DNA of 64,000 nt from Hydrogenophaga sp. GTDB taxonomy: Bacteria; Pseudomonadota; Gammaproteobacteria; Burkholderiales; Burkholderiaceae_C. The notes below the pieces were generated by a model. That model was not told the DNA's origin and made no database searches. It saw only the letters and a list, made by a program, of their open reading frames with translations. Positions 1 to 64,000 of the stretch are shown one piece after another. The stretch's first letter is position 1. Each line of letters opens with the position of its first letter. The position numbers and the translations under genes are program-made. The DNA lies in NCBI RefSeq assembly GCF_018780385.1, contig NZ_JADMJO010000003.1:620001-684000 (forward strand), written 5' to 3'.

Positions 1-3000
1 GGATGTCGCGCAGACCGCCCGGCCCCACGGTCCATTCGTAGGCCTGCAGGTCGCCACCGCCGGCCAGATCGACCTTGGCGCCAGCCTGCAGATTGACCAC
101 GCGGCCGCTGGTTCGAATGGACTTTTCGCCCAGTGCGGTCTGTTCGAGTTGACCCGCCGGCACCCGGTCGGCATCCACGTCATACACCCAGGTGCGGCCG
201 TTGAGCACCTTGCCGAAAGGCAGCACGGAGCCCGGCAGGGCAGACACCGCGGTGGTGCTACCGGCCGTCAGGGTCACCGTGTCGGTGGCCTGCAGGTCGA
301 TGCGCCCGAACGGCGCCCACAGGTTGCCGCCCTGGGTGATGTTGGCAGCCTGCACCGTGAGTGCGCCCAGGGCCGACATCGGTTGTACCGGCGCGTCGGT
401 GTTGCGGCTGAACGTGACATCGCGTCCGCTGGCCACCACCGTGTAGTCGCTGTAAGTGGTGGGAGACACCACCGCACCGCTGAAGCTCAGGTCGGCCGTG
501 GTGCGGAGTTCACCGATCGGGCGGGTGGTGCCCGCGCTCACACCCGCCAGCGCGATCTGCTCGGTGCCCTGCAGCTGCGCGCTCTGCATGCCTTCCAGGC
601 GCAGTTTGCCGGCGAGCTCGAGTTGTTGCGCCTGCAGCGTGAGCGTGCCGGTGCCCGTGATGGCGCCGCGGTTGCTCACGCGAGACGGGTCCTGGTTGCC
701 CACGCGCAGGGTTTCGGCCTGGATCGATGCATTGCCACCCTCGGTGCGGATCAGCGCCGCGTCGAGTGTGACTTCCCGCAACGCCTGGGCCGGGCCGGCA
801 CCCAGCGCCACGCCGTCCTTGATCTCGATCGCATCGCGGCTGACCAGGCGAATGCGGTCGAAACCGGCCGCCTCCAACGCTTGTGCGCCGAGCTTGACGC
901 GTTCCACATCCGCATTGGGCACGGCCGAATCGGCCGTCAAGCCGGTGGCCTGGGGGCCCACACTGGCTGCCAGACTCAGCGTGATGTCGGGTTGCGGCGG
1001 TTGGCCCAGCCCGGGCGCAACGTATTGGCTGAGCGTCAGGTCAAAGTCGCCGCCCCGCTGGCTGGCGCTGCCACCCGCGGCACGGATTTCCCCATCCAGC
1101 AATGCACCCTGCTCGACGAACATCTTCACCGTGCCGGCGTCACTGCCCACCGGGCGGCCCAGGCCACCAGCGTCGTTGGTCATACCCAGCACCACCGGTG
1201 CCGCGCCGGACACATCGATGCGCGATCCGGCCTGGGTGATCACATAGCCACTGCGGGCATTGAGTTCGACGATTCCGCCGTTCACCACCTGGCCTTGCGT
1301 AAGTCCCCGGTCATCGACCGTGGTGAGGGCCCGGCCCGCCACGTCGAGCACCGCAGAACTGCCCAGGTAGATCGCATTCACATTGGTCGCGCCGTTCACC
1401 TGTCCCTGCGTGCGATCCAGCGTGGCCGTGATGCTGCCGCCTGCGGCCTTCACCGTTCCCAGGATTTCGATCTTGTTGCGCGCTGCAAATGCAACGCTGC
1501 TCAGCGGATCGGTTTCGATGCGCGCGCCCTCGCCCACCACCACCTCGCCAGTGCCCCGTGCGCTTTGCTGAGCAGTGAGGGTGAGCTGGGTGGTCTGGCG
1601 CTGCAGGTCGTCGCGCCGCACCACGTTGGCGATCTGCTCGATCGGTGTCCCCGTGACCACCACAGGGTGGTTGCCCTGCAGTTCCAGGCTTTGCACGGTG
1701 GGTCGGATCACGGCGCCGGCCTCCACGCTGAGCCGATTCAACGCATTGAGATTGACCTGGGCAAAGCCACCGGTCTGAAAGAATCCTTCGTCCAGGTTGA
1801 GCACGCCGGCCGTGGCGTCCGGCGTGCCGCCGATGCGGATGTCGTTGCTGCCGAGGGTCAGCGTGCCGCCCTTCTCCGTGCCATGGGCGCGCAGATTGCG
1901 GTCCACGCCGTTCACCTCGAAACCCGACACGCCGATGTCGCCGCCGTCACCCAGCGCCAGTTCGCCTTGAGCATTCAGGCGGGCACCCCCGGTGACATCG
2001 AGCACGGCGCCCTGCCCCAGCGACACCACGCCGCGAGACACCACGTCGGTGCCACTGGTCTGCGACTCTGCAGACAGAGCGATGCGCCCACCGTTGATCA
2101 GCGCTGCACCCGTGCCTGGCGCCTGGCCCACCGACTCGTTGATCCACGCACCACGGGCCGAGAGTTGCACTCCGTCGGCGATGTTCACGCGGGGGTCCGC
2201 CAGATTGCCCGTCAGCGCGGGTGGCACGGTGGCCACGGTGTTGCGCGCGGCCAGACTGATGCGGCCACCGTCCGCGGCAATGTTGGCCGCCACGTCCACG
2301 CCACTGCCAATGATGGAGACGCGCCCGCCCGGCGCGGCGCGCAGCGCATCCCGCACCGCCACCGCCTGGTTGCTGAACACCTCGAGCTCCGCCACTTTGT
2401 CTTTGCCCAGCAGCTGCGCGTCCAGCGTCAGCATGGCGGCCAGCTCGGCGGGCAGCGCGTCCCCGAAGCCGAATCCGCCCGGCAATGACATGGTGGCGTT
2501 CGAGATGGAAACCGCCTGGTTGATCTTGTAGTCGCGTGTGCGCACCGCCAGATCCACCGCGTTCCGGTTGGACACCACGTCGTCGTAGCCCACCGTCAAC
2601 CGAGCCCCCTGGGGTTGGGTTCCCGAATCCCGCTGCAGTTCACCCACGGTCGTGCGGCCTTGCACGTCGGCCCGCATGTAGGTGCCGCCGATGCCGAACA
2701 CGCTCATGCTGCCGGCGTCCTTGCCCTCGACATAGCCCGGGTCGAAACGCATGTTCTCGCCCAGGTCGATCGTCTCCTTGACGTTCCAGCGGCCGTAATC
2801 GATGGTGTAACGCGTTGCGATGCCGGTGTAGCGCGTCTGGGCGTCCGCCTCGGCCAGATCCACATAGCCGCCCGCCGAGCTCAGCAAGGTGGACTTCACC
2901 AATGCCGAGTCGTACCGCACACGACCACCCGAGAGGTCCACCTGCACGCCGGATTCGATGATGGTGGCACCCTGTGAGGCGATGCTCACGCTGCCGCCAC

Positions 3001-4609
3001 TGGTGGAGCGCTCGGCCACCGTGCGCTCCATGCGTGCCTGGTAGCTCTCCAGGCTGTCCCTGGCGATCAGGGTCGATTCACCGGACTTGGCCTTCGCCAG
3101 GGCGCGCGCCACATCGACATAAGCCTTCTGGCCACGCAGCGGGCCGTTGCGGTTGATCGGGGAGTCCTTGAGTTCGTCGCCACGCAGCTCCACCTCCACC
3201 GTATTGCGGGCAGCAGACACCTGAACCTCTTCGACACCGGCCACGTCGATGCGCGCTCCGCTGGCAATGTGCACGCGCGCCTGGCTGGACACCGGGCTGT
3301 TGCCGGTGTAGAGCGAGTCCACCGAGCCCGGTGCATCCACCGCCGTGATGCTCACCTGACCCGACGGCGCCTTGATCAAGGCACCGCCCGCCATGCGAAT
3401 GTCCTGGCCCAGCACCTGGATCTGCGAACGCTTTTCAAGGCCGTCCGCCCGCGTGCCATCGACCGACCCGGTGGTGTCGGTGAGCTCGGGCAAGACCTGG
3501 GTCACGCTGCCGGCACCCATCACCACACGGCCGCCGCGCTGCGCGCCAGCGGGGTCCAGTGTTCCGGAGGTGCTGCTGATCGCACGGTCCTTGGCTTGCA
3601 GGTACACCGAACCATTGGCCACCACCGACGTGGTTGCGCTGGCAAGGCCCATCTGGTTGACGGCATAACCCACCATGGTCACGTTGCCCCTCGCGGCCGA
3701 GAGCTGGCCGAAGTTGCTCACATGGCCGAGCTTGTCGTCGCTGGCATTGGTGAGCGCAACCGCCTGGCCGTTCAACACGCCGTCCCGGATGCCGGTGTTG
3801 GTGGTGTCGAAATCGTTCAGGCTCGCAGGCGAATCGATCTCCACCAGCAGCCCGCGCACATTCGTGTCCTCGCCACCTGCGGCGGTCAGGTACACCTTGG
3901 AAGCGGCGGCTGCGATCACCTGCCCGTCGGGCGCCGTGACCTTGCCCCGGTTGATCACCGTGGGCGCGAGCAGCATCACACGCCCGAAATTGCCCGCCGT
4001 GATCTCGGCGCCTTCGAACACCTTGATGAATCCACCCGTGCCGACAAACTGGGGCGTGCGATCGCCTGGAAACAGGGACTCGTTGATGAAGCGGTCGGCG
4101 ATGTCCAGGCTGGACGCCGTGAAGCTGTTGAGGTTCACCTGCGAACCACCCATGAAGGCGATGCCGTTGGTGTTCACCATGATCACGTTGGCCTTCTGGC
4201 CGGCCGCCTGCGTGATGCTGCCCGCGATCACACTGGGGTTGATGTCCCAGATGCGGTTGAGGGTGGTGAAGCTGGCACCTGGCACGAACTGGTTGTTGAT
4301 CAGATCGTTGACCTGACCGAACTGCACCGTCTTGCCGGCACCCACGTTGAAGGTCTGCCAGTTGTGGATGGCCTTGTTGCCCACCTGGTTGACGAACGCC
4401 CGGTTGCCAATGACGCTGTACCCCGCATTCGCACCCTGGGGCACGGGCAGCTCGGCCAGTGCGGGCGCCGCCAGCAGCAAACTGCCCAGCAACACGCCGG
4501 CGCTGCGCGCGCCGCTGGCCGACTTGCCGCGCCCGCGCGCGCTCTCGGCGACGGGCACCAGCCCCCCCAGGCTCGGGCTGAAGACGAGGCGGTAGCGTTG
4601 ACGGTTCAT
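1..4609 (-). CDS. TpsA-type filamentous haemagglutinin-like exoprotein (partial, C-terminus beyond window)
   Basis: The frame is open from an ATG at 4609, preceded by AGGAG, to the left edge, giving at least 1536 residues. The N-terminus is an extended signal peptide of the type V pathway (about residues 1-29, with NRQRYRLVF and ARGRGK) followed by a hydrophobic core and a likely ALA cleavage site near residue 52. The next ~250 residues match a TPS domain: FNVGAG, an FTTLNRI block and NTNGI at 146-150, where the family usually has NPNGI. The rest is a long Gly/Val/Ser/Thr-rich region typical of a beta-helix. Such proteins cross the outer membrane through a TpsB partner, which is encoded immediately upstream with an 18-bp gap. 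The role is probably adhesion or surface structure; effector domains, if any, lie outside the window. Confidence 0.9.
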   Translation of the reverse strand, partial: MNRQRYRLVFSPSLGGLVPVAESARGRGKSASGARSAGVLLGSLLLAAPALAELPVPQGANAGYSVIGNRAFVNQVGNKAIHNWQTFNVGAGKTVQFGQVNDLINNQFVPGASFTTLNRIWDINPSVIAGSITQAAGQKANVIMVNTNGIAFMGGSQVNLNSFTASSLDIADRFINESLFPGDRTPQFVGTGGFIKVFEGAEITAGNFGRVMLLAPTVINRGKVTAPDGQVIAAAASKVYLTAAGGEDTNVRGLLVEIDSPASLNDFDTTNTGIRDGVLNGQAVALTNASDDKLGHVSNFGQLSAARGNVTMVGYAVNQMGLASATTSVVANGSVYLQAKDRAISSTSGTLDPAGAQRGGRVVMGAGSVTQVLPELTDTTGSVDGTRADGLEKRSQIQVLGQDIRMAGGALIKAPSGQVSITAVDAPGSVDSLYTGNSPVSSQARVHIASGARIDVAGVEEVQVSAARNTVEVELRGDELKDSPINRNGPLRGQKAYVDVARALAKAKSGESTLIARDSLESYQARMERTVAERSTSGGSVSIASQGATIIESGVQVDLSGGRVRYDSALVKSTLLSSAGGYVDLAEADAQTRYTGIATRYTIDYGRWNVKETIDLGENMRFDPGYVEGKDAGSMSVFGIGGTYMRADVQGRTTVGELQRDSGTQPQGARLTVGYDDVVSNRNAVDLAVRTRDYKINQAVSISNATMSLPGGFGFGDALPAELAAMLTLDAQLLGKDKVAELEVFSNQAVAVRDALRAAPGGRVSIIGSGVDVAANIAADGGRISLAARNTVATVPPALTGNLADPRVNIADGVQLSARGAWINESVGQAPGTGAALINGGRIALSAESQTSGTDVVSRGVVSLGQGAVLDVTGGARLNAQGELALGDGGDIGVSGFEVNGVDRNLRAHGTEKGGTLTLGSNDIRIGGTPDATAGVLNLDEGFFQTGGFAQVNLNALNRLSVEAGAVIRPTVQSLELQGNHPVVVTGTPIEQIANVVRRDDLQRQTTQLTLTAQQSARGTGEVVVGEGARIETDPLSSVAFAARNKIEILGTVKAAGGSITATLDRTQGQVNGATNVNAIYLGSSAVLDVAGRALTTVDDRGLTQGQVVNGGIVELNARSGYVITQAGSRIDVSGAAPVVLGMTNDAGGLGRPVGSDAGTVKMFVEQGALLDGEIRAAGGSASQRGGDFDLTLSQYVAPGLGQPPQPDITLSLAASVGPQATGLTADSAVPNADVERVKLGAQALEAAGFDRIRLVSRDAIEIKDGVALGAGPAQALREVTLDAALIRTEGGNASIQAETLRVGNQDPSRVSNRGAITGTGTLTLQAQQLELAGKLRLEGMQSAQLQGTEQIALAGVSAGTTRPIGELRTTADLSFSGAVVSPTTYSDYTVVASGRDVTFSRNTDAPVQPMSALGALTVQAANITQGGNLWAPFGRIDLQATDTVTLTAGSTTAVSALPGSVLPFGKVLNGRTWVYDVDADRVPAGQLEQTALGEKSIRTSGRVVNLQAGAKVDLAGGGDLQAYEWTVGPGGLRDI

Positions 4610-4628
4610 GGGGTTCTCCTGCGCTGCA

Positions 4629-6209
4629 TCACCACTCGTAGGCGACGCTGAAATGGAAGCGGTGGTCACCGCGGGCGGTGTTGCCCACGGCTTTGAGGGG
4701 GTACGCCCATTGCAGGGCGGCATCGAGACCGTTGAAGCCTTTGAGGCGCAAGCCCAGGCCCAGACTGGCCAGGGTGAAGCGGCTGGTGGCCGTGATGGGT
4801 TCGAGCACGCGCACGGTGCCCGCGTCCACAAAGGCAATGGCGTGCAGGTCGGTCACCGCTTCACCCAGTGAGGGGAAGCGGCCCTTGAAGTTGGGCGACT
4901 TGCCCTCCAGCGACACCGCCAGACCGGTCTCGCCCAACGCGGCCGACTCCAGGTAGCCACGCACCGTGTCCACACCGCCGATGGCGAACTGCTCGTTGGA
5001 GATGAGCGGCTGCCCGGCCACTTGCCAGGTGGTTCGCACTGCCACGCCGTAGTTGTTGGTCAGCGTGCGTTCCTGCGAAGCATTGCCACGCAGGTAGGCA
5101 TAGGACGGCCGGCCCTTGAAGCGTTTGTCGGCAAATTCCTGCTCGTCGCTGCCCAGGCCCTGCACGTTGAAGTTGAACGAAATACCCAGGCGCGAAGTGC
5201 GCTGCTCGGCGAGCCAGGTGCTGTCCCAGCCGACGGTGAATGGCGTGTACTTGATCGGCGTGTTGAAGCCACCGCTGCCGATGAGGTTGACCGACTGGTC
5301 GAAGTCCTTGACGTCCACGCCGAACGAAGCGCTGTGGAAGAACGAATCGCTGCCCGGCAAGGGCACGATGTAGCGCGCGCCCAGGATGGTGCCGCGGCCG
5401 ACCACGTTGAGCGTGCCCACGGCCGACACGTCGGAGTCGGACTTGACGCCATAGAGCGCGAGAAACTCACCCCCCGCCAGCGGAATGGTGTAGTTGACCG
5501 AAAACACCTGGCTCTCGCTGGGGTTGCTGGGCGCGGTTTGCAGGCTCAGGCCAATGCTGTGTTGTTTGCCCCAGAGGTTGTCGTAGCGCACGCTGGCGTT
5601 GAGCCGGGTGCGCGACGTGTCGGGGCTGTAACGGTCGTTCAGCTCCACACTGCCATGCAGCGGCAGCTTGTCCTGCACCTTCAGGTCCACCTCCACCGTG
5701 CCGGGTGTCTTGCCCGGGCGCAGCACGGGCGTGACGCGCCGGTCGGCGTTGCGGTTGAGCGCGGTCAACTCGGTCTGCATGTCTTGAAAGTTGGGCACAT
5801 TGCCCTCGGCCAGCTCGGGCGCACCGGCGCGGATGGCGCCCTGGTCGAAGTAGCGCGACTCCACCACCCGCAGGCGGTCCACCGGCGCTTCGGTCACGGC
5901 CAGGCGCACCACGCCTTCGTTCACCCGCTGCTGCGGAATCGTCACCAGCACGGTGAGGTAGCCCACACCGTGGTAGGCCTTCTCCAGCGCCTCGCGCGCT
6001 TTCTCCACGTCGGCCAGGCTCTTCTTTTCGCCAAGATGGGGATAGACCGCCTTCTCCACCGCCAGCGCGGGAATCAGCGTGGTGCCTTCCACGCGGTATT
6101 CGAAGATGTCGAACTGCGTCTCCTGGGCGTGTGCACCACAACCCACACACACCAGCAGCGCCACCACCCAACGCGACACACACCCATCCATTGCAAAGCG
6201 CTTCATCAT
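4629..6209 (-). CDS. TpsB outer-membrane transporter, ShlB/FhaC/HecB family
   Basis: About 526 residues from the chosen start. A signal peptide (ending GCGAHAQ) is followed by a POTRA-like region (about residues 25-200 of the mature part) and a beta-barrel with the conserved VRGY motif (GVDTVRGYLES), ending in an aromatic residue (AYEW). The family inserts in the outer membrane and exports TpsA partners; the tpsA gene follows directly. A longer reading frame reaches a GTG at 6263, but that codon lies inside a rho-independent terminator hairpin (6260-6283). I therefore chose the tandem ATG codons at 6209/6206, which sit right before a normal signal peptide. The gap to that terminator is short, so transcription may depend on read-through. 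Confidence 0.92.
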   Translation of the reverse strand: MMKRFAMDGCVSRWVVALLVCVGCGAHAQETQFDIFEYRVEGTTLIPALAVEKAVYPHLGEKKSLADVEKAREALEKAYHGVGYLTVLVTIPQQRVNEGVVRLAVTEAPVDRLRVVESRYFDQGAIRAGAPELAEGNVPNFQDMQTELTALNRNADRRVTPVLRPGKTPGTVEVDLKVQDKLPLHGSVELNDRYSPDTSRTRLNASVRYDNLWGKQHSIGLSLQTAPSNPSESQVFSVNYTIPLAGGEFLALYGVKSDSDVSAVGTLNVVGRGTILGARYIVPLPGSDSFFHSASFGVDVKDFDQSVNLIGSGGFNTPIKYTPFTVGWDSTWLAEQRTSRLGISFNFNVQGLGSDEQEFADKRFKGRPSYAYLRGNASQERTLTNNYGVAVRTTWQVAGQPLISNEQFAIGGVDTVRGYLESAALGETGLAVSLEGKSPNFKGRFPSLGEAVTDLHAIAFVDAGTVRVLEPITATSRFTLASLGLGLRLKGFNGLDAALQWAYPLKAVGNTARGDHRFHFSVAYEW

Positions 6210-6248
6210 TTCAAGAGGTCTCGCCACAGCCACACACAGGGCTTCATG

Positions 6249-6283
6249 AAAACGAAAAACCACCCCCTGTTGAAAGGGGGTGG
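6249..6283 (-). terminator. Rho-independent terminator downstream of the 6337-7812 gene
   Basis: Read on the minus strand, an 8-bp perfect stem CCACCCCC / GGGGGTGG (6276-6283 with 6260-6267) with an 8-nt loop is followed by TTTTTCGTTTT. This is a classic intrinsic terminator. It ends the PEP-CTERM / PstS-like transcript just before tpsB. Confidence 0.85.
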
Positions 6284-6336
6284 ATGGACGAAGATCCCAA
6301 CCCGGCTGGCCCCTGCCAGTCCGGGTGTGACGGTCA

Positions 6337-7812
6337 TTACTCGGCCAGAACCTGCGGTGCGCAGAAGTTGCCGTTGCGCGTGCCCTTGTGCACTTGCGTC
6401 GGGAAGGCGGCGAAGGTCGAACCCAGAGCCGGGTTGTTGGCCTGGAAGATGCCGCGGGTGTTCAGGGCGGTCGGGTCGGAGAAGGTGTCCTTCAGCTTCG
6501 TGAAGAAGGTGTTGAAGGCCGAACCGTTGGGCCACAGCATCTGCAGCTCAGGCGACACGGGGTACTGGCCACGGATCGTGCTGATGCGCTGGTTGGCATC
6601 CTGAACCCAACCGTCGGCTGCACCACCACTGGCCACGTCTTCGGCGCTACCGACGGCGGTCTGGTAGGCGTTCGGCGACACGCCGTCGATCTTGATGTAC
6701 TTCCAGCCAGCAGCTGGTGCGTTCTCCAGCGAGATCCAGCCGATGGCGTACTTGCCCAGGGCCGCATCGGCCACGTTGTTCGGGTTGTTGCCAGCGTTGC
6801 GACGGATCACGCAGTTGCGTGCGTCGCCCGTGCCGGAGCCTTCGAACAGGGCGAAGGCGCCACCGAAGTCGTCGTAGTTGCCGGTGACGGCGTTGGCTGG
6901 TGAGGCAAACACCACAGCTGTTGGGTTCGCCAGATCAACCCGCTTGGGTGCAACGAAGCCGTTGGTCGGGTTCGCCGAGGCGCAGGGGTTGTTCAGGAAG
7001 AACGCGTTCGACACGGCCTGGGTGCCCGAGGTTTCCACGCGGCGGCACAGGTTGACCGGGTTGGCATCGCCGGTGAGGGCGCCGTTGTTCACGTAGGCAA
7101 AATTGTTGCCGTCGATGATGGCGGTGTACTCTTCCTTGGTGATGCTGGGCTGCGCCGCGCCGGGGGTGTAGTCACCCACGACCACGGTGCTGGCCAGGCG
7201 ACCTTCGGTCTTCTGCTTGGTCTGCATGGCCTTGTACAGCTCTTCGCTCACCATCACGCCAAAACCCTGGCCGGCAAAACCGCCGAAAGCCTGGGTGGAG
7301 CCCAAAGGGGGCACGGGAATGCTCAGGGCGCCGGTGCTGGCCGAACCGACCCACACGTTGGTGTCCACATCGGTCAGGCCGGCATTGGGCTTGATCGGGG
7401 TGGTCGTGTCCAGCGTGCAGTCGGTCGCGTTGCAGCTGTTGATGTTGGCCCAGCGCAGCAGGTTGGTCTGGCTGATGACGGGACCCACGCCGGCAAAGGA
7501 GCCGTCGGTGTCGCGCTTGACCAGGGCAAACGGGCCAGCGAACTGGGCACCCGCCACACCACTGGTGGTGCAGACGAACACGCGGCCGTCGGACGTGCCG
7601 CCACCGATGGTGAGGGTGCGCACGTTGGCGGCGCCACCGGTGCACAGCTTGGCCATCACGGCGGTGAGGGAACCGGTCAGGGCGGAAGCGCCCGACATGA
7701 ACATGGTGTTGGCCACGGGCACGCCGAACTGCGACAGCAGGCTGGCCGAAGCGGGCGCGGAAGCCAGGGCGGCGACGGCGGCCACGGCAAAGGAGATGTT
7801 GCTGAGTTTCAT
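6337..7812 (-). CDS. Exported protein, divergent PstS-like / periplasmic-binding-protein fold (inferred)
   Basis: 491 residues with a clear Sec signal peptide (cleavage near PASAS, residue ~24). I do not recognise a named family, but three stretches recall phosphate-binding PstS proteins: an N-terminal SGASALTGSL block, TKEEYTAIIDG (compare the PstS pattern LTKEE...I..G), and YAIGWISLE followed by KIDGVSPN (compare AIGYVS... and DGVAPT). Several Cys pairs suggest disulphides in the periplasm or outside the cell. It follows a PEP-CTERM gene after 39 bp, and the two share nearly the same initiation region (TGGAAT, CAC, then ATGAAACTCA), so they are probably co-transcribed. Secretion as a cell-surface binding protein is possible; the ligand is unknown. 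Confidence 0.6.
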   Translation of the reverse strand: MKLSNISFAVAAVAALASAPASASLLSQFGVPVANTMFMSGASALTGSLTAVMAKLCTGGAANVRTLTIGGGTSDGRVFVCTTSGVAGAQFAGPFALVKRDTDGSFAGVGPVISQTNLLRWANINSCNATDCTLDTTTPIKPNAGLTDVDTNVWVGSASTGALSIPVPPLGSTQAFGGFAGQGFGVMVSEELYKAMQTKQKTEGRLASTVVVGDYTPGAAQPSITKEEYTAIIDGNNFAYVNNGALTGDANPVNLCRRVETSGTQAVSNAFFLNNPCASANPTNGFVAPKRVDLANPTAVVFASPANAVTGNYDDFGGAFALFEGSGTGDARNCVIRRNAGNNPNNVADAALGKYAIGWISLENAPAAGWKYIKIDGVSPNAYQTAVGSAEDVASGGAADGWVQDANQRISTIRGQYPVSPELQMLWPNGSAFNTFFTKLKDTFSDPTALNTRGIFQANNPALGSTFAAFPTQVHKGTRNGNFCAPQVLAE

Positions 7813-7851
7813 GGTGGTGAATTCCAGTAGATGAAAGGAGATGCGTCCGGC

Positions 7852-8727
7852 TCAGGCCTGGCGGCGGCGGCGGGCGATGGTGCCCATGAGGCCCAGACCG
7901 GCCAGCAGCAGGGCGTAGGTCTCGGGTTCCGGCACCGGAGCGGCGGACGAATAGATCAGCTGGTTCTGCAGCGTGTCGAACGACCAGCTGCCGGCGTACT
8001 TGGTCACGGTGGCGGCGTTGGCGGCGGTCGAGCTGGTGTTGGACAGGTAGAAGAAGTTCAGCGGGTTGGAGGCGGAGCCAGGGCTGGTGAAGGACACGGC
8101 ACCCTTCCAGTTGTCACCACTGCCGTTCTGGAAGCTCACGTTCGTTGCGTCACCGGCGTCGTACATGTTGGCGCCCGCAGCGGCAGAGCCGTGCGTGCTG
8201 TTGGTGGCATCGGCATTGGCGGCGGTCGTGTACGCGTCAACGTTGTCCATGGCAAATACTTGGCCATTCGATGCTGTAAGCGAAGCGGCAGACGAGGTCG
8301 AAAGGTAACGATTGGCACCTGCACCAGCAAAGCTCAGCGGGAAGCCATCCATGGCCTTGACGTCGAACACCAGGTCGGAAGCCGAAGCCACGGCCGGCGT
8401 TTCGAACATGTTGAAGATGCCGCCGTAGTTGATGGCTTGCACCTGAGCGGCCAGGCCGGTCAGGGTCGTGCTCAGGTCGGTGAAGCTGCCGGCACCGTCC
8501 AGGTCCCACACCAGCTTGATGCCCAGGGCCGAAGGGGCCACGGCAGCGTAGAACTGGTCCAAGCGCAGGCCCAGGTCGACCGTGAAGGAGGCAGAGCTGG
8601 CGGCGCTGTAGAAGCTGCCAAAAAGGTCGCCAGAGGTAGCGGTGTTGTCGTTGCTGTCGGCGATCGCTGCGTTAGCAGCGCCGGAAGCGGCCATCATGGC
8701 GGCCAGGGCGATGAATTTGAGTTTCAT
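7852..8727 (-). CDS. PEP-CTERM sorting domain protein
   Basis: About 291 residues. The start is taken at the ATG at 8727 (MKLKFIALAAMMAASG), which gives a normal signal peptide ending near GAANA; a longer frame adds ten residues with no signal character. The C-terminus is a textbook PEP-CTERM signal: VPEPETYALLLAGLGLMG followed by an Arg cluster (IARRRRQA). The middle is Ser/Ala/Asn-rich with no recognised domain. By family knowledge the protein is exported by Sec, anchored by the C-terminal helix and then processed by an exosortase; xrtB is at 25559. It is probably the first gene of a short transcript with the PstS-like gene. Confidence 0.9.
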   Translation of the reverse strand: MKLKFIALAAMMAASGAANAAIADSNDNTATSGDLFGSFYSAASSASFTVDLGLRLDQFYAAVAPSALGIKLVWDLDGAGSFTDLSTTLTGLAAQVQAINYGGIFNMFETPAVASASDLVFDVKAMDGFPLSFAGAGANRYLSTSSAASLTASNGQVFAMDNVDAYTTAANADATNSTHGSAAAGANMYDAGDATNVSFQNGSGDNWKGAVSFTSPGSASNPLNFFYLSNTSSTAANAATVTKYAGSWSFDTLQNQLIYSSAAPVPEPETYALLLAGLGLMGTIARRRRQA

Positions 8728-8947
8728 GAGTGATTCCAATCTGAAGTGAAGTAACAAGGAAGGGGGGAACTTTTCGCCGGTTGCAGCTCCAAGCCATCGG
8801 CTGCACAGAAGGAACTGTAGAAATCCAACGTTGCACCGCGTTGGGGCAGTTCCCGGGTCCGCGTAGTCCGTTCAGGTAGTGAAATCCGTCACGAAACGGA
8901 TTCGGGCCCTGCGCCCTTCCCCCTGCTTGCTTCCTTGCTTCCTCGCC
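8728..8947. other. Intergenic region with inverted repeats
   Basis: 220 bp between the end of epsA and the PEP-CTERM gene start, so it should hold the promoter of the latter. Two inverted repeats are visible: a 7-bp stem AATCCGT / ACGGATT (8883-8889 with 8896-8902), which may end the secretion operon although no T-run follows, and a wider CAGTTCC / GGAACTG-type pair. No Pho-box-like site was seen here. Confidence 0.35.
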
Positions 8948-9736
8948 TCAGTTCAGATCGCTGTGCGCCATCAGGCGCAGCGTGGCGCTCTTGCCCACCG
9001 CTTGGGCGCGGTTGTTCACGTTGAGCTTGCGCATCACCTTCTGCAGGTGGTTCTTCACCGTGGGTGGGCTGATGCCCAGGATCTGGCCGATCTCCATGTT
9101 GGTCTTGCCGTTCTTCACCCAGTGCAACACCTGAATCTCGCGCTTGGACAACAGGGTGACCGGCGTCATGTCGGCGCAGCTGCCGCCGCTCTCGCGCATG
9201 CGCATGCGGTGCAAGGCCAGGTGCAGGTGGGGCATGAGCAACTCCAGCAGGTAGGCATCGCGCTGGTTGGGCACGTGGTCCATGCCGGCGAACACGAAGA
9301 AGCTGCCGTGTTCACCCTGCAACTCGCGCACGCCGTGCACCGCCACATGGTTGAAGCCGCAGTGCTTGAGCTCGCTGATGAGCTGGCGCCGGCCGACCTG
9401 GTCACCCCCTTCGCTGCTGAGCAGGCGCGGCATGCGTCCACCGCGGATCCAGTCGTCCACCAGACGCGGCAACAGGCCATCGGTGGCATCGGTCACCTGG
9501 GCCTCGATGCGTTCACTGGTGACGCCGTTGGAGAACGACTCCACCCGGAACCGCATGCGCTCGATGTCGCCGTGGGCACACCACAGGGCTTCGTGTGCGA
9601 TGAAGCCCTGCAGCGCCCCCTGGGCCCACAGAAAGAATTGCGAACGGGTCTGGACTTCCAGCGCCCGCTCCATGGTCATGAGCAAGTGCTCCAGATCGCT
9701 GGCGTTCAGTCGAACAAACGATGAGGTGGTGTTCAT
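8948..9736 (-). CDS. epsA: LuxR-family transcriptional regulator EpsA (XrtB/PEP-CTERM-associated)
   Basis: About 262 residues. The N-terminal ~190 residues form a sensor-like region without a receiver Asp. The C-terminus is a LuxR/GerE helix-turn-helix (LLSKREIQVLHWVKNGKTN, then ILGISPPTVKNHLQKVMRKL). This architecture matches EpsA regulators found with exosortase B loci. The ATG at 9736 overlaps the stop of the preceding pseudopilin gene as ATGA and has AGGA upstream; a longer frame to 9805 overlaps that gene heavily and is not needed. It is the last gene of the secretion operon, so the regulator is made together with the machine. Targets are probably the EPS and PEP-CTERM genes (inference). 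Confidence 0.85.
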   Translation of the reverse strand: MNTTSSFVRLNASDLEHLLMTMERALEVQTRSQFFLWAQGALQGFIAHEALWCAHGDIERMRFRVESFSNGVTSERIEAQVTDATDGLLPRLVDDWIRGGRMPRLLSSEGGDQVGRRQLISELKHCGFNHVAVHGVRELQGEHGSFFVFAGMDHVPNQRDAYLLELLMPHLHLALHRMRMRESGGSCADMTPVTLLSKREIQVLHWVKNGKTNMEIGQILGISPPTVKNHLQKVMRKLNVNNRAQAVGKSATLRLMAHSDLN

Positions 9737-10257
9737 GGGGATCCTGCTGTGACGGGTGAGATGTCGGAAGGGGCGGTGGCGGGCGGCTCGGCCACGAACA
9801 CCCACTGGCTGTAGGCGGTGGTGCCGCTCAAGCTCGCGTCGCGCGGCTCGTGCACATGGCGCAGCGGCTCGCCCTCGTGGCGGGTGTGCACGCCGGTGAT
9901 GCGCCCACCGGGTTTGACCAGCACCCAGTCGGTGCTGTTGGTCATGGGGTCGCGCCAGAGGCGGCGCAGGTGCGGCACGGGCTTGGGAAAGCGCTTGTCC
10001 TGCAGCAGGTCATCGAGCGTGGCGGGTGTGTTGGGCGAACCCTCGGGGCTGCGGTCGCGGTACGAGGCCAGGGCCAGTCGGAACTGGTGGCCCACGAAGA
10101 GCAACTGCGCCTCTTTCTCGCGCTGGGCCGCGGTGTGCCACACCTGGCCCGCGCTGGCCAGCGAGATGCCCATGGCCGCCAGGGCAAACAGCACCATGAG
10201 GTACCCGAAGCCCTGCTGCTGGCGACGGCCAACAGGCGGGCGATCACCACTGGTCAT
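9733..10257 (-). CDS. Atypical pseudopilin-like protein of the GspDEFG-type operon
   Basis: 174 residues. An N-terminal QQQGFGYLMVLFALAAMG segment has the placement and hydrophobicity of a prepilin helix after a short leader (residues 1-16). However, it lacks the Glu at mature position 5 that most pilins carry. In type II systems that Glu is typically absent from the tip pseudopilin GspK, so a tip or minor role is possible, although the protein is much shorter than GspK. The soluble part contains RSPEGSPNTPATLDDLL and WRDPMT blocks also seen in the neighbouring GspG-like proteins. It overlaps its upstream gene by 14 bp with GAGGAGG upstream of the ATG, and overlaps epsA by 4 bp. Confidence 0.7.
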   Translation of the reverse strand: MTSGDRPPVGRRQQQGFGYLMVLFALAAMGISLASAGQVWHTAAQREKEAQLLFVGHQFRLALASYRDRSPEGSPNTPATLDDLLQDKRFPKPVPHLRRLWRDPMTNSTDWVLVKPGGRITGVHTRHEGEPLRHVHEPRDASLSGTTAYSQWVFVAEPPATAPSDISPVTAGSP

Positions 10258-10639
10258 AGGTCTTGCCCTCCTCTTGCGCGCCGCTGCGCAAGTCCCACAC
10301 GCCGCTGGTGACCTCGGTGGAATCCCCCTGCAGGCGGCTGGGCGGCGGCAGCAGGGCCCAGGTGTCGTTGCGGTCGGTGATCGGATCGGTGGGCAGGCTG
10401 CGCAGGTAGCGCTTGTCCACCAGCTCCTCCAGCGTGGCGGGGTAGCGGTCGTTGTCGGCGTGGTACTTGTCGATGGCGTCTCGCGTGACGGCCAGCGTCT
10501 GGCGCAACGCGGTTTCCCTGGCGTGCTCCAGGTGGGCGAAGTAGCGTGGCGTGACGATGGTCAACAGCGTGGCCACGATGGCCATGACCACCATGAGCTC
10601 GATGAGGGTGAATCCGCGCAGCCGTCTCATGGTCACCAT
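10244..10639 (-). CDS. GspG-like pseudopilin
   Basis: 131 residues with a class III (prepilin peptidase) signal: a short basic leader, then G|FTLIELMVVMAIVATLL with Glu at mature +5. The globular part carries the GspG-type pattern YPATLEELVDKRYL and DPIT, followed by a W (DTWALLPP). Two starts are possible: the ATG at 10639, which overlaps the preceding gene by 7 bp, or the ATG at 10630, just after its stop; both leave a valid leader. Third pseudopilin-like gene of the operon. It probably extends or primes the periplasmic pseudopilus. Confidence 0.82.
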   Translation of the reverse strand: MVTMRRLRGFTLIELMVVMAIVATLLTIVTPRYFAHLEHARETALRQTLAVTRDAIDKYHADNDRYPATLEELVDKRYLRSLPTDPITDRNDTWALLPPPSRLQGDSTEVTSGVWDLRSGAQEEGKTYDQW

Positions 10640-11109
10640 TGCCGGTAGGGTTCGCCGTTGAGGCCGGTGCGCCCGGAGCGCGAGTACACGTCGTACACGT
10701 CTTCACCTTCGGCGGGCGCATCGGGCGGGCTGCTGTAGGCGCGCAGGCCCCAGGTGTCGGCCGCGTTCAGGTTGCGGTCGGCGTTGAACGGATCGCGCGG
10801 CAGGCGGCGCAGGAAATAGATGCGCGCGGTCGTGGGACTCTTGGCATCGGGCACCCCCTCAACCAGCTCGCCGAGGGTGCGCGGGTAACCACTGCCCCCC
10901 GTGCGGGCCAACACCCGGCCCTCGTCGGTGGCGCGTTTGTGCGCATCGAGTGCACCGCGGATCTGGCGCAGTGCGGTGCGCAGCTCGTGTTCTTTGGCCC
11001 GCTGCACGCTCAGCTCCACCAGCGGCACCGCCACCGAGGCCAGGATGGCCACGATGGCCACCGTGACCACCAGTTCAATGAGCGTGAAGCCACGGGCCTG
11101 GTGCTTCAT
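10633..11109 (-). CDS. GspG-like pseudopilin
   Basis: 158 residues. The leader MKHQARG is followed by FTLIELVVTVAIVAILAS (Glu at +5). The C-terminal part has GYPRTLGELVEG, LPRDPFN and DTWGLRAYSS, the usual GspG-type calcium/structural loop region. The ATG overlaps the gspD stop as ATGA, so it is translationally coupled to the secretin gene. A minor or alternative major pseudopilin of the same machine. Confidence 0.85.
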   Translation of the reverse strand: MKHQARGFTLIELVVTVAIVAILASVAVPLVELSVQRAKEHELRTALRQIRGALDAHKRATDEGRVLARTGGSGYPRTLGELVEGVPDAKSPTTARIYFLRRLPRDPFNADRNLNAADTWGLRAYSSPPDAPAEGEDVYDVYSRSGRTGLNGEPYRQW

Positions 11110-13223
11110 GGCGCCTGACCTGCCGGGCGGGCGGGCGCCAGTGGCGCAACCGGTGTGAGCGTGACCGACGACGCTGGCGCACCGGCCGCCGCCGGTGCCG
11201 CCGGCACCGTGGGCGGCTGCGCGGCGGGCACGGCTGCAGCACCGTCCGCGCCGGGCGCAGGATTGACTTCGGCTGGCGCGTCGGGCGTGGCATCGGGTGC
11301 GACGGGGGTGTCGGGAGACCGGGCCGCGGGCAAGGCACCGGGCGGGCGCGGCAACGGACGCGCGCCCGCGCCGCCGCTGGACATCGACAGGCTGCGCGGC
11401 ACGGTGCGCTTGAGCTGTATCGGCGGCGCGCCCACGTCGGCTTCGGAACCGGCGGGCTCGTTGAAGGCGTTGGCGTCGGGCCGGGCCACGTTGCGCACGA
11501 TGCGCGGTGTGATCAGCAGAACGATCTCGGTTTTGCTGTTGTTGTCCCGGGTGCTGGAGAACAGCCGTCCCAAGGTCGGGATGTCGCCCAGCCCGGGCAG
11601 GCGGTTGGCGCTGCTGCGCTCTTCGTCGCTGATCAACCCCGCCAGCACTTGGGTCTCGCCGTCGCGCAGGCGCAGCACCGTGGCCGCGCTGCGGGTGCCG
11701 ATCTGGTAGGCCAGGGAGCCAGCGGGGCCGGTGACTTCGCGGGTCACGGAGCTCACTTCCATCTGCACTTTGATGCCGACCTCATCGTCCAGGTACACGT
11801 TGGGCTCCACGTCCAGCTTCAGACCCACATCCAGATAGGACACCGAAGCCGACACGCCCACGTTGGCGGTGGAGGTGGTGGTAAAGACCGGCAGCTTGTC
11901 GCCGATGTGGATCTTGGCTTTCTCGCGGTTCTTCACGCGGATGCGCGGGTTGGCCAGGGTGTTGCCGTCGCCCGCTTCGCTCCGCAGGTTCAGCGTCAGC
12001 GCCGGGTTCGACACGAACGACGTGAGGCCGTTGCGGTTGCGCAGGTCAACAAAGCCCTGGGCCAGTGTGCCGCCCAGCGTGGTGTTGCTCTGCGTCACGC
12101 CGTTGTTGACGATGGTGGTGTTCAGATCGGGCTGCAACCGGCCGTAGCCGATCTGGTCGGGGAAGCGAAGGCCGAGCTCCTGCAAACGGCTGCGGGTGAC
12201 TTCGAGCACTTCGACGTCCAGCATCACCTCGGGCTCGGCCATGTCGAGCGATTCGATCAGTTTCTCCGCCAGCCGCACCGCGTCGGCGGTGTCCTTGATG
12301 ATCACCAGGTTGAGCTTCTCGTCGATGAAGATGTCCTTGGTCTTCACCAGCGTGCGGATCATCGCCTGCGCCTGCTTCACGTCGGCATTGGCGAGAAAGA
12401 AGCTGCGGGTGACCAGCTCCTTGTAGTCCCGCGCCTTGGCTGGCGTGTTGGGATAGATCATCAAGGTGTTGTCATTGAGCAGCTTGCGTTCGAGCTGGTT
12501 GGTGGTGAGCACCAGCTCGATGACTTCTTCAATGCTGGCATCGCGCACGAAGATGGTGACGCGGGTGTCGGAGCGCACGTCCTTGTCGAACACGAAGTTC
12601 ACGCCCGAGGTGCGGGCGATCACGTCGAACACCGACTTGATCTGCACCTCGCGAAAGTCCAGCGTGATGGGCTTGGACAGCGCGGCGGTCAGGGCGTTCG
12701 GCGGTGCGTCGGGGCGTGGTGCATCGGCGCGCAGGCGGGCCAGCAGGCGGCGCGCTTCGGCCTGGGTGGGCGCCACCGACAACACCTCGCGCAACACACG
12801 TTCGGCGGCCGCGCTGTCGCCCTTGGCGAGCAGGCCGCGGGCCTGGGTCATTCGGGCAGCCACGCGGCGCTCGTTCTCCAGCGCGATCATGCCGTCGCGC
12901 ACGCGCGGGTTGTTGCCATCGAGCCTGTTGGCGCGCTCGTAGAGCGTCTGTGCCTCGTCCAGTCGGCTCTGCAGTCGCTCGGTCTCGGCCAGGGCCACGA
13001 GCTGGGCCGACACCCGGTCGCGCTGGCGGAAATACAGGGCGCGCAGCTCGGTGTTGTTGGCCGATTCGCGCACACCCGCTTCCAGGCGCTGCACGCTTTC
13101 ATCGAGCCGCCCCGCATCCAGCAGCGCCTGGCTCTCGCGGATGGCGGGGTGGGTGGCGCAGCCCGCGCACACGCACAGGATCAGCATGGCCGCCATGCGG
13201 CTGGAGATGAACAGGGGATTCAA
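11106..13223 (-). CDS. gspD: GspD-like secretin, lipoprotein form with N-terminal TPR-like region
   Basis: 705 residues. A signal peptide with a lipobox-like CAGC puts the lipidated Cys at residue 22. Residues ~25-165 look like TPR/alpha-helical repeats (LLDAGRLDESVQRLEAGV and similar). An N-domain follows (ITLDFREVQIKSVFDVIARTSG). The secretin core runs to about residue 580 (VLDVEVLEV, GLISDEERSS, LPGLGDIPTLGRLF, TEIVLLITPRIV). The last ~110 residues are a Pro/Ala-rich tail. It forms the outer-membrane channel of the system. The TPR head and lipidation resemble secretins of type IV pilus/MSHA-like or Tad-like systems more than plain GspD. Confidence 0.9.
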   Translation of the reverse strand: MNPLFISSRMAAMLILCVCAGCATHPAIRESQALLDAGRLDESVQRLEAGVRESANNTELRALYFRQRDRVSAQLVALAETERLQSRLDEAQTLYERANRLDGNNPRVRDGMIALENERRVAARMTQARGLLAKGDSAAAERVLREVLSVAPTQAEARRLLARLRADAPRPDAPPNALTAALSKPITLDFREVQIKSVFDVIARTSGVNFVFDKDVRSDTRVTIFVRDASIEEVIELVLTTNQLERKLLNDNTLMIYPNTPAKARDYKELVTRSFFLANADVKQAQAMIRTLVKTKDIFIDEKLNLVIIKDTADAVRLAEKLIESLDMAEPEVMLDVEVLEVTRSRLQELGLRFPDQIGYGRLQPDLNTTIVNNGVTQSNTTLGGTLAQGFVDLRNRNGLTSFVSNPALTLNLRSEAGDGNTLANPRIRVKNREKAKIHIGDKLPVFTTTSTANVGVSASVSYLDVGLKLDVEPNVYLDDEVGIKVQMEVSSVTREVTGPAGSLAYQIGTRSAATVLRLRDGETQVLAGLISDEERSSANRLPGLGDIPTLGRLFSSTRDNNSKTEIVLLITPRIVRNVARPDANAFNEPAGSEADVGAPPIQLKRTVPRSLSMSSGGAGARPLPRPPGALPAARSPDTPVAPDATPDAPAEVNPAPGADGAAAVPAAQPPTVPAAPAAAGAPASSVTLTPVAPLAPARPAGQAP

Positions 13224-13759
13224 GGATTGCTTCCAAACAGCAGGCGCTGTGTTTCGTTCAAGGGCAGGTAGGTCAGGCGCATGCCCAGCGGGGTGATTTC
13301 ATCAACGCGGTAGTTGGACAGCAGGTCGCCCTGGCGCACCACGCGCGGTTGCTGTTGGGCTCCCTCGGCCAGAAACGCGATCACGCGGCCGTCTTCTTCC
13401 ATGCGTCCCAGGTAGCGGTAAGGCAACTCGGGGGCGCGCGGTGGGGGCGCCGGAGCCGCCACCGCGGGCGGTGGTGGGGGCGGCTTCCAGCTTTGTGCGG
13501 CAAAGAGGTTGCCGCCGTCGCGCGCCATGCGTTGAGGTTCGTTGGCGTCGCGTTCCGCGGGCTCGCGGCCCACGGCGACATCCAACGCTGTGTTCGGTGC
13601 GGCAGCCCCGCCCGGTGCGGCCGTCCGACCCGATGGAGCGGCGCGTTGTGGCGCGGCCAACATCTCGTCTGCGGCCTCGTCAACGCTCGCGGCGTACCAG
13701 GTGGCCACCAGTGTGAGCACCAGCGCCCCGCCCAGCATGAGTGATCGGCGGCTGGCCAT
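13220..13759 (-). CDS. GspC/PilP-like inner-membrane coupling protein
   Basis: 179 residues: one N-terminal membrane helix (residues ~8-25, LMLGGALVLTLVATWYAA), a long Ala/Pro-rich linker with a proline run near residue 93, and a small C-terminal domain (YRYLGRMEEDGRVIAFL, then VRQGDLLSNYRVDEITPLGMRLTYL). That pattern of a helix, linker and HR/PilP-like beta domain fits a periplasmic protein linking the inner-membrane platform to the secretin. It starts with a 1-bp TGATG overlap and ends in an ATGA overlap with gspD. The assignment rests on layout and position, as I see no strict family signature. Confidence 0.7.
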   Translation of the reverse strand: MASRRSLMLGGALVLTLVATWYAASVDEAADEMLAAPQRAAPSGRTAAPGGAAAPNTALDVAVGREPAERDANEPQRMARDGGNLFAAQSWKPPPPPPAVAAPAPPPRAPELPYRYLGRMEEDGRVIAFLAEGAQQQPRVVRQGDLLSNYRVDEITPLGMRLTYLPLNETQRLLFGSNP

Positions 13760-14298
13760 CAGGGCACCCTGAGGTAGAAGGACCAGCGCACCCGCGCCTG
13801 CACCTGGGTCTCACCCACGGCATTGCGCTTGAGGCTGATTTCGTCGAGTGCCATCGATGGCAACTCGTTGAGCACATCGGCCATCCAGGCCCGCAGATCG
13901 GGGTAACTGCCATCGGCCGGCAGGGTGATCTGGTAACGCTGCAGGCGGCCACCGGACTCGGGCACCAGACGGTACTCGCCGCTGGCCAGCACCACACCGT
14001 GTTCGGCCGCGCTGCGGTGCATGTGCCGCACCGCTTGAAGCGCGGCCGGTGCCTGCGGCAAGCGGGCCTCGAACTCGGCCAGTCGGGTGGCCTGGTCGGC
14101 CTGAGGGTCGGGCTGGCGGGCCTGGCGCTCGCGCTGCTCGGCCTGCGACTGTTGCAGGGCGCGCGTCTGCGCACGGGCACCATCGGCGCCGAAGTGGGCG
14201 AGCGGCCAGGTGAGCGCCATCAGCAGCAGCCCCAGCAACGCGGGCCAGCCGTGGCGGTGCAGCAAGAACAACAGGTGGCTCATGGGTGAGGCTTTCAC
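13759..14298 (-). CDS. PilO/GspM-like inner-membrane platform protein
   Basis: 179 residues. One membrane helix (~residues 17-36), a coiled-coil-like segment rich in Gln/Glu/Arg (about 45-85), then a small alpha/beta domain with GVVLASGEYRLVPESGG and YQITLPADGSYPDLRAWM, the ferredoxin-like pattern of PilO/GspM. I chose the GTG at 14298: it overlaps the upstream stop as GTGA and has GGGGAGGGG upstream, whereas the in-frame ATG at 14283 has no ribosome site. Position between PilN-like and GspC-like genes supports the role. Confidence 0.72.
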   Translation of the reverse strand: MKASPMSHLLFLLHRHGWPALLGLLLMALTWPLAHFGADGARAQTRALQQSQAEQRERQARQPDPQADQATRLAEFEARLPQAPAALQAVRHMHRSAAEHGVVLASGEYRLVPESGGRLQRYQITLPADGSYPDLRAWMADVLNELPSMALDEISLKRNAVGETQVQARVRWSFYLRVP

Positions 14299-14816
14299 GA
14301 GGCCCCTCCCCAGGCCATGTCCAGCGAAAAGCGGATCACCGGCACACCGTCTTGCAGGATCACTTCGTGCGAGCCCAGCACGACCGAACTGCTCAATGGC
14401 GAGCGGCGCAGGCTCTCGAGATAGGCGATCACCTCGGGCATGGTCCTGGCCTCCCCGGTGATGCGCAACTGGCGCGAAGCGCCCTGCGCTTCGATGCCCA
14501 GCAGGGCAATGCCCGGATCGGCCAGTTGTTCCAGTTCCCTGAGCAGGCGTCCCCAGGGCGGGGCGACCGCGGCGCCCACGCGCGCGCTGGCCGTCAGCAC
14601 GCCAGAGGCCGGCGCCGGTGCGGTGCTGCGGGGTCTTGTCTTGGCGCTGCGCGCCTGGCGCTCGGCCCGGTCCAGCGTGGACTGCAGTTCTTCGCGCGCC
14701 TGCGCGTAATCCAGCGCCGCCAGCGCCATGCCGACCACGCCCACCAGCATGAGCGCCCAGCCCAACAGGGAAGCCGGTGGACGGCGCCTCAGAAAGTCAA
14801 TGCGCAGAGCTTGCAT
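14295..14816 (-). CDS. PilN-like inner-membrane platform protein
   Basis: About 173 residues from the ATG at 14816, two bases after the PilM-like stop. A short cytoplasmic N-terminus (MQALRIDFLRRRPPAS) precedes a membrane helix (~residues 17-36), a coiled-coil stretch (AQAREELQSTLDRAERQ) and a compact C-terminal domain (ALLGIEAQGASRQLRITGEA, TMPEVIAYLESLR). The short N-terminal tail that docks to PilM, one helix and a ferredoxin-like fold are the PilN plan. A longer open frame upstream overlaps the PilM-like gene and is rejected. Confidence 0.72.
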   Translation of the reverse strand: MQALRIDFLRRRPPASLLGWALMLVGVVGMALAALDYAQAREELQSTLDRAERQARSAKTRPRSTAPAPASGVLTASARVGAAVAPPWGRLLRELEQLADPGIALLGIEAQGASRQLRITGEARTMPEVIAYLESLRRSPLSSSVVLGSHEVILQDGVPVIRFSLDMAWGGAS

Positions 14817-14818
14817 GT

Positions 14819-15640
14819 CTAGATTCCCCAGGCCATGCGCTCGACCCCCGAGGGCCCGCCACCTTCGGCCGCGAGCCACACCACGCCCGCCTCGCGGCGA
14901 TCGCCTGCTCCACCACCGCAGCCCACCAGGTACACCGGAGGAGCCTTGTCGAGCTCGATGCCGCTGGCCAGCTGGATCTGGGCCTGCAACGCCGGCAGCA
15001 AGCTGCGCCAGCCGGACGCGGAGGGCTGGGCGTGACGCGCCGATCGAAGTCCCCGCCAGACACCACGGTGCAGCAGGCCCAGCGTCAGGCTGCCGGGTTC
15101 GATCACGCCAAACCAGGCCACCTGATGGCCCAGGCTGCCGCGCCAACGGTCAAAGGCCGCAGAAAAGTAAGGCACCACGCTCGACACCTTGGTCTGGCCA
15201 ATGCTGCCCAAGGCCTGCAGCTCCGCCAGCAGGGCTTCGTCGATCGCGCAGGCGGGCAGCGCACGCCCGGGCAGAGGCTCGGTGTGGACCACGCGCCAGC
15301 TGTCAGCCGCCGCGCCGAAGGTGGCGCGGAAACGAAGATGCACATAGGCCTCCAGCTCCTGCGGTCGCGTCAGCTGCGGCTGCCACTCGAGCAGTTGCCA
15401 GCGCACCAGCTGGCTGCTCAGAAACACACGCAGGTGGGCACGCTGCAAACCCCGTTCTCGCAGCCAGCCAGACAGCGCGGCCACAGCGGGCTGCCAGGCC
15501 GGCGCCTGAGGCGCGGCCAGCGGCAGGTTCAGCACCTCGGCCTTGAGCCCGGCCTTGCTGCGGCGTCCGTCAGCGCCGCCGATCACCAGACAGTTTTCCA
15601 GCAGGGCCACCTGCAGCTGCGTACGTTCAGCGAACAACAC
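14819..15640 (-). CDS. PilM/GspL-cytoplasmic-domain-like actin-fold protein
   Basis: About 273 residues. No membrane segment. Features recall the actin-like GspL cytoplasmic domain / PilM: an N-terminal TQLQVALLENCLVI strand, a HLRVFLSSQLVRW block, and later VAWFGVIEPGSLTLGLLHRG and APPVYLVGCGGGAG near the end. The GTG at 15640 has AGGAG seven bases upstream and overlaps the gspE stop by 14 bp; earlier in-frame codons give a non-homologous tail. As a cytoplasmic ring component it would connect GspE to the PilN-like protein. Splitting GspL into separate PilM- and PilN-like genes is a type IV pilus trait. Confidence 0.72.
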   Translation of the reverse strand: MLFAERTQLQVALLENCLVIGGADGRRSKAGLKAEVLNLPLAAPQAPAWQPAVAALSGWLRERGLQRAHLRVFLSSQLVRWQLLEWQPQLTRPQELEAYVHLRFRATFGAAADSWRVVHTEPLPGRALPACAIDEALLAELQALGSIGQTKVSSVVPYFSAAFDRWRGSLGHQVAWFGVIEPGSLTLGLLHRGVWRGLRSARHAQPSASGWRSLLPALQAQIQLASGIELDKAPPVYLVGCGGGAGDRREAGVVWLAAEGGGPSGVERMAWGI

Positions 15641-17330
15641 GGTTGAGCTCCTGCAGAGTGGTTTCGCCCTGACGCACCAGGTCCAGGCCAACGTCGCGCA
15701 ACACGCGCGTGCCCTTGCGGTGGGCGGCCTCCTTGATCCGGCGAACAGGTTCCTTGGTGACGATCATTTCGCGCAGCTCGTCGTCCAGCATCAGCACCTC
15801 GGCCACCGCCTTGCGCCCCTTGAAGCCGGTGCCGCGACAGCTCGCGCAGCCCCGTCCGGCCATGAAGCGGAAACCGCTCACCTCGCCCAGCCCACTCTCG
15901 GCCAGCAGCTCGGCCGAGGGCGTGTCGTGCACCGCGCAATCGGGGCAGTTCACCCGCACCAGACGCTGCGCCACGATGCCATTGAGAGCGGCGACCAGGC
16001 TGTAGGGATCCACCCCCATGTGGGTGAAGCGGCCCAGCACGTCGAACACGTTGTTGGCGTGCACGGTGGTGAGCACCAGGTGTCCGGTGAGCGCGGCCTG
16101 CACCGCGATCTGCGCGGTCTCGCCGTCGCGGATCTCGCCCACCATGATCTTGTCGGGGTCGTGGCGCAGGATCGAGCGCAGGCCGCGCGCGAACGTGAGG
16201 CCCTTCTTCTCGTTGACCGGAATCTGCAGCACGCCCGTGAGCTGGTATTCAACCGGGTCTTCGATGGTGACGATCTTGTCGTGCCCATGGTTGATCTCGT
16301 TGATCGCGGCGTACAGGGTGGTGGTCTTTCCGCTGCCGGTGGGGCCGGTGGCCAGCAACATGCCGTAGGGCTCCTGACACAGCGCCCGCAAGGCACGCAT
16401 GGTTTGTGGATCGAAGCCGAGCGCCTCCAGCCGCAAGCCCGTCACCTGGTCCGACAGGCGCTCCTTGTCGAGCACGCGCAACACGGCGTCCTCGCCGTGG
16501 ATGCTGGGCATGATGGAGACGCGGATGTCGATGTCCCTGCCGAGGGCGGCCACCTTGAAGCGGCCATCCTGGGGCACGCGGCGCTCGGCGATGTCGAGCT
16601 CGGCCATCACCTTGATGCGCGAGATCACCTGCTCGGCGTTCTCGCTGCCGTGGATGCCACCCACGCTGGCCAGCACGCCGTCGATGCGGTACTTGATGTA
16701 GATGCCACCACCGGCGGTCTCCAGGTGGATGTCGCTCGCCCCCGACTTGAGCGCGTCGTACAGCGTGGAGTTGACCAGCCGCACGACCGGGCTCGCGTCC
16801 TCGCTGATGCTGCGCAAGGAAATGTCTTCGCCCTCGGTGGCGCCCGCGGCCTGCTGCATCGGGGCCAGGCTGTCCATCGCGCGAAGGCTGTCCTCGTGGC
16901 GCGCCAGGTAGGCCGCGATGTCGGCGCGGTGAGCCAGTCGCAACTGCTTGGGTTGGCGCACGCGCTCTTCGGCCCAGGCCAGCAGATCGGTGTTGAAGGG
17001 GTCGGCCATCACCAGCACCAGATCCCCCTCGGTGCCATCGGCCGCGGGCTCTGCGCGCATGAGCAGGCATTCGCGCTGCAAGGCATCGCCATAGGGCAAC
17101 AGGTCAAAGGCGGGCTGCAGCGCGTGCAGTTCGTCCATGCCCAGCGCGGGTACGCCGGCGGTCGCGGCGAGCCGGGCGAGCCAGCCGCCGGGCAGACCCT
17201 GCTGGCCCTCATGGCCCTCCAGCCAGGCGATCAGACTCAAACCTTCGGTCAGCGCGGCGGCGCGCGCCTGTTGCAGCTCGGCCACCGAAAACGCCTGCGC
17301 CAGATGCTGCATTTCGCGCGGCGCGTTCAT
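15627..17330 (-). CDS. gspE: GspE/PilB-like secretion ATPase
   Basis: 567 residues. An N-terminal MshEN/T2SSE-N-like region (1-150) precedes the ATPase core. Walker A is GPTGSGKT at 329-336, the Asp box is around IVTIEDPVEYQLTGV (353-367), Walker B is IMVGEIRD (395-402), and the His box is TGHLVLTTVHANN (415-427). A zinc-binding tetracysteine, CPDC (462/465) and CASC (495/498), is intact. The protein is a hexameric cytoplasmic motor that powers pseudopilus assembly. It is start/stop coupled to gspF. Confidence 0.95.
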   Translation of the reverse strand: MNAPREMQHLAQAFSVAELQQARAAALTEGLSLIAWLEGHEGQQGLPGGWLARLAATAGVPALGMDELHALQPAFDLLPYGDALQRECLLMRAEPAADGTEGDLVLVMADPFNTDLLAWAEERVRQPKQLRLAHRADIAAYLARHEDSLRAMDSLAPMQQAAGATEGEDISLRSISEDASPVVRLVNSTLYDALKSGASDIHLETAGGGIYIKYRIDGVLASVGGIHGSENAEQVISRIKVMAELDIAERRVPQDGRFKVAALGRDIDIRVSIMPSIHGEDAVLRVLDKERLSDQVTGLRLEALGFDPQTMRALRALCQEPYGMLLATGPTGSGKTTTLYAAINEINHGHDKIVTIEDPVEYQLTGVLQIPVNEKKGLTFARGLRSILRHDPDKIMVGEIRDGETAQIAVQAALTGHLVLTTVHANNVFDVLGRFTHMGVDPYSLVAALNGIVAQRLVRVNCPDCAVHDTPSAELLAESGLGEVSGFRFMAGRGCASCRGTGFKGRKAVAEVLMLDDELREMIVTKEPVRRIKEAAHRKGTRVLRDVGLDLVRQGETTLQELNRVVR

Positions 17331-18508
17331 TGCACGCTCTCCGCGAGCTGGAAGATGGGCAAGTACATGAGCACCACGATCGCGCCAATCACCAGGCCCA
17401 TGATCAACATCAGCGCCGGCCCCAGCAAGCGCGTGGCCCAGTCGGCCCAGCGAGACAGCTCTTCGTCGTGGAAGGCGGCGGCTCGCTCCATCATCTCGCC
17501 CATGTTGCCGGTGCGTTCACCCACCCGAAGCATGCGCAACGAGACGGCCGTGCTCAGGCCCTGGGCCTCGAAGGCCTGCGACATGGGCTGCCCTTCGCGG
17601 ATGCGGCTGGTGGCCGCCGTCAACCGGGGCTGCAGCGCGGGCGACAGAAGACCACTCACCATGTCGAGCGCAGGAACGATGGCAATGCCGCCGCGCAACA
17701 GCATGCCCAGCGTGCGGTACAGACGGGCCAGCTGGAACACACGCATGCGCTCACCCACCGCGGGAATGCGCCAGAGCTGCCCCATCAGGCGCAGGCCGAG
17801 CCAGCGGCCACCGCCCATGGCGAGTGCGGCCACCAACGCCGCCATGAGACCCAGCAGCACGGGCCAGTGTTGCTCGACCGCCTGACCCCACTGCAGCATG
17901 AGCCGCGACATGAAGGGCAGCTTGTCGCCCATGTCTTCATAGATGTGCGAGAAGCGCGGCACCACATAACCCATGAGGAACAGGATCACGAGGGAGCTCA
18001 CACCGATCAGCATGGCGGGGTAGATGGCGGCACTCACCAGCTTGCCGCGCAAGGTTTCGAGCTGGTTGCCGTAGGCGATGTAGCGCGCGAGCGCCTCGCC
18101 CAGATCGCTGGTGCGCTCACTGGCGCGCACCGTGGCAATGAAGAGCGGTGGGAAAGTTTGCGGCATGGCCTGCAACGAACTGGAGAAGGTGTGGCCTTCG
18201 CGCAGACTCGTCAACAGTCGCTGCAACACCGCGCGCACAGGCAGGCGGTTCTCCTTTTCCGCCAGCGTCTCCACCGCTTCCACGATGCTCACGCCCGAAC
18301 TCAGCAGGGACAGCAGCTCCTGACTGAACAGCAACAGGGGGAACTCGCTGCGTCCTCCACCCGTTCCCAGCCGGGTCTCACGGGTCAGGGAGACCACCGA
18401 CTGGCCCAGTGCCTGCACCTGACGGCGCGCGTCGTCCAGCGTGGGCGCCTCGATGCTGCTCACGGTCACGGACAAGTCGGCCTGCAAGGCCTTGACGCGG
18501 TAGCGCAT
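17327..18508 (-). CDS. gspF: GspF/PilC-like inner-membrane platform protein
   Basis: About 393 residues from the ATG at 18508, placed directly after the gspG stop. Two T2SSF domains are visible: FSQELLSLLSSGVSIVEAVETLAE ... FIATVRASERTSDLGEAL (~60-190) and FQLARLYRTLGMLLRGGIAIVPALDMV ... MLRVGERTGNMGEMMERAA (~250-350), each followed by membrane helices (YPAMLIGVSSLVILFLMGYVV and ALMLIMGLVIGAIVVLMYLPIF). A longer frame upstream overlaps gspG and has no domain support. It is the polytopic platform protein that works with GspE. Confidence 0.93.
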   Translation of the reverse strand: MRYRVKALQADLSVTVSSIEAPTLDDARRQVQALGQSVVSLTRETRLGTGGGRSEFPLLLFSQELLSLLSSGVSIVEAVETLAEKENRLPVRAVLQRLLTSLREGHTFSSSLQAMPQTFPPLFIATVRASERTSDLGEALARYIAYGNQLETLRGKLVSAAIYPAMLIGVSSLVILFLMGYVVPRFSHIYEDMGDKLPFMSRLMLQWGQAVEQHWPVLLGLMAALVAALAMGGGRWLGLRLMGQLWRIPAVGERMRVFQLARLYRTLGMLLRGGIAIVPALDMVSGLLSPALQPRLTAATSRIREGQPMSQAFEAQGLSTAVSLRMLRVGERTGNMGEMMERAAAFHDEELSRWADWATRLLGPALMLIMGLVIGAIVVLMYLPIFQLAESVQ

Positions 18509-18510
18509 GG

Positions 18511-18942
18511 CTACCAGCTCACCAGGTCTTCGGCTTCGCCGGTGCCACCGGGCTGACGGTCCTTGCCATAGGACGACAGGTCGTACTCGCCCTGCTCTCC
18601 CGGCGAACGGTAGATGTAGGCCAGACCCCAGGGATCCACCGGCACACCCTTCTGAAGGTAAGGACCCGACCACTTGCCGGCATCGGCAGGACGCTCGTTC
18701 AGCACCGCCAGGCCTTCCTCGCTGGTCGGATACCGGCCCATGTCGATCCGGTACTGGTCAAGCGCCTTGCCCAGTGCATCGATCTGGGCGCGCGCCGTCT
18801 TGACTTCGGACTTTCCGATCTGCGCAAAAAACCGGGGGCCGACAAAGCCCGCGAGCAGGCCGATGATGACCATGACGACCAGCAATTCAAGCAGCGTGAA
18901 TCCACGCGACCGCGGGATGCGGTGGGCAGGTTTTCGAAACAT
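18511..18942 (-). CDS. gspG: GspG major pseudopilin
   Basis: About 143 residues from the ATG at 18942 (MFRKPAHRIPRSRG|FTLLELLVVMVIIGLLAGFVGPRFF). Glu at +5 is present. The C-terminal half carries the GspG signature: DMGRYPTSEEGLAVL, WSGPYLQKGVPVDPWG, YIYRSPGEQGEYDLSSYGKDRQPGG. This is the best match in the window to a true major pseudopilin; the other three pseudopilin-like proteins are more divergent. First gene of the 10-kb secretion operon, so its promoter must lie in 18943-19147. No prepilin peptidase is encoded in the window. Confidence 0.94.
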   Translation of the reverse strand: MFRKPAHRIPRSRGFTLLELLVVMVIIGLLAGFVGPRFFAQIGKSEVKTARAQIDALGKALDQYRIDMGRYPTSEEGLAVLNERPADAGKWSGPYLQKGVPVDPWGLAYIYRSPGEQGEYDLSSYGKDRQPGGTGEAEDLVSW

Positions 18943-19147
18943 GAGGAGAACTCCGCGACAGTGATGCTTGCAAGGGGCCTTGCGGTCACACGACTTTAGG
19001 AAGGCCATGTGAAGGGCGGGTTACACCGGGACGTTGGGATACCTGAATTCGATGGCCTTACCTCTTTTTGATCCAAACGGACCATACAAAGTGAAACCAT
19101 CCACAGCAAAGTTGAAACAGTTCGCCAGGCTCGCGATCAGGACACGG
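18943..19147. other. Upstream region of the secretion operon
   Basis: 205 bp between the phoB-like stop and gspG. It should hold the gspG promoter and any phoB-like terminator. I see a 6-bp inverted repeat GCAAGG / CCTTGC (18970-18983) just upstream of gspG and no clear intrinsic terminator or Pho-box-like site. Confidence 0.3.
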
Positions 19148-19163
19148 TCAGGACACGGTCAGG
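19139..19163. repeat. Tandem 11-bp duplication at the 3' end of the phoB-like gene
   Basis: The unit AGGACACGGTC occurs twice in tandem (19139-19149, 19150-19160) plus AGG. The gene's stop codon (19148-19150) lies across the junction, so the duplication leaves the encoded C-terminus (GYSLTVS) intact and repeats it after the stop. Confidence 0.8.
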
Positions 19164-19834
19164 CTGTACCCGCTGCCCCGCACCGTGCGTATCACCTGGT
19201 CCAGACCAGCGGGCAACAGCGCGTTGCGCAAGCGACTGATGTGAACGTCGACCGTCCGGTCGTCACCCACGAAGTCCGCGCCCCACACGTGATCGAGCAG
19301 CTGGCTTCGGCTGTACACGCGGTCGGTGTGCGTGATGAGGAAGTGGAGCAAGCGGAACTCGGTGCTGCCCAGCGCCAACGGCAAACCTTTTGCGATCACG
19401 GTCTTCGCTGCGGGGTCCAGCACCAGACCGCCGATGCGCACCACGTCCACCGTGACTTGCGGCACCCGGCGGCGCAGGATCACGGCCACGCGCGCAATGA
19501 GCTCGCGCGGCGAGAACGGCTTGGTGATGTAGTCGTCGGCGCCCACCTCCAGACCGGAAATCTTGTCGCGCTCTTCAATGCGGGCGGACAACATGATGAT
19601 GGGGATGTCCCGCGTGCGGGTCTCCGAGCGCAGCATGCGTGTGAGTTCCACGCCCGACATGCCCGGCAACATCCAGTCCAGCAACAGCAGGTCGGGCAAC
19701 GAGCGCTGCATCATCTCGCGGGCCTGCTCGGCATCCGGTGCGCAGCGCACGAAGTGCCCGGCGCGTGTGAGGTTGATGGCGATGAGCTCCTGTATGTGCG
19801 GCTCGTCTTCGACGACAAGAATTTGAGCGGCCAT
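19148..19834 (-). CDS. phoB: PhoB-like OmpR-family response regulator
   Basis: 228 residues. Receiver domain with acidic ED at 10-11, phospho-acceptor D53 (LLLLDWMLPGMSG) and K105 (ITKPFSP). Winged-helix output domain from ~residue 130 (LALGSTEFRLLHFLITH, RSQLLDHVWG, RTVDVHISRLR, IRTVRGSGYSL), very close to PhoB. In E. coli PhoB works with PhoR; no histidine kinase gene is adjacent here. It is divergent from a pstS-like gene, and both promoters carry Pho-box-like sites, which suggests autoregulation. It could be the genomic PhoB or a locus-specific paralogue; that cannot be told from the window. Confidence 0.85.
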   Translation of the reverse strand: MAAQILVVEDEPHIQELIAINLTRAGHFVRCAPDAEQAREMMQRSLPDLLLLDWMLPGMSGVELTRMLRSETRTRDIPIIMLSARIEERDKISGLEVGADDYITKPFSPRELIARVAVILRRRVPQVTVDVVRIGGLVLDPAAKTVIAKGLPLALGSTEFRLLHFLITHTDRVYSRSQLLDHVWGADFVGDDRTVDVHISRLRNALLPAGLDQVIRTVRGSGYSLTVS

Positions 19835-19860
19835 GTTTCATCCATCAATTAATTGCTTAC

Positions 19861-19894
19861 ATCCTAGTAGCACGCAGTGACGGTTTGATTGCAG
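19861..19894 (-). promoter_or_regulatory. Candidate Pho box and promoter of the phoB-like gene
   Basis: Minus strand: half-sites CTGCAAT and CCGTCAC separated by CAAA (19894-19877), each 5 of 7 to CTGTCAT at the canonical 11-bp period. Ten nt later comes TAGGAT (19866-19861), a 4 of 6 match to the -10 consensus, and the ATG is 26 bp further. Box, 10 nt, -10 is the layout of known PhoB-activated promoters. Confidence 0.6.
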
Positions 19895-19917
19895 CTCCGC
19901 GCGCTTTGGACTTTGCC

Positions 19918-19951
19918 CAGTCACACATCTGACGTACTTGCTCCCTAGACT
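19918..19951 (+). promoter_or_regulatory. Candidate Pho box and promoter of the pstS-like gene and EPS operon
   Basis: Plus strand: half-sites CAGTCAC and CTGACGT separated by ACAT (19918-19935), each 5 of 7 to CTGTCAT. Exactly ten nt later lies TAGACT (19946-19951), 4 of 6 to TATAAT, and the pstS-like ATG is 34 bp downstream. It mirrors the site facing the phoB-like gene. Confidence 0.55.
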
Positions 19952-19985
19952 CGCGGTCTTCTCATTCATCCGGTGTTCGCGTCAC

Positions 19986-21023
19986 ATGAAGCTCCTCAAC
20001 TTCAACTGCCTTTTGGTCGCGACGGGCATGGCGATGGTCTCGCTGAGCGCCATCGCTCAGGACATCACCGGCGCAGGCGCCACCTTTCCCGCACCGGCGT
20101 ATGCCAAGTGGGCCGACGCCTACAAAGGCGCTGCCGAGGTCAAGGTGAACTACCAGGCCATCGGCTCCAGTGGCGGCATTCGACAGATCGATGGACGCAC
20201 CGTGGACTTCGGTGCCACGGACGCGCCGTTGAAGGACGACGAACTCGCCCGCAAAGGTCAGATCCAGTTTCCAACCCTCATCGGTGGCGTGGTTCCGGTG
20301 GTGAACCTGCGGGGCATCAACCCCGGTCAGCTTCGCCTCACCGGCGCCATCCTCGGTGACATCTACCTCGGCAAAGTCACCCGCTGGAGCGACCCCGCCA
20401 TCCAGGCCCTCAACCCGCAACTCCCCCTGCCCGACACCACCATCACGCCGGTGTTTCGCTCGGACGGCTCCGGCACTTCCTTCATCTTCACCAACTACCT
20501 CGGCAAGGTGAACGCCGAGTGGAAAACGCGCATCGGTGAAGGCACCCAGGTGGGTTGGCCCACGGGCACCGGCGGTCGTGGCAACGTGGGCGTGGCCGCC
20601 GTCGTCTCGCGCACCCCCAACGCGATCGGCTACGTGGAGTACGCCTACGTGAAGCAGGCCAAGCTGAATTACGCCCTGCTGCAAAACGCATCGGGCGCCT
20701 TCGTGGCACCGGGCACCGTTGCGTTCCGGGCCGCCAGCACCGGCGTGGACTGGACCACATCCCATTCACACATGCTGACCCAGCAACCCGCCGCCGAGGC
20801 CTGGCCCATCACCGGCGCCACCTTCGTGCTGATGTATGCGAAGCCCGACAACGTGGCCCACGCCGCTCAGGCCCTGCGCTTCTTCCACTGGGGCATGACC
20901 AAGGGAGAAACCATGACGACCGATCTGGGCTACGCGGCCCTGCCCAAGTCCGTGGTGGATTCGGTCGAGTCGCTGTGGGCCCGGGTGCGGGATCCCTCAG
21001 GCAAGTCTGTTGCCTACAAATAG
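19986..21023 (+). CDS. pstS: PstS-like phosphate-binding protein
   Basis: 345 residues from the ATG at 19986; a longer frame to 19938 would cover the likely -10 hexamer and is rejected. Signal peptide ends at AIAQ. PstS hallmarks are all visible: ITGAGATFPAPAYAKW, the IGSSGGI loop, DFGATDAPL, RSDGSGTSFIFTNYL and GWPTGTGGRGN; these contribute the phosphate-binding residues in the family. Unlike a normal pst operon, no pstC, pstA or pstB follows; the next genes, from 40 bp downstream, are epsD and epsE. It could be a sensor-like or matrix-associated phosphate binder, or it may serve a Pst transporter encoded elsewhere. Confidence 0.9.
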   Translation: MKLLNFNCLLVATGMAMVSLSAIAQDITGAGATFPAPAYAKWADAYKGAAEVKVNYQAIGSSGGIRQIDGRTVDFGATDAPLKDDELARKGQIQFPTLIGGVVPVVNLRGINPGQLRLTGAILGDIYLGKVTRWSDPAIQALNPQLPLPDTTITPVFRSDGSGTSFIFTNYLGKVNAEWKTRIGEGTQVGWPTGTGGRGNVGVAAVVSRTPNAIGYVEYAYVKQAKLNYALLQNASGAFVAPGTVAFRAASTGVDWTTSHSHMLTQQPAAEAWPITGATFVLMYAKPDNVAHAAQALRFFHWGMTKGETMTTDLGYAALPKSVVDSVESLWARVRDPSGKSVAYK

Positions 21024-21063
21024 TCCAGCGCCCCGCGCGTCCCTTTCTTTCTTAGAGCTCGAC

Positions 21064-22074
21064 ATGAATCACTTCAAACGCACCCCCATGGTCACCCTGT
21101 TGCAGACGACCGTGCTGGCCTTGTCACTGTCCGTTGGCCTGAGCGCCTGCGGCAGCCAGGAAGACGGCACCAAGGCCACGCAGGTGGCTGCCAAGGTGGG
21201 CTCCAGCGAAATCTCGGTGCACCAGATCAACCAGGTTCTCAGCCGAACGCCCGTGGGCAATGCATCCAAGGACGAGGTCCAGGCGGCCAGCCGCCAGGTG
21301 CTCGAACGCCTGATCGACCAGCAGCTGGCGGTGGACCAGGCCACCGAAAGCAAGCTGCACCGCTCGCCCGACGTGGTGGCCCAGCTGGAAGCGGCGCGCC
21401 GTGAGGTGCTGGCCCGCGCCTTCCTTCAACAACTCACCGCCACCGTGGCCAAGCCCACCGCTGAAGACGTGACGCAGTACTACACCGCCAACCCGGCGCT
21501 GTTTGCCGAGCGGCGCATCTTCAACCTGCAGGAAATCCGCGTGCCCAAGGCCACCGGCGTGGTCGACGACCTGGTCAAGCTCGCCGAGAAGGCCCGCCCC
21601 ATCGAAGAGGTGGCAGGCTTCCTGCGCACGCGCAACGTGCAGTTCGGCGGCGGCAGCGCCACCCGCTCCGCAGAGCAGATTCCACTGGAACTGCTGCCCC
21701 GCGTGCATGCCCTCAAGGACGGCCAGAGCACCGTGGTCCAGGCGGGCGACAGCGTGACCTTCCTGCGCATTGCCTCCTCGCAGCAGGTGCCAGTGAGTGA
21801 AGCCGTGGCCACGCCCGGCATCACCCAGTTCCTGGGAAACCGGCGCAACACCGAGGCGGTCACCAGCGAGATCAAACGCCTGCGTGAGACCACCACCATC
21901 ACCTACCTCGGCGACTTTGAACGTGCCGCGGCCAAACCCTCCACCGGGCCACAAGGCCCGGGCGATGCCGGTGCAACAGCGCCCTCGTTGGTGGTGCCGC
22001 CGGCCAATGGCGACAAGCCCGCCGCCAGCCCCGAGCAAAGCGCCATCGAGCGTGGTCTGCAGGGCCTGAAGTGA
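21064..22074 (+). CDS. epsD: EpsD-family peptidyl-prolyl isomerase-like lipoprotein
   Basis: 336 residues from the ATG at 21064. Lipoprotein signal with lipobox LSAC. Residues ~30-190 are a SurA/PrsA-type chaperone region (VGSSEISVHQINQVL, VLERLIDQQLAVDQATES, PTAEDVTQYYTANPALF). A parvulin-like segment follows (IFNLQEIRVPK, QIPLELLPRVHALKDGQSTVV), and the tail is Pro/Ala-rich. The gene order epsD-epsE-epsF-epsG is characteristic of XrtB-linked EPS operons. It probably folds or assembles EPS export components in the periplasm. Confidence 0.85.
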   Translation: MNHFKRTPMVTLLQTTVLALSLSVGLSACGSQEDGTKATQVAAKVGSSEISVHQINQVLSRTPVGNASKDEVQAASRQVLERLIDQQLAVDQATESKLHRSPDVVAQLEAARREVLARAFLQQLTATVAKPTAEDVTQYYTANPALFAERRIFNLQEIRVPKATGVVDDLVKLAEKARPIEEVAGFLRTRNVQFGGGSATRSAEQIPLELLPRVHALKDGQSTVVQAGDSVTFLRIASSQQVPVSEAVATPGITQFLGNRRNTEAVTSEIKRLRETTTITYLGDFERAAAKPSTGPQGPGDAGATAPSLVVPPANGDKPAASPEQSAIERGLQGLK

Positions 22075-22898
22075 ACCCGGCGCTCATGAGCCTGCCGAGC
22101 AGGCTGCGGTCCCTCTTGTTGCTGGTGGCCTCGGCGTTTCTGTCGTTCGGTGCACAGGCGCAGACCGGGCCGGTGGACTATCCGCTCGCCGCCGGTGACA
22201 CGGTGCGGGTGCAGGTGTTCCAGAACCCCGACCTCACGCTGGAAACCCGCATCACCGAAAGCGGCACCATTTCCTTTCCCCTCATCGGATCGATCCGCCT
22301 GGGCGGGCTGCCGGTCAGCGCGGCAGAGAAGAAGATCGCCGACGCGCTCAAGAGCGGAGGCTTCCTGCAAAACCCGCAGGTCACGCTGCTGCTGACCCAG
22401 ATCCGCGGGAGTCAGGTGTCGGTGCTGGGTCAGGTGGGCAGGCCGGGCCGGTTTCCGCTGGAGACCGCCAGCACCCGCCTGAGCGACATGCTGGCCAACG
22501 CGGGCGGCACCGCCCCGGGTGGTGACGACGTGGTGATCGTGAGTGGTCAACGCGCGGGCAAGCCGTTTCGCAAGCTGGTCGATCTGCCGGCCCTCTTCCT
22601 GCGGGAGCGCAGCGAAGACGACATCGTGCTGCAGGGCGGCGATGTCGTCTACGTGCACCGCGCACCCGTCTTCTACGTGTATGGCGAAGCCCAGCGGCCG
22701 GGCTCGTTTCGCATCGAGCGATCCATGACCGTCATGCAGGCACTGGCCCTGGCGGGCGGTCCGACCGCGCGCGGCTCGCGCGACCGATTGCAACTGCACC
22801 GCCAGCAGGACGACGGCAGCGTGAGGCTACTCGCACCCCAGATGAACGACCTGGTGATGCCCAACGATGTGCTCTACGTCCGCGAGAGCCTCTTCTGA
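22071..22898 (+). CDS. epsE: EpsE, Wza-like polysaccharide export protein
   Basis: 275 residues starting at a GTG that overlaps the epsD stop as GTGA. Signal peptide ends at GAQA. A polysaccharide-export (Poly_export) domain follows (YPLAAGDTVRVQVFQNPDL, GTISFPLIGSIRLGGLPVSAAEKKI), then two SLBB-type domains (VSVLGQVGRPGRFPLE and FYVYGEAQRPGSFRIE). It forms or joins the outer-membrane export channel. No lipobox is visible, unlike Wza. Confidence 0.92.
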   Translation: MNPALMSLPSRLRSLLLLVASAFLSFGAQAQTGPVDYPLAAGDTVRVQVFQNPDLTLETRITESGTISFPLIGSIRLGGLPVSAAEKKIADALKSGGFLQNPQVTLLLTQIRGSQVSVLGQVGRPGRFPLETASTRLSDMLANAGGTAPGGDDVVIVSGQRAGKPFRKLVDLPALFLRERSEDDIVLQGGDVVYVHRAPVFYVYGEAQRPGSFRIERSMTVMQALALAGGPTARGSRDRLQLHRQQDDGSVRLLAPQMNDLVMPNDVLYVRESLF

Positions 22899-22924
22899 AG
22901 TCCGGTGCCTGAGACCTCCCCACC

Positions 22925-24292
22925 ATGACACCCCACCAACTTCTGATCATCCTGCGTGCGCGCTGGCTCGTGGTGTTCGTCACCTTCGTGCTGGTTGCCG
23001 CCAGCACCGCCGCCGTGTCCCTGCTCTCCGACAAGCAATACACCGCCACCGCATCGGTGGTGCTCGACGTCAAGCCCGATCCGGTGAGCGGCACCATGGG
23101 CGGCATGGTGGCCACCGGCTACCTGGCCACCCAGGTCGACATCATCAAGAGCGACCGTGTGGCCAAGCGCGTGGTGAGCAATCTGCGCATGGACAGCAAC
23201 CTCTCGGTGCAATCGCAATGGCGCGAAGCCACGGGCGGCCGGGGCCAGCTCATCGACTGGCTGGCCGGCCTGCTCAAGGGCAACCTCGATGTGAAGCCCT
23301 CGCGCGAAAGCAACGTGATCAACATCGAGTACGTGGGTGCCGACCCCGACTTCGCTGCCGCCGTGGCCAATGCATTCGCAAAAGCCTATGTGGACGTCAA
23401 CCTCGAACTTCGGGTGGACCCCGCGCGCCAGTACGCCGGCTTCTTCGATGAGCAGACCAAGGCAGCGCGTTCGCGCCTGGAGACCGCGCAGAAAGCGCTG
23501 TCCGACTTCCAGCAGGCCAACGGCATCACGTCCAACGACGAGCGCGTGGACTACGAGACCGCCAAGCTCAACGAGACCAGCAGCCAGCTGACCTCGATCC
23601 AGGCCGCCACCACCGACAGCCGCAGCAAACGCGCGCGCGCCGACGGCAACACCGTGGCCGAGGTGATGCAAAGCCCCTTGATCAACGGACTGAAGTCGGA
23701 CATCGCGCGGCTGGAAGCCAAGCTGATCGAAAGCGGCGTGAACCTGGGCAAGAACCATCCACAGACGCAGCGCGCCGAGTCCGAACTGGCCGCATTGAAG
23801 TCGCAACTCGAATCCGAGACCCGGCAGATCACCAGCTCCATCAACACCACCTACGAGGTGAACCGCCAGCGCGAAGGCCAGCTGCAAGCCGCCCTGGCCG
23901 CGCAGAAGTCGCGCGTGCTGTTGCTCAACCAGCAACGCGATGAAATCCGCGTGCTGCGCGGCGACATCGAGTCGGCCCAACGCGTGTTCGACTCGGTCAG
24001 CCTGCGCGCCTCACAAAGCAGTCTGGAGAGCCAGACCAGCCAGACCAACATCGCGGTGCTCAACCCCGCTGTGGCGCCCATGTTTCCGTCAGGACCCCGG
24101 GTCAAGCTCAACATCGCCATCGCCATGTTCCTGGGCGGCCTGCTCGGGGTGATGCTGGCGTTGTCGCTGGAGTTCACCAACCGGCGCGTGCGTTCGATGG
24201 ACGACCTGCACGAGCTGCGCGACGTCATCCTGCTCGGCGCCATCAGCCCGGCCGGCGGCATGATGAAGCCGGCCACCGGAGGCCGTGCATGA
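22925..24292 (+). CDS. epsF: EpsF, chain-length determinant (Wzz/PCP) protein
   Basis: 455 residues. N-terminal membrane helix (~14-35), Wzz-like periplasmic domain, a long coiled coil (~175-385, including KAARSRLETAQKALSDFQQ and SELAALKSQLESE), a proline-rich PMFPSGP motif and a second helix (~397-417), then a short cytoplasmic tail. This is the polysaccharide co-polymerase plan; the kinase is a separate protein (EpsG), with which it overlaps as ATGA. It sets chain length and couples polymerisation to export. Confidence 0.92.
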   Translation: MTPHQLLIILRARWLVVFVTFVLVAASTAAVSLLSDKQYTATASVVLDVKPDPVSGTMGGMVATGYLATQVDIIKSDRVAKRVVSNLRMDSNLSVQSQWREATGGRGQLIDWLAGLLKGNLDVKPSRESNVINIEYVGADPDFAAAVANAFAKAYVDVNLELRVDPARQYAGFFDEQTKAARSRLETAQKALSDFQQANGITSNDERVDYETAKLNETSSQLTSIQAATTDSRSKRARADGNTVAEVMQSPLINGLKSDIARLEAKLIESGVNLGKNHPQTQRAESELAALKSQLESETRQITSSINTTYEVNRQREGQLQAALAAQKSRVLLLNQQRDEIRVLRGDIESAQRVFDSVSLRASQSSLESQTSQTNIAVLNPAVAPMFPSGPRVKLNIAIAMFLGGLLGVMLALSLEFTNRRVRSMDDLHELRDVILLGAISPAGGMMKPATGGRA

Positions 24293-25146
24293 ACGCGCCG
24301 GACCGCCTGAAACCCCACGGCACCATTGGCGACCTGCTGGTGGCGCGTGGCGTGCTGCAGCCCGAGCACATCAACCGCATCATCGAACGCCAGCATGCGC
24401 ACAACGAGCCCTTTGGCGAAGCGGCCATTGCACTGAACCTGCTGCAGCGCAGCGATCTCGACGCAGCCCTGTCGACGCAATTCAACTACGGCTACTTGCT
24501 CGACGGCGACACCCATCTCAGCCGCGAACTGGTCACCGCCTTCAAGCCGTTTTCCAGAGCGGCCGAAGAAATGCGGGCGCTTCGTGGCCAGATCATGCTG
24601 CGCTGGCTCAACGACGACCGCCGCCGCCGCGTGCTCTGCGTGGTCAGCCAGCGGCCGCAGGACGGCCGCAGCTTCATCGCGGCCAACCTGGCGGTCGTGT
24701 TCTCGCAGCAAGGCCAACGCACGCTGCTGATCGATGCCAACCTGCGCCAGCCGCGCCAGGACCAGTTGTTCCACACCGGCCACAGCGCCGGTCTGGCGGG
24801 CATCCTCGCGGGCCGCGCCGGGCTGGAGGTGATCGAAGCCGTGCCCGGCCTGCCGGGCCTGCGCGTGCTGCCGGCCGGCGCAACGCCGCCCAATCCTCAG
24901 GAACTGGTGGGCATGGCGAGCTTCGGGGAATTGCTGCAGACAGTGAGCCAGCAGTTCGATGTGGTGCTGATCGACACCCCGCCTTGCGAGCAATACGCCG
25001 ACGCGGAGATCATCGCCGCGCGTGCCGGCGCCGCACTGGTGGTGGCGCGCAAGAACCGCAGCCCCATGCGCGGTGTGAGCGAACTCGCCCGCCGTTTGCA
25101 GGACACCGGCGTGGCCGTGGTCGGCTCCATCCTCAACCACCACTGA
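24289..25146 (+). CDS. epsG: EpsG, BY-kinase-like chain-length ATPase
   Basis: 285 residues. An N-terminal MshEN-like segment (IGDLLVARGVLQPEHINRII, ~12-70) precedes a MinD/BY-kinase core: P-loop region SQRPQDGRSFIAANLAVVF, Walker A' TLLIDANLRQPRQ, Walker B VVLIDTPP. The P-loop has Arg where canonical BY-kinases have Lys before Ser, and the C-terminus (GSILNHH) has no tyrosine cluster. It may therefore regulate EpsF by nucleotide binding rather than by classic autophosphorylation. Family recognition as the EpsG type is good. Confidence 0.87.
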   Translation: MNAPDRLKPHGTIGDLLVARGVLQPEHINRIIERQHAHNEPFGEAAIALNLLQRSDLDAALSTQFNYGYLLDGDTHLSRELVTAFKPFSRAAEEMRALRGQIMLRWLNDDRRRRVLCVVSQRPQDGRSFIAANLAVVFSQQGQRTLLIDANLRQPRQDQLFHTGHSAGLAGILAGRAGLEVIEAVPGLPGLRVLPAGATPPNPQELVGMASFGELLQTVSQQFDVVLIDTPPCEQYADAEIIAARAGAALVVARKNRSPMRGVSELARRLQDTGVAVVGSILNHH

Positions 25147-25149
25147 GCG

Positions 25150-25560
25150 TCAATGGCGCTCGACCTCCACATGTGCAGCCACCCATGCCCTGAGCTGCAT
25201 GCGAACCGCGAGCACGACCGTGCCCAGCGCCGCACCCGCCGCGTCCGCCACCAGATCGTCGATCTCGGCGGTGCGCCCCGGCAGCCGCATCTGGCTGGCT
25301 TCATCAACCAGGCCCACCAGCAAGGCACCCGCAAAGCCGAACAGCATGGCGGACGGACCGTGGCGGCGGCTGGCGAAACCGATGGCACACGACAGCACCG
25401 CATACACGGCCATGTGGGCCAACTTGTCCCAGGGGGCCGGCACCAGACCGACCGCAAAGGGTTGTGCGCCGCCCACCCACAGCGCCAGCGGGATGCTCAA
25501 GGCCAGCAGCACGGCCAGCCAACGCGCAATGCGCTGAACGCGCCCCAGTGAGAAAACCAT
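25150..25560 (-). CDS. VanZ-like membrane protein on the opposite strand inside the EPS operon
   Basis: 136 residues from the ATG at 25560. VanZ signature: WDKLAHMAVYAVLSCAIGF, then VDEASQMRLPGRTAEIDDLVADAAGAALG, with about four membrane helices; length is normal for the family. VanZ-like proteins are common near EPS loci but their biochemical role is unsettled. Its ATG lies in the same CATG as the xrtB start, so the two divergent genes overlap by 2 bp and each promoter would lie within the other gene. A longer frame to 25689 overlaps xrtB further and adds nothing VanZ-like. Confidence 0.8.
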   Translation of the reverse strand: MVFSLGRVQRIARWLAVLLALSIPLALWVGGAQPFAVGLVPAPWDKLAHMAVYAVLSCAIGFASRRHGPSAMLFGFAGALLVGLVDEASQMRLPGRTAEIDDLVADAAGAALGTVVLAVRMQLRAWVAAHVEVERH

Positions 25561-26464
25561 GACCGCCACCACCCCTGTTCCTGAAGCGACCAGCCCATCG
25601 ATGGTGATGCGCCTGATGCCGTACCTGCCGATTATGGTGGGCCTGGCCCTGTTGTATCTACCCAGCCTGTACGACCTCTTCACCGGCATCTGGGCTCAGG
25701 ACGAACAGTTCCATGGCCCGATCGTGCTGGCCATTTCGCTCTGGCTGCTGCAGCGCAACTGGGCCGCCATGGAGGTGGTCTCGCGCGGCGAACAGCCCAG
25801 TGCCTGGGGCTGGCCGCTGGTGGCGATCGCTCTGGTGCTGTATGCGCTGGGCCGCTCGCAGGGCATCGGCATCTTCGAGGTGGGATCGGTGATCTGGCTG
25901 CTCGCCGGGCTGTTGCTGCTGCTGCGCGGCACCACCGCGCTCAAGGCCCAGTGGTTCGCGCTGTTTTTCATGCTGTTCATGGTGCCTTTGCCCGCGCAGG
26001 TGGTTGATCTGGTGACCATGCCCATGAAGATGGCGGTGTCCTACGTGGCGGAGAACGTGCTGTACCTCGCGGGCTACCCGATCGGACGCAACGGGGTGGT
26101 GCTGCAGATCGGCCAGTACATGCTGCTGGTGGCCGACGCCTGTGCCGGCCTGCACACCTTGCTCACGCTCGAAGCGCTCGGTCTGCTCTACCTCAATCTG
26201 GTGCGGCGCGACTCGCTGTTTCGCAACGTTGCGCTCGCCATCCTGATCGTGCCGATCTCCTTCACCGCCAACGTGATCCGCGTGATGGCACTCAGCCTGA
26301 TCACCTACCACTTCGGCAATGAAGCGGGCCAGGGCTTCCTGCACGGCTTTGCCGGCATGGTGCTCTTCCTCAGCGCGCTGCTGTTGATCATCTGCACCGA
26401 CACCGCGCTCCAGTTCTTCGAAGGCCTGCGCAAGCGGACCAGCACCCAACCCCACGAGGCCTGA
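25559..26464 (+). CDS. xrtB: Exosortase B (XrtB/EpsH)
   Basis: 301 residues, about eight membrane helices. The exosortase triad is intact: Cys195 in VADACAGLHTLL, Arg241 in TANVIRVMALS, His251 in ITYHFGNE. The family is an inner-membrane transpeptidase-like enzyme that processes the PEP-CTERM tail of exported proteins; three candidate substrates are in this window (7852, 43198, 43886). It is followed by epsI, the usual partner. ATG at 25559 has only a weak upstream GAGAA; an in-frame Met at residue 15 is an alternative start. Confidence 0.95.
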   Translation: MTATTPVPEATSPSMVMRLMPYLPIMVGLALLYLPSLYDLFTGIWAQDEQFHGPIVLAISLWLLQRNWAAMEVVSRGEQPSAWGWPLVAIALVLYALGRSQGIGIFEVGSVIWLLAGLLLLLRGTTALKAQWFALFFMLFMVPLPAQVVDLVTMPMKMAVSYVAENVLYLAGYPIGRNGVVLQIGQYMLLVADACAGLHTLLTLEALGLLYLNLVRRDSLFRNVALAILIVPISFTANVIRVMALSLITYHFGNEAGQGFLHGFAGMVLFLSALLLIICTDTALQFFEGLRKRTSTQPHEA

Positions 26465-26469
26465 AACCC

Positions 26470-27180
26470 ATGGTCTTCCCGCTCAAGAACCTCCTGCTGC
26501 TGGCCCTCATGGTGGCCTCTGCCGCACTGGCCGCGGCCATCCGCCCGACCGCGAGCCTGGCCGACGAACGACCCACCATCGATCTCGCCGCCATGGTGCC
26601 CGGCGCGTTTGGAGGCTGGAGGGAACAGTTCAACGTGGCCGTGCAGATCGTGGACCCGGAGCAGCAGGCCACCATCGAGGAGATCTACACGCAGACCCTC
26701 ACGCGCAACTACGTCCACAGCGACGGCTACCGCGTGATGCTCTCCATTGCCTACGGCAAGAACCAGAGCGACAACCTTCAGCTGCACAAACCCGAGGTCT
26801 GCTACCCGGCGCAGGGCTTCAAGCTGGAGAAAGTCGAACGCGTGCCGCTCAACCTGCTCGATCAGTCCATCGCCACCACCCGCCTGGAAACCCACCTGGG
26901 GCAACGCTTCGAGCCCGTGACCTACTGGACGGTGGTGGGAGATCACATCACCACGACCGGTATCGACAAGAAGCTCACCGAGATGCGCTACGGCCTGCGC
27001 GGACGGGTGCCCGACGGCATGTTGGTTCGTGTGTCGTCGATCGACCGGGACAGCTCCCGAGCCCACCGCATCCAGGCCGAGTTTGCCGCCGCCATGGTGG
27101 CGGCCATTGCCCCTGAAAACCGCGCCCGATTCGCCGGCGTCAGTCCCACCAGCGGCGCTCGCGCCACCACCGCACCATGA
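26470..27180 (+). CDS. epsI: EpsI, exosortase B-associated protein
   Basis: 236 residues with an N-terminal membrane anchor/signal ([21 protein letters not shown]). The EpsI hallmark [13 protein letters not shown] is present with its Cys, together with [18 protein letters not shown] and [12 protein letters not shown]. In related systems EpsI is fused to or located next to the exosortase and is needed with it; its chemistry is not established. It begins 6 bp after xrtB and overlaps gmd as ATGA. Confidence 0.92.
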
Positions 27181-28295
27181 AGAAAAAGACCGCACTCATC
27201 ACCGGCATCACCGGTCAGGACGGCTCGTACCTGGCCGAACTGCTGCTCGACAAAGGCTACGAGGTGCACGGCATCAAACGCCGCTCCTCGTCGTTCAACA
27301 CCGACCGCATCGACCACCTCTACCAGGACCCGCACGAGTCCGACCGGCGACTGGTGCTGCACTACGGCGACCTCACCGACAGCAGCAACCTGATCCGCAT
27401 CATCGGGCAGGTGAAGCCGGACGAGCTCTACAACCTCGGCGCCATGAGCCACGTGGCGGTGAGCTTCGAGAGCCCCGAATACACCGCCGACGTGGACGCC
27501 ACCGGCACGCTGCGCCTGCTCGAAGCCATCCGGTTGCTCGGCATGCAGAAAACCTGCCGCTTCTACCAGGCCTCCACCAGCGAACTGTATGGACTGGTAC
27601 AGGAAACACCGCAGAAGGAAACCACGCCGTTCTACCCGCGCAGCCCCTACGCGGTGGCCAAGCTCTACGCCTACTGGATCACGGTGAACTACCGCGAGGC
27701 CTACGGCATGTACGCCTGCAACGGCATCCTGTTCAACCACGAAAGCCCGCAGCGCGGCGAAACCTTCGTCACCCGCAAGATCACTCGCGCCATCTCGCGC
27801 ATTGCGCTGGGCCTGCAGAAATGCCTGTACCTCGGCAACATGAGCGCGCTGCGCGACTGGGGCCACGCCAAGGACTACGTGGAAATGCAGTGGCTCATGC
27901 TGCAACAGGACAAGCCGGAAGACTACGTGATCGCCACCGGCGTGCAGTACAGCGTGCGCCAGTTCGTGGAACTCGCCGCGCTCGAACTCGGCTTCACACT
28001 GGACTGGATCGGTGAAGGCAGCGACGAAGCCGGTGTGGTGGCGGCCGTGCACCGCAAAGATTTGCGCGTGCAGGTGGGCGACGTGGTGGTTCGGGTGGAC
28101 CCACGCTACTACCGCCCCACCGAAGTGGATACCCTGCTGGGCGATGCGAGCAAGGCGCGCACCCAGCTCGGCTGGACGCCCAAGATCACCCTGCCCCAGC
28201 TGGTGCAGGAGATGGTGCAGTCCGACTACCGCATGGCCCGGCGCGACGCCATGGTCAAGCTGGCCGGCTTTCCGGCTTTCGAGTTTCACGAGTGA
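27177..28295 (+). CDS. gmd: GDP-mannose 4,6-dehydratase
   Basis: 372 residues, full length. Extended SDR with the NADP-binding motif [15 protein letters not shown] and the Gmd-specific [19 protein letters not shown]. The catalytic STSELYG and YAVAK are followed by [21 protein letters not shown]. It converts GDP-mannose to GDP-4-keto-6-deoxymannose, the first step of GDP-fucose (or GDP-rhamnose/colitose) synthesis. Coupled to epsI upstream and fcl downstream by 4-bp overlaps. Confidence 0.96.
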
Positions 28296-28303
28296 GCCGC
28301 GCC

Positions 28304-29299
28304 ATGCACACCGACACCCGGATTTACGTGGCGGGTCACCGCGGCCTGGTGGGCTCTGCCATCGTTCGCCAGCTGCGCGCTGCCGGCCACGACAACCTGC
28401 TGCTGCGCACCCATGCCGAACTGGACCTGACCGACGGGAACGCCACGCGCGATTTTTTCGCGCAAGAGCGACCCGAGTGCGTGTTCCTCGCGGCCGCCCG
28501 CGTGGGTGGCATCCAGGCCAACCAGCGCTACCCTGCCGACTTCGTGCGGGACAACCTGCTGATCCAGACCAACGTGATCCACGAGGCCTGGCGCGCCGGT
28601 GTGCAGCGCCTGCTGTTCCTCGGATCGAGCTGCATCTACCCGCGCCTGGCACCGCAGCCCATGCAGGAGAGTGATCTGCTCACCGGGCCACTGGAGCCGA
28701 CCAACCGGCCCTACGCCCTGGCCAAGATCGCGGGCATCGAGATGTGCTGGAGCTACAACCGCCAGCACGGCACGCGTTTCCTGGCGGCCATGCCCACCAA
28801 CCTCTACGGCCCGGGTGACAACCACGACCTTGACAACAGCCACGTCATCCCGGCGCTGCTGCGCAAGTTTCACGAGGCGCGGGTGCTCGGTCGCTCCAGC
28901 GTCACGGTGTGGGGCAGCGGTGAGCCGCGCCGCGAGTTCATGCACAGCGACGACATGGCCGGCGCCTGTGTCTTCCTCATGAACCTGCCCGAAACCACCT
29001 TCGACGCACTGCTCGGCAGTGACGAAGCCATCACCGGCCGATTCGAGCCCCCGCTCATCAACGTCGGCGTGGGCCATGACATCAGCATCCGCGAACTGGC
29101 CGAGACCGTGCGTGAGGTCACCGGCTACCAGGGCGAGATCGTCTACGACCGCAGCAAGCCCGACGGCACGCCGCGCAAGCTGATGGATGTGTCCTGCCTC
29201 AACGCGCTGGGCTTCCAGGCCAGCGTCTCCCTGCGGGAAGGCCTGCGCCGCACACTCGCGGACGCGCCCTACGCGTGCGCGCAGGCCAGCCCCGCATGA
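28304..29299 (+). CDS. fcl: GDP-L-fucose synthase
   Basis: 331 residues from the ATG at 28304; a GTG at 28292 that overlaps the gmd stop as GTGA is an equally possible coupled start. Signature blocks: [49 protein letters not shown], the YALAK catalytic pair and [25 protein letters not shown]. It performs the epimerisation and reduction that yield GDP-L-fucose. With gmd this predicts fucose in the exported polysaccharide. Confidence 0.95.
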
Positions 29300-29330
29300 A
29301 CACCCGGCTCGCCCACACACGAGGCCGCCG

Positions 29331-30368
29331 GTGAGCGCACTCGGACACACGGTTCTGTACCTGGGCCCCAAGAGCGGGACCTGTCTGGACCGCGCCAACG
29401 CCCTGCGCCGCATCGGCTGCACGGTGGAACACATCGACCTGCGCAGCCTGCTGCCCCAGCACCGGTGGGTAGACCGCTGGGCGTGGCATGTGGGTGGCCA
29501 CTGGTTTTCGGCACTCGTTGCCAAGGGTCTGGTGCGCACGTTGGAACACAAGCGGTTCGACTTGTGCCATGTGGACGGCGGCGAGTGGGTTACGCCCACC
29601 GTGCTGAAAATATTGCGTGATCACGCCGAACGTGTCGTGAACTACAACATCGACGACCCCACCGGGCCACGCGACGGCGCACGCTTCACCGCCTACCGGC
29701 AGTCGGTCGGTTTGTACGACTTGCTGGCCGTGGTGCGCGAAGACAACCTGCCCGAACTGGAAGCGCTCGGTGCGCACAACGCCGTGCGCGTGTACCGCAG
29801 CGCCGACGAAGTCAATCACGCACCGCGCACACTCACGGTCAGCCAACGCCTGGCATGGATGTCCGAGGTATTGTTTCTGGGCAGCTGGTTCCCGGAGCGC
29901 GGCCCGTTTCTGCGTGACTTGATCCGGTTGGGTGTGCCGCTGACGATTCGTGGTCCGAACTGGCACAAGGCTCCCGAATGGTCCGAGCTGAAACCGCATT
30001 GGGCCGGAGGGGCCATTGGAGGCGACCAATACGCGATGGCCATTCAGTGCTCGCGGGTCAACCTGGGACTGCTCTCGCGAGAAAACCGCGACCAGCACAC
30101 GACCCGTTCACTGGAAATTCCGTCGCTGGGTGGGCTGCTGTGCGCCGAGCGAACGCATGAGCACATGGCCATGTATGAAGAAGGCGTGGAAGCTCTTTTC
30201 TGGAGCAACGCTGAAGAGTGCGCTGCCACTTGCCTGCAAGTGCTTGGCGACGAGCCGCGCCGTGTCCGAATCGCCCAGGCCGGCCATGAGCGCTTCAAGC
30301 AAAGCGACCACCGCAACGAAGCGGTGATGCGCTTGCTGCTGGAAGCGGTGGAAGCGGTGGCCCAATGA
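29331..30368 (+). CDS. CgeB-like glycosyltransferase
   Basis: 345 residues from the GTG at 29331, which has GAGG about ten bases upstream; the longer open frame overlaps fcl in another frame. GT-B-like pattern without a signal peptide: LYLGPKSGTCLDRANAL, VNYNIDDPTGPRD in the middle, and a C-terminal SRENRDQHTTRSLEIPSLGGLLCAERTHEHMAMYEEGVEALFW, the sugar-nucleotide-binding block of the CgeB / Glyco_trans_1_2 group. Donor and acceptor are unknown. Confidence 0.8.
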   Translation: MSALGHTVLYLGPKSGTCLDRANALRRIGCTVEHIDLRSLLPQHRWVDRWAWHVGGHWFSALVAKGLVRTLEHKRFDLCHVDGGEWVTPTVLKILRDHAERVVNYNIDDPTGPRDGARFTAYRQSVGLYDLLAVVREDNLPELEALGAHNAVRVYRSADEVNHAPRTLTVSQRLAWMSEVLFLGSWFPERGPFLRDLIRLGVPLTIRGPNWHKAPEWSELKPHWAGGAIGGDQYAMAIQCSRVNLGLLSRENRDQHTTRSLEIPSLGGLLCAERTHEHMAMYEEGVEALFWSNAEECAATCLQVLGDEPRRVRIAQAGHERFKQSDHRNEAVMRLLLEAVEAVAQ

Positions 30369-31666
30369 GCCGAGCCATGCACCAGCGCGTGCTCGCCGCC
30401 ATGGGCGCCCACTCGATGGGCATGGCCATCACGGTCGGTATCCAGCTCGCCTCGCTGCCCCTGTTTCTGGCCGTCTGGGACACCGCTGCATACGGCATGT
30501 GGCTGCTCATCTCGGCCCTGCCCGCCTACCTGGCGATGGCGGATGCGGGCATGGTCACAGCGGCTGGCAACCGCATGACGATGGCAATGGGTGCAGGCGA
30601 CAACGCGCTGGCCAACCGGATTTTCCAGAGCGCACAGGTGTTCATGCTCATCGTCTGTGCGACCCTGGGCGCACTGGTCTTGCCCGTGATCTGGTGGTCA
30701 CCCTGGCCAGCAGATGCCACGGTGGACCAGCGCATCGCCTTGGTGGCCCTGACGGCCAGCGTGCTGGTGTCGTTTGCCGGCGGGCTTTCCGAGCAGGTCT
30801 TCAAGGCCTCCCACCGGTATGCACTGGGCACCCTCCTGGGCAACCTGACCCGCCTCGGGGAGTGGGCGGGCTGGATGATCGGCTTGTTGATGTTCGGCTC
30901 CTTCAGCGCGGTGGCGGTGGGCGGTTTGACCTTGCGTGTGGTCGGGACCCTGCTGACCATGGCTGTGGCCAGCCACGACGCCCATGGCATGCGTTGGGGC
31001 CTGCGCGGCGCGACCCGCGATACCGTGCGACAGATGATCCGGCCCGCCGCGGCGTTCATGGCCTTCCCCTTGGCCAACGCGTTGAGCTTTCAGGGCGTGA
31101 CCCTGCTGGTGGGCGCCATGTTGGGACCCGTGGCGGTCGCGGTGTTCAGCACCTACCGCACCCTGGCACGCACAGCGGTGCAGGTGACTGCCATGTTCAG
31201 TCACTCCCTGTGGCCGGAGTTCTCCCGCTTGTTCGGGCAGGGCTCACTGACCGAACTCAGGAAACTGGCCGAGCGCGGTGGCTGGCTGAGCGCAGCCCAG
31301 GTGGTGGTGCTGTGTGGTGGGCTGTATCTCGCCTCGCCATTGCTGTTGCAAGCCTGGACACACGGCAAGATTGCATTCGACCCCGCGGTCATGGGGCTGC
31401 TGACCGCCTATGCGGCTGTCGGGGGTCTCTGGCACGTGCCTCGCGTGCTGCTGATGTCGACCAACCAGCATGGCGCTCTGGCCTTGTGGACCGTGCTGGC
31501 CAGCGCCATGTGCGTGACCCTCACCGCCTGGCTTGCACCTTCCAGGGGCTTGAACGGTGTGGGTTGCGCCATGCTGTTGAGCGAATTGCTGGTTGCCGGA
31601 GCTTGCGTCGTGCTGGCTCTGCGCGCACTGGGACATCGCGGTTTGGCGTCGACGGTGATGCCATGA
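30365..31666 (+). CDS. Wzx-like polysaccharide flippase
   Basis: 433 residues with about twelve membrane helices and no signal peptide, typical length for MATE/Wzx-type lipid-linked oligosaccharide flippases. N-terminal pattern (GMAITVGIQLASLPLFLAVWDTAAYGMWLLI) matches the polysaccharide biosynthesis protein family. It probably moves undecaprenyl-linked repeat units across the inner membrane. Overlaps both neighbours as ATGA. Confidence 0.85.
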   Translation: MSRAMHQRVLAAMGAHSMGMAITVGIQLASLPLFLAVWDTAAYGMWLLISALPAYLAMADAGMVTAAGNRMTMAMGAGDNALANRIFQSAQVFMLIVCATLGALVLPVIWWSPWPADATVDQRIALVALTASVLVSFAGGLSEQVFKASHRYALGTLLGNLTRLGEWAGWMIGLLMFGSFSAVAVGGLTLRVVGTLLTMAVASHDAHGMRWGLRGATRDTVRQMIRPAAAFMAFPLANALSFQGVTLLVGAMLGPVAVAVFSTYRTLARTAVQVTAMFSHSLWPEFSRLFGQGSLTELRKLAERGGWLSAAQVVVLCGGLYLASPLLLQAWTHGKIAFDPAVMGLLTAYAAVGGLWHVPRVLLMSTNQHGALALWTVLASAMCVTLTAWLAPSRGLNGVGCAMLLSELLVAGACVVLALRALGHRGLASTVMP

Positions 31667-32823
31667 AAGTTGCGTTGTCGGTGATCGGGAAGTTCCACAC
31701 TTTTGATCTGGCACGTGAACTGCACGCGCATGGGGCGCTGGCGGTCGTGCTCACTGGGTATCCGCGCTTCAAACTGCGCGCGGAGCGCTTGCCCGACGCC
31801 TCGATCCGCACCTTCCCCTGGGTACAAGCCCCCTACATGGCCAACCCGATCAAGTCGCGAATGCCTCGTGGCTTGATCAGGGAATGGGAAAACCTGGCTG
31901 CCACCACCTTCGGGCGTTGGACGGCACACGCGCTGCCTGAGTGCGACGTGTATGTGGGTCTTTCAGGCAGTGGATTCAAGGCGGGGCAGATGCAACAGGC
32001 TCGGGGTGGACGCTATGTCTGCGACCGGGGTTCTTCTCATATCAAAGTGCAGGACACCTTGCTCCGCGAAGAGCACACGGAGTGGGGGCTGCCGTTTGAA
32101 GGCATCGACCATCGCGCCATTGAGCGCGAAGAGGCGGAATACGCGTTGGCGGACTGCATCACGGTGCCGTCCGGATTCGCGTACCGGTCGTTCGTGGATC
32201 AAGGCGTTGCGTCCGAAAAGATGCGCTTGCTGCCGTACGGCGTCAACCTGTCCCGCTTTGCGCCTTGCGGCACCCCTGATCCAGCGCGTTTTGATCTGTT
32301 GTTCGTTGGCGCGATGAGTCTGCAGAAGGGTGTTCCTTACCTGTTGCAGGCTTTCAAACGGGTTCGACACTCCGGAAAGTCACTCACGTTCGCCGGGGCC
32401 GTCGCGCCACAACTCATCGCACTCATGAAGGTGCGTGGCCTGTGGTCGGATGACATCCGTGTGCTGGGCCACGTGCCGCAGGCCGAACTCAAACAAGTCA
32501 TGAGCCAAAGCCACGTTCTTGTTCTGCCCAGCGTTCAGGAAGGGCTTGCCATGGTCATGGCCCAGGCCATGGCCTGTGGTTGCCCCGTGATAGCCAGCGA
32601 AAACACCGGTGCACGCGACCTGTTTGACGACGGACAGGAAGGGTTCATCGTCCCCGTCCGCAACCCACAGGCGCTCACCGAACGGCTGCAACGCCTTGCA
32701 GATGAACCGGACTTGCGCATGCGCATGAGTGCACAAGCGCTGGAGCGCGTCAAACGCATGGGTGGGTGGCGAGACTATGGCCAACGTGCCTTGAGCACCT
32801 ACCAAGCCTTGGTGCACTCATGA
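31663..32823 (+). CDS. Glycosyltransferase, GT4-like
   Basis: 386 residues from the ATG at 31663 (ATGA overlap with the flippase stop). GT-B features: KVALSVIGKFHTFDLARELHAHGAL at the N-terminus, LLPYGVNLSRF, LLFVGAMSLQKGVPYLLQAF, then the EX7E-type block LPSVQEGLAMVMAQAMACGCPVIASENTGARDLF. The open frame extends far upstream through the flippase gene, but that part is out-of-frame coding DNA and not protein. The linkage is not predictable. Confidence 0.88.
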   Translation: MKVALSVIGKFHTFDLARELHAHGALAVVLTGYPRFKLRAERLPDASIRTFPWVQAPYMANPIKSRMPRGLIREWENLAATTFGRWTAHALPECDVYVGLSGSGFKAGQMQQARGGRYVCDRGSSHIKVQDTLLREEHTEWGLPFEGIDHRAIEREEAEYALADCITVPSGFAYRSFVDQGVASEKMRLLPYGVNLSRFAPCGTPDPARFDLLFVGAMSLQKGVPYLLQAFKRVRHSGKSLTFAGAVAPQLIALMKVRGLWSDDIRVLGHVPQAELKQVMSQSHVLVLPSVQEGLAMVMAQAMACGCPVIASENTGARDLFDDGQEGFIVPVRNPQALTERLQRLADEPDLRMRMSAQALERVKRMGGWRDYGQRALSTYQALVHS

Positions 32824-34472
32824 ACGCCAACGACGTTCCAGACCGCGCCGGGAATCATCGGCCCTTGACGCAACAAGCAGCCTACCTGAGCAACGGCCGT
32901 CTGATCCTGTTGGGGTTGATGGGACTGGCATTGCTCGCCCTGCTCGCGCAGATGGGCATTGCCTTCACATCCGAAAACGTCGCATCAGCCAGCATCGTCT
33001 TTGCCTCGACGACCGCCATGCTGCTGTACCTCCTGTGGACACCCGCGCTCCAGACACACCCGCTGTCCACCTTCGCGGTGTTCGGCTTCTGCGTCACCTC
33101 CCAGTTCGGCGCCTTGCTGGGTCAGACCCTGTACTGGACACCACTGGCCGACAACCTGCGCCAGCCCATCGCCACGTTCGCCCTGCTCGCCGCATTTCAG
33201 GCGCTGGCCATGGTCGCCCACACGGGCCACCGCTGGCTGATGCCTGCGCCCGAAGCGCAGCGCGGTTCGCTGCCGCGCCAACTCCTGCACAAGGCGGGTC
33301 TGTACAACACACCGAGCACGGGTGTGCTGTGGTTCATGGGCTATGTCGGGTTGCTGGCGTTCCTGTTGGGCTCGGGCCGCGAAGGCACCTTTGGCAAGGC
33401 CATGCACGGGTTGGCGTTCATCACCTGGGCGCCGTTCCTCATCCCCATGTACCTGATCCAGTTTGGCGATGCCTACAGCAGCTTTCGCCGGCAGTGGCCC
33501 TACCTGGCGGTCTTTGCCGGTCTGGTGGTGCTGTTGGGGCTGGCGGCCAACGCGCGGCAGGTGATGCTCTCCGGCTTCGTCACCATCGCGCTGTTTGCGC
33601 TGCTGGGCGCGATGCGCAGCACCAACAAGGTGTCTGGAAAGCGGGTGCTCAAGCTCGGCGTTCTGGGCCTGGTGCTCGCGGGCCTGGCGATCCCGCTGAG
33701 CGATCTCGCCACCGCCATGGTGGTGGCACGCAAGGTGCGCAGCAACGTGTCGGCGGTGCAGATGGTTCAGGAGACGCTCTATTACTTCCAGCGGCCCGAG
33801 GCGCTGGCCGAGCAGAACGAGGATCAACGCAACGCCACGCTGGGCAAATACGACGAGTACTACTTCGAGAACCCGTTGCTGGCGCGGCTCGTCGAGACCA
33901 AGTTCCACGACAACTCGCTGTACTTCGTCTCCACCTTCACCCAGAGCGACGCCGATCTGCTGACAGAGACGACGGTGGACCTGTTCTGGGCCATCCTGCC
34001 CGACCCGGTCATCAAGCGCCTGGGTGTGAACATCGACAAGAAGTCACTGGAGTTCTCCATGGGCGACTACCTGAGCCACCTCAGCCAGGGCGCGCCTCTG
34101 GGCAGCCGCCGCACCGGCTCCATGCTGGCGCAGGGCGTGGCGCTGCTGGGTGTCGGCTTTGCCGTGCTCTACATCGCCTTTTGCCTGGTCGCATTCACCA
34201 TGATGGACCTGCTCTCGTTCCGCAACCGCAGCGGGCAGGTGGTGCTGTCGGCCGTGGGCATGCTGGCCGTGTGGCGGCTGTTCCAGTACGGCGTCACCTC
34301 GGAATCACTTCAGGCCTGGGTCAGCGGCATGCTGCGCACCATCCCGCAGAACATCGTGTTGTTCTTGCTGGTGGCGGCGGTGGCCCGCAGCCTCGGCATG
34401 TTTTTCGGCGGGGGTTCACGCGGCGAGCGCGGTCCTCTGCACCGGGCCACCGGCCTGCACACCTCGAGTTGA
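32820..34472 (+). CDS. Large membrane protein, candidate Wzy polymerase
   Basis: 550 residues from the ATG at 32820 (ATGA overlap). About ten to twelve membrane helices interrupted by a large polar segment (~residues 310-425, including ETLYYFQRPEALAEQNED and NNDS-type acidic stretches), which is the shape of O-antigen/EPS polymerases. Sequence conservation in Wzy is too low for direct recognition. The assignment rests on topology and on the position between glycosyltransferases and after the flippase. Confidence 0.6.
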   Translation: MNANDVPDRAGNHRPLTQQAAYLSNGRLILLGLMGLALLALLAQMGIAFTSENVASASIVFASTTAMLLYLLWTPALQTHPLSTFAVFGFCVTSQFGALLGQTLYWTPLADNLRQPIATFALLAAFQALAMVAHTGHRWLMPAPEAQRGSLPRQLLHKAGLYNTPSTGVLWFMGYVGLLAFLLGSGREGTFGKAMHGLAFITWAPFLIPMYLIQFGDAYSSFRRQWPYLAVFAGLVVLLGLAANARQVMLSGFVTIALFALLGAMRSTNKVSGKRVLKLGVLGLVLAGLAIPLSDLATAMVVARKVRSNVSAVQMVQETLYYFQRPEALAEQNEDQRNATLGKYDEYYFENPLLARLVETKFHDNSLYFVSTFTQSDADLLTETTVDLFWAILPDPVIKRLGVNIDKKSLEFSMGDYLSHLSQGAPLGSRRTGSMLAQGVALLGVGFAVLYIAFCLVAFTMMDLLSFRNRSGQVVLSAVGMLAVWRLFQYGVTSESLQAWVSGMLRTIPQNIVLFLLVAAVARSLGMFFGGGSRGERGPLHRATGLHTSS

Positions 34473-34475
34473 GCC

Positions 34476-35678
34476 ATGCGCATCGTGCTGTTCACCCACC
34501 CACCGTTCATGGCTTCTCAAAGCATGCCGCGCTTTGCGCGCATGCTGCAGCAGGCATACCAGGAGCGCGGCCACGAGGTGCACCTGTGGGCACCCCAACC
34601 GCTGGTACACCGCTGGGTGCCGGCCGGGCGCTGGTCCAAGTGGGCAGGCTACATCGACCAATACCTGCTGTTCCCGCTGCGGGTGCGTCGTGAGGTGGCA
34701 AAACAACCGGCAGACACCCTGTTCGTGATGGCCGATCAGGCCCTCGGGCCTTGGGTTCCACGGGTCAAGCACCGGGCGTTGGTGGTGCATGTGCACGACC
34801 TGCTGGCCCTGCGCTCGGCGCTGGGCGAAGTGCCGCAGAACCCCACCGGATTCACCGGACGCCTCTACCAGCGCTACATCCGTTGGGGCTTTGCTCAAGC
34901 GCGCCATTTCATCTGCACCTCACAGCGCACCCGCAGCGACCTGCAGCGAGTGGGCGGCGTGGCGCCGGACACCGCCGAGGTGGTCTACAACGGACTCAAC
35001 CAGCGCTTTGCGCGCACACCCTCTGCCACGGCGAGGTCCTTGCTGCGAGTGGCCGGCCTGCCTGTGCCTGACGACGGCCTGCTGCTGCATGTGAGCGGCA
35101 ACCAGTGGTACAAAAACGTGATCGGCATCCTGCACATCTACGCGCGTTATGCCGCCGGTCAGGCCCATCCCCTGCCGTTGTGGCTGGTGGGTGTTCCGCA
35201 AACCGACGCGGTGCGCGCCGCGCTGGCCGCCGTGCCGCCTCAAGGCAAGGTGCACTTTCTCTACGGCATCGACCACGCCCTTCTGCAGGCCGCGTACTCG
35301 CTGGCCAGGGCCTTCCTGTTTCCCAGCCTGGCCGAAGGGTTCGGCTGGCCGATCGTGGAGGCCCAGGCCTGTGGTTGTCCGGTGATCACCACCGACGACT
35401 CGCCCATGAACGAGATCGGCGGCCCGAACGCGGTGTACCTCCCCCTGCTCGGCCCCGATGACGACCGGCGGGCGTGGGCTGCCCAGGGCGCGACCGCGCT
35501 GAACACCCTGCTGTGCGAGCCGGCACAGGCGGCCGCGGAGCGGGCTGCGGCCTGCGTGGCCTGGTCCCGGCGCTTCGAGGCAAACCTCGTCATCGATCAG
35601 TACCTGCAGGTCTACCAACGCGTGCTCACCAGCCACCTCACCCCCATCGATCGGGCTCTGGCCCGGGCTTCCACATGA
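34476..35678 (+). CDS. Glycosyltransferase, GT4 family
   Basis: 400 residues. GT-B type: N-terminal MRIVLFTHPPFMASQSMPRF, VVYNGLNQRF, LLHVSGNQWYKNVIGIL, and the donor-binding block LFPSLAEGFGWPIVEAQACGCPVITTDDSPMNEIGG containing the E-x7-E pair. It starts 3 bp after the Wzy-like stop and overlaps the next gene as ATGA. A cytoplasmic enzyme acting on the lipid-linked repeat; donor unknown. Confidence 0.9.
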   Translation: MRIVLFTHPPFMASQSMPRFARMLQQAYQERGHEVHLWAPQPLVHRWVPAGRWSKWAGYIDQYLLFPLRVRREVAKQPADTLFVMADQALGPWVPRVKHRALVVHVHDLLALRSALGEVPQNPTGFTGRLYQRYIRWGFAQARHFICTSQRTRSDLQRVGGVAPDTAEVVYNGLNQRFARTPSATARSLLRVAGLPVPDDGLLLHVSGNQWYKNVIGILHIYARYAAGQAHPLPLWLVGVPQTDAVRAALAAVPPQGKVHFLYGIDHALLQAAYSLARAFLFPSLAEGFGWPIVEAQACGCPVITTDDSPMNEIGGPNAVYLPLLGPDDDRRAWAAQGATALNTLLCEPAQAAAERAAACVAWSRRFEANLVIDQYLQVYQRVLTSHLTPIDRALARAST

Positions 35679-36841
35679 AAATCCTGCACGTGATCTCGTC
35701 AGCCAACCCGGCGGGCGGTGGCCCCATCGAAGGTGTGCGCAACCTAGGGCAGCGCATGCTGGAACTGGGCCACACCACCGAGCTGGTGACGATGGACGAC
35801 CCCGCCGAGCGCTGGCTGGAAAACGCGCCGCAACCCGTGCACGCGCTGGGCCCGGTGCGTACCGGTTACGGCCTGAACCGGCGCCTGCTGCCATGGCTCA
35901 GGTTGCATGCCGCGCACTATGACTTCGTCATCGTCAACGGCATCTGGCAGTACCACAGCTTTGCCACCTGGCGCGCGCTGACACGTCTCAAACGTCCCTA
36001 TGCGGTGTTCACGCACGGCATGCTCGATCCCTGGTTCAAGCGCGCCTACCCGCTCAAGCATCTGAAAAAGTGGCTGTACTGGCCGTGGGCGGAGTACCGG
36101 GTTCTGCGCGACGCCTCGGCGGTTTTGTTCACCTGCGAAGACGAACGCGTACTGGCTCGCGATTCGTTCTGGCTCTACCGGGCGCGCGAGCAGGTGGTGA
36201 CCTACGGCACACGCCCGCCGCCCGTCGACAAGGCTGCGCTGGCCGCGCGCTTCCTCGCCGAATACCCCGGACTGCAGGGCAAGCGGGTGCTGCTCTTCCT
36301 GAGCCGTATCCAGGAAAAGAAGGGCTGCGACCTGCTGATCAGCGCCTTCGCCGACGTGGCCGCGCAAACACCGGACCTGCATCTCGTGATGGCCGGCCCC
36401 GACCAGAGCGGCTGGATGACTGCCTTGAAGACCCAGGCCACGCAACTCGGCGTGGCCGATCGCATTCACTGGCCCGGCATGCTGCAGGGGGACATCAAGT
36501 GGGGCGCGTTCCACGCGGCCGAGGCCTTCGTGCTGCCCTCGCACCAGGAGAATTTCGGCATCGCCGTGGCCGAGGCCCTGGGCTGCGGCCTGCCGGTGCT
36601 GATCTCCAACAAGGTGAACATCTGGCGCGAAATCGAAACCGCTGGCGCCGGCCTGGTGGCGGATGACACCGTTGATGGCACGCGCTCGCTGCTGACCCGC
36701 TGGCTGGCACTGGGGCCGGCGGCGCGCGCGGACATGTCGCGGGCCGCCAGTCAACTGTTCAGCAACCGGTTCACGGTGAGCGCCATGGCCGAAAGCCTGT
36801 TGCGCGTGATCAACCAGCAAGCCTCAAAGGCCGTCCCATGA
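35675..36841 (+). CDS. Glycosyltransferase, GT4 family
   Basis: 388 residues from the ATG at 35675. The N-terminus MKILHVISSANPAGGGPIEGVRNL has the Gly-rich loop of GT4 enzymes, and LLFLSRIQEKKGCDLLISAF and VLPSHQENFGIAVAEALGCGLPVLISNKVNIWREI form the donor site. NGIWQYHSFATWRAL and FTHGMLDPWFKR resemble glycosyltransferases of colanic-acid-like clusters. Overlaps both neighbours by 4 bp. Confidence 0.9.
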   Translation: MKILHVISSANPAGGGPIEGVRNLGQRMLELGHTTELVTMDDPAERWLENAPQPVHALGPVRTGYGLNRRLLPWLRLHAAHYDFVIVNGIWQYHSFATWRALTRLKRPYAVFTHGMLDPWFKRAYPLKHLKKWLYWPWAEYRVLRDASAVLFTCEDERVLARDSFWLYRAREQVVTYGTRPPPVDKAALAARFLAEYPGLQGKRVLLFLSRIQEKKGCDLLISAFADVAAQTPDLHLVMAGPDQSGWMTALKTQATQLGVADRIHWPGMLQGDIKWGAFHAAEAFVLPSHQENFGIAVAEALGCGLPVLISNKVNIWREIETAGAGLVADDTVDGTRSLLTRWLALGPAARADMSRAASQLFSNRFTVSAMAESLLRVINQQASKAVP

Positions 36842-37788
36842 ACAAGGCAAGCCATTCGGTGGGCCACATCGGCTCCGCACTGGACTGGGGTTGGGAGAAC
36901 CTGCAGTTCCTGCGCATGCGGTTGCGCGGCCTGCAAGACAAAGAGGCCGATCTGACCAAGCTGCTGGTCGAGCTTGACGGCTACCGGTCGCTCTACGAAT
37001 CCCTGACGGAACGCCCGTTTCAGCAAGCCTCGATGTTTGAAGTGGGTTACGGCGCCCGGCCGCTGCGCCTGCTGGCGCTCATCTCCATGGGCCTGAACGC
37101 GCGAGGCATTGACCTGGATGCGCCCATGCTCCAGGGCTCCGTTCACGAGCTGCTGCGCATCCTCAAGACCAACGGATGGCAGCGCTTCATCAAGAGCACG
37201 GTGCGAGCGACGGTGTTCGATGCCCACGAGCGCCACGCGCTGGACCGTGCCTTGGCTCGCCGGGGTGCGCGGCTTCGCGTGCAGCCCGATCGATTTCTGG
37301 TGGGGGACGTCTCCGACGTGGCATTGACCCCGGCATCGCTGGACTTCATCTACTCTGAAGACGTGTTTGAACACATACCGCGCGAAGCGCTGGACCGGGT
37401 GTGTGCCAGTCTGGCTCGAGCGCTCGCGCCTCAAGGGGTGGCCGTGATCTCCCCCTCCGTGTTCACCGGGATCGGCGGCGGTCACCTGGTCGAGTGGTAC
37501 CCCCACACGCTGGACCGCGACATCGATCGCCGATCGGAGCCGTGGGAACACCTGCGGCAGCGGCGCTTCGCGCCCGATTGTTTTCTCAACGAGATGCGGC
37601 TGTACGAATACCAGCGCCTGTTCGAGCGCCATTTCAGCGTGGAGGCCGTGCACAACCTCCAGGCGGGCCTCGGCCGCACTTTTCTGACCGAAGACGTGCG
37701 GGAGGAACTGGACGACTACAGCGTGGAAGAGCTGCTCGGTGACAAGTGGCGCTTCGTGCTGCGCAAAAAGCCCGAGGCGCAGCCGTGA
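36838..37788 (+). CDS. SAM-dependent methyltransferase, class I
   Basis: 316 residues. FEVGYGARPLRLLALISMG fits motif I of a Rossmann methyltransferase, and SLDFIYSEDVFEHIPREALDRVCASLARALAPQGVAVISPS is the typical post-motif region of EPS-linked Methyltransf_11 proteins. It may methylate a sugar of the repeat unit. The N-terminal ~60 residues are helical and not part of the core. Confidence 0.82.
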   Translation: MNKASHSVGHIGSALDWGWENLQFLRMRLRGLQDKEADLTKLLVELDGYRSLYESLTERPFQQASMFEVGYGARPLRLLALISMGLNARGIDLDAPMLQGSVHELLRILKTNGWQRFIKSTVRATVFDAHERHALDRALARRGARLRVQPDRFLVGDVSDVALTPASLDFIYSEDVFEHIPREALDRVCASLARALAPQGVAVISPSVFTGIGGGHLVEWYPHTLDRDIDRRSEPWEHLRQRRFAPDCFLNEMRLYEYQRLFERHFSVEAVHNLQAGLGRTFLTEDVREELDDYSVEELLGDKWRFVLRKKPEAQP

Positions 37789-38345
37789 TCATCGAACACA
37801 ACGACCCATTCACCCAGCCCTCCTTTTCCCTGCGCAACCGGCTGGGTCGCCTGGCGTGGGGCGGCGTGTGGCTGCTGCTGTTTCGCACCAGCCCGCGCCC
37901 CATGCACGCATGGCGGTGTTTTCTGCTTCGCTCGTTCGGCGCGGTTATCGGGCAGGACGTGCACATCTACCCCAGCGTGCGCATCTGGGCGCCCTGGCAA
38001 CTCACATTGGGCACCCGCGTCGGCGTGGCCGACGGCGCCATGCTCTACAACATGGCGCACCTGACCGTGGGAAACGACTGCGTGATCTCGCAAGGCGCAC
38101 ACCTGTGCGGCGGCTCGCACGATGTCGACTCGCCCAACTTCCAGCTGGTGGCGCGTCCCATCGTCCTGGGCGACCAGGTCTGGATCTGCGCCGACGCCTT
38201 CGTCGCGCTGGGAGTGCGGATCGCGCCAGGATGTGTGGTCGGTGCCCGATCCCTGGTTTTGAAGGACATCAACGAACCGTGGACGGTGTGGGCAGGCCAT
38301 CCGGCCGAGCGCAAGCGGCAGCGTCGACAAGGGAGCCAACCATGA
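37785..38345 (+). CDS. WcaF/WcaB-like left-handed beta-helix acetyltransferase
   Basis: 186 residues from a GTG at 37785 that overlaps the methyltransferase stop as GTGA. Hexapeptide-repeat pattern (IGQDVHIYPSVRIWAPWQLTLGTRVGV, VGNDCVISQGAHLCGGSHDVDSP, IVLGDQVWICADAFVALGVRIAPGCVVGARSLV) ending in WTVWAGHPAERK, as in colanic-acid acetyltransferases. HDVD contains the probable catalytic His. It likely O-acetylates the polysaccharide. Confidence 0.9.
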   Translation: MIIEHNDPFTQPSFSLRNRLGRLAWGGVWLLLFRTSPRPMHAWRCFLLRSFGAVIGQDVHIYPSVRIWAPWQLTLGTRVGVADGAMLYNMAHLTVGNDCVISQGAHLCGGSHDVDSPNFQLVARPIVLGDQVWICADAFVALGVRIAPGCVVGARSLVLKDINEPWTVWAGHPAERKRQRRQGSQP

Positions 38346-39199
38346 TTCCAATTTCCGTGTTGATCCTGACCAAGAACGAACAGCAGGACCTGCCAGGTTG
38401 CCTGGCCAGCGTCGCGTGGTCAGACGACGTGCACGTCTACGACTCCATGAGCAGCGATCGCACCGTGGAAATCGCACAAGCGGCGGGCGCGAGGATCACC
38501 CAGCGACCGTTCGACAACTGGGCCAGCCACCAGAACTGGGGCTTGCAGAACATCGCGTTCAAGCATCCGTGGGTGTTCTACATCGATGCCGACGAGCGCA
38601 TGACCCCGGAGCTCGTGCAGTCCGTTCAAACGGCGGTAACGGCCCCCGGCGACAGCGTGGCTTTTCGTCTCGAGCGGCGCGATTTTTTCATGGATACCTG
38701 GCTGAGGCATGTGCAGACGTCATCGTTTTACATGCGCCTGTTCCGCCCGGAGAAGATGCGCTACGAGCGCCTGGTCAATCCGGTGTCTCTGGCAGACGGA
38801 CCCGTGGGCGAGATCGCCGGCTATCTCGACCACTTTCCGTTCAGCAAAGGACTGGGCCATTGGTTCGACCGCCACAACAGCTACAGCCGGTTCGAGGCCG
38901 AACAGATCGTCGCCAACCGCCGGCGCGGCGAAGGTTTCTCGGTCATCAAGGCCTTGACCGAAAAGGACTTCCACGAGCGGCGCTACCACCAGAAGGAACT
39001 GTTCTACCGCCTGCCGCTGCGCCCGCTGGTGAAATTCCTGCTGCTGTACGTGGTCAAGCGGGGCTTCCTCGACGGCCGGGCCGGCCTGCGCTATGCCATC
39101 CTGCAGTCGATCTACGAATACATGATCGTTCTCAAGGTGGAGGAACGTGAACAGCAGTTGTCGGAGACGTCGGCGCCGGTGCTGCTCCAACAACCATGA
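38342..39199 (+). CDS. Glycosyltransferase, GT2 family (WaaE-like)
   Basis: 285 residues from the ATG at 38342. GT-A fold: ISVLILTKNEQQDLPGCLASV, DSMSSDRTVEIAQAAGARI, FYIDADERMTPEL with the DAD metal-binding motif. C-terminal part with membrane-associated helices (PLVKFLLLYVVKRGFLDG). Resembles beta-glucosyltransferases of LPS core/EPS loci. The open frame reaches further upstream through the acetyltransferase gene, which is a shadow. Confidence 0.9.
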   Translation: MIPISVLILTKNEQQDLPGCLASVAWSDDVHVYDSMSSDRTVEIAQAAGARITQRPFDNWASHQNWGLQNIAFKHPWVFYIDADERMTPELVQSVQTAVTAPGDSVAFRLERRDFFMDTWLRHVQTSSFYMRLFRPEKMRYERLVNPVSLADGPVGEIAGYLDHFPFSKGLGHWFDRHNSYSRFEAEQIVANRRRGEGFSVIKALTEKDFHERRYHQKELFYRLPLRPLVKFLLLYVVKRGFLDGRAGLRYAILQSIYEYMIVLKVEEREQQLSETSAPVLLQQP

Positions 39200-40434
39200 A
39201 GATCCTGATCCACAGCGCCAACTTCGCACCCGAGCCCACCGGCATCGGCAAATACTCGGGCGAGATGGCCGAGTGGCTGGCCGCGCAGGGCCATGAGGTG
39301 CGTGTCGTGGCGGCCCCGCCCTACTACCCGGCCTGGAAGCTCGACGAAGCCTACCGCTGGCCACCCTGGCGCCACGAGATCTGGCGCGGCGTGCGTGTGT
39401 GGCGCGCGCCTCTGTGGGTGCCGCGCAAACCAGGGGGCCTCAAACGGGTGCTGCACCTGAGCACCTTCGCTCTGTCTTCCATGCCGGTGATGCTGCGGCA
39501 GGTGTTCTGGCGTCCCGACGTGGTGCTCACCGTGGCACCGGCGCTGGTGTGCGCCCCCGCAGGTTGGCTCACCGCACGCCTGAGCGGTGCCCAGGCGTGG
39601 CTGCATGTGCAGGACTTCGAAGTCGACGTGGCGCTGCAGATGGGGCTGCTCAAGGGCGAGCACCTGGCCCGCGCCGTTCGCGCAGTGGAATCCGCGTTGC
39701 TGAAGCGCTTCGACGTGGTCTCCACGATCTCGGGGCGCATGTGCGAGCACCTGCTGCGCAAGGGCGTGGCGCCTGAACGCACGCACCTCTTCGTGAACTG
39801 GGCCAATGTGGAGAGCATCAAGCCCCTGACCCAGCCGAGCACTTACCGTGCCGAGCTGGGCCTGTCCCCCACCACCTACGTCGCCCTGTTCTCGGGAACA
39901 CTCAGCGCGAAGCAGGGCCTGCTGGTGATCCCGCAGGCAGCGCGCCTGCTGGTGCACCGGCACGATGTGCTGTTCGTGATCTGCGGCGGCGGGGCGATGC
40001 TGCCCGAACTCGAGCGCGCGGCGCGCGAGCTGCCCAACCTGCGCTTGCTGCCGCTTCAGCCACTGGAGCGCCTGGGTGAGCTGCTCGGCCTGGCCGACGT
40101 CCATCTGTTGCCACAAAGCCAGGAAGCCGAAGACCTGGTGCTGCCCTCCAAGCTCACCGGCATGCTCGCCAGCGGTCGACCCGTGCTGGCCACCTGCCGG
40201 GCCGACACGGAACTGGCCACCGTGGTCGGTCAGTTCGGCCGCGTCGTGCCCCCGGGTGATGCTGCCGCGCTGGCTCAGGCCTTGTGCGAGTTGCTGGCCG
40301 ACCCTGTACAGCGCCGCGCGCTGGGTGCGCAGGCCAGAGAACACGCGATGCTGCACCTGGCACGCGACGGTGTGCTCGATCTGCTGGTGCGCCGCATGCA
40401 GGCACACGCCCCACAGATTCAGACAAGCCCATGA
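39196..40434 (+). CDS. WcaI-like colanic-acid-type glycosyltransferase
   Basis: 412 residues. MKILIHSANFAPEPTGIGKYSGEMAEWLAAQGHEV and the APPYYPAWKLDEAY segment are characteristic of WcaI proteins; LFSGTLSAKQGLLVIPQAARLL and LLPQSQEAEDLVLPSKLTGMLASGRPVLAT form the donor domain. WcaI acts in colanic acid synthesis as a probable fucosyltransferase (established for the family by association), consistent with gmd/fcl upstream. Confidence 0.9.
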   Translation: MKILIHSANFAPEPTGIGKYSGEMAEWLAAQGHEVRVVAAPPYYPAWKLDEAYRWPPWRHEIWRGVRVWRAPLWVPRKPGGLKRVLHLSTFALSSMPVMLRQVFWRPDVVLTVAPALVCAPAGWLTARLSGAQAWLHVQDFEVDVALQMGLLKGEHLARAVRAVESALLKRFDVVSTISGRMCEHLLRKGVAPERTHLFVNWANVESIKPLTQPSTYRAELGLSPTTYVALFSGTLSAKQGLLVIPQAARLLVHRHDVLFVICGGGAMLPELERAARELPNLRLLPLQPLERLGELLGLADVHLLPQSQEAEDLVLPSKLTGMLASGRPVLATCRADTELATVVGQFGRVVPPGDAAALAQALCELLADPVQRRALGAQAREHAMLHLARDGVLDLLVRRMQAHAPQIQTSP

Positions 40435-41573
40435 ACACAAGCACCGCAACCCATCCGTTTCCATCGGCCGGCGACATCGTCATCTTTCAACCAGAGTTCG
40501 AGGAGTTCGGCGGTGAAGAACGCGTGATCCTGTCGCTGTCCGCCGGTCTGCATGCGCAAGGCAAGGCTCACAGCGTGCTTTGTTACCACGACCACATTGG
40601 CCTGGCGCGGCACGCGCACCTTCCGCTGCCGGTGTTTGAACTCAAACCGTCGGGCGGCGGATGGGTCAAAGCCATGGCACTTCGGGCCGCGTTGGCGCGG
40701 CTGCATGCACGGGGCGATCCGACACCCGTGCTGTTCAGCATCCAGTCGGCCTTGCACGCAGGCATGGCCAACCTGCGGAGCCACTCCCCCTACTTCCTGC
40801 GCATTCCCGACACCTACAGCCTGCTGAACTACGAGACCACCGCCACGGGTGGGCCCGGAAGGACGGAACGGCTCTCTGCAAGGCACTGGCTCACACGCCA
40901 CGGCATCCGCTCAGCACGAGGCTTTGCCACCAACACCCTTGCGCTGGCCAACGAGATGCATGCCTTGTATGGTCGAAGGGCCGAGGTGGTGTACCTCGGC
41001 GGCTTCGGCCAACAGCCGCTGGCACAACTGCCGGCGCGCGCCAGCCAACCCATCGAGTTGTTGAGCGTTTCGCGGCTGCAGAAAAACAAGCGGGTGGACT
41101 GGATCCTGCAGAGCCTGGCGGAGATCGTTCGACGACCCGAGGGAGAGCCCGATTTTGTGTTGCATGTGGTGGGCGCAGGACCCGAAGAAGCTGCATTGAA
41201 GTTGATGAGCCAGGCGCTCGGACTGGGAGAGCGCGTGCGCTTCCATGGCTTCGTCTCGGACGATGCCTTGACCCACCTGTACCAGCGATCCCACGTGTTC
41301 CTGATGCCCGCATGTCAGGGCTACGGATTGCCCGCCATTGAAGCGCTGTACCGCCGGCAAGGCGTGGTGCTCAACCACGAATCGGGCGTGGTGGAGCTGC
41401 TGGCCGACTCACAGTGGGCGGTGGTGGCAGAACCCGGGCCGCTGGGCTTCACCCAGGGCGTTCGCGACATGTTCAAACGCGTCTGCGATCCGCGCTTCTT
41501 CGCCCATCCCTTGCCCTCATTGCCCACCGAAGGTGACTGGGCCAAAAAAATCATCGCGTTGTTTGGCTGGTAA
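40431..41573 (+). CDS. Glycosyltransferase, GT4-like
   Basis: 380 residues from the ATG at 40431 (ATGA overlap). N-terminal IVIFQPEFEEFGGEERVILSLSAGLHAQG with a Gly-Gly-Glu loop, IELLSVSRLQKNKRVDWILQSL, LHVVGAGPEEAALKLMSQALGLG, and FLMPACQGYGLPAIEALYRRQGVVLNHESGV near the C-terminus. Last clear sugar-transfer gene of the operon; acceptor unknown. Confidence 0.87.
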   Translation: MNTSTATHPFPSAGDIVIFQPEFEEFGGEERVILSLSAGLHAQGKAHSVLCYHDHIGLARHAHLPLPVFELKPSGGGWVKAMALRAALARLHARGDPTPVLFSIQSALHAGMANLRSHSPYFLRIPDTYSLLNYETTATGGPGRTERLSARHWLTRHGIRSARGFATNTLALANEMHALYGRRAEVVYLGGFGQQPLAQLPARASQPIELLSVSRLQKNKRVDWILQSLAEIVRRPEGEPDFVLHVVGAGPEEAALKLMSQALGLGERVRFHGFVSDDALTHLYQRSHVFLMPACQGYGLPAIEALYRRQGVVLNHESGVVELLADSQWAVVAEPGPLGFTQGVRDMFKRVCDPRFFAHPLPSLPTEGDWAKKIIALFGW

Positions 41574-41600
41574 AACCGTCTGCATGACAGAAAGGTTGGC

Positions 41601-42062
41601 ATGAGCATTCAATCCTGGTTTTCGCGCAGCATGGGTCGGGTCCGCGAGGGAACCAAGGCACATCTGGTGAGCTCTGCCGAGCTTCTCGACTTCACCGCTG
41701 ACGCACTTCACGCCATGCGCGAAGCCACAGACGACGAATGTGAAGCCTTGTTCGTTGAACATGTCTCCCGGACTTGTGGGGGCACCGTCGATTGGAGGGA
41801 GCATCCAAAGGACATCGCAGAAATAGTCGCTGCATTTCTCAGCGCAGACGAAGTCTCTCTGATCCAGACATCGACGTTCAATGATCGAACTGCGCCCCCA
41901 CAAGCCATGCAGAGATTTGACGAATCCCTGAAGGGTTCACCGCGGGGAGTTCGGGCCCTGGAGTCGTTCGGAGATTTCTACATCGTGCTGGTCTTGCCAC
42001 GCCATCTGCTGCCACGCTTTGATGAAATCAACCAGCACTGGATTGCAGCAGGCGTGACATGA
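41601..42062 (+). CDS. Hypothetical protein at the end of the EPS operon
   Basis: 153 residues, not recognised. No signal peptide or membrane helix, balanced acidic/basic composition, and visibly lower GC and less biased third positions than its neighbours. AGAAAGGTTGGC precedes the ATG, so a ribosome site is present. It starts 27 bp after the last glycosyltransferase and ends 6 bp before the convergent protease gene. Possibly a later addition to the operon. Confidence 0.65.
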   Translation: MSIQSWFSRSMGRVREGTKAHLVSSAELLDFTADALHAMREATDDECEALFVEHVSRTCGGTVDWREHPKDIAEIVAAFLSADEVSLIQTSTFNDRTAPPQAMQRFDESLKGSPRGVRALESFGDFYIVLVLPRHLLPRFDEINQHWIAAGVT

Positions 42063-42068
42063 AAGATG

Positions 42069-43013
42069 TCACGGCTTCCGGGGCTTGACGATCAAACGCG
42101 CCGGCACATCGGCGGTTCCAGTCGCCGGTGCAGGTTCACTCAACACCTCTCGCAGCCAGACGGCGTGTTCGCCCAGCACCACGCCCCCGCCACCCGTGCC
42201 CGACGCCCGTGGACTTGCGGTGGTGGCACCGAAGGAGATGTTGAAGGTGTTGACGCCAGCGAGATACCACCGACCATCCACGTGCACAAAGGCCGCACTG
42301 CCCGAGTCGCCGTTGGCCAGGGTCGCCTCTCGATCAAGCCCCAGGGTGCCGTTGGCGGGCACCGCGGGTCCCAGGCGGTTGGTGGCGAGGTCGGGGCCAT
42401 CGAAGTCGAACAGGTAGGTCGCGGGGCGCCCGAGGAAGTCGGGAAACACCAGGTCGGCGCGGTTTTCCCCGGTTGTAAACAGCGTGGTGCTGCCGCCGTG
42501 GCTCACGAGGGTGAGGACGCGCCCCAGCACAGGCCCGGTGAACAGGCGCGCGACCGGCATCTTCGACGGTGCGGGTGTGGCCAGCCGCACGATGGCCAGG
42601 TCCGCATGCACGGAGGGATCGCCCGGGCTGTTGTTGGCGCTGCTGCCGGTGTAGCCCGGGTGCACCTGCACCGAGGTGCCCGCACTTGTAAATCCCTCGG
42701 CGGCCGCGCTGCGAAAGCGGATGTGCGCCGGATTGGCGCCGGCCACCACATGAGCTGCCGTGATCACATGCTGCCGGCCGATCAAGGTGGCACTGAACAG
42801 CCGTCCGCCCACGTCCAGGCTGCCCACGGCGGCCCAGGCCGGGTCCGCCGGCTCCTCGCTGGGACCAGCGCCACCGGTGAGCGCATGGGCGAGGCCCATG
42901 GCCATGCCAACGCAGGCGCAAACGCTTCGCCGCAGCCATGCGCGGGAGGCACGGGCACGCTCCGCCCGTCGACCGGCAGTCAACCTGCGCGCACCACCAT
43001 CCAATCGGACCAT
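42069..43013 (-). CDS. Secreted trypsin-like serine protease
   Basis: 314 residues from the ATG at 43013, preceded by GGGGTG. The long basic N-terminus (Arg-rich to about residue 30) then a hydrophobic stretch (SVCACVGMAMGLAHAL) suggests an unusual signal peptide. Chymotrypsin-fold triad: His in VITAAHVVAG, Asp in HADLAIVRL, Ser in ANGDSGSAAFV. There is no PEP-CTERM tail. It is divergent from a PEP-CTERM gene, so the two may share a control region. It might process surface proteins; the substrate is unknown. Confidence 0.85.
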   Translation of the reverse strand: MVRLDGGARRLTAGRRAERARASRAWLRRSVCACVGMAMGLAHALTGGAGPSEEPADPAWAAVGSLDVGGRLFSATLIGRQHVITAAHVVAGANPAHIRFRSAAAEGFTSAGTSVQVHPGYTGSSANNSPGDPSVHADLAIVRLATPAPSKMPVARLFTGPVLGRVLTLVSHGGSTTLFTTGENRADLVFPDFLGRPATYLFDFDGPDLATNRLGPAVPANGTLGLDREATLANGDSGSAAFVHVDGRWYLAGVNTFNISFGATTASPRASGTGGGGVVLGEHAVWLREVLSEPAPATGTADVPARLIVKPRKP

Positions 43014-43197
43014 GCCAGCACCCCTACCCAACGTGAAACGAACGAACAACCACGTCAGCCTCCCCGCAAAATCGGAAGCTCGTGGCTGACTCACGTGGTG
43101 ACCATACCCAGGCTGGTGTGACTTTGCTATCGCGTGTCAGTCTTTCATTTGTTGGCACCGTCCCGCTGCAATCCCGGGGCGATGAAAGGTGATCACC
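43014..43197. other. Divergent promoter region, protease / PEP-CTERM gene
   Basis: 184 bp between two divergent starts. It must hold both promoters. AAGGTGAT sits nine bases before the ATG at 43198 and decides that start over the GTG at 43189. A TTGGCAC sequence at 43152-43158 recalls a sigma-54 -24 element, but the spacing to the following GC is wrong. Confidence 0.45.
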
Positions 43198-43860
43198 ATG
43201 TTCCGTTTGAAATCCCTCTGCCGGGCCGTGTGCCTGGCCACCGGCCTGATCCTCACGGCGGGCGCTGGCTCTGCGGCCACTCCCCTGTCCGCCCTCGGCG
43301 GCACGTCCACCGATCTGCTCGCTTCCGCTGTGTCGTTCAACCCCAATTGGTTCGACGACGCATCGTCATTTGCCAGCCGCAGCGCCAGCAGCTTCGACCT
43401 GAGCTCGATGCTCATGGGCGCTTCCCTGCTGCTGACGCAGCCCGCCAACGTCACATACACGCTGATGGGGTTTGAAGCCGGCTTCAACAACGCTTTCGTG
43501 TCGGGCACTGAACAACTGACCAACCGCAGCGGCTCGACACCCCGGCTCGGCACCTCGTTGAGCTTCAACCACGTCACGGCTTCCCCGCTGGACTTCGGTT
43601 TCCTGTCCAACGGAAGCGGCACGCTGTTCGCCAATGGCAGCTCGCGCACGGGCCTGGTGATGTCCAACGACGGCCAGAGCGCGCTCATCCTGTTCAACGA
43701 CATGTACTCGGGCGACATCGATTTCGACGACATGGTGATCCGTGTGTCGATTTCGGCGGTGCCGGAACCCGAGATGCTGGGCATGCTGCTGGCCGGCCTG
43801 GGCCTGGTCGCAGCAGGTGCACGGCGTCGTTTGAAGCGCATGGGCACGTTGGCTGTTTGA
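43198..43860 (+). CDS. PEP-CTERM sorting domain protein, DUF4114-like
   Basis: 220 residues. Signal peptide ends near AGSAA. The middle has FNDMYSGDIDFDDMVIRVS, the acidic pattern seen in DUF4114-type secreted proteins. The tail VPEPEMLGMLLAGLGLVA plus ARRRLKRMG is a PEP-CTERM signal. Predicted XrtB substrate found at the cell surface or in the matrix. Confidence 0.88.
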   Translation: MFRLKSLCRAVCLATGLILTAGAGSAATPLSALGGTSTDLLASAVSFNPNWFDDASSFASRSASSFDLSSMLMGASLLLTQPANVTYTLMGFEAGFNNAFVSGTEQLTNRSGSTPRLGTSLSFNHVTASPLDFGFLSNGSGTLFANGSSRTGLVMSNDGQSALILFNDMYSGDIDFDDMVIRVSISAVPEPEMLGMLLAGLGLVAAGARRRLKRMGTLAV

Positions 43861-43871
43861 GATGGTGCGCG

Positions 43872-43893
43872 GGCGGCCGGTCTGGTCAGACCG
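43872..43893. terminator. Possible bidirectional hairpin between convergent PEP-CTERM genes
   Basis: GC-rich inverted repeat (CGGTC at 43878-43882 with GACCG at 43889-43893, extendable with GGCGG/CCGCC) in the 25-bp convergent gap. No T-run on either strand, so termination strength is uncertain. Confidence 0.35.
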
Positions 43894-44653
43894 CCGTCAC
43901 GCCGCCCTTGTTCTGCCGGCGGCGGATGTAGCCCCCCATGAGTCCGAGACCGGCCAGCATCAGCGCATAGGTTTCGGGTTCGGGCACGGCACTCACGCTC
44001 ACGTTGTCGATGCGCAGCTCGCTGGTGCCCAGGTAGTCACCAATGTCGGCGACGCCAATGACGAGCGACACCGCGCCGTCGCTGGCAGCGGTGTAGGTGT
44101 AGCTGTTCTCGGTGAACACCCAGCTGGCCGCGCCGAAGTCACCGAAATTCCCGGTGAAACTGCTCACCAGAGGGCTGCTGGCGGTGTTCACGAAACTGAC
44201 CACGGTGTCGTTGATGGCGATGAAGCCGAAGTCGGCATTGGCCGTGTCGGACGACAGGAAAGCCCAGTCGAACTTGACGGTGATCTGCTGTCCGGCGGTG
44301 GCCATGAAACTCTGGCGCAGGGCGGAGCCTTCGTATGCGAAGCCACCGATGTCCAGTGAGCCCACGGCCACACCGGCGAGGTTGTTGTTGAAAGAGAAAT
44401 CAACCGCTGCGGTGCCCGAATTGTTGTTGAAGCCGGCGCCCAGGGGAGCGTCGTCCTCATAGTCGAGCGAGGCGGTGGACAGGATGCCGATCTTGCGACC
44501 GCTGGTGGTGACGAGCACATCACCATCGGTCGACCAGTTGGTCAAGCCGGATTCGAAACTGCCGTTCTGAAACGTGGTGCTCTGGGCCATGGCCGAAGCG
44601 CTGGCCAGTGCAAACACGGCGGTGGCAGCCAGGCTGCGAGGGATCGATGTCAT
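43886..44653 (-). CDS. PEP-CTERM sorting domain protein
   Basis: 255 residues. Signal peptide ends at SAMAQ. The body has FQNGSFESGLTNWSTDGDV, the beginning of a carbohydrate-binding-like/DUF642-type beta-sandwich, and VAVGSLDIGGFAYEGSALRQSF. C-terminal signal VPEPETYALMLAGLGLMG followed by GYIRRRQ. It lies 35 bp after the 5'-nucleotidase gene on the same strand, so it may be the last gene of that transcript. Confidence 0.9.
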   Translation of the reverse strand: MTSIPRSLAATAVFALASASAMAQSTTFQNGSFESGLTNWSTDGDVLVTTSGRKIGILSTASLDYEDDAPLGAGFNNNSGTAAVDFSFNNNLAGVAVGSLDIGGFAYEGSALRQSFMATAGQQITVKFDWAFLSSDTANADFGFIAINDTVVSFVNTASSPLVSSFTGNFGDFGAASWVFTENSYTYTAASDGAVSLVIGVADIGDYLGTSELRIDNVSVSAVPEPETYALMLAGLGLMGGYIRRRQNKGGVTAV

Positions 44654-44688
44654 GGGAGGCCTTTGTTGAATGAAGAAGGATCAGGATT

Positions 44689-47022
44689 TCAGGGAACGAC
44701 GGGGGCCACCAGATCACGACCAGGCGCCATCTGCGCAGCGGTCAGACCTTTGAGCAGGACGAAGGGACGCGCCACGGCGGGGCCGGTGGAGCCGTCGGTG
44801 TCAATGGACAACTGCACGCCACCGATCACGTCGAAGAACGTCACATGTCCGCTGGCCACACCGTTGCCCGCCACGCCCAGGCTGCCCAGCAGCGGGGTGA
44901 GGTCGAGCTTGTCGGCATAGGGCGTGAAGTCGGTGATGGTGTCGCCGGCATCGCGGGTGCTGGTGAAGCGGAAGACGTCACCACCAGCCCCACCCGTGAG
45001 CATGTCGGCACCGGCGCCGCCGATGATGATGTCGTCCCCTGCGGTGCCCACCAAGGTGTCGCGGCTGGTGGTACCGGCGCGCGTGACACCGGGCGTGGCC
45101 TTGGCGACGGCAGCATCGATCAAGCGGCCATGTGAGTCGAACGCGTTTTCTTCGCCGTACATGTTCACGGTGATTTCGTCGCCATCGGCCAGGCTCACGC
45201 GCTGCAGGCCACCTGTTGCTTTTGGCGCCTTGATGAAGTTCGCCAGTGCTTCCTGGTAGGTGATGGTGTTGACCGTGTTGTTGAACACCACGTTGTTGGC
45301 CGCGAAGGGGTAACCGTCGCCACCGTTGGCGGTGAAGTCGATGGTCGCGAAGGAGAAGACACGCGGCGACACGACCACACCGTTGTCGACCAGCAAGGTG
45401 CCGTCGTCGAGCCTGATCTTGCGGATGCGCTCGCCCGTGCCCAGCGTGGATCGGGCCGTGCGGGTGGTGTCGTACGTCACCTGCATGCCGGAAATCTGCG
45501 CGAAGCGGCCCTGTGCCGAGCCACCGGGCGTGGACGCGGCCACGGAGTGCTCCATCAGATCCTTGAGCTGAGCCGCATTCATGGCCGGTGCGGTTTTCAC
45601 CAGGTTGGTGAAGGGCAGCACGTTGAAGGTGTCACCGGTGGTGACGTTGCCCGGGCCGGCAATGCTGGTGCGGATCCCGCCGCCGTTCTGAATGCCCACT
45701 TCGGCGCCACCGGCAAAGCGCATCGCGTCGGCCACGAGGTTGCCCAGGCCGGTGTCGGCGTTGCGCACGCCCTCGGTGTATTCGCAGGGCAGCGGCGTGC
45801 AGGCCACATGGGTGGGACCGTTGAGCTTGGTGGCGGTCGTGCCGATGATCTCGGCGTTGAGAGCCGCAATGAAGTTGGAGACCGGTGTGATCACCGAAGC
45901 CTGCAGGGCGGGGTCGCCGCTGACGCGGTCGGCATCGGCGGCAGCACCCGAAACTCGGATCATGCGGGTGGCGAGCACGGCGGTCACCGCGCCGGTGGTG
46001 TCATGGATGTCGAGTTGGACTTCACCCACGTAACGGTTGCCAAAGTGACCGGTGACCATGGGCACGGGTTTGCCGGTGGCGTCGTTGCGGTAGGTGGGAT
46101 GGGTGCTGTAGGACGGTGCCACGCCGCCGTTGATCAGCAGGTCGTCCGAGTCGACCATCAGTTCGTGGCCACCGCCCGAGATGACCATGTCCACACCGCT
46201 CAGGGCCGGGATCATCACATTGAGTTCGTTGGCGGCATTCTGCAGGTGGCTCATCACGATGATGGCGGTCACTCCCTGGTTGTTCCTGAGGTCATCGATC
46301 TCGGCCTGCACCAACGGCAACAGGGCCTGGATGTTCTGCAACTCGCTGTTGCTGGCGCTCCAGTTTTTCATGATGCCGGCCGGTGGCGATGAAATGCTGG
46401 GCAGCAGGGGCGTGGTCACGCCGATCACGCCCACCTTCTTGCCCGCCGCGGTGGTGAGGATCTTGGAGGGGCGCACCTTTTGCTGGGCGGCCAGATTGGC
46501 CAGCGCGGGGGTGACGCTGAAGTCGAGGTTCACCGACAGGTAGGTGGTGCCCGAGACCTCCGCGAAGCGCGCTGCCACCGGGCCGGTGTTGTCGAGGTCG
46601 AATTCGTGGTTGCCGAAGGTGGTTGCGTCGATGCCGATGGCGCGGTTGGCGATGGCGTCGTAGAAGTCCTGGCCACCGTCGGCCGCCGCCGTGGCGAGGT
46701 TGGTGAAGCTGGCGGTCAGGCGCGGGCCGGGCAGGAACGAGTCGCCGGCGTTGAGCGTGATCACGGTGCTGCCAGCGGTGGCGGCAGCGGCCTTGCGGGC
46801 TGCAACCACACTGGCCAGGCGGTCGATGCCGCCATAGAACGAGATCGCCTGCGCGGCGTCATTGCGCAGGTTGCCCTGCGCCGACAACAACCACGACTCC
46901 TGGTCACCAATGTGCAGCACGGTCAGGGTTTCGGCCCAGGCGGCGTTGAAGCCGGTGGCCAGGGCGAGCGAGACCGCGAGGGTGCAGGCGCTGCGGCGCA
47001 GAGGGCTGCGGGTTGTTTTCAT
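44689..47022 (-). CDS. Secreted bifunctional 5'-nucleotidase/metallophosphatase with RTX-type C-terminus
   Basis: 777 residues. Sec signal peptide (to about residue 30), then a metallophosphatase domain (LHIGDQESW, LNAGDSF, GIDATTFGNHEFDLDNTG, IVMSHLQN, ISGGGHE) and the 5'-nucleotidase C-terminal domain (LGNLVADAMRF, IQNGGGIRTS, FTANGGDGYPF). Residues ~652-777 are a calcium-binding RTX-like type I secretion cassette (GGAGADMLTGGAGGDVF, DAGDTITDF). It should release phosphate from extracellular nucleotides. Having both a Sec signal and an RTX tail is odd. It is 53 bp downstream of the nuclease gene. Confidence 0.9.
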   Translation of the reverse strand: MKTTRSPLRRSACTLAVSLALATGFNAAWAETLTVLHIGDQESWLLSAQGNLRNDAAQAISFYGGIDRLASVVAARKAAAATAGSTVITLNAGDSFLPGPRLTASFTNLATAAADGGQDFYDAIANRAIGIDATTFGNHEFDLDNTGPVAARFAEVSGTTYLSVNLDFSVTPALANLAAQQKVRPSKILTTAAGKKVGVIGVTTPLLPSISSPPAGIMKNWSASNSELQNIQALLPLVQAEIDDLRNNQGVTAIIVMSHLQNAANELNVMIPALSGVDMVISGGGHELMVDSDDLLINGGVAPSYSTHPTYRNDATGKPVPMVTGHFGNRYVGEVQLDIHDTTGAVTAVLATRMIRVSGAAADADRVSGDPALQASVITPVSNFIAALNAEIIGTTATKLNGPTHVACTPLPCEYTEGVRNADTGLGNLVADAMRFAGGAEVGIQNGGGIRTSIAGPGNVTTGDTFNVLPFTNLVKTAPAMNAAQLKDLMEHSVAASTPGGSAQGRFAQISGMQVTYDTTRTARSTLGTGERIRKIRLDDGTLLVDNGVVVSPRVFSFATIDFTANGGDGYPFAANNVVFNNTVNTITYQEALANFIKAPKATGGLQRVSLADGDEITVNMYGEENAFDSHGRLIDAAVAKATPGVTRAGTTSRDTLVGTAGDDIIIGGAGADMLTGGAGGDVFRFTSTRDAGDTITDFTPYADKLDLTPLLGSLGVAGNGVASGHVTFFDVIGGVQLSIDTDGSTGPAVARPFVLLKGLTAAQMAPGRDLVAPVVP
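44692..45069 (-). repeat. RTX/T1SS-like C-terminal cassette, copy 1
   Basis: The last 126 codons of the nucleotidase gene are paralogous to the end of the nuclease gene. Shared blocks: RDTLVGTAGDD, GGAGAD, TSTRDA, ITDF and DTDG.GPAV.RP.V. The two enzymes thus carry the same export/anchor module. Confidence 0.85.
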
Positions 47023-47075
47023 GAGTGGGAGGCTCCGGGTTGGTGTTCAGGTGAGTTGGAACGGGTGCGGTCGGG

Positions 47076-50000
47076 TCACAGGCCGAGGTCGCGTGTCGGC
47101 ACGATCTGGGCGGCCGACACGTTGCTGAGCGTGACCAATGGCCGGCTCACGGCCGGGCCGGCGTTGCCATCGGTGTCGATCTGCACAACCAGCCCTGCGG
47201 CGCTGTCGACCAGCCGCACGATGCCGTCGGCGATGGCGTTGCTGCCGGTGTAGCCAATGCCCTGCAGCAGCGCGCTGATGTCGATGCGATCGGTGGCCGG
47301 CGCGAAGTCGGTGATGCGGTCGGCGGCATCGCGGGTGCTGGTGTAGATGAAGGTGTCGGCTCCGGCGTTGCCGGTGATCACGTCGGCGCCAGCGCCACCG
47401 GTGATGTGGTCATCGCCGGCTGTGCCCACCAGCGTGTCGCGACCCGTTGTTCCCTGCAAGGACTTGACCAGCGACAAGCCCAGCAGCACGGCGTCGTGAT
47501 CGGAAGAGCGGTAGACCGTGGGCGTGTAGTAGTCGGGGCCGCAAGTGGCGCAGGCGGGCTGCTTGAACTCGAGGTTGTAGTCAATGATCGACGGCTCGTC
47601 GGCATTGATGTGCCAGTGCACCGCGCCCGTGACCAGGGGGCTCAGGCTGGTGGTGGTCAGACCGTGGTCGAGGTAACCCGCTTCGCCGTCGAACACATAC
47701 GAGTAACTGTCGGCACCGCGCCGGGCAATTTCGTCCACCAGGCCCTGGGCCGCCAGTTCGAGGATCGGGTCTTCCTTGCCGTAGGCGTTGAGGTCACCCA
47801 CCACCACCACATCGGGGTCGGTTGCCTTCAAGGTCTCGATGAAGTTGCCCAGGGCACGGGCCTGATCCACGCGGGTGGCGTTGAAACACCCCTGGCCATC
47901 GCCCGCGTCGAGATCGGCAGCGTCCGAACCGGCTGCGCAATTCTTGGACTTGAAGTGGTTGACCACGACGGAGAACCGTTCGCCGTTGGCAGCGGCAAAG
48001 GTCTGCGCCAGCGGCGGACGGTTGTGCACCGGGTCGGTGTCGCTGCGGGCCTGGCCCACCAGACTCAGACGGCCGGGCTTGTAGATCATGGCCACGCGGA
48101 TCGCGTCAGTGCCGGCACCGCCCACAGGCAGGGCGACGGTGGCATAGGCGCCCGCGCCGGCCACGGCGTTCAAGCCGTTGACCAGGTCCTGCGCGGCCGT
48201 GTTGCCGTTGTTCTCGATTTCCATCAGACCCACCACGTCGGCATTGAGGCCGAGGATGGCGGGAATGATCTTGTTGCGCTGGCGCTGGAACTCGGCCGTG
48301 CTGTCGGCACCGCGGCAGTCGGACCGGGTGCCGGTGGGGTAGCAGCTGGCACCGGACTGGTCGATGGTCGTGAAGTAGTTCAACACGTTGAAGCTGCCCA
48401 CACGCACATTGCCGCCCACCGCGGGCGGTGCTGCCAGGCGCGGATTGGCGCGGGTGAACACGATCGGCTCGGTCGGGTGGATCTTGTAGTCGCTCAGGCC
48501 GTCGACGTTGTTGGTCGCCAAGCCGTAGTCGATGACGCCGGTGATGCCGCCTGGCAAGGTGTCGCCGGCGCGCAGTGTGTTGTCGGCGCCCATGTAGGGC
48601 GTGGGGTTGGGGTTCTGCAGGCTGGTGCCGTCGTCCAGGATGATGCGGCGGCGAGCGTTCTCGTCGGCCAGGGCGATCGCTTCGACCGAGCCAGCCGGGT
48701 GCACGTTCGTGGGCTTGATGAGGCGACCGTCAGCGCCCAGCGTCACCTGCCCGTATCGACCCTGGAAGAAGTTCTGCGCCGCTGTCAGGGGCGTCTGTAT
48801 GTAGAGCAGCATGCCCTCGTAGCGTTCGAGTTCACCTTCGACCACCTCGGGCAGCGTGATGACGGTGGGGGAGATGGCGTTGCCGCTGGAGACCACGCTG
48901 ATCACGGGCGAGGTGAGTTGCGTCACGGGCTTGTAGGCGGTGTTGACGCCGGTGGGTGCAAATTCACCCACCGTGCCGCTCACGCGCACATCCTGGCCCA
49001 CCGCCACCGTGGGCGCGACGTTCGTGAACACGAAGATGCCATCGGAAGTGGTGGCATCGCCGTCGCCCTGCGGGTCCTGCATGTAGAAACCGTTGTTGAG
49101 CAGCTTGATGACCACGCCTTGCGTCGCCACGGTCTGCCCCACACGCGGACTGAGGTCGCCGTTGCCCTGAATCTGGGGGATGCTCACGACCCCATTGACC
49201 GTGACGGTGAAGTCACAGGCGACCGACTGCAGCTCGTTGTTGGTGAAAGTGATCTGCACCGGATAGGTGCCCACGGGCACGCTGCCGTTGACCTGCACGG
49301 ACGTTGTCGCCTGACCGCCATCGCTGGTGGCCGAGTTCAGCGCGCCCATGGCGATGCCGGCCACTGCGGTGCTGGTCAGGCTCGCGCCATTGACCACGCT
49401 GTCGGCGTCGGTGGCGCTCAGATTGACCACACCACCCACACCTGCGTCGAACACCGCAGGGGCCGGGCAAGTGGCGGTGATCGGCAGGTTGACACCGCCC
49501 CCCAGCGGCGAGCCCGTGATGGTGATGTCGTCGATGCCGATCCATTCGTCAGCGCCAGCCGCATCGGTCGTGATGATGCGAACCTGGACTTCGGCCTGGT
49601 TGTCGGCAGCGGCCGGCAGGACCACGGACACAGGGAAGATCGCACCCGTCAGGCTGGGGCCCTGGCTGGCATCGGCCACGAAGCCGGCCGGCAGGTTGAT
49701 GAAGTTGCCGCTGTTGCCAACCCGGTATTGCAGTGCCACGGGCTGGATCGCGTTGTCGGCGGCGCCGTCCACATCGCGCAGCACGTAGCTCACCTGCACG
49801 GCCTGCTGTCCGCTCGTGTTGAGGTGGATGACGATGTGAGGGGCCTTGGCCGTGCCCGAGCCTGCGAGCGCCAGCGTCGGCTTGGCGATGGCGAACTCCG
49901 TCACACCGCCGGTGGTGAAGGTGTTGGGATTGCTCTGATTGGCGTTGACGTCGACCAGGAGAGTGCCGGCCCCGACAACCGTCTGGGGATCGGCGCCCGT

Positions 50001-50237
50001 GCCGCTCGCCATGCCGTCTCCGCGGTATCCAACGATGCCTGCAACGCCCGCCCAGTCGTCACTCGCCGAAATGAGACCGGCGTTGCTCCAGTCCTGGGAA
50101 AACGGAAGGGTTTGCGGAACCGAGTCCGCCCAGGCAGGCAATGCCGACAACACGCCCAAGGCCACCAGGCAGGCAGAAAGACGCTGGGGAGCCAGCGACA
50201 GGCGGGGGGTGGTCGTGCGCGAAGTGGTCATGAGCAT
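47076..50237 (-). CDS. ExeM/NucH-type extracellular endonuclease with RTX-type C-terminus
   Basis: About 1053 residues from the ATG at 50237 (the ATG at 50231 is also possible). Signal peptide ends at PAWAD. The first ~300 residues form beta-sandwich domains, a DUF-type OB-fold nuclease-associated region follows (IPQIQGNGDLSPRVGQTVATQGVV), then an endonuclease/exonuclease/phosphatase domain with VRVGSFNVLNYF, LMEIENNG, VNHFKSKNC, VVVVGDLNAYG and YRSSDHDAVLLGL. C-terminal RTX-like cassette from RDTLVGTAGDD. The family degrades extracellular DNA, giving biofilm dispersal and nutrient release. Likely co-transcribed with the 5'-nucleotidase: nucleic acid to nucleotide to phosphate. Confidence 0.9.
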   Translation of the reverse strand: MLMTTSRTTTPRLSLAPQRLSACLVALGVLSALPAWADSVPQTLPFSQDWSNAGLISASDDWAGVAGIVGYRGDGMASGTGADPQTVVGAGTLLVDVNANQSNPNTFTTGGVTEFAIAKPTLALAGSGTAKAPHIVIHLNTSGQQAVQVSYVLRDVDGAADNAIQPVALQYRVGNSGNFINLPAGFVADASQGPSLTGAIFPVSVVLPAAADNQAEVQVRIITTDAAGADEWIGIDDITITGSPLGGGVNLPITATCPAPAVFDAGVGGVVNLSATDADSVVNGASLTSTAVAGIAMGALNSATSDGGQATTSVQVNGSVPVGTYPVQITFTNNELQSVACDFTVTVNGVVSIPQIQGNGDLSPRVGQTVATQGVVIKLLNNGFYMQDPQGDGDATTSDGIFVFTNVAPTVAVGQDVRVSGTVGEFAPTGVNTAYKPVTQLTSPVISVVSSGNAISPTVITLPEVVEGELERYEGMLLYIQTPLTAAQNFFQGRYGQVTLGADGRLIKPTNVHPAGSVEAIALADENARRRIILDDGTSLQNPNPTPYMGADNTLRAGDTLPGGITGVIDYGLATNNVDGLSDYKIHPTEPIVFTRANPRLAAPPAVGGNVRVGSFNVLNYFTTIDQSGASCYPTGTRSDCRGADSTAEFQRQRNKIIPAILGLNADVVGLMEIENNGNTAAQDLVNGLNAVAGAGAYATVALPVGGAGTDAIRVAMIYKPGRLSLVGQARSDTDPVHNRPPLAQTFAAANGERFSVVVNHFKSKNCAAGSDAADLDAGDGQGCFNATRVDQARALGNFIETLKATDPDVVVVGDLNAYGKEDPILELAAQGLVDEIARRGADSYSYVFDGEAGYLDHGLTTTSLSPLVTGAVHWHINADEPSIIDYNLEFKQPACATCGPDYYTPTVYRSSDHDAVLLGLSLVKSLQGTTGRDTLVGTAGDDHITGGAGADVITGNAGADTFIYTSTRDAADRITDFAPATDRIDISALLQGIGYTGSNAIADGIVRLVDSAAGLVVQIDTDGNAGPAVSRPLVTLSNVSAAQIVPTRDLGL
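47079..47447 (-). repeat. RTX/T1SS-like C-terminal cassette, copy 2
   Basis: Last 123 codons of the nuclease gene; matches copy 1 at 44692-45069 over its full length with GGAGADVITGNAGADTF as the nonapeptide core. No type I secretion genes are visible in the window. Confidence 0.85.
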
Positions 50238-50530
50238 TGTTTCGTTGGGAGAATTCGGAGGCGAGCAATGCAACGCCGATGTGCGTTGGATCATGCAGAG
50301 CGTCGATCACGGGATTGCGATCCCCCACGCCGGGTTTACTGGTCCGAACGGATCACGGGTTCCCACCCGGTTGAACTTTCCCGCTGGCTTGACGATGAGC
50401 CGCGCGCGTGCTTGTGTTCAGTGCGGCCATGGATGCGCGCAGGCGTGTAGACCCACCTCGCGTCAAAGCGCGGGGCGGGTCAAACAACACGATGTGGGAG
50501 TGGGTGACCCGGTGGCGGGGCACCTGCCGG
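50238..50530. other. Intergenic region upstream of the nuclease gene
   Basis: 293 bp without a gene. A short 5-bp stem (CGGGT/ACCCG, about 50356-50374) is the only structure I see. It may be a leader if transcription starts at the Pho-box-like site near 50862, or may hold a separate nuclease promoter. Confidence 0.4.
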
Positions 50531-50764
50531 TTACGGCTGAGCTCGATCAGAGAACATGATTTCGCGCCGACCGCTCAGGGTGACGCGTCCCAGCAAACCC
50601 CCATCCAGCGTGGGCGACTCCAGGAGCCAGATGCCAGGCTCAACCCCCAGCAGGGCGTCGATCGGCCGCTGTCCCGGGCAAACGCTGAGCGTGCCCATGA
50701 AGTAGTCCCCGGCGGGCGGATGCAGCATCTCCAGATGCGCCAGACGATTGTTGAAGATGTTCAT
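50531..50764 (-). CDS. Small hypothetical protein (77 aa)
   Basis: 77 residues, not recognised. The ATG has AGGT ten bases upstream. No signal peptide; sequence moderately acidic with Gly/Leu-rich C-terminal half. It is the first open frame after the candidate Pho box at 50862-50879 and is followed by the nuclease gene on the same strand. It could be a small regulator or a leader peptide, or an untranslated open frame. Confidence 0.45.
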   Translation of the reverse strand: MNIFNNRLAHLEMLHPPAGDYFMGTLSVCPGQRPIDALLGVEPGIWLLESPTLDGGLLGRVTLSGRREIMFSDRAQP

Positions 50765-50845
50765 TCAGATACCTGTGGCATGACTGTGGGTGTCGGCCGA
50801 ACACTGTGATCGACGGCTCCCGGACCACAGACAGCCGCAGGTCAA

Positions 50846-50879
50846 AGTCTGAACAGATTTGATTGCAGTGGCTTGACAG
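50846..50879 (-). promoter_or_regulatory. Candidate Pho box and promoter upstream of the small gene / nuclease operon
   Basis: Minus strand: half-sites CTGTCAA (6 of 7 to CTGTCAT) and CTGCAAT (5 of 7) separated by GCCA (50879-50862), a third CTGTT-containing segment next to it, and CAGACT exactly ten nt after the box (50851-50846), almost the TAGACT found at the pstS-like gene. CTGCAATCAAA is identical to 11 nt of the site before the phoB-like gene. Confidence 0.5.
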
Positions 50880-51014
50880 TCATCGGTTCAAGCATGGGCC
50901 GAACGGCTGCTGCGCCATGGCCATCCCATGAGATATCGCTCTGTTCAAAGGCTGGACGCACCTGCGCACACCCCCAAATGGCTCTCCAGCCGCGTGGCCA
51001 TCGCGCCTCAGACA

Positions 51015-52016
<1,002 letters not shown>

Positions 52017-52820
52017 TCAATGACCTTTGAAAAGCGGTTTGCGTTTGTCGAGGAAGGCGCCCACGCCTTCGGTGAAGTCGGCGGTCTGCGCGCAGGCAAG
52101 AAAGGCCTGGGCCTCGGCGTCGAGGTGGGTGGAAAGATCGTTCTGTGCAGCAGCGCGCAACAGGCGCTTGAGTTGCCCCAGGGCCTGCGTCGGTCCCGCG
52201 GCCAGGCGCTGTGCCAACCGCTCGCCCTCGGCATGCAGCACATCGACCGGCACCACGCGGTTCACCAGGCCCAGGCGCAGGGCCTCGGCTGCGTCGACCA
52301 CATCGGCCAGCAGGGCCAGCTCCATCGCCTTGCGCAGGCCCAGGACCTGCACCAGGCCCCAGGAGGTCGAACAGTCGCTGCTGGCACCGATGAGGGGGTA
52401 GGCGATGCCCAAGCGCGTGCCCTCGGCGGCCACCACCAGGTCGCAGCCCAGCACCAGACCCAGGCCGCCGCCGAACACCGCGCCTTGCACGCTGGCCACC
52501 ACGGGCGCGCGCAGGTTGGCCAGCAGCAGCAAGCCGCCGTGCATGCCGGCAATCAGTTCGCGTGCCACCGGCACCGGGTCGGCGCGCATGGCCGCGAGGT
52601 CGCCACCAGCCATGAAGGCGGCGCCCTCGGCCGAGATGTGCACCGCGCGCACCAGAGGGTCGGCCGCGATGGCCGCACAGGCGGCGTGGAAGCCCTGTGC
52701 CATGGGTACGTCGATGGCGTTGAGCGCTTTCGGCCGGTTGAAGCGCAGTTGTGCCACCGTGCCCTCGCGCCAGCACAGCACGCTGGCAGCCGTGTCATTC
52801 TCCCGGTCGGGGTAGGCCAT
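52017..52820 (-). CDS. Enoyl-CoA hydratase/isomerase (crotonase) family protein
   Basis: 267 residues. Crotonase fold: LRFNRPKALNAIDVPMAQGF, AFMAGGDLAAM for the CoA oxyanion hole, and SVQGAVFGGGLGLVLGCDLVVAA. The position of the first hydratase Glu (GGG.EL in typical hydratases) is Gly here, and the second is SSDCSTSW, so it is probably not a standard hydratase. Isomerase or other crotonase chemistry is possible. Confidence 0.85.
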   Translation of the reverse strand: MAYPDRENDTAASVLCWREGTVAQLRFNRPKALNAIDVPMAQGFHAACAAIAADPLVRAVHISAEGAAFMAGGDLAAMRADPVPVARELIAGMHGGLLLLANLRAPVVASVQGAVFGGGLGLVLGCDLVVAAEGTRLGIAYPLIGASSDCSTSWGLVQVLGLRKAMELALLADVVDAAEALRLGLVNRVVPVDVLHAEGERLAQRLAAGPTQALGQLKRLLRAAAQNDLSTHLDAEAQAFLACAQTADFTEGVGAFLDKRKPLFKGH

Positions 52821-52830
52821 GCGGTGCTCC

Positions 52831-54078
52831 TCAGGCGAGGTTGTAGTAGGCCGCGGTTGAACCGAGGTTCTCGCGCGCCCGGCTCAGCTCATGGCGTGCG
52901 ATGGCACGCAGGTGCACCTCGTCCGGGCCGTCGAAGAAGCGCATCGCGCGGCCCCAGGTCCACAGGTACGAGAGCGGCGTGTCGGGCGTGATGCCCATGG
53001 CGCCGAAGACCTGCATCGCGCGGTCGAGCACGCGGGTCTGCAACAGCGCGGCGACCAGCTTGATCGCCGACACATCGATGCGGGCGGCCTTGTTGCCCTG
53101 CGTGTCCATCAGCCAGGCGGCGCGCAGCACCAGCAGGCGGGCCTGGTCGATCTCCACACGCGAGTGGGCGATCCAGTCCTGCACGTTGGCGAAATCGCTC
53201 AGGTGCTTGCCGAAGGCCTTGCGCGTGAGGGCGCGCTCGCACATCAGCTCCATGGCCAGCTCACACTGGCCGATCGAGCGCATGCAGTGGTGCACCCGGC
53301 CCGGGCCCAGGCGGGCCTGCGCCAGCGCAAAGCCCGCACCCTCCTGGCCCAGCAGGCTGGTCACCGGCACGCGCACGTTGTCGAAGGTGACTTCGCAATG
53401 CCCCTCGGGGGTGTGGTGGTGCATGATGGCCACGTTGCGCACGATCTTGAAACCGGGTGTGTCCAGCGGCACGATGACCATGGAATGCCGGTTGTGCGGG
53501 CTCGCGTCGGGGCTCTCGTCGGAGACCCCCATCACGATGGTGAAGCGGCACAGCGGGTGCATGGCGCCAGTGCTGAACCACTTGCGGCCATTGATCACGT
53601 ACTCATCGCCTTCGCGGCGGATCGTGGTCTGGATGTTGGTCGCGTCCGACGAGGCCACGTCCGGCTCGGTCATCGAAAAACACGAACGGATCTCGCCTTC
53701 CATCAGCGGCTTGAGCCAGCGCTCGTGCTGCTCGGGCGTGGCGAAGAGATGCAGCATCTCCATGTTGCCGGTGTCGGGCGCGTTGCAGTTGAACACCTCC
53801 GAAGCCCATGGGATGCGGCCCATGATCTCGGCCAACGGTGCGTATTCCATGTTGGACAGGCGCGTGCCGGGCTCGCCCTCGCGCAGGCCGGGCAGGAACA
53901 GGTTCCACAGGCCGGCCTCCTTCGCCAGCACCTTCAGCGGCTCGATCACGGCCGAGGGGTAGGTGCCGCTGTCGGCCAGGCGCTGCCACTCGCGGTTCTG
54001 CGGCAGCACGTGCCTGTCCATGAACTGGCGCAGCGTGCGCTGCATCTGCTGGTTGTCTGCGGAATACTGGAAGTCCAA
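52831..54078 (-). CDS. Acyl-CoA dehydrogenase (ACAD10/11-like)
   Basis: 415 residues from a TTG at 54078 with AGGAG six bases upstream; no ATG is suitable and the longer frame lacks homology. FAD enzyme blocks: CFSMTEPDVASSDATNIQT, GRKWFSTGAMHP, DNVRVPVTSLLGQEGAGF, CMRSIGQCELAMELMCERA, QVFGAMGITPDTPLSYLW, FFDGPDEVHLRAIAR. The gene follows a phosphotransferase gene by 13 bp; this pair mirrors the kinase-dehydrogenase pairing of ACAD10/11 and suggests 4-hydroxyacyl-CoA substrates. Confidence 0.88.
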   Translation of the reverse strand: MDFQYSADNQQMQRTLRQFMDRHVLPQNREWQRLADSGTYPSAVIEPLKVLAKEAGLWNLFLPGLREGEPGTRLSNMEYAPLAEIMGRIPWASEVFNCNAPDTGNMEMLHLFATPEQHERWLKPLMEGEIRSCFSMTEPDVASSDATNIQTTIRREGDEYVINGRKWFSTGAMHPLCRFTIVMGVSDESPDASPHNRHSMVIVPLDTPGFKIVRNVAIMHHHTPEGHCEVTFDNVRVPVTSLLGQEGAGFALAQARLGPGRVHHCMRSIGQCELAMELMCERALTRKAFGKHLSDFANVQDWIAHSRVEIDQARLLVLRAAWLMDTQGNKAARIDVSAIKLVAALLQTRVLDRAMQVFGAMGITPDTPLSYLWTWGRAMRFFDGPDEVHLRAIARHELSRARENLGSTAAYYNLA

Positions 54079-54091
54079 GGGGTGCTCCTGA

Positions 54092-55141
54092 TCAGGATGT
54101 GAGGACGGGTGTGTCGATGGCTTCGAGACCGCGCCGCGCCATGGCGACGCTGAGTGCGCCGACCTCGGCCGCGTTATCGGCCACCGCGTTGCCGCGCTGC
54201 GCGCGCGCCGCGATGCCCTCGAAGATGACGGCCCAGCGCATGAACGCGAAGGCCCAGTGAAACGGTTCGGGCAAGGCGCCACCGCCGATGGCGCGCTGGT
54301 AGTGCGCCAGGTATTCCTGCTCGGCGGGAATACCCAGTGCGGCCAGGTCCAGCCCGCGGATGCCGCCGAACTCGGTGGGGAGCGTGCGCCAGGGCACGGT
54401 GTTGAAGGCCACGTCGGCCAGCGGGTGGCCCAGGGTGGAGAGTTCCCAGTCGAGCACCGCGACCACGCGCGGCTCGATGGGGTGGAACATCAGGTTGTTG
54501 AGCTTGAAGTCGCCGTGCGCGATCGTGGTGGTGTCGTCGTCGGGCATGTGCGCGCCCAGCCATGCGATGAGCTGGTCGATGGCCGGGTTCTCGCGCGTTT
54601 TGGACAGCGCCCACTGCTGCGTCCAGCGGCGCAGCTGGCGCTGGAAGAACTGCCCCGGCTTGCCGAAGTCGCCCAGGCCAGCCGCGCGCCAGTCCACCTG
54701 GTGCAGCCGCGCCATGGTCTCGGCCATTGCCAGGTAGATCGCGCGCCGCTCGGCCGGCTCCATGCCCGGCAGCGCGTTGTCGGCGAACACGCGGCCCGGT
54801 ACCCGGTCCATCAGGTAGAAGGGCGTGCCGATCACCTCGTCACCCGCGTGGTAGAGCACGGTGGGCGGCACCGGCAGCGCACTGTCGGCGAGCGCGCGCA
54901 TCACACGGTACTCGCGGTCCACCGCGTGCGCCGAGGGCAGCACCTCGCCCTCGGGCTTCTTGCGCAGCACCATGCGGCGGTTGTCGAAGTCGACGAAGAA
55001 GGTCGGGTTGGACTGGCCACCACCGATCTTCTGCAGCCGCATGGGGCCGGCGAGCGCGGGCAGTTGTGCGCGCAGGAAGGCCTCCAGCGCCGGGGCGAAT
55101 GCGGGAAAGGTCGAAGTCGGGGTGTCGGTGGAAAACGGCAT
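54092..55141 (-). CDS. APH-family phosphotransferase (ACAD10/11 kinase-like)
   Basis: 349 residues. Kinase-like fold: [25 protein letters not shown] with the ATP-site Lys, [14 protein letters not shown] catalytic loop, [19 protein letters not shown] metal-binding Asp. Paired with the acyl-CoA dehydrogenase immediately downstream. In related systems such kinases phosphorylate 4-hydroxyacyl-CoA; antibiotic resistance is unlikely given the context. First gene of a minus-strand operon with the next three genes (ACAD, crotonase, NMO). Confidence 0.87.
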
Positions 55142-55323
55142 GGCATCGCAGGACGAGACTGGTGCCCGAGCTGGTCACCACGCCAGCGATGGTGCGGGAA
55201 ACCCGCCTCGCTGCATTCGTCCGATCCGACGATGTGGGACCGGAGGCAACAGAATTAGTCTGGCTTCAGCGCGCTCCGCTGGCGAAGCGCTGCCTGGCTT
55301 CGACCACCCCACAGGAGACATCC
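55142..55323. other. Divergent promoter region, APH-like / SDR genes
   Basis: 182 bp between divergent starts, expected to hold both promoters. A CAGCGC/GCGCTG inverted repeat lies about 60 bp before the SDR start. No recognised operator. Confidence 0.35.
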
Positions 55324-56124
55324 GTGAGCACCACCCACCGCACCGTTCAACAACTTCACGACCTGCGCGGCCGCACCGCGCTCATCACCGGCGGCTCGCG
55401 CGGACTGGGCCTGCAGCTGGCGCACGCGCTGGGCGAGGCCGGCGCGCGCCTGCTGATCAGTTCGCGCAAGGCGCAAGACCTGGAGGAAGCCGCTGCCGAG
55501 CTGCGCGCCGCCGGCCACACGGTGGACGTGTTCGCCGCCGACGGCCGCGACGACACGCAAGTGCTTGCGCTGGTCGATCACGCGCTGGCCACGCTGGGCC
55601 AGATCGACATCCTGGTGAACAACGCCGGCGCCACCTGGGGCGCGCCGGCCGAAGACCACCCGATGGACGCCTGGGACAAGGTGATGGACTTGAACGCGCG
55701 CAGCGTCTTCCTGCTCACGCGCGAGGTGGCGCGGCGCTGCATGCTGCCGCGCGGCGAGGGCCGCATCGTCAACATCGCCTCGGTGGCCGCACTCGGCGGC
55801 ACGGCGCGCTCCATGCAGGCAGCGGCCTACCACGCGAGCAAGGGCGCGGTGGCCAGCCTCACGCGCGCGCTGGCCTGCGAATGGGGTCCGCACGGCATCA
55901 CGGTCAACGCCATCCTGCCGGGCGTGTTCCCGAGCAAGATGGCGCAGCACATGCTGGAGCCGGCCGTGCTGGCACCCATCGTCGCGAGCGTGCCGCTGCG
56001 CCGCATCGGCGACGACGAGGGCCTCAAGGGCGCGGTGCTGCTGCTCGCCTCCGATGCCGGACAGCACATCACCGGCGTCCTCCTCCCGGTGGACGGCGGC
56101 GCTTCGGCGGTGGTCGGCGCCTGA
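55324..56124 (+). CDS. Short-chain dehydrogenase/reductase
   Basis: 266 residues from a GTG at 55324 with CAGGAG upstream. Classical SDR: TGGSRGLG cofactor loop, NNAGATWG, catalytic Ser (IASVAALGG), YHASK with the Tyr/Lys pair, and NAILPGVFPSKM. The long frame upstream is antisense to the kinase gene. It probably oxidises or reduces a hydroxy/ketoacyl intermediate of the same pathway. Confidence 0.9.
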   Translation: MSTTHRTVQQLHDLRGRTALITGGSRGLGLQLAHALGEAGARLLISSRKAQDLEEAAAELRAAGHTVDVFAADGRDDTQVLALVDHALATLGQIDILVNNAGATWGAPAEDHPMDAWDKVMDLNARSVFLLTREVARRCMLPRGEGRIVNIASVAALGGTARSMQAAAYHASKGAVASLTRALACEWGPHGITVNAILPGVFPSKMAQHMLEPAVLAPIVASVPLRRIGDDEGLKGAVLLLASDAGQHITGVLLPVDGGASAVVGA

Positions 56125-56152
56125 GCACCAACCACCCTGGCCCGCGTGCTCA
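56122..56152. terminator. Possible hairpin spanning two convergent stop codons
   Basis: TGAGCAC (56122-56128) and GTGCTCA (56146-56152) form a 7-bp inverted repeat in which each arm contains a TGA stop codon: SDR on plus, ligase on minus. No T-run, so function as terminator is uncertain. Confidence 0.35.
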
Positions 56153-57787
56153 GGCCGTCGGCAGCTTGTGGTCGCGGTACTGCTCACGCAGTTTCGTCTT
56201 GAGCAGCTTGCCGGTGGCGGTGTGCGGCAGGCCGTCGACGAACAGCACTTCGTCGGGCAACCACCATTTGGCGATGCGCGTGCCCAGGTGGTCGAGCAGA
56301 TCCTGCGGCTCCACGCTGGCACCGGGCCGGCGCACCACCAGCAGCAGCGGGCGCTCCTGCCACTTGGGGTGCGAGACACCGATCACCGCCGACTCGGCCA
56401 CGCCCGGGTGCGAGGCGGCCGCGTTCTCCACGTCGATCGACGAAATCCATTCGCCACCCGACTTGATCACGTCCTTGGCACGGTCCACCAGTTGCAAATA
56501 GCCATCAGGGTCGATGGTGGCCACGTCGCCGGTGGGGAAGAAGCCCTCCTCGTCCAGCACGGAGCCACCCTCGCCGCGGTAGTAGCCGCTGGCGATCCAG
56601 GGGCCGCGCACCAGCAGGTTGCCGAAGGCCACGCCGTCCCAGGGCAAGGCCTTGCCGTCGGCGTCGACGATCTTCAGGTCCACGCCCCACACACCACGGC
56701 CCTGCTTGAGCTTGACCTTGAGCAGGTCTTCCTTGTCGATACCCGCGTGCTTGGGCAGCAGCTTGCTGATCACGCCGATCGGGCTGGTCTCCGTCATGCC
56801 CCAGCCCTGCACCACCTCGGCGCCGAACTGGTTCTCGAAGCGCTCGAGCACCGCGCGCGACACCGCCGCACCACCGATGCCGATGCGCTTGACGCCGAGC
56901 TTTCGCGGATCGATCTGCGGGTTCTTGTCGAGGTACTGGAACAGCATCATCCAGACCGTGGGCACGCCCTGCGAAAAGCTCACCTTCTCGTCGCGCATGA
57001 GGTTGTAGACGCTCTCGCCATCGAGATGCGGGCCGGGCAGCACCAGCTTGGCGCCCACCATGGCCGCCGCGTAGGGCGCGCCCCAGGCGTTGGCGTGGAA
57101 CATGGGCACGATGAGCATCAGCGTCTCGGCCGAGCTGATGCCGAAGGTGTCGGGTGCGAGCTCCATCAGCGTGTGCAGCAGCGTGGAGCGGTGTGAGTAC
57201 AGCACACCCTTGGGGTTGCCGGTGGTGCCCGAGGTGTAGCAGAGCGAGGATGCACTCTTCTCGTCGAACTCGGGCCAAGTGTAGTCGGTGCTCTGCGCGT
57301 CCATCAGGTCGTCGAAGCACATCAGGTTCGGCACGTTGATGGCCGGCATGTGCGCGCGGTCGGTCATGGCGATGAAGGCCTTGACGGATGTCAGGCGCGG
57401 CGCGAGCTGCTCCACCAGCGGCGCGAAGCTGATGTCGAAGAACAGCACCTGGTCTTCGGCGTGGTTGACGATGTAGTCGATCTGCTCGGGAAACAGGCGC
57501 GGGTTCACGGTGTGCAGCACCGCGCCGCTGCCCGACACGCCGTAGTACAGCGCAAGGTGGCGGTATGAGTTCCAGGCCAGTGTGCCGACGCGCTCCCCCG
57601 GCTGGATGCCCAGCGTCTGCAGCGCGTGGGCCACCTGGCGCGCGCGGTGGCAGACACCCAACCAAGTGGTGCGGTGCACGGTGCCCTCGGGCAGGCGAGA
57701 GACGATTTCGGTGTGGGGGTGGAAGGTGGCCGCGTGCTCGATCAGCGACGAGATCAACAGGGGGCGGTCTTGCATCAAACCATGCAT
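56150..57787 (-). CDS. Medium/long-chain fatty acid-CoA ligase (AMP-binding)
   Basis: 545 residues. ANL superfamily: SLCYTSGTTGNPKGVLYSH P-loop, QGWGMTETSP, FFPTGDVATIDPDGYLQLVDRAKDVIKSGGEWIS and the C-terminal catalytic Lys region (LPHTATGKLLKTKL). It activates a carboxylic acid as its CoA thioester. It lies 89 bp downstream of the Liv-type binding-protein gene, so uptake and activation may be coupled. Confidence 0.93.
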   Translation of the reverse strand: MHGLMQDRPLLISSLIEHAATFHPHTEIVSRLPEGTVHRTTWLGVCHRARQVAHALQTLGIQPGERVGTLAWNSYRHLALYYGVSGSGAVLHTVNPRLFPEQIDYIVNHAEDQVLFFDISFAPLVEQLAPRLTSVKAFIAMTDRAHMPAINVPNLMCFDDLMDAQSTDYTWPEFDEKSASSLCYTSGTTGNPKGVLYSHRSTLLHTLMELAPDTFGISSAETLMLIVPMFHANAWGAPYAAAMVGAKLVLPGPHLDGESVYNLMRDEKVSFSQGVPTVWMMLFQYLDKNPQIDPRKLGVKRIGIGGAAVSRAVLERFENQFGAEVVQGWGMTETSPIGVISKLLPKHAGIDKEDLLKVKLKQGRGVWGVDLKIVDADGKALPWDGVAFGNLLVRGPWIASGYYRGEGGSVLDEEGFFPTGDVATIDPDGYLQLVDRAKDVIKSGGEWISSIDVENAAASHPGVAESAVIGVSHPKWQERPLLLVVRRPGASVEPQDLLDHLGTRIAKWWLPDEVLFVDGLPHTATGKLLKTKLREQYRDHKLPTA

Positions 57788-57876
57788 GGGATTGTCTCCA
57801 AGGAAAAACAGATCACCCGCAGCGACCGGCCTGGTGGGTGCACCAGTGCGACCGCTGCGGGTGCGGGGTACCGGCT

Positions 57877-59103
57877 TCAGCCGCCGAAGATAGGGCCGAA
57901 GGACTCGTAGGCCTTGCCGTTGAAACGCTGCAGCGTCTTCTTCTCGATCGGATAGTAGTCGGTCGGCGAGGTCTTGATGTCGATGCCTGGATAGAGCATG
58001 GGTGGGGTGAAGTTCAGGTTGGCGGCCTGCTTCATCAGGTTCTCGCGCGTCAGGTTGTCACCCGACTGCTTGAGCAGCTGCGTGACGGTGGCGGCCGTGG
58101 CGTAGCCGATCACGTTGAGCGTGTCGTAGGGGTCACCGCCGGGGTAGTACTGCTTCATCACGGCCAGGTACTCGTCCACGTCCTTGTTGCCCTTGCCCGC
58201 CGGGTCGTCGGCGCCAAGCAGGTAGGTCGAGGTGATGACGCCCGTCGAGTTCTCGAGGCCAGCCGGCTTGAGCACCGCGGTCATCGACTGCGACACGCTG
58301 GAGACGTAGTGCGCCGGCTTCCAGCCGATCTCGGCCGCCTTGCGGATCGCCTGCGCCGCGAACTTGGGCGTGGAGATGTTGAAGAAGGCGTCGGCGCCCG
58401 AGGCCTTGAACGACACCATCTGGCTGTCGATGGTCGGGTCGCTCACCTCGTAGGTCTGGTGCGAGACGATCATGGTCTTGGCCTTGTCGCCCAGGGCGTC
58501 CACGAAGCCCTTGTAGAAGTCCTTGCCGAAGTCGTCGTTCTGCATCAGCACGGCGATCTTGGCGTTCGGGTTGTTCTGCAGGATGTGCAGGGCGTACACC
58601 TTGCCTTCGGCCTGGTAGGTGGGCTGCCATCCCATGGTCCAGGGGAAGCCCTTCGGGTCGCCAAAGCGCGTGGCGCCGGTGGCCACGAAGAGCTGCGGCA
58701 CCTTCTTGGCATTCAGGTAACGCTGCACCGCCACGCTGTGCGCCGTGCCCAGCGAGCCGACCAGCGCGAGCACCTCGTCCTGCTCGACCAGCTTGCGCGT
58801 CTGCTCGACCGACTTGGCCGGGTTGTAGGCGTCGTCCAGCGTGAGGAAGTTGATGCGCCGGCCGTTGACGCCACCCGTGGCGTTGACCTTCTCGAAGTAG
58901 GCCGTCATGGCCTTGCCGATGGTGCCGTAGGCCGACACCGGGCCGGAGTACGGCACCAGGTTGCCGAGCTTGATCTCCTTGTCGGTGGCGCCGGGGTCGT
59001 ACTGCTTCTGGGCCTGGGCCGACAGGGGCAGCAAGGCGGCCAGCACGAGGCTGGCACCGAGCTGGAGGGACCGGCGCAAACCGGCGTTGTGAATCTGGGG
59101 CAT
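57877..59103 (-). CDS. Liv-type ABC transporter substrate-binding protein
   Basis: 408 residues from the ATG at 59103 with GGAG ten bases upstream. Signal peptide ends at SAQAQ. Peripla_BP_6 fold: IKLGNLVPYSGPVSAYGTIGKAMTAYFEKVNATGGVNGRRI, VALVGSLGTAHSVAVQRYL. Found with LivMHFG genes and an acyl-CoA ligase, so the ligand is more likely an organic acid than an amino acid (inference). Confidence 0.92.
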   Translation of the reverse strand: MPQIHNAGLRRSLQLGASLVLAALLPLSAQAQKQYDPGATDKEIKLGNLVPYSGPVSAYGTIGKAMTAYFEKVNATGGVNGRRINFLTLDDAYNPAKSVEQTRKLVEQDEVLALVGSLGTAHSVAVQRYLNAKKVPQLFVATGATRFGDPKGFPWTMGWQPTYQAEGKVYALHILQNNPNAKIAVLMQNDDFGKDFYKGFVDALGDKAKTMIVSHQTYEVSDPTIDSQMVSFKASGADAFFNISTPKFAAQAIRKAAEIGWKPAHYVSSVSQSMTAVLKPAGLENSTGVITSTYLLGADDPAGKGNKDVDEYLAVMKQYYPGGDPYDTLNVIGYATAATVTQLLKQSGDNLTRENLMKQAANLNFTPPMLYPGIDIKTSPTDYYPIEKKTLQRFNGKAYESFGPIFGG

Positions 59104-59243
59104 GAAAGTCTCCATAAGGGTGGTGGCCGCGTGAACCGCGCCCTGCGTTTGTGCTGACGGCAGTGACTTCGGTTCGGGTCCCATCGTAGGAACGGCGCCC
59201 CTCGCGGGCATCGTCGAAACTGACGATATTGGTCGCGCGCGCA
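59104..59243. other. Promoter region of the binding-protein gene, with inverted repeat
   Basis: 140 bp. ATCGTC / GACGAT with a 6-nt spacer (59210-59227) forms an 18-bp palindrome-like site just after the crotonase stop. It could be an operator or a weak terminator. Confidence 0.35.
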
Positions 59244-60044
59244 TCAGCGCGGCGGGAACACCGGCTCGCGCTTGTTCAGAAATGCCTGCACACCCTCGGC
59301 GAAGGTCGGCCGGTCGATCAGCTCGCGCTGGCGTTCGGCCTCGCTGCGCATCTGCTCCACCAGCGTCTGCTGCCCGGCCAGCTCGTAGACCGCGCGGATC
59401 TCCTGCGCGGCATGCGCTGGCAGCGCGGCCATGCGCTGTGCGAGTGCCAGCGCCTGCGTGGGCAGATCGGCGTCGTCCACGCATCGCCACACCAGGCCCC
59501 ACCGCTCGGCCTGCTCGGCGGCCAGGCGCTCGCCGAGCAGCGACATGGCAACCGCGCGCGCACGGCCCAGCGCGCGTTCGAGAAACCAGGTGGTGCCGAG
59601 GTCGGGCACGATGCCCAGCCGCGGCATGAAGGGCAGATAGAAGTAGGCCGAGCGCGCGGCCAGCACCACGTCGGCCGCCAGCGCCAGGCCCACGCCCGCA
59701 CCCGCGCAGGCACCGTTGACCGCGCTCACCAACGGGAACGGCAGCGTGCGCAGGTCTTCGATGAGCCGATTCGACAGCGCTTCCATCGCGTCCGCCGTCT
59801 GCGCACCCAGGCTGCCGTTGTCCGGTGTTGACATCGAGCCCAGGTCGGCGCCCACGCAGAAGGCCTTGCCGGTGCCGGTGAGCAGCAGCGCGCGCACCGT
59901 GCGGTCTTCACGCAGTTCGGCCAGCGCGTCGCGCAGCGCCTGCTGCAGCGGCATGGTGATCGGGTTCATGCGCGCCGGGATGTTCAGGCGCAGCAAGACC
60001 ACGGCGCCATGGCGCTCGCTCACCAGGATGGGTTCTTCGCTCAT
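59244..60044 (-). CDS. Enoyl-CoA hydratase/isomerase, PaaG/ECI-like
   Basis: 266 residues from the ATG at 60044, just after the livM stop. Crotonase fold with AFCVGADLGSM, GACAGAGVGLALAADVVLA and LGIVPDLGTTWFLERALG. The PD.G pattern and the lack of the first hydratase Glu recall isomerases such as PaaG or delta3-delta2-enoyl-CoA isomerase. End of the Liv transporter operon. Confidence 0.87.
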   Translation of the reverse strand: MSEEPILVSERHGAVVLLRLNIPARMNPITMPLQQALRDALAELREDRTVRALLLTGTGKAFCVGADLGSMSTPDNGSLGAQTADAMEALSNRLIEDLRTLPFPLVSAVNGACAGAGVGLALAADVVLAARSAYFYLPFMPRLGIVPDLGTTWFLERALGRARAVAMSLLGERLAAEQAERWGLVWRCVDDADLPTQALALAQRMAALPAHAAQEIRAVYELAGQQTLVEQMRSEAERQRELIDRPTFAEGVQAFLNKREPVFPPR

Positions 60045-60048
60045 GGCG

Positions 60049-61071
60049 TCATGGCGTTGGGCGGCGCTTCCAGCGTGCGCTTGCGCTGCGCAGCAGGCCA
60101 ACCACGCCACCGGGCATGACAAACATGATGGCGATCAGCACCACGCCGTAGGCCGCCCAGGGCGCGGCCTTGGACACGCTCTCGGCCAGGCTGGGCACGA
60201 ACATGATGAACAGCGCGCCGAAGAGCGCGCCCCAGAGCGTGCCGAGGCCGCCCACCACCACGCCGACCAGCAGCGAGATCGAGAGGAACAGCGTGAACGA
60301 GTCGGGCGAGACGAATTGCACCGCGATCGCCGACAGCGCGCCGCCCACGCCGGTGAAGGCGGCCGAGATGCCGAACGTCATGGACTTGTAGTGCGGGTTG
60401 TCCACGCCCATGGCCTCGGCGGCCAGCGCGTGGTCGCGGATCGCGCGCATCGCCCGGCCGCTGCCGCTGGAGAGCAGGTTGTGCCCGATCACGAACATCA
60501 CCACCGTAACCAGCAGCGAGAACAGGAACAGCCACTGGTCCTGCGTGAGCGGCAGGCCGAAAGGCGCGTCGGGCTTCATGAGCACGATGCCGCCGACGCC
60601 ACCGGTCCACTGCTCCAGGTGCTTGTATTTCAGCAGCTGCGGCATGGCCACGCCGAGCGCGAAGGTGGCGAGCGCGAGGTAGAGCCCTTCGAGCTTGAGC
60701 GCCGGCCGGCCGAACAGGTAGCCGATGAAGAGGCAGGCCAAGCCGGCCACCGGCACCGCGGCCCAGTACGGCAGGCCGCCGTGCTCCATGGCGATGGCGG
60801 CGGCGTAGGCGCCCAGCGCGAAGAAGGCGCCGTGGCCGAGCGAGATCTGGCCGTTGTAGCCGGTGAGGATGTTCAGGCCCAGCAGCGCGATGGCGTAGCA
60901 CAGCACCATGGTGCCCTGGAACAGCTGGTAGCCCTTGAGCACCCAGGTGAGGCCGGCGGCCAGCAGCACGAGCAGCAAGACCCAGGGCCAGGTGCTGCGC
61001 GCAGGCGTGGCGCGGGAGGTCGCGGGCGCGGGGCGCGCCGCAGCGAGAGTGGCGGATGAGGTGGTGGACAT
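60049..61071 (-). CDS. livM: Branched-chain amino acid-type ABC transporter permease LivM
   Basis: 340 residues, about nine to ten membrane helices. Signature blocks: NILTGYNGQISLGHGAFFALGAYAAA, GLYLALATFALG, GRAMRAIRDHALAAEAMGVD (the ATPase-contact loop) and VVVGGLGTLWGALFGALF. A basic N-terminal extension of ~25 residues precedes the first helix. Partner of LivH below. Confidence 0.94.
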   Translation of the reverse strand: MSTTSSATLAAARPAPATSRATPARSTWPWVLLLVLLAAGLTWVLKGYQLFQGTMVLCYAIALLGLNILTGYNGQISLGHGAFFALGAYAAAIAMEHGGLPYWAAVPVAGLACLFIGYLFGRPALKLEGLYLALATFALGVAMPQLLKYKHLEQWTGGVGGIVLMKPDAPFGLPLTQDQWLFLFSLLVTVVMFVIGHNLLSSGSGRAMRAIRDHALAAEAMGVDNPHYKSMTFGISAAFTGVGGALSAIAVQFVSPDSFTLFLSISLLVGVVVGGLGTLWGALFGALFIMFVPSLAESVSKAAPWAAYGVVLIAIMFVMPGGVVGLLRSASARWKRRPTP

Positions 61072-61078
61072 GGGGGAT

Positions 61079-61951
61079 TCAGACCCGGGTGACGATGGTC
61101 TTGCCGAGCAGACCGGAGGGTTTGACGATGAGCACGCCGATGATCAGCGCGAGTGCCACCGAGAGCTTGAGCTCGGTGCCCACCACGTAGGTGCCGATCA
61201 GGTTTTCCAGCACGCCGACGATGAAGCCGCCGAGCACCGCGCCGATCGGGTTGTCGATGCCGCCGATGAGGGCGCCAGCAAAGGCGTAGAGCAGCACGCC
61301 GGTCATCATGTGCGGGTCGAGGAAGACCACCGGCGCGACCATCATGCCGGCCACCGCGCCGATGGCGCCCGCCAGGCCCCAGCCCAGCATGAGCATGCGA
61401 CCGACGTTGATGCCCACCAGCCGCGACGAGGCCGCGTTCTGCGCGGCCGCGCGCATGGCGAGGCCCAGCGGCGTGTAGCGCAGGAACATGAACAGCAGCG
61501 CCACCATGCCCAGCGCCACCACGATGGCGCCCACCTCGTGCGCCGACATCAGGCTGCCGCCATACCAGGCGTCGGCCGGGAACGGGCTCGGAAAGGGCTT
61601 GATGGTGTAGCCGAACAGGAAGCCAGCGAGGCTGTGGAAGATCACCAGCAGGCCGATGAAGACCACCACCACCGAGAGCACCGGCGCGTCGTGCATGGGC
61701 CGGATCACCGCGAACTCGATCGCCGCCGCGAGCACGAAGGACAGCACCACCGTGGTGGCGAAGGCGGCCCAGTACGGGAAGCCGGCCTGGATCAGCGTCC
61801 AGGCGATGAAGGTGGAGAACATCGCCATCTCGCCCTGGGCGAAATTGATGTGGTGCGTGGCCTGGTAGATCATCACGAGCGCGAGCGCCACGCTGGCGTA
61901 GATGCCGCCGGTGGCCAGGCCGGCGAGCAACTGGTGCAGGAATTCATTCAT
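61079..61951 (-). CDS. livH: Branched-chain amino acid-type ABC transporter permease LivH
   Basis: 290 residues, normal length. LLAGLATGGIYASVALALVMIYQATHHINFAQGEMAMF, TPLGLAMRAAAQNAASSRLVGIN, GALIGGIDNPIGAVLGGFIVGVLENL are typical LivH blocks. Eight membrane helices. Between livF and livM in one operon. Confidence 0.95.
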   Translation of the reverse strand: MNEFLHQLLAGLATGGIYASVALALVMIYQATHHINFAQGEMAMFSTFIAWTLIQAGFPYWAAFATTVVLSFVLAAAIEFAVIRPMHDAPVLSVVVVFIGLLVIFHSLAGFLFGYTIKPFPSPFPADAWYGGSLMSAHEVGAIVVALGMVALLFMFLRYTPLGLAMRAAAQNAASSRLVGINVGRMLMLGWGLAGAIGAVAGMMVAPVVFLDPHMMTGVLLYAFAGALIGGIDNPIGAVLGGFIVGVLENLIGTYVVGTELKLSVALALIIGVLIVKPSGLLGKTIVTRV

Positions 61952-61963
61952 GGGGAAAAAGTC

Positions 61964-62679
<716 letters not shown>

Positions 62680-62683
<4 letters not shown>

Positions 62684-63504
62684 GCCGTGGCGCCCTCTTC
62701 TTCGTCGGCGCCCAGGTAGGCGCGGATCACCTCGGGGTGGGCGCGCACCTCGGCCGGTGTGCCCTGCGCGATCTTCTTGCCGAAGTTCAGCGCCACCACG
62801 CGGTCGGAAATCTTCATCACCAGGCCCATGTGGTGCTCCACCAGCAACACCGTCACGCCCAGGCGGTCGCGGATGTCGCGGATGAGTGCGCCCAAGCCTT
62901 CCAGCTCTTCGTGGTTCAGGCCGCAGGCGGGTTCGTCGAGCAGCAGCAGCTGCGGCTCGCAGGCCAGCGCGCGCGCCAGCTCCACCCGCTTCTGCGTGCC
63001 GAACGGCAGGTCGGCCACCACACGCTCGGCCACGTCGCCAAGCTGCAGGAAGTGAATCAGCGATTCGGCGCGCGCCTGCGCCTCGGCCTCGATGCGCGCC
63101 GCACCCGGCAGCCGGAAGGCGTTGCGCAGCATGCCCGCGTGGTGCTTGCTGTGGCAGCCCACGCGCACGTTGTCGCGCACCGTCATCGTGCGAAACAGCG
63201 CCAGGTTCTGAAACGTGCGGCCGATGCCGATGCCCGCCATGCGGTGGCGCGGCAGGCGCGAGATGGTCTGGCCGTCAAACGCAATGCTGCCGGCGTTGCA
63301 CTCGTACAGGCGCGAGAGGCAGTTGAACAGCGTGCTCTTGCCCGCGCCGTTGGGGCCGATCAGCGCGCAGATCTCGCCCCGGCGGATGTCGAACGACACC
63401 CCGTCGAGCGCCACGATGCCGCCGAAGCGCACCGTGACCCCCTGCACCTGCAGCAGGGGGGTGGCGTTTGTCGTGTCTCCGGAATCTCTTTTATGGGGGG
63501 TCAT
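62680..63504 (-). CDS. livG: ABC transporter ATP-binding protein LivG
   Basis: 274 residues. Walker A LIGPNGAGKSTLFNCLSRLY, GIGRTFQNLALFRTMTVRDNV (LivG-type Q-loop), a signature replaced by LPFGTQKRVELARALA, Walker B LLLLDEPACGLNHEE. The non-canonical signature is usual for LivG. Preceded by the thiolase gene on the same strand. Confidence 0.95.
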
Positions 63505-63517
63505 GGCAAGGCGGGCG

Positions 63518-64000
63518 TCACAAGCGTTCGATGACGGTGACGTTGGCCATGCCGCCGCCCTCGCACATGGTCTGCAGGCCGTAGCGCTTGCCGCGCGCGC
63601 CCAGCGCGTGCACCAGCGTCGTCATGAGCTTGGTGCCCGAGCCACCCAGCGGGTGGCCCAGCGCGATCGCGCCGCCGTTCACGTTCAGGCGGTCGGCGTC
63701 CGCGCCCAGCGCCTTGAGCCAGGCCAGCGGCACCGAGGCAAAAGCCTCGTTGACTTCGTAGAGGTCGATGTCGGCGATGTTCATGCCGGCTTTCTTCAGC
63801 GCGCGCTCGGTCGCGGGGATGGGTGCTTCCAGCATGATCACCGGGTCGTGGCCGATCACCGTCATGTGGTGGATGCGCGCCAGCGGCTTCACGCCCAGCG
63901 CCTTCAGGCCGCGCTCGTTGACCACCATCACGCCGGTGGCGCCGTCGCAGATCTGGCTGGCGTTGGCCGCGCTGATCACGCCACCCTCTTGCAGCAGCTT
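63518..64000 (-). CDS. Acetyl-CoA C-acyltransferase (thiolase), C-terminal part only
   Basis: The frame runs off the right edge; at least 160 residues are in the window. Thiolase C-terminal blocks are clear: ASQICDGATGVMVVNE, DLYEVNEAFASVPLAWLKAL, LNVNGGAIALGHPLGGSGTKLMTTL with the catalytic His, and QTMCEGGGMANVTVIERL with the catalytic Cys. It performs the thiolytic step of beta-oxidation. Ends 13 bp before livG, so it probably heads or belongs to the transporter operon. Confidence 0.94.
   Translation of the reverse strand, partial: KLLQEGGVISAANASQICDGATGVMVVNERGLKALGVKPLARIHHMTVIGHDPVIMLEAPIPATERALKKAGMNIADIDLYEVNEAFASVPLAWLKALGADADRLNVNGGAIALGHPLGGSGTKLMTTLVHALGARGKRYGLQTMCEGGGMANVTVIERL

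Follow-up and report, generated by a model that had tools for sequence, protein, structure and literature searches.

To our knowledge, little is known about how exosortase-B systems are switched on. An exosortase-B exopolysaccharide (EPS) locus of Hydrogenophaga sp., in which a PhoB-type regulator gene stands beside a pstS-like gene, raises the question of whether such a system may be under phosphate control, and through which promoters. The window analysed here is a stretch of 64,000 nt (contig NZ_JADMJO010000003.1, positions 620,001 to 684,000). A sequence-only reading of this DNA had proposed three Pho-box-type promoters, serving the PhoB-like gene itself, the pstS-like gene with the EPS/exosortase operon behind it, and a nuclease-nucleotidase pair. 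Our answer, to which we assign a probability of about two in three, is that a PhoB paralogue (PhoB2) and a PstS paralogue (PstS2) have been built into the EPS locus, that PhoB2 activates its own promoter and those of pstS2-EPS and gspG, and that the nuclease pair more likely answers to a near-palindromic element. The features are listed in Table 1.

Table 1. Genes, predicted promoters and palindromic elements of the locus, in window coordinates
Feature	Position	Strand	Details
gspF, gspE, GspM-like, GspC-like, secretin, pilin-like (rest of the type II secretion (T2SS)-like cluster)	10633..18673	-	
gspG, major pseudopilin	18511..19008	-	TIGR01710 166.4 bits, cut-off 88.85
Predicted Pho-type promoter before the gspG operon (fourth site)	18993..19026	-	GTGTAAC-n4-CCTTCAC-n10-TAAAGT
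Near-palindromic element upstream of the gspG promoter	19069..19084	-	TGGTCC-n4-GGATCA; 2 mismatches to TGGTCCNTTCGGACCA
phoB2, orphan PhoB-type response regulator	19148..19834	-	TIGR02154 313.1 bits, cut-off 296.2
Predicted Pho-type promoter of phoB2 (site 1)	19861..19894	-	CTGCAAT-CAAA-CCGTCAC-n10-TAGGAT; kept in 9/9 genomes; one pattern match per genome; canonical score -4.6
Predicted Pho-type promoter serving pstS2 with the EPS operon (site 2)	19918..19951	+	CAGTCAC-ACAT-CTGACGT-n10-TAGACT; kept in 9/9 genomes; canonical score 12.5-19.7
pstS2, periplasmic phosphate-binding protein	19986..21023	+	TIGR00975 379.8 bits, cut-off 205
epsD, epsE, epsF	21064..24292	+	TIGR02925, TIGR03028, TIGR03017 over cut-off
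Exosortase B (xrtB) and EpsI type B	25559..27180	+	TIGR03113 399.8 (cut-off 275); NF045609 291.1 (cut-off 220)
EPS sugar and glycosyltransferase genes	27177..41573	+	
Weaker palindromic element ahead of the PEP-CTERM gene	42997..43012	+	4 mismatches
PEP-CTERM protein	43189..43860	+	PF07589
RTX-tailed 5'-nucleotidase	44689..47022	-	PF02872, PF00353
RTX-tailed ExeM/NucH extracellular endonuclease (exeM)	47076..50294	-	NF033681 575.5 bits, cut-off 300
Near-palindromic element ahead of exeM	50340..50355	-	1 mismatch; aligned in 9 loci
Conserved 77-aa small ORF	50534..50764	-	copies of 72-95% identity in 3 other genomes
Site 3	50846..50879	-	CTGTCAA-GCCA-CTGCAAT-n10-CAGACT; begins 115 nt before the small ORF, 585 nt before exeM

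The genes are what the sequence-only reading took them for. XrtB, EpsD, EpsE, EpsF and EpsI type B all exceed their cut-offs, identifying the operon as exosortase-B EPS, and the gene in front of it is a pstS by two models, its product aligning near full-length with solved PstS chains. The genes that follow pstS2 are eps genes and not pstC; the epsD ATG lies 40 nt past the pstS2 stop, the gap holds no terminator-like site, and no sigma-70-type promoter pair was found in 18800-22200 (0.4 expected by chance). The PhoB-like protein passes the curated PhoB cut-off. Its residue numbering agrees with that of PhoB chains 1b00 and 1gxp, and at positions 194, 197, 201 and 219 the window protein carries T, V, R and R, the residues reported to contact DNA bases in E. 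coli PhoB (PMC3264566). No PhoR-model match adjoins phoB2 within about 584.7 to 717.9 kb of the contig, and the single PhoR over cut-off in the genome lies on another contig (C153). PhoB2 is type-divergent at position 15, in the kinase-facing helix alpha1. In a tree, the nine PhoB2 members form one group (support 98/94), which joins four other regulators and not 32 of the 33 canonical PhoB rows (L306 being unplaced), a placement given with long-branch warnings from the tool.

EpsE was scored across the Hydrogenophaga genus set. It exceeded its cut-off in 9 of 67 genomes, and all nine carry the locus with its gene order preserved (gspE-F-G, phoB2 divergent from pstS2-epsD-E-F). Outside the genus, pstS was found in none of the 60 EpsE loci read; on the loci read, the coupling of phoB2, pstS2, EPS and gsp genes is confined to one genus. 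One EpsE locus of another family (L155) has a PhoB-type regulator that shares 54% identity with PhoB2 (TIGR02154 299.1 bits, cut-off 296.2), and showed neither a pstS match nor a Pho-type site above -9.5. The idea that a PstS2-like protein signals EPS coupling in other loci was rejected: among the best 80 of 554 confirmed relatives, 79 had no EPS gene in the stretch examined, 77 of them having pstC beside pstS and two being short stretches with pstS alone.

The three proposed sites are present as described. Their half-sites start 11 bp apart and stand 10 nt before a -10-like hexamer, and by the definition first used for them they are the best three matches in the window (14/20 against 13 for the next best, among about 128,000 positions), a ranking that by itself is partly circular because the sites had been chosen by eye. 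Identity to CTGTCAT, of 7 per half-site, is 5 and 5 for sites 1 and 2 and 6 and 5 for site 3; pairs of this kind with up to three mismatches are frequent (166 in the genome, 53 in the reversed control). The exact repeat CTGCAATCAAA, said to be common to sites 1 and 3, does occur in both and nowhere else in the window, even allowing one mismatch, but the registers differ: in site 1 it spans the first half-site and spacer, in site 3 the second half-site and downstream bases. By chance it would have a mean of 0.55 occurrences, and 7 of 100 shuffles reached two.

We then scored 127,934 window positions with a canonical weight matrix built from 91 housekeeping pstS promoters. The pstS2 site ranked second, with 0.027 chance matches expected per window, whereas sites 1 and 3 were near chance (2.7 and 2.4 expected) and so are not significant by this score alone. 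Rank 1 fell to a fourth site, overlooked by the earlier reading, before gspG; its score was unmatched in 150 Markov windows. Thus the matrix score exceeds random sequence for the pstS2 and gspG sites and not for the phoB2 site or site 3. The gspG ORF was called mechanically, and the true start should fall inside it.

Conservation was examined in the nine locus-bearing genomes. The phoB2 and pstS2 sites are kept in all of them, with 37 of 68 columns invariant within the two sites against 1 of 73 in the flanks. The pstS2 site passes both the conservation and the matrix test; the phoB2 site passes that of conservation, its canonical score being near chance. The gspG site is also kept in 9/9, with canonical scores from 0.1 to 19.9, and both it and the pstS2 site stay above -3 in every locus. 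Rival positions in one genome (G359) score 23.9 (within an ORF), 22.9 and 14.9, and in another (G022) positions within ORFs reach 13.8, against 0.1 at its gspG site.

Whole-genome scans were run at 2-3 mismatches, a setting that more degenerate sites would escape. In the nine genomes (about 41 Mb) the pstS2-site pattern gave 13 matches and its reversed control none; these were the nine EPS-linked pstS2 promoters and four housekeeping-type pst promoters. The gspG and phoB2 patterns each gave one match per genome, always the gspG or phoB2 promoter, with reversed controls of 1 and 0 in all. A large PhoB2 regulon was rejected on these scans, which returned only these promoters. When each locus promoter was sought with a matrix from the other two, gspG ranked 3, phoB2 7 and pstS2 77 (3, 4 and 3 when that matrix was combined with the canonical one); the locus promoters therefore share spacing more than letters. 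The phoB2, pstS2 and gspG sites have the spacing of the housekeeping pst promoters, with half-sites every 11 bp and the -10 hexamer 10 nt further on; their letters are degenerate and depart from TGTCAC (GGTCAC/TGACGT, TGTAAC/CTTCAC, TGCAAT/CGTCAC). That the sites are mere look-alikes, as the abundance of CTGTCAT-like pairs might suggest, is highly improbable in view of their orthologous conservation and whole-genome rarity, and a chance origin of the pstS2 and gspG sites in particular is very unlikely.

The evidence on the phoB2, pstS2 and gspG sites, which we infer to be promoters, therefore makes it most likely that an orphan PhoB paralogue activates its own gene, the pstS2-EPS operon and the secretion operon. 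PhoB2 would bind tandem half-sites that repeat every 11 bp, take the position of a -35 element and lie 10 nt ahead of a TAnnnT-type -10, and would activate three promoters: its own, that of pstS2-epsDEF-xrtB-EPS, and that of gspG with the T2SS-like operon. The signal would be low phosphate, probably relayed by cross-phosphorylation from the single housekeeping PhoR, with PstS2 perhaps feeding or sensing phosphate. The nuclease and nucleotidase belong to the same inherited locus, and more likely stand under another regulator acting through the near-palindromic element.

The predicted activator is PhoB2, acting in place of or alongside the housekeeping PhoB encoded on contig C153. We consider it unlikely that the housekeeping PhoB controls these promoters, leaving PhoB2 a modulator or a regulator of something else. 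The pstS2 and gspG sites were indeed detected with a matrix from housekeeping pst promoters only, and the further matches to the pstS2-site pattern are pst promoters only; however, with scores of 14.6 and 19.9 the two sites fall below the canonical promoters or near the bottom of their range (minimum 16.8, median 37.7), their half-site differences are conserved, and PhoB2 is inherited with the locus in 9/9. Somewhat less doubtful, though still on the unlikely side, is that PhoB2 keeps PhoB-like DNA binding and takes another signal (another kinase, acetyl phosphate or none), so that the circuit would not be a phosphate circuit. The orphan state of PhoB2 in a genome with one PhoR over cut-off, the divergent position 15 and the tree placement outside canonical PhoB, with its long-branch warnings, point this way; the company of PstS in 9/9 loci and the resemblance of the pstS2 promoter to pst promoters point to phosphate.

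The proposed Pho-type control of the nuclease-nucleotidase pair did not hold up. Site 3 precedes the 77-aa gene and was found in only four of the nine genomes, those with that gene behind it; the stretches examined in the other five gave no significant match to the 77-aa ORF. Within the four, 19 of its 34 columns are invariant against 22 of 169 outside, and no other position within 800 nt of exeM scores as well. Its canonical scores run from -3.6 to -15.7 (orthologous copies -10.2, -15.7 and -3.6), at chance level. Two genomes (G350, G028) have in common another weak match (-1.6) 515 nt before exeM, at a score for which 0.89 chance matches are expected per window, and nothing better than -9.5 was found within 800 nt of exeM in the remaining three. 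No Pho-type site is thus conserved upstream of the exeM orthologues, and site 3 was rejected as their Pho promoter. A single Pho regulon including the pair is quite improbable, although site 3 has the spacing and ranks third in the window by the canonical matrix, a weak best match lies 515-585 nt before exeM in 6/9 genomes, transcription of the small ORF could run on into exeM, and the nine genomes of 67 with EpsE over cut-off are also those in which ExeM/NucH exceeds its own.

Instead, exeM has a conserved upstream element of its own. This near-palindrome, missed by the earlier reading, precedes gspG, exeM and some of the PEP-CTERM and EPS genes. Across the nine loci, the region before gspG matches an 18-mer with 2-6 mismatches at best, against 6-8 in stretches without the element, and the exeM-upstream element has 2-5. 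About 20 chance matches per window are expected at the four-mismatch level of the PEP-CTERM element, which is the third-best match to a palindrome matrix in the window (15.1; 0.1 chance matches of 14 or more expected). Genome-wide, the general palindrome at up to two mismatches was not enriched over its reversed control, so the case for it rests on position and conservation; the exeM-specific form occurs at one exact place in the genome, with a higher reversed control. We tentatively extend the PhoB2 reading, with the odds somewhat against the extension: an insulated copy of the phosphate switch, with an orphan PhoB paralogue and drifted half-sites, may drive EPS, exosortase and secretion, and a second regulator, one that binds the palindrome, may mark the regions in front of gspG, exeM and the genes for PEP-CTERM proteins and EPS initiation. 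Some promoters would then combine phosphate with a separate matrix signal.

The locus resembles the PhoB/PhoR Pho regulon (pst-pho operon) in its PhoB-family regulator, its PstS and its promoter spacing, also seen in pst promoters of the same genus. It differs in lacking an adjacent PhoR or pstC, in its degenerate half-sites, in its EPS and secretion targets, and in that its site patterns gave no wider target set. A dedicated PhoB-type circuit, if real, would tie matrix formation to phosphate and show, in a natural setting within one cell, how a PhoB paralogue and its binding sites drift away from their housekeeping counterparts. A literature search that covered few subscription papers did not find exosortase and PhoB together. 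We know of no exosortase or dedicated PhoB paralogue in the rhizobial phosphate-EPS systems. In rhizobia, phosphate or Pho-box type control is reported to be connected with EPS (PMC3131613, PMC3233446), and a similar link is predicted here. Dedicated regulation of PEP-CTERM/EPS genes is also known from an RpoN-dependent PEP-CTERM gene of Aquincola (PMC9850573) and from Desulfovibrio DVUA0057 (PMC3333781); no PhoB-type promoter over PEP-CTERM genes is known to us from these reports.

Type II secretion has been linked to phosphate elsewhere, as in Hxc of P. aeruginosa. The Caulobacter T2SS is reported to secrete ElpS under phosphate starvation (PMC2996285). A comparable tie is predicted here from genes and sites; what differs is the arrangement, in which the secretion genes and an EPS/exosortase operon point away from each other on either side of a PhoB paralogue. 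gspG is the first gene of the leftward type II secretion-like cluster, and among the cluster genes scanned GspG alone exceeds its NCBIfam cut-off, GspF, the secretin, GspC and GspM falling below theirs.

The window spans C77:620001-684000 of a genome whose order was taken to be Burkholderiales, that of its named relatives. Comparison of the phosphate-type genes of the locus with the rest of the 5.38 Mb genome showed that both have housekeeping counterparts on another contig (C153), in a cluster with pstS, phoB and phoR; the three genes after this pstS were assigned by order as pstC, pstA and pstB. The housekeeping PstS and PhoB are ~49% and ~51% identical to PstS2 and PhoB2, respectively. In the window, epsD starts 40 nt past the pstS2 stop, and no terminator-like site was found in this gap. 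Leftward of phoB2 is a T2SS-like cluster, in which GspG scored over the cut-off; a ShlB/POTRA-type two-partner secretion transporter is encoded beyond it.

Features of the window and of related stretches (L numbers)
Feature	Stretch	Position	Strand	Remark
Two-partner secretion transporter	window	4629-6263	-	ShlB/POTRA-type
gspG Pho-type site	window	18993-19026	-	upstream of gspG
phoB2	window	19148-19834	-	PhoB-type, over cut-off
phoB2 site	window	19861-19894	-	
pstS2 site	window	19918-19951	+	
pstS2	window	19986-21023	+	PstS, over cut-off
epsD, epsE, epsF, exosortase B, EpsI type B, further EPS genes	window			downstream of pstS2
Conserved 77-aa ORF	window	50534-50764	-	
Site 3	window	50846-50879	-	
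Near-palindromic element ATGGTCCG-AACGGACCAT	window	19069-19084; 42997-43012; 50340-50355		gspG; PEP-CTERM; exeM
Near-palindromic element ATGGTCCG-AACGGACCAT	L351	7065; 9416; 10323; 10345; 11922		exosortase B system genes
PhoB-type regulator	L155	12032-12700	-	~3.5 kb upstream of epsD
Divergent canonical-type Pho sites (G359)	L200	14805-14838; 14876-14909	-; +	scores 14.9; 22.9
Two-piece exeM match (G032)	L199	~8575-8589		
Two-piece nucleotidase match (G008)	L204	~3555-3615		

EpsE (TIGR03028) was over the cut-off in 9 of the 67 genomes of the genus, some of them incomplete, and each of these nine carries gspE-gspF-gspG-phoB2 in divergent orientation to pstS2-epsD-epsE-epsF. Outside the genus, 62 places in a 300-genome sample of the order were over the cut-off, of which 60 were read (G200 and G150 were omitted), 57 with at least 3 kb available upstream of epsE. 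No pstS match was present at these 60 places, and a PhoB match was present at one, L155, a pstS-free EpsE locus of another family. Its regulator is 54% identical to PhoB2; a link of PhoB2-like regulators to exosortase B may extend further. Of the top 80 named PstS relatives, one (L232) was EPS-linked.

The sequence-only reading proposed one Pho regulon over phoB2, the pstS2-EPS operon and a nuclease-nucleotidase pair, based on three Pho-box-type sites. The positions and spacing of these sites are as it described, and by its definition they are the top three among ~128,000 window positions; the 11-mer said to be shared occurs in the phoB2 site and site 3, but in different registers. Across the nine genomes, the phoB2-pstS2 intergenic region aligns almost only at its two sites, with 37/68 invariant columns within them versus 1/73 elsewhere (gapped columns counted as variable; Fisher p = 7e-14, a guide only, as the genomes are related).

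A canonical matrix was built from the best match in each of 91 regions upstream of canonical pstS genes (79 from named records and 12 from the genus), giving the consensus nTGTCACn5TGTCACA...TAGAGT with the same spacing as the window sites. The top position in the window (19.9) lies upstream of gspG and had been missed; it was followed by the pstS2 site (14.6), site 3 (-4.2) and the phoB2 site (-4.6). Chance matches per window at these scores were 0 in 150 runs, 0.027, 2.4 and 2.7, respectively. The gspG site is kept in all nine genomes, and in each locus both it and the pstS2 site score above -3.

Searches of the nine whole genomes gave one match each for the gspG pattern with 2 mismatches allowed, always the gspG site, and one each for the phoB2 pattern with 3 allowed; the reversed controls gave 1 and 0 matches in total, respectively. 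The pstS2 pattern, again with 2 mismatches allowed, gave 13 matches (control 0), nine at pstS2 and four at canonical-type pst promoters, the latter partly because TAGAGT was accepted besides TAGACT. Three of these four precede located pstS genes, and the fourth, in G344, was matched by pattern alone.

At 24 type-specific positions PhoB2 departs from the 77 canonical PhoB rows. Many of these positions are in its DNA-binding domain: K200S and E204N (recognition helix), the loop 188-192, E216R, A221S and R224S. It retains all four residues listed as base contacts in PMC3264566. This residue pattern fits a regulator that continues to recognize tandem Pho-like half-sites, with a preference that we infer has drifted. 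In a tree with 22 of the 66 other rows and 11 rows from the genus, the nine PhoB2 members formed one group (support 98/94) outside the canonical PhoB rows, its placement being unsure owing to long branches. The only PhoR over the cut-off is on C153, and the nearest PhoR-model matches on the window's contig (C77) are at about 584 and 718 kb of that contig; for the input of PhoB2, cross-phosphorylation by PhoR would be the simplest guess.

As DNA architecture, a local PhoB-type circuit over the pstS2-EPS operon, the secretion operon and phoB2 itself is well supported; its regulator and signal we infer. Our main reading, with a probability of about two in three (0.66), is that PhoB2 activates its own, the pstS2-EPS and the gspG promoters, with low phosphate as the presumed input. 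This confidence was lowered slightly by weak sites near exeM, the ExeM/NucH nuclease gene, and by high-scoring positions elsewhere in G359 (23.9, 22.9, 14.9, 5.5) and G022 (13.8, 6.9). Further positions above -3 occur in G350 and G028 (5.2), G344 (3.5) and G008 (3.8). Of six such extra positions checked, four lie within long ORFs on either strand, one at a long-ORF start and one in none. The divergent pair in G359 lies ~2.5 kb upstream of exeM, its plus-strand member within no long ORF.

Extension of the regulon to the nuclease-nucleotidase pair lacks support and appears improbable. The phoB2 and pstS2 sites are conserved in 9/9 genomes, whereas site 3 is present in 4/9 and does not read as a Pho box there (-4.2, -10.2, -15.7 and -3.6). 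It starts 115 nt ahead of a 77-aa ORF found in the same four genomes, where 19/34 of its columns are conserved versus 22/169 outside; the conserved element upstream of this ORF contains CTGCAATC. In its four genomes, site 3 scores best of all positions up to 800 nt from exeM, which slightly raises the odds of the full regulon, as does another weak match (-1.6) 515 nt upstream of exeM in G350 and G028; however, the remaining three genomes have nothing above -9.5 in that range, and exeM carries its own upstream element, TGATCCGTTCGGACCA.

This element lies 62 nt ahead of the first exeM start codon and aligns in all nine genomes, differing from the 18-mer at 2-5 positions (poorest match in G008). 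A similar element upstream of gspG has 2-4 mismatches in six genomes and 5-6 in three, where it was placed by alignment alone, since unrelated stretches give 6-8. A palindrome matrix trained on the exeM and gspG sites gave five matches of at least 15 within 19 kb, ~40 kb upstream (0.1 of at least 14 expected by chance in 64 kb). One precedes two PEP-CTERM genes and another WcaJ-EpsL; the other three lie at a DsbC-like gene, two at its start and one just beyond its end. Because of this training, only these five and the PEP-CTERM match of the window are independent. Genome-wide, the palindrome was not enriched over the reversed control; 6/9 genomes have a single exact copy of TGGTCCNTTCGGACCA. 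The near-palindromic element is possibly an operator, for a regulator other than those named here.

ExeM/NucH was over the cut-off in the same 9/67 genomes as EpsE, and exeM shares a contig with epsE in eight and lies on a separate contig in G008. The two-piece matches for exeM in G032 and for the nucleotidase in G008 may reflect a frameshift, decay or assembly error.
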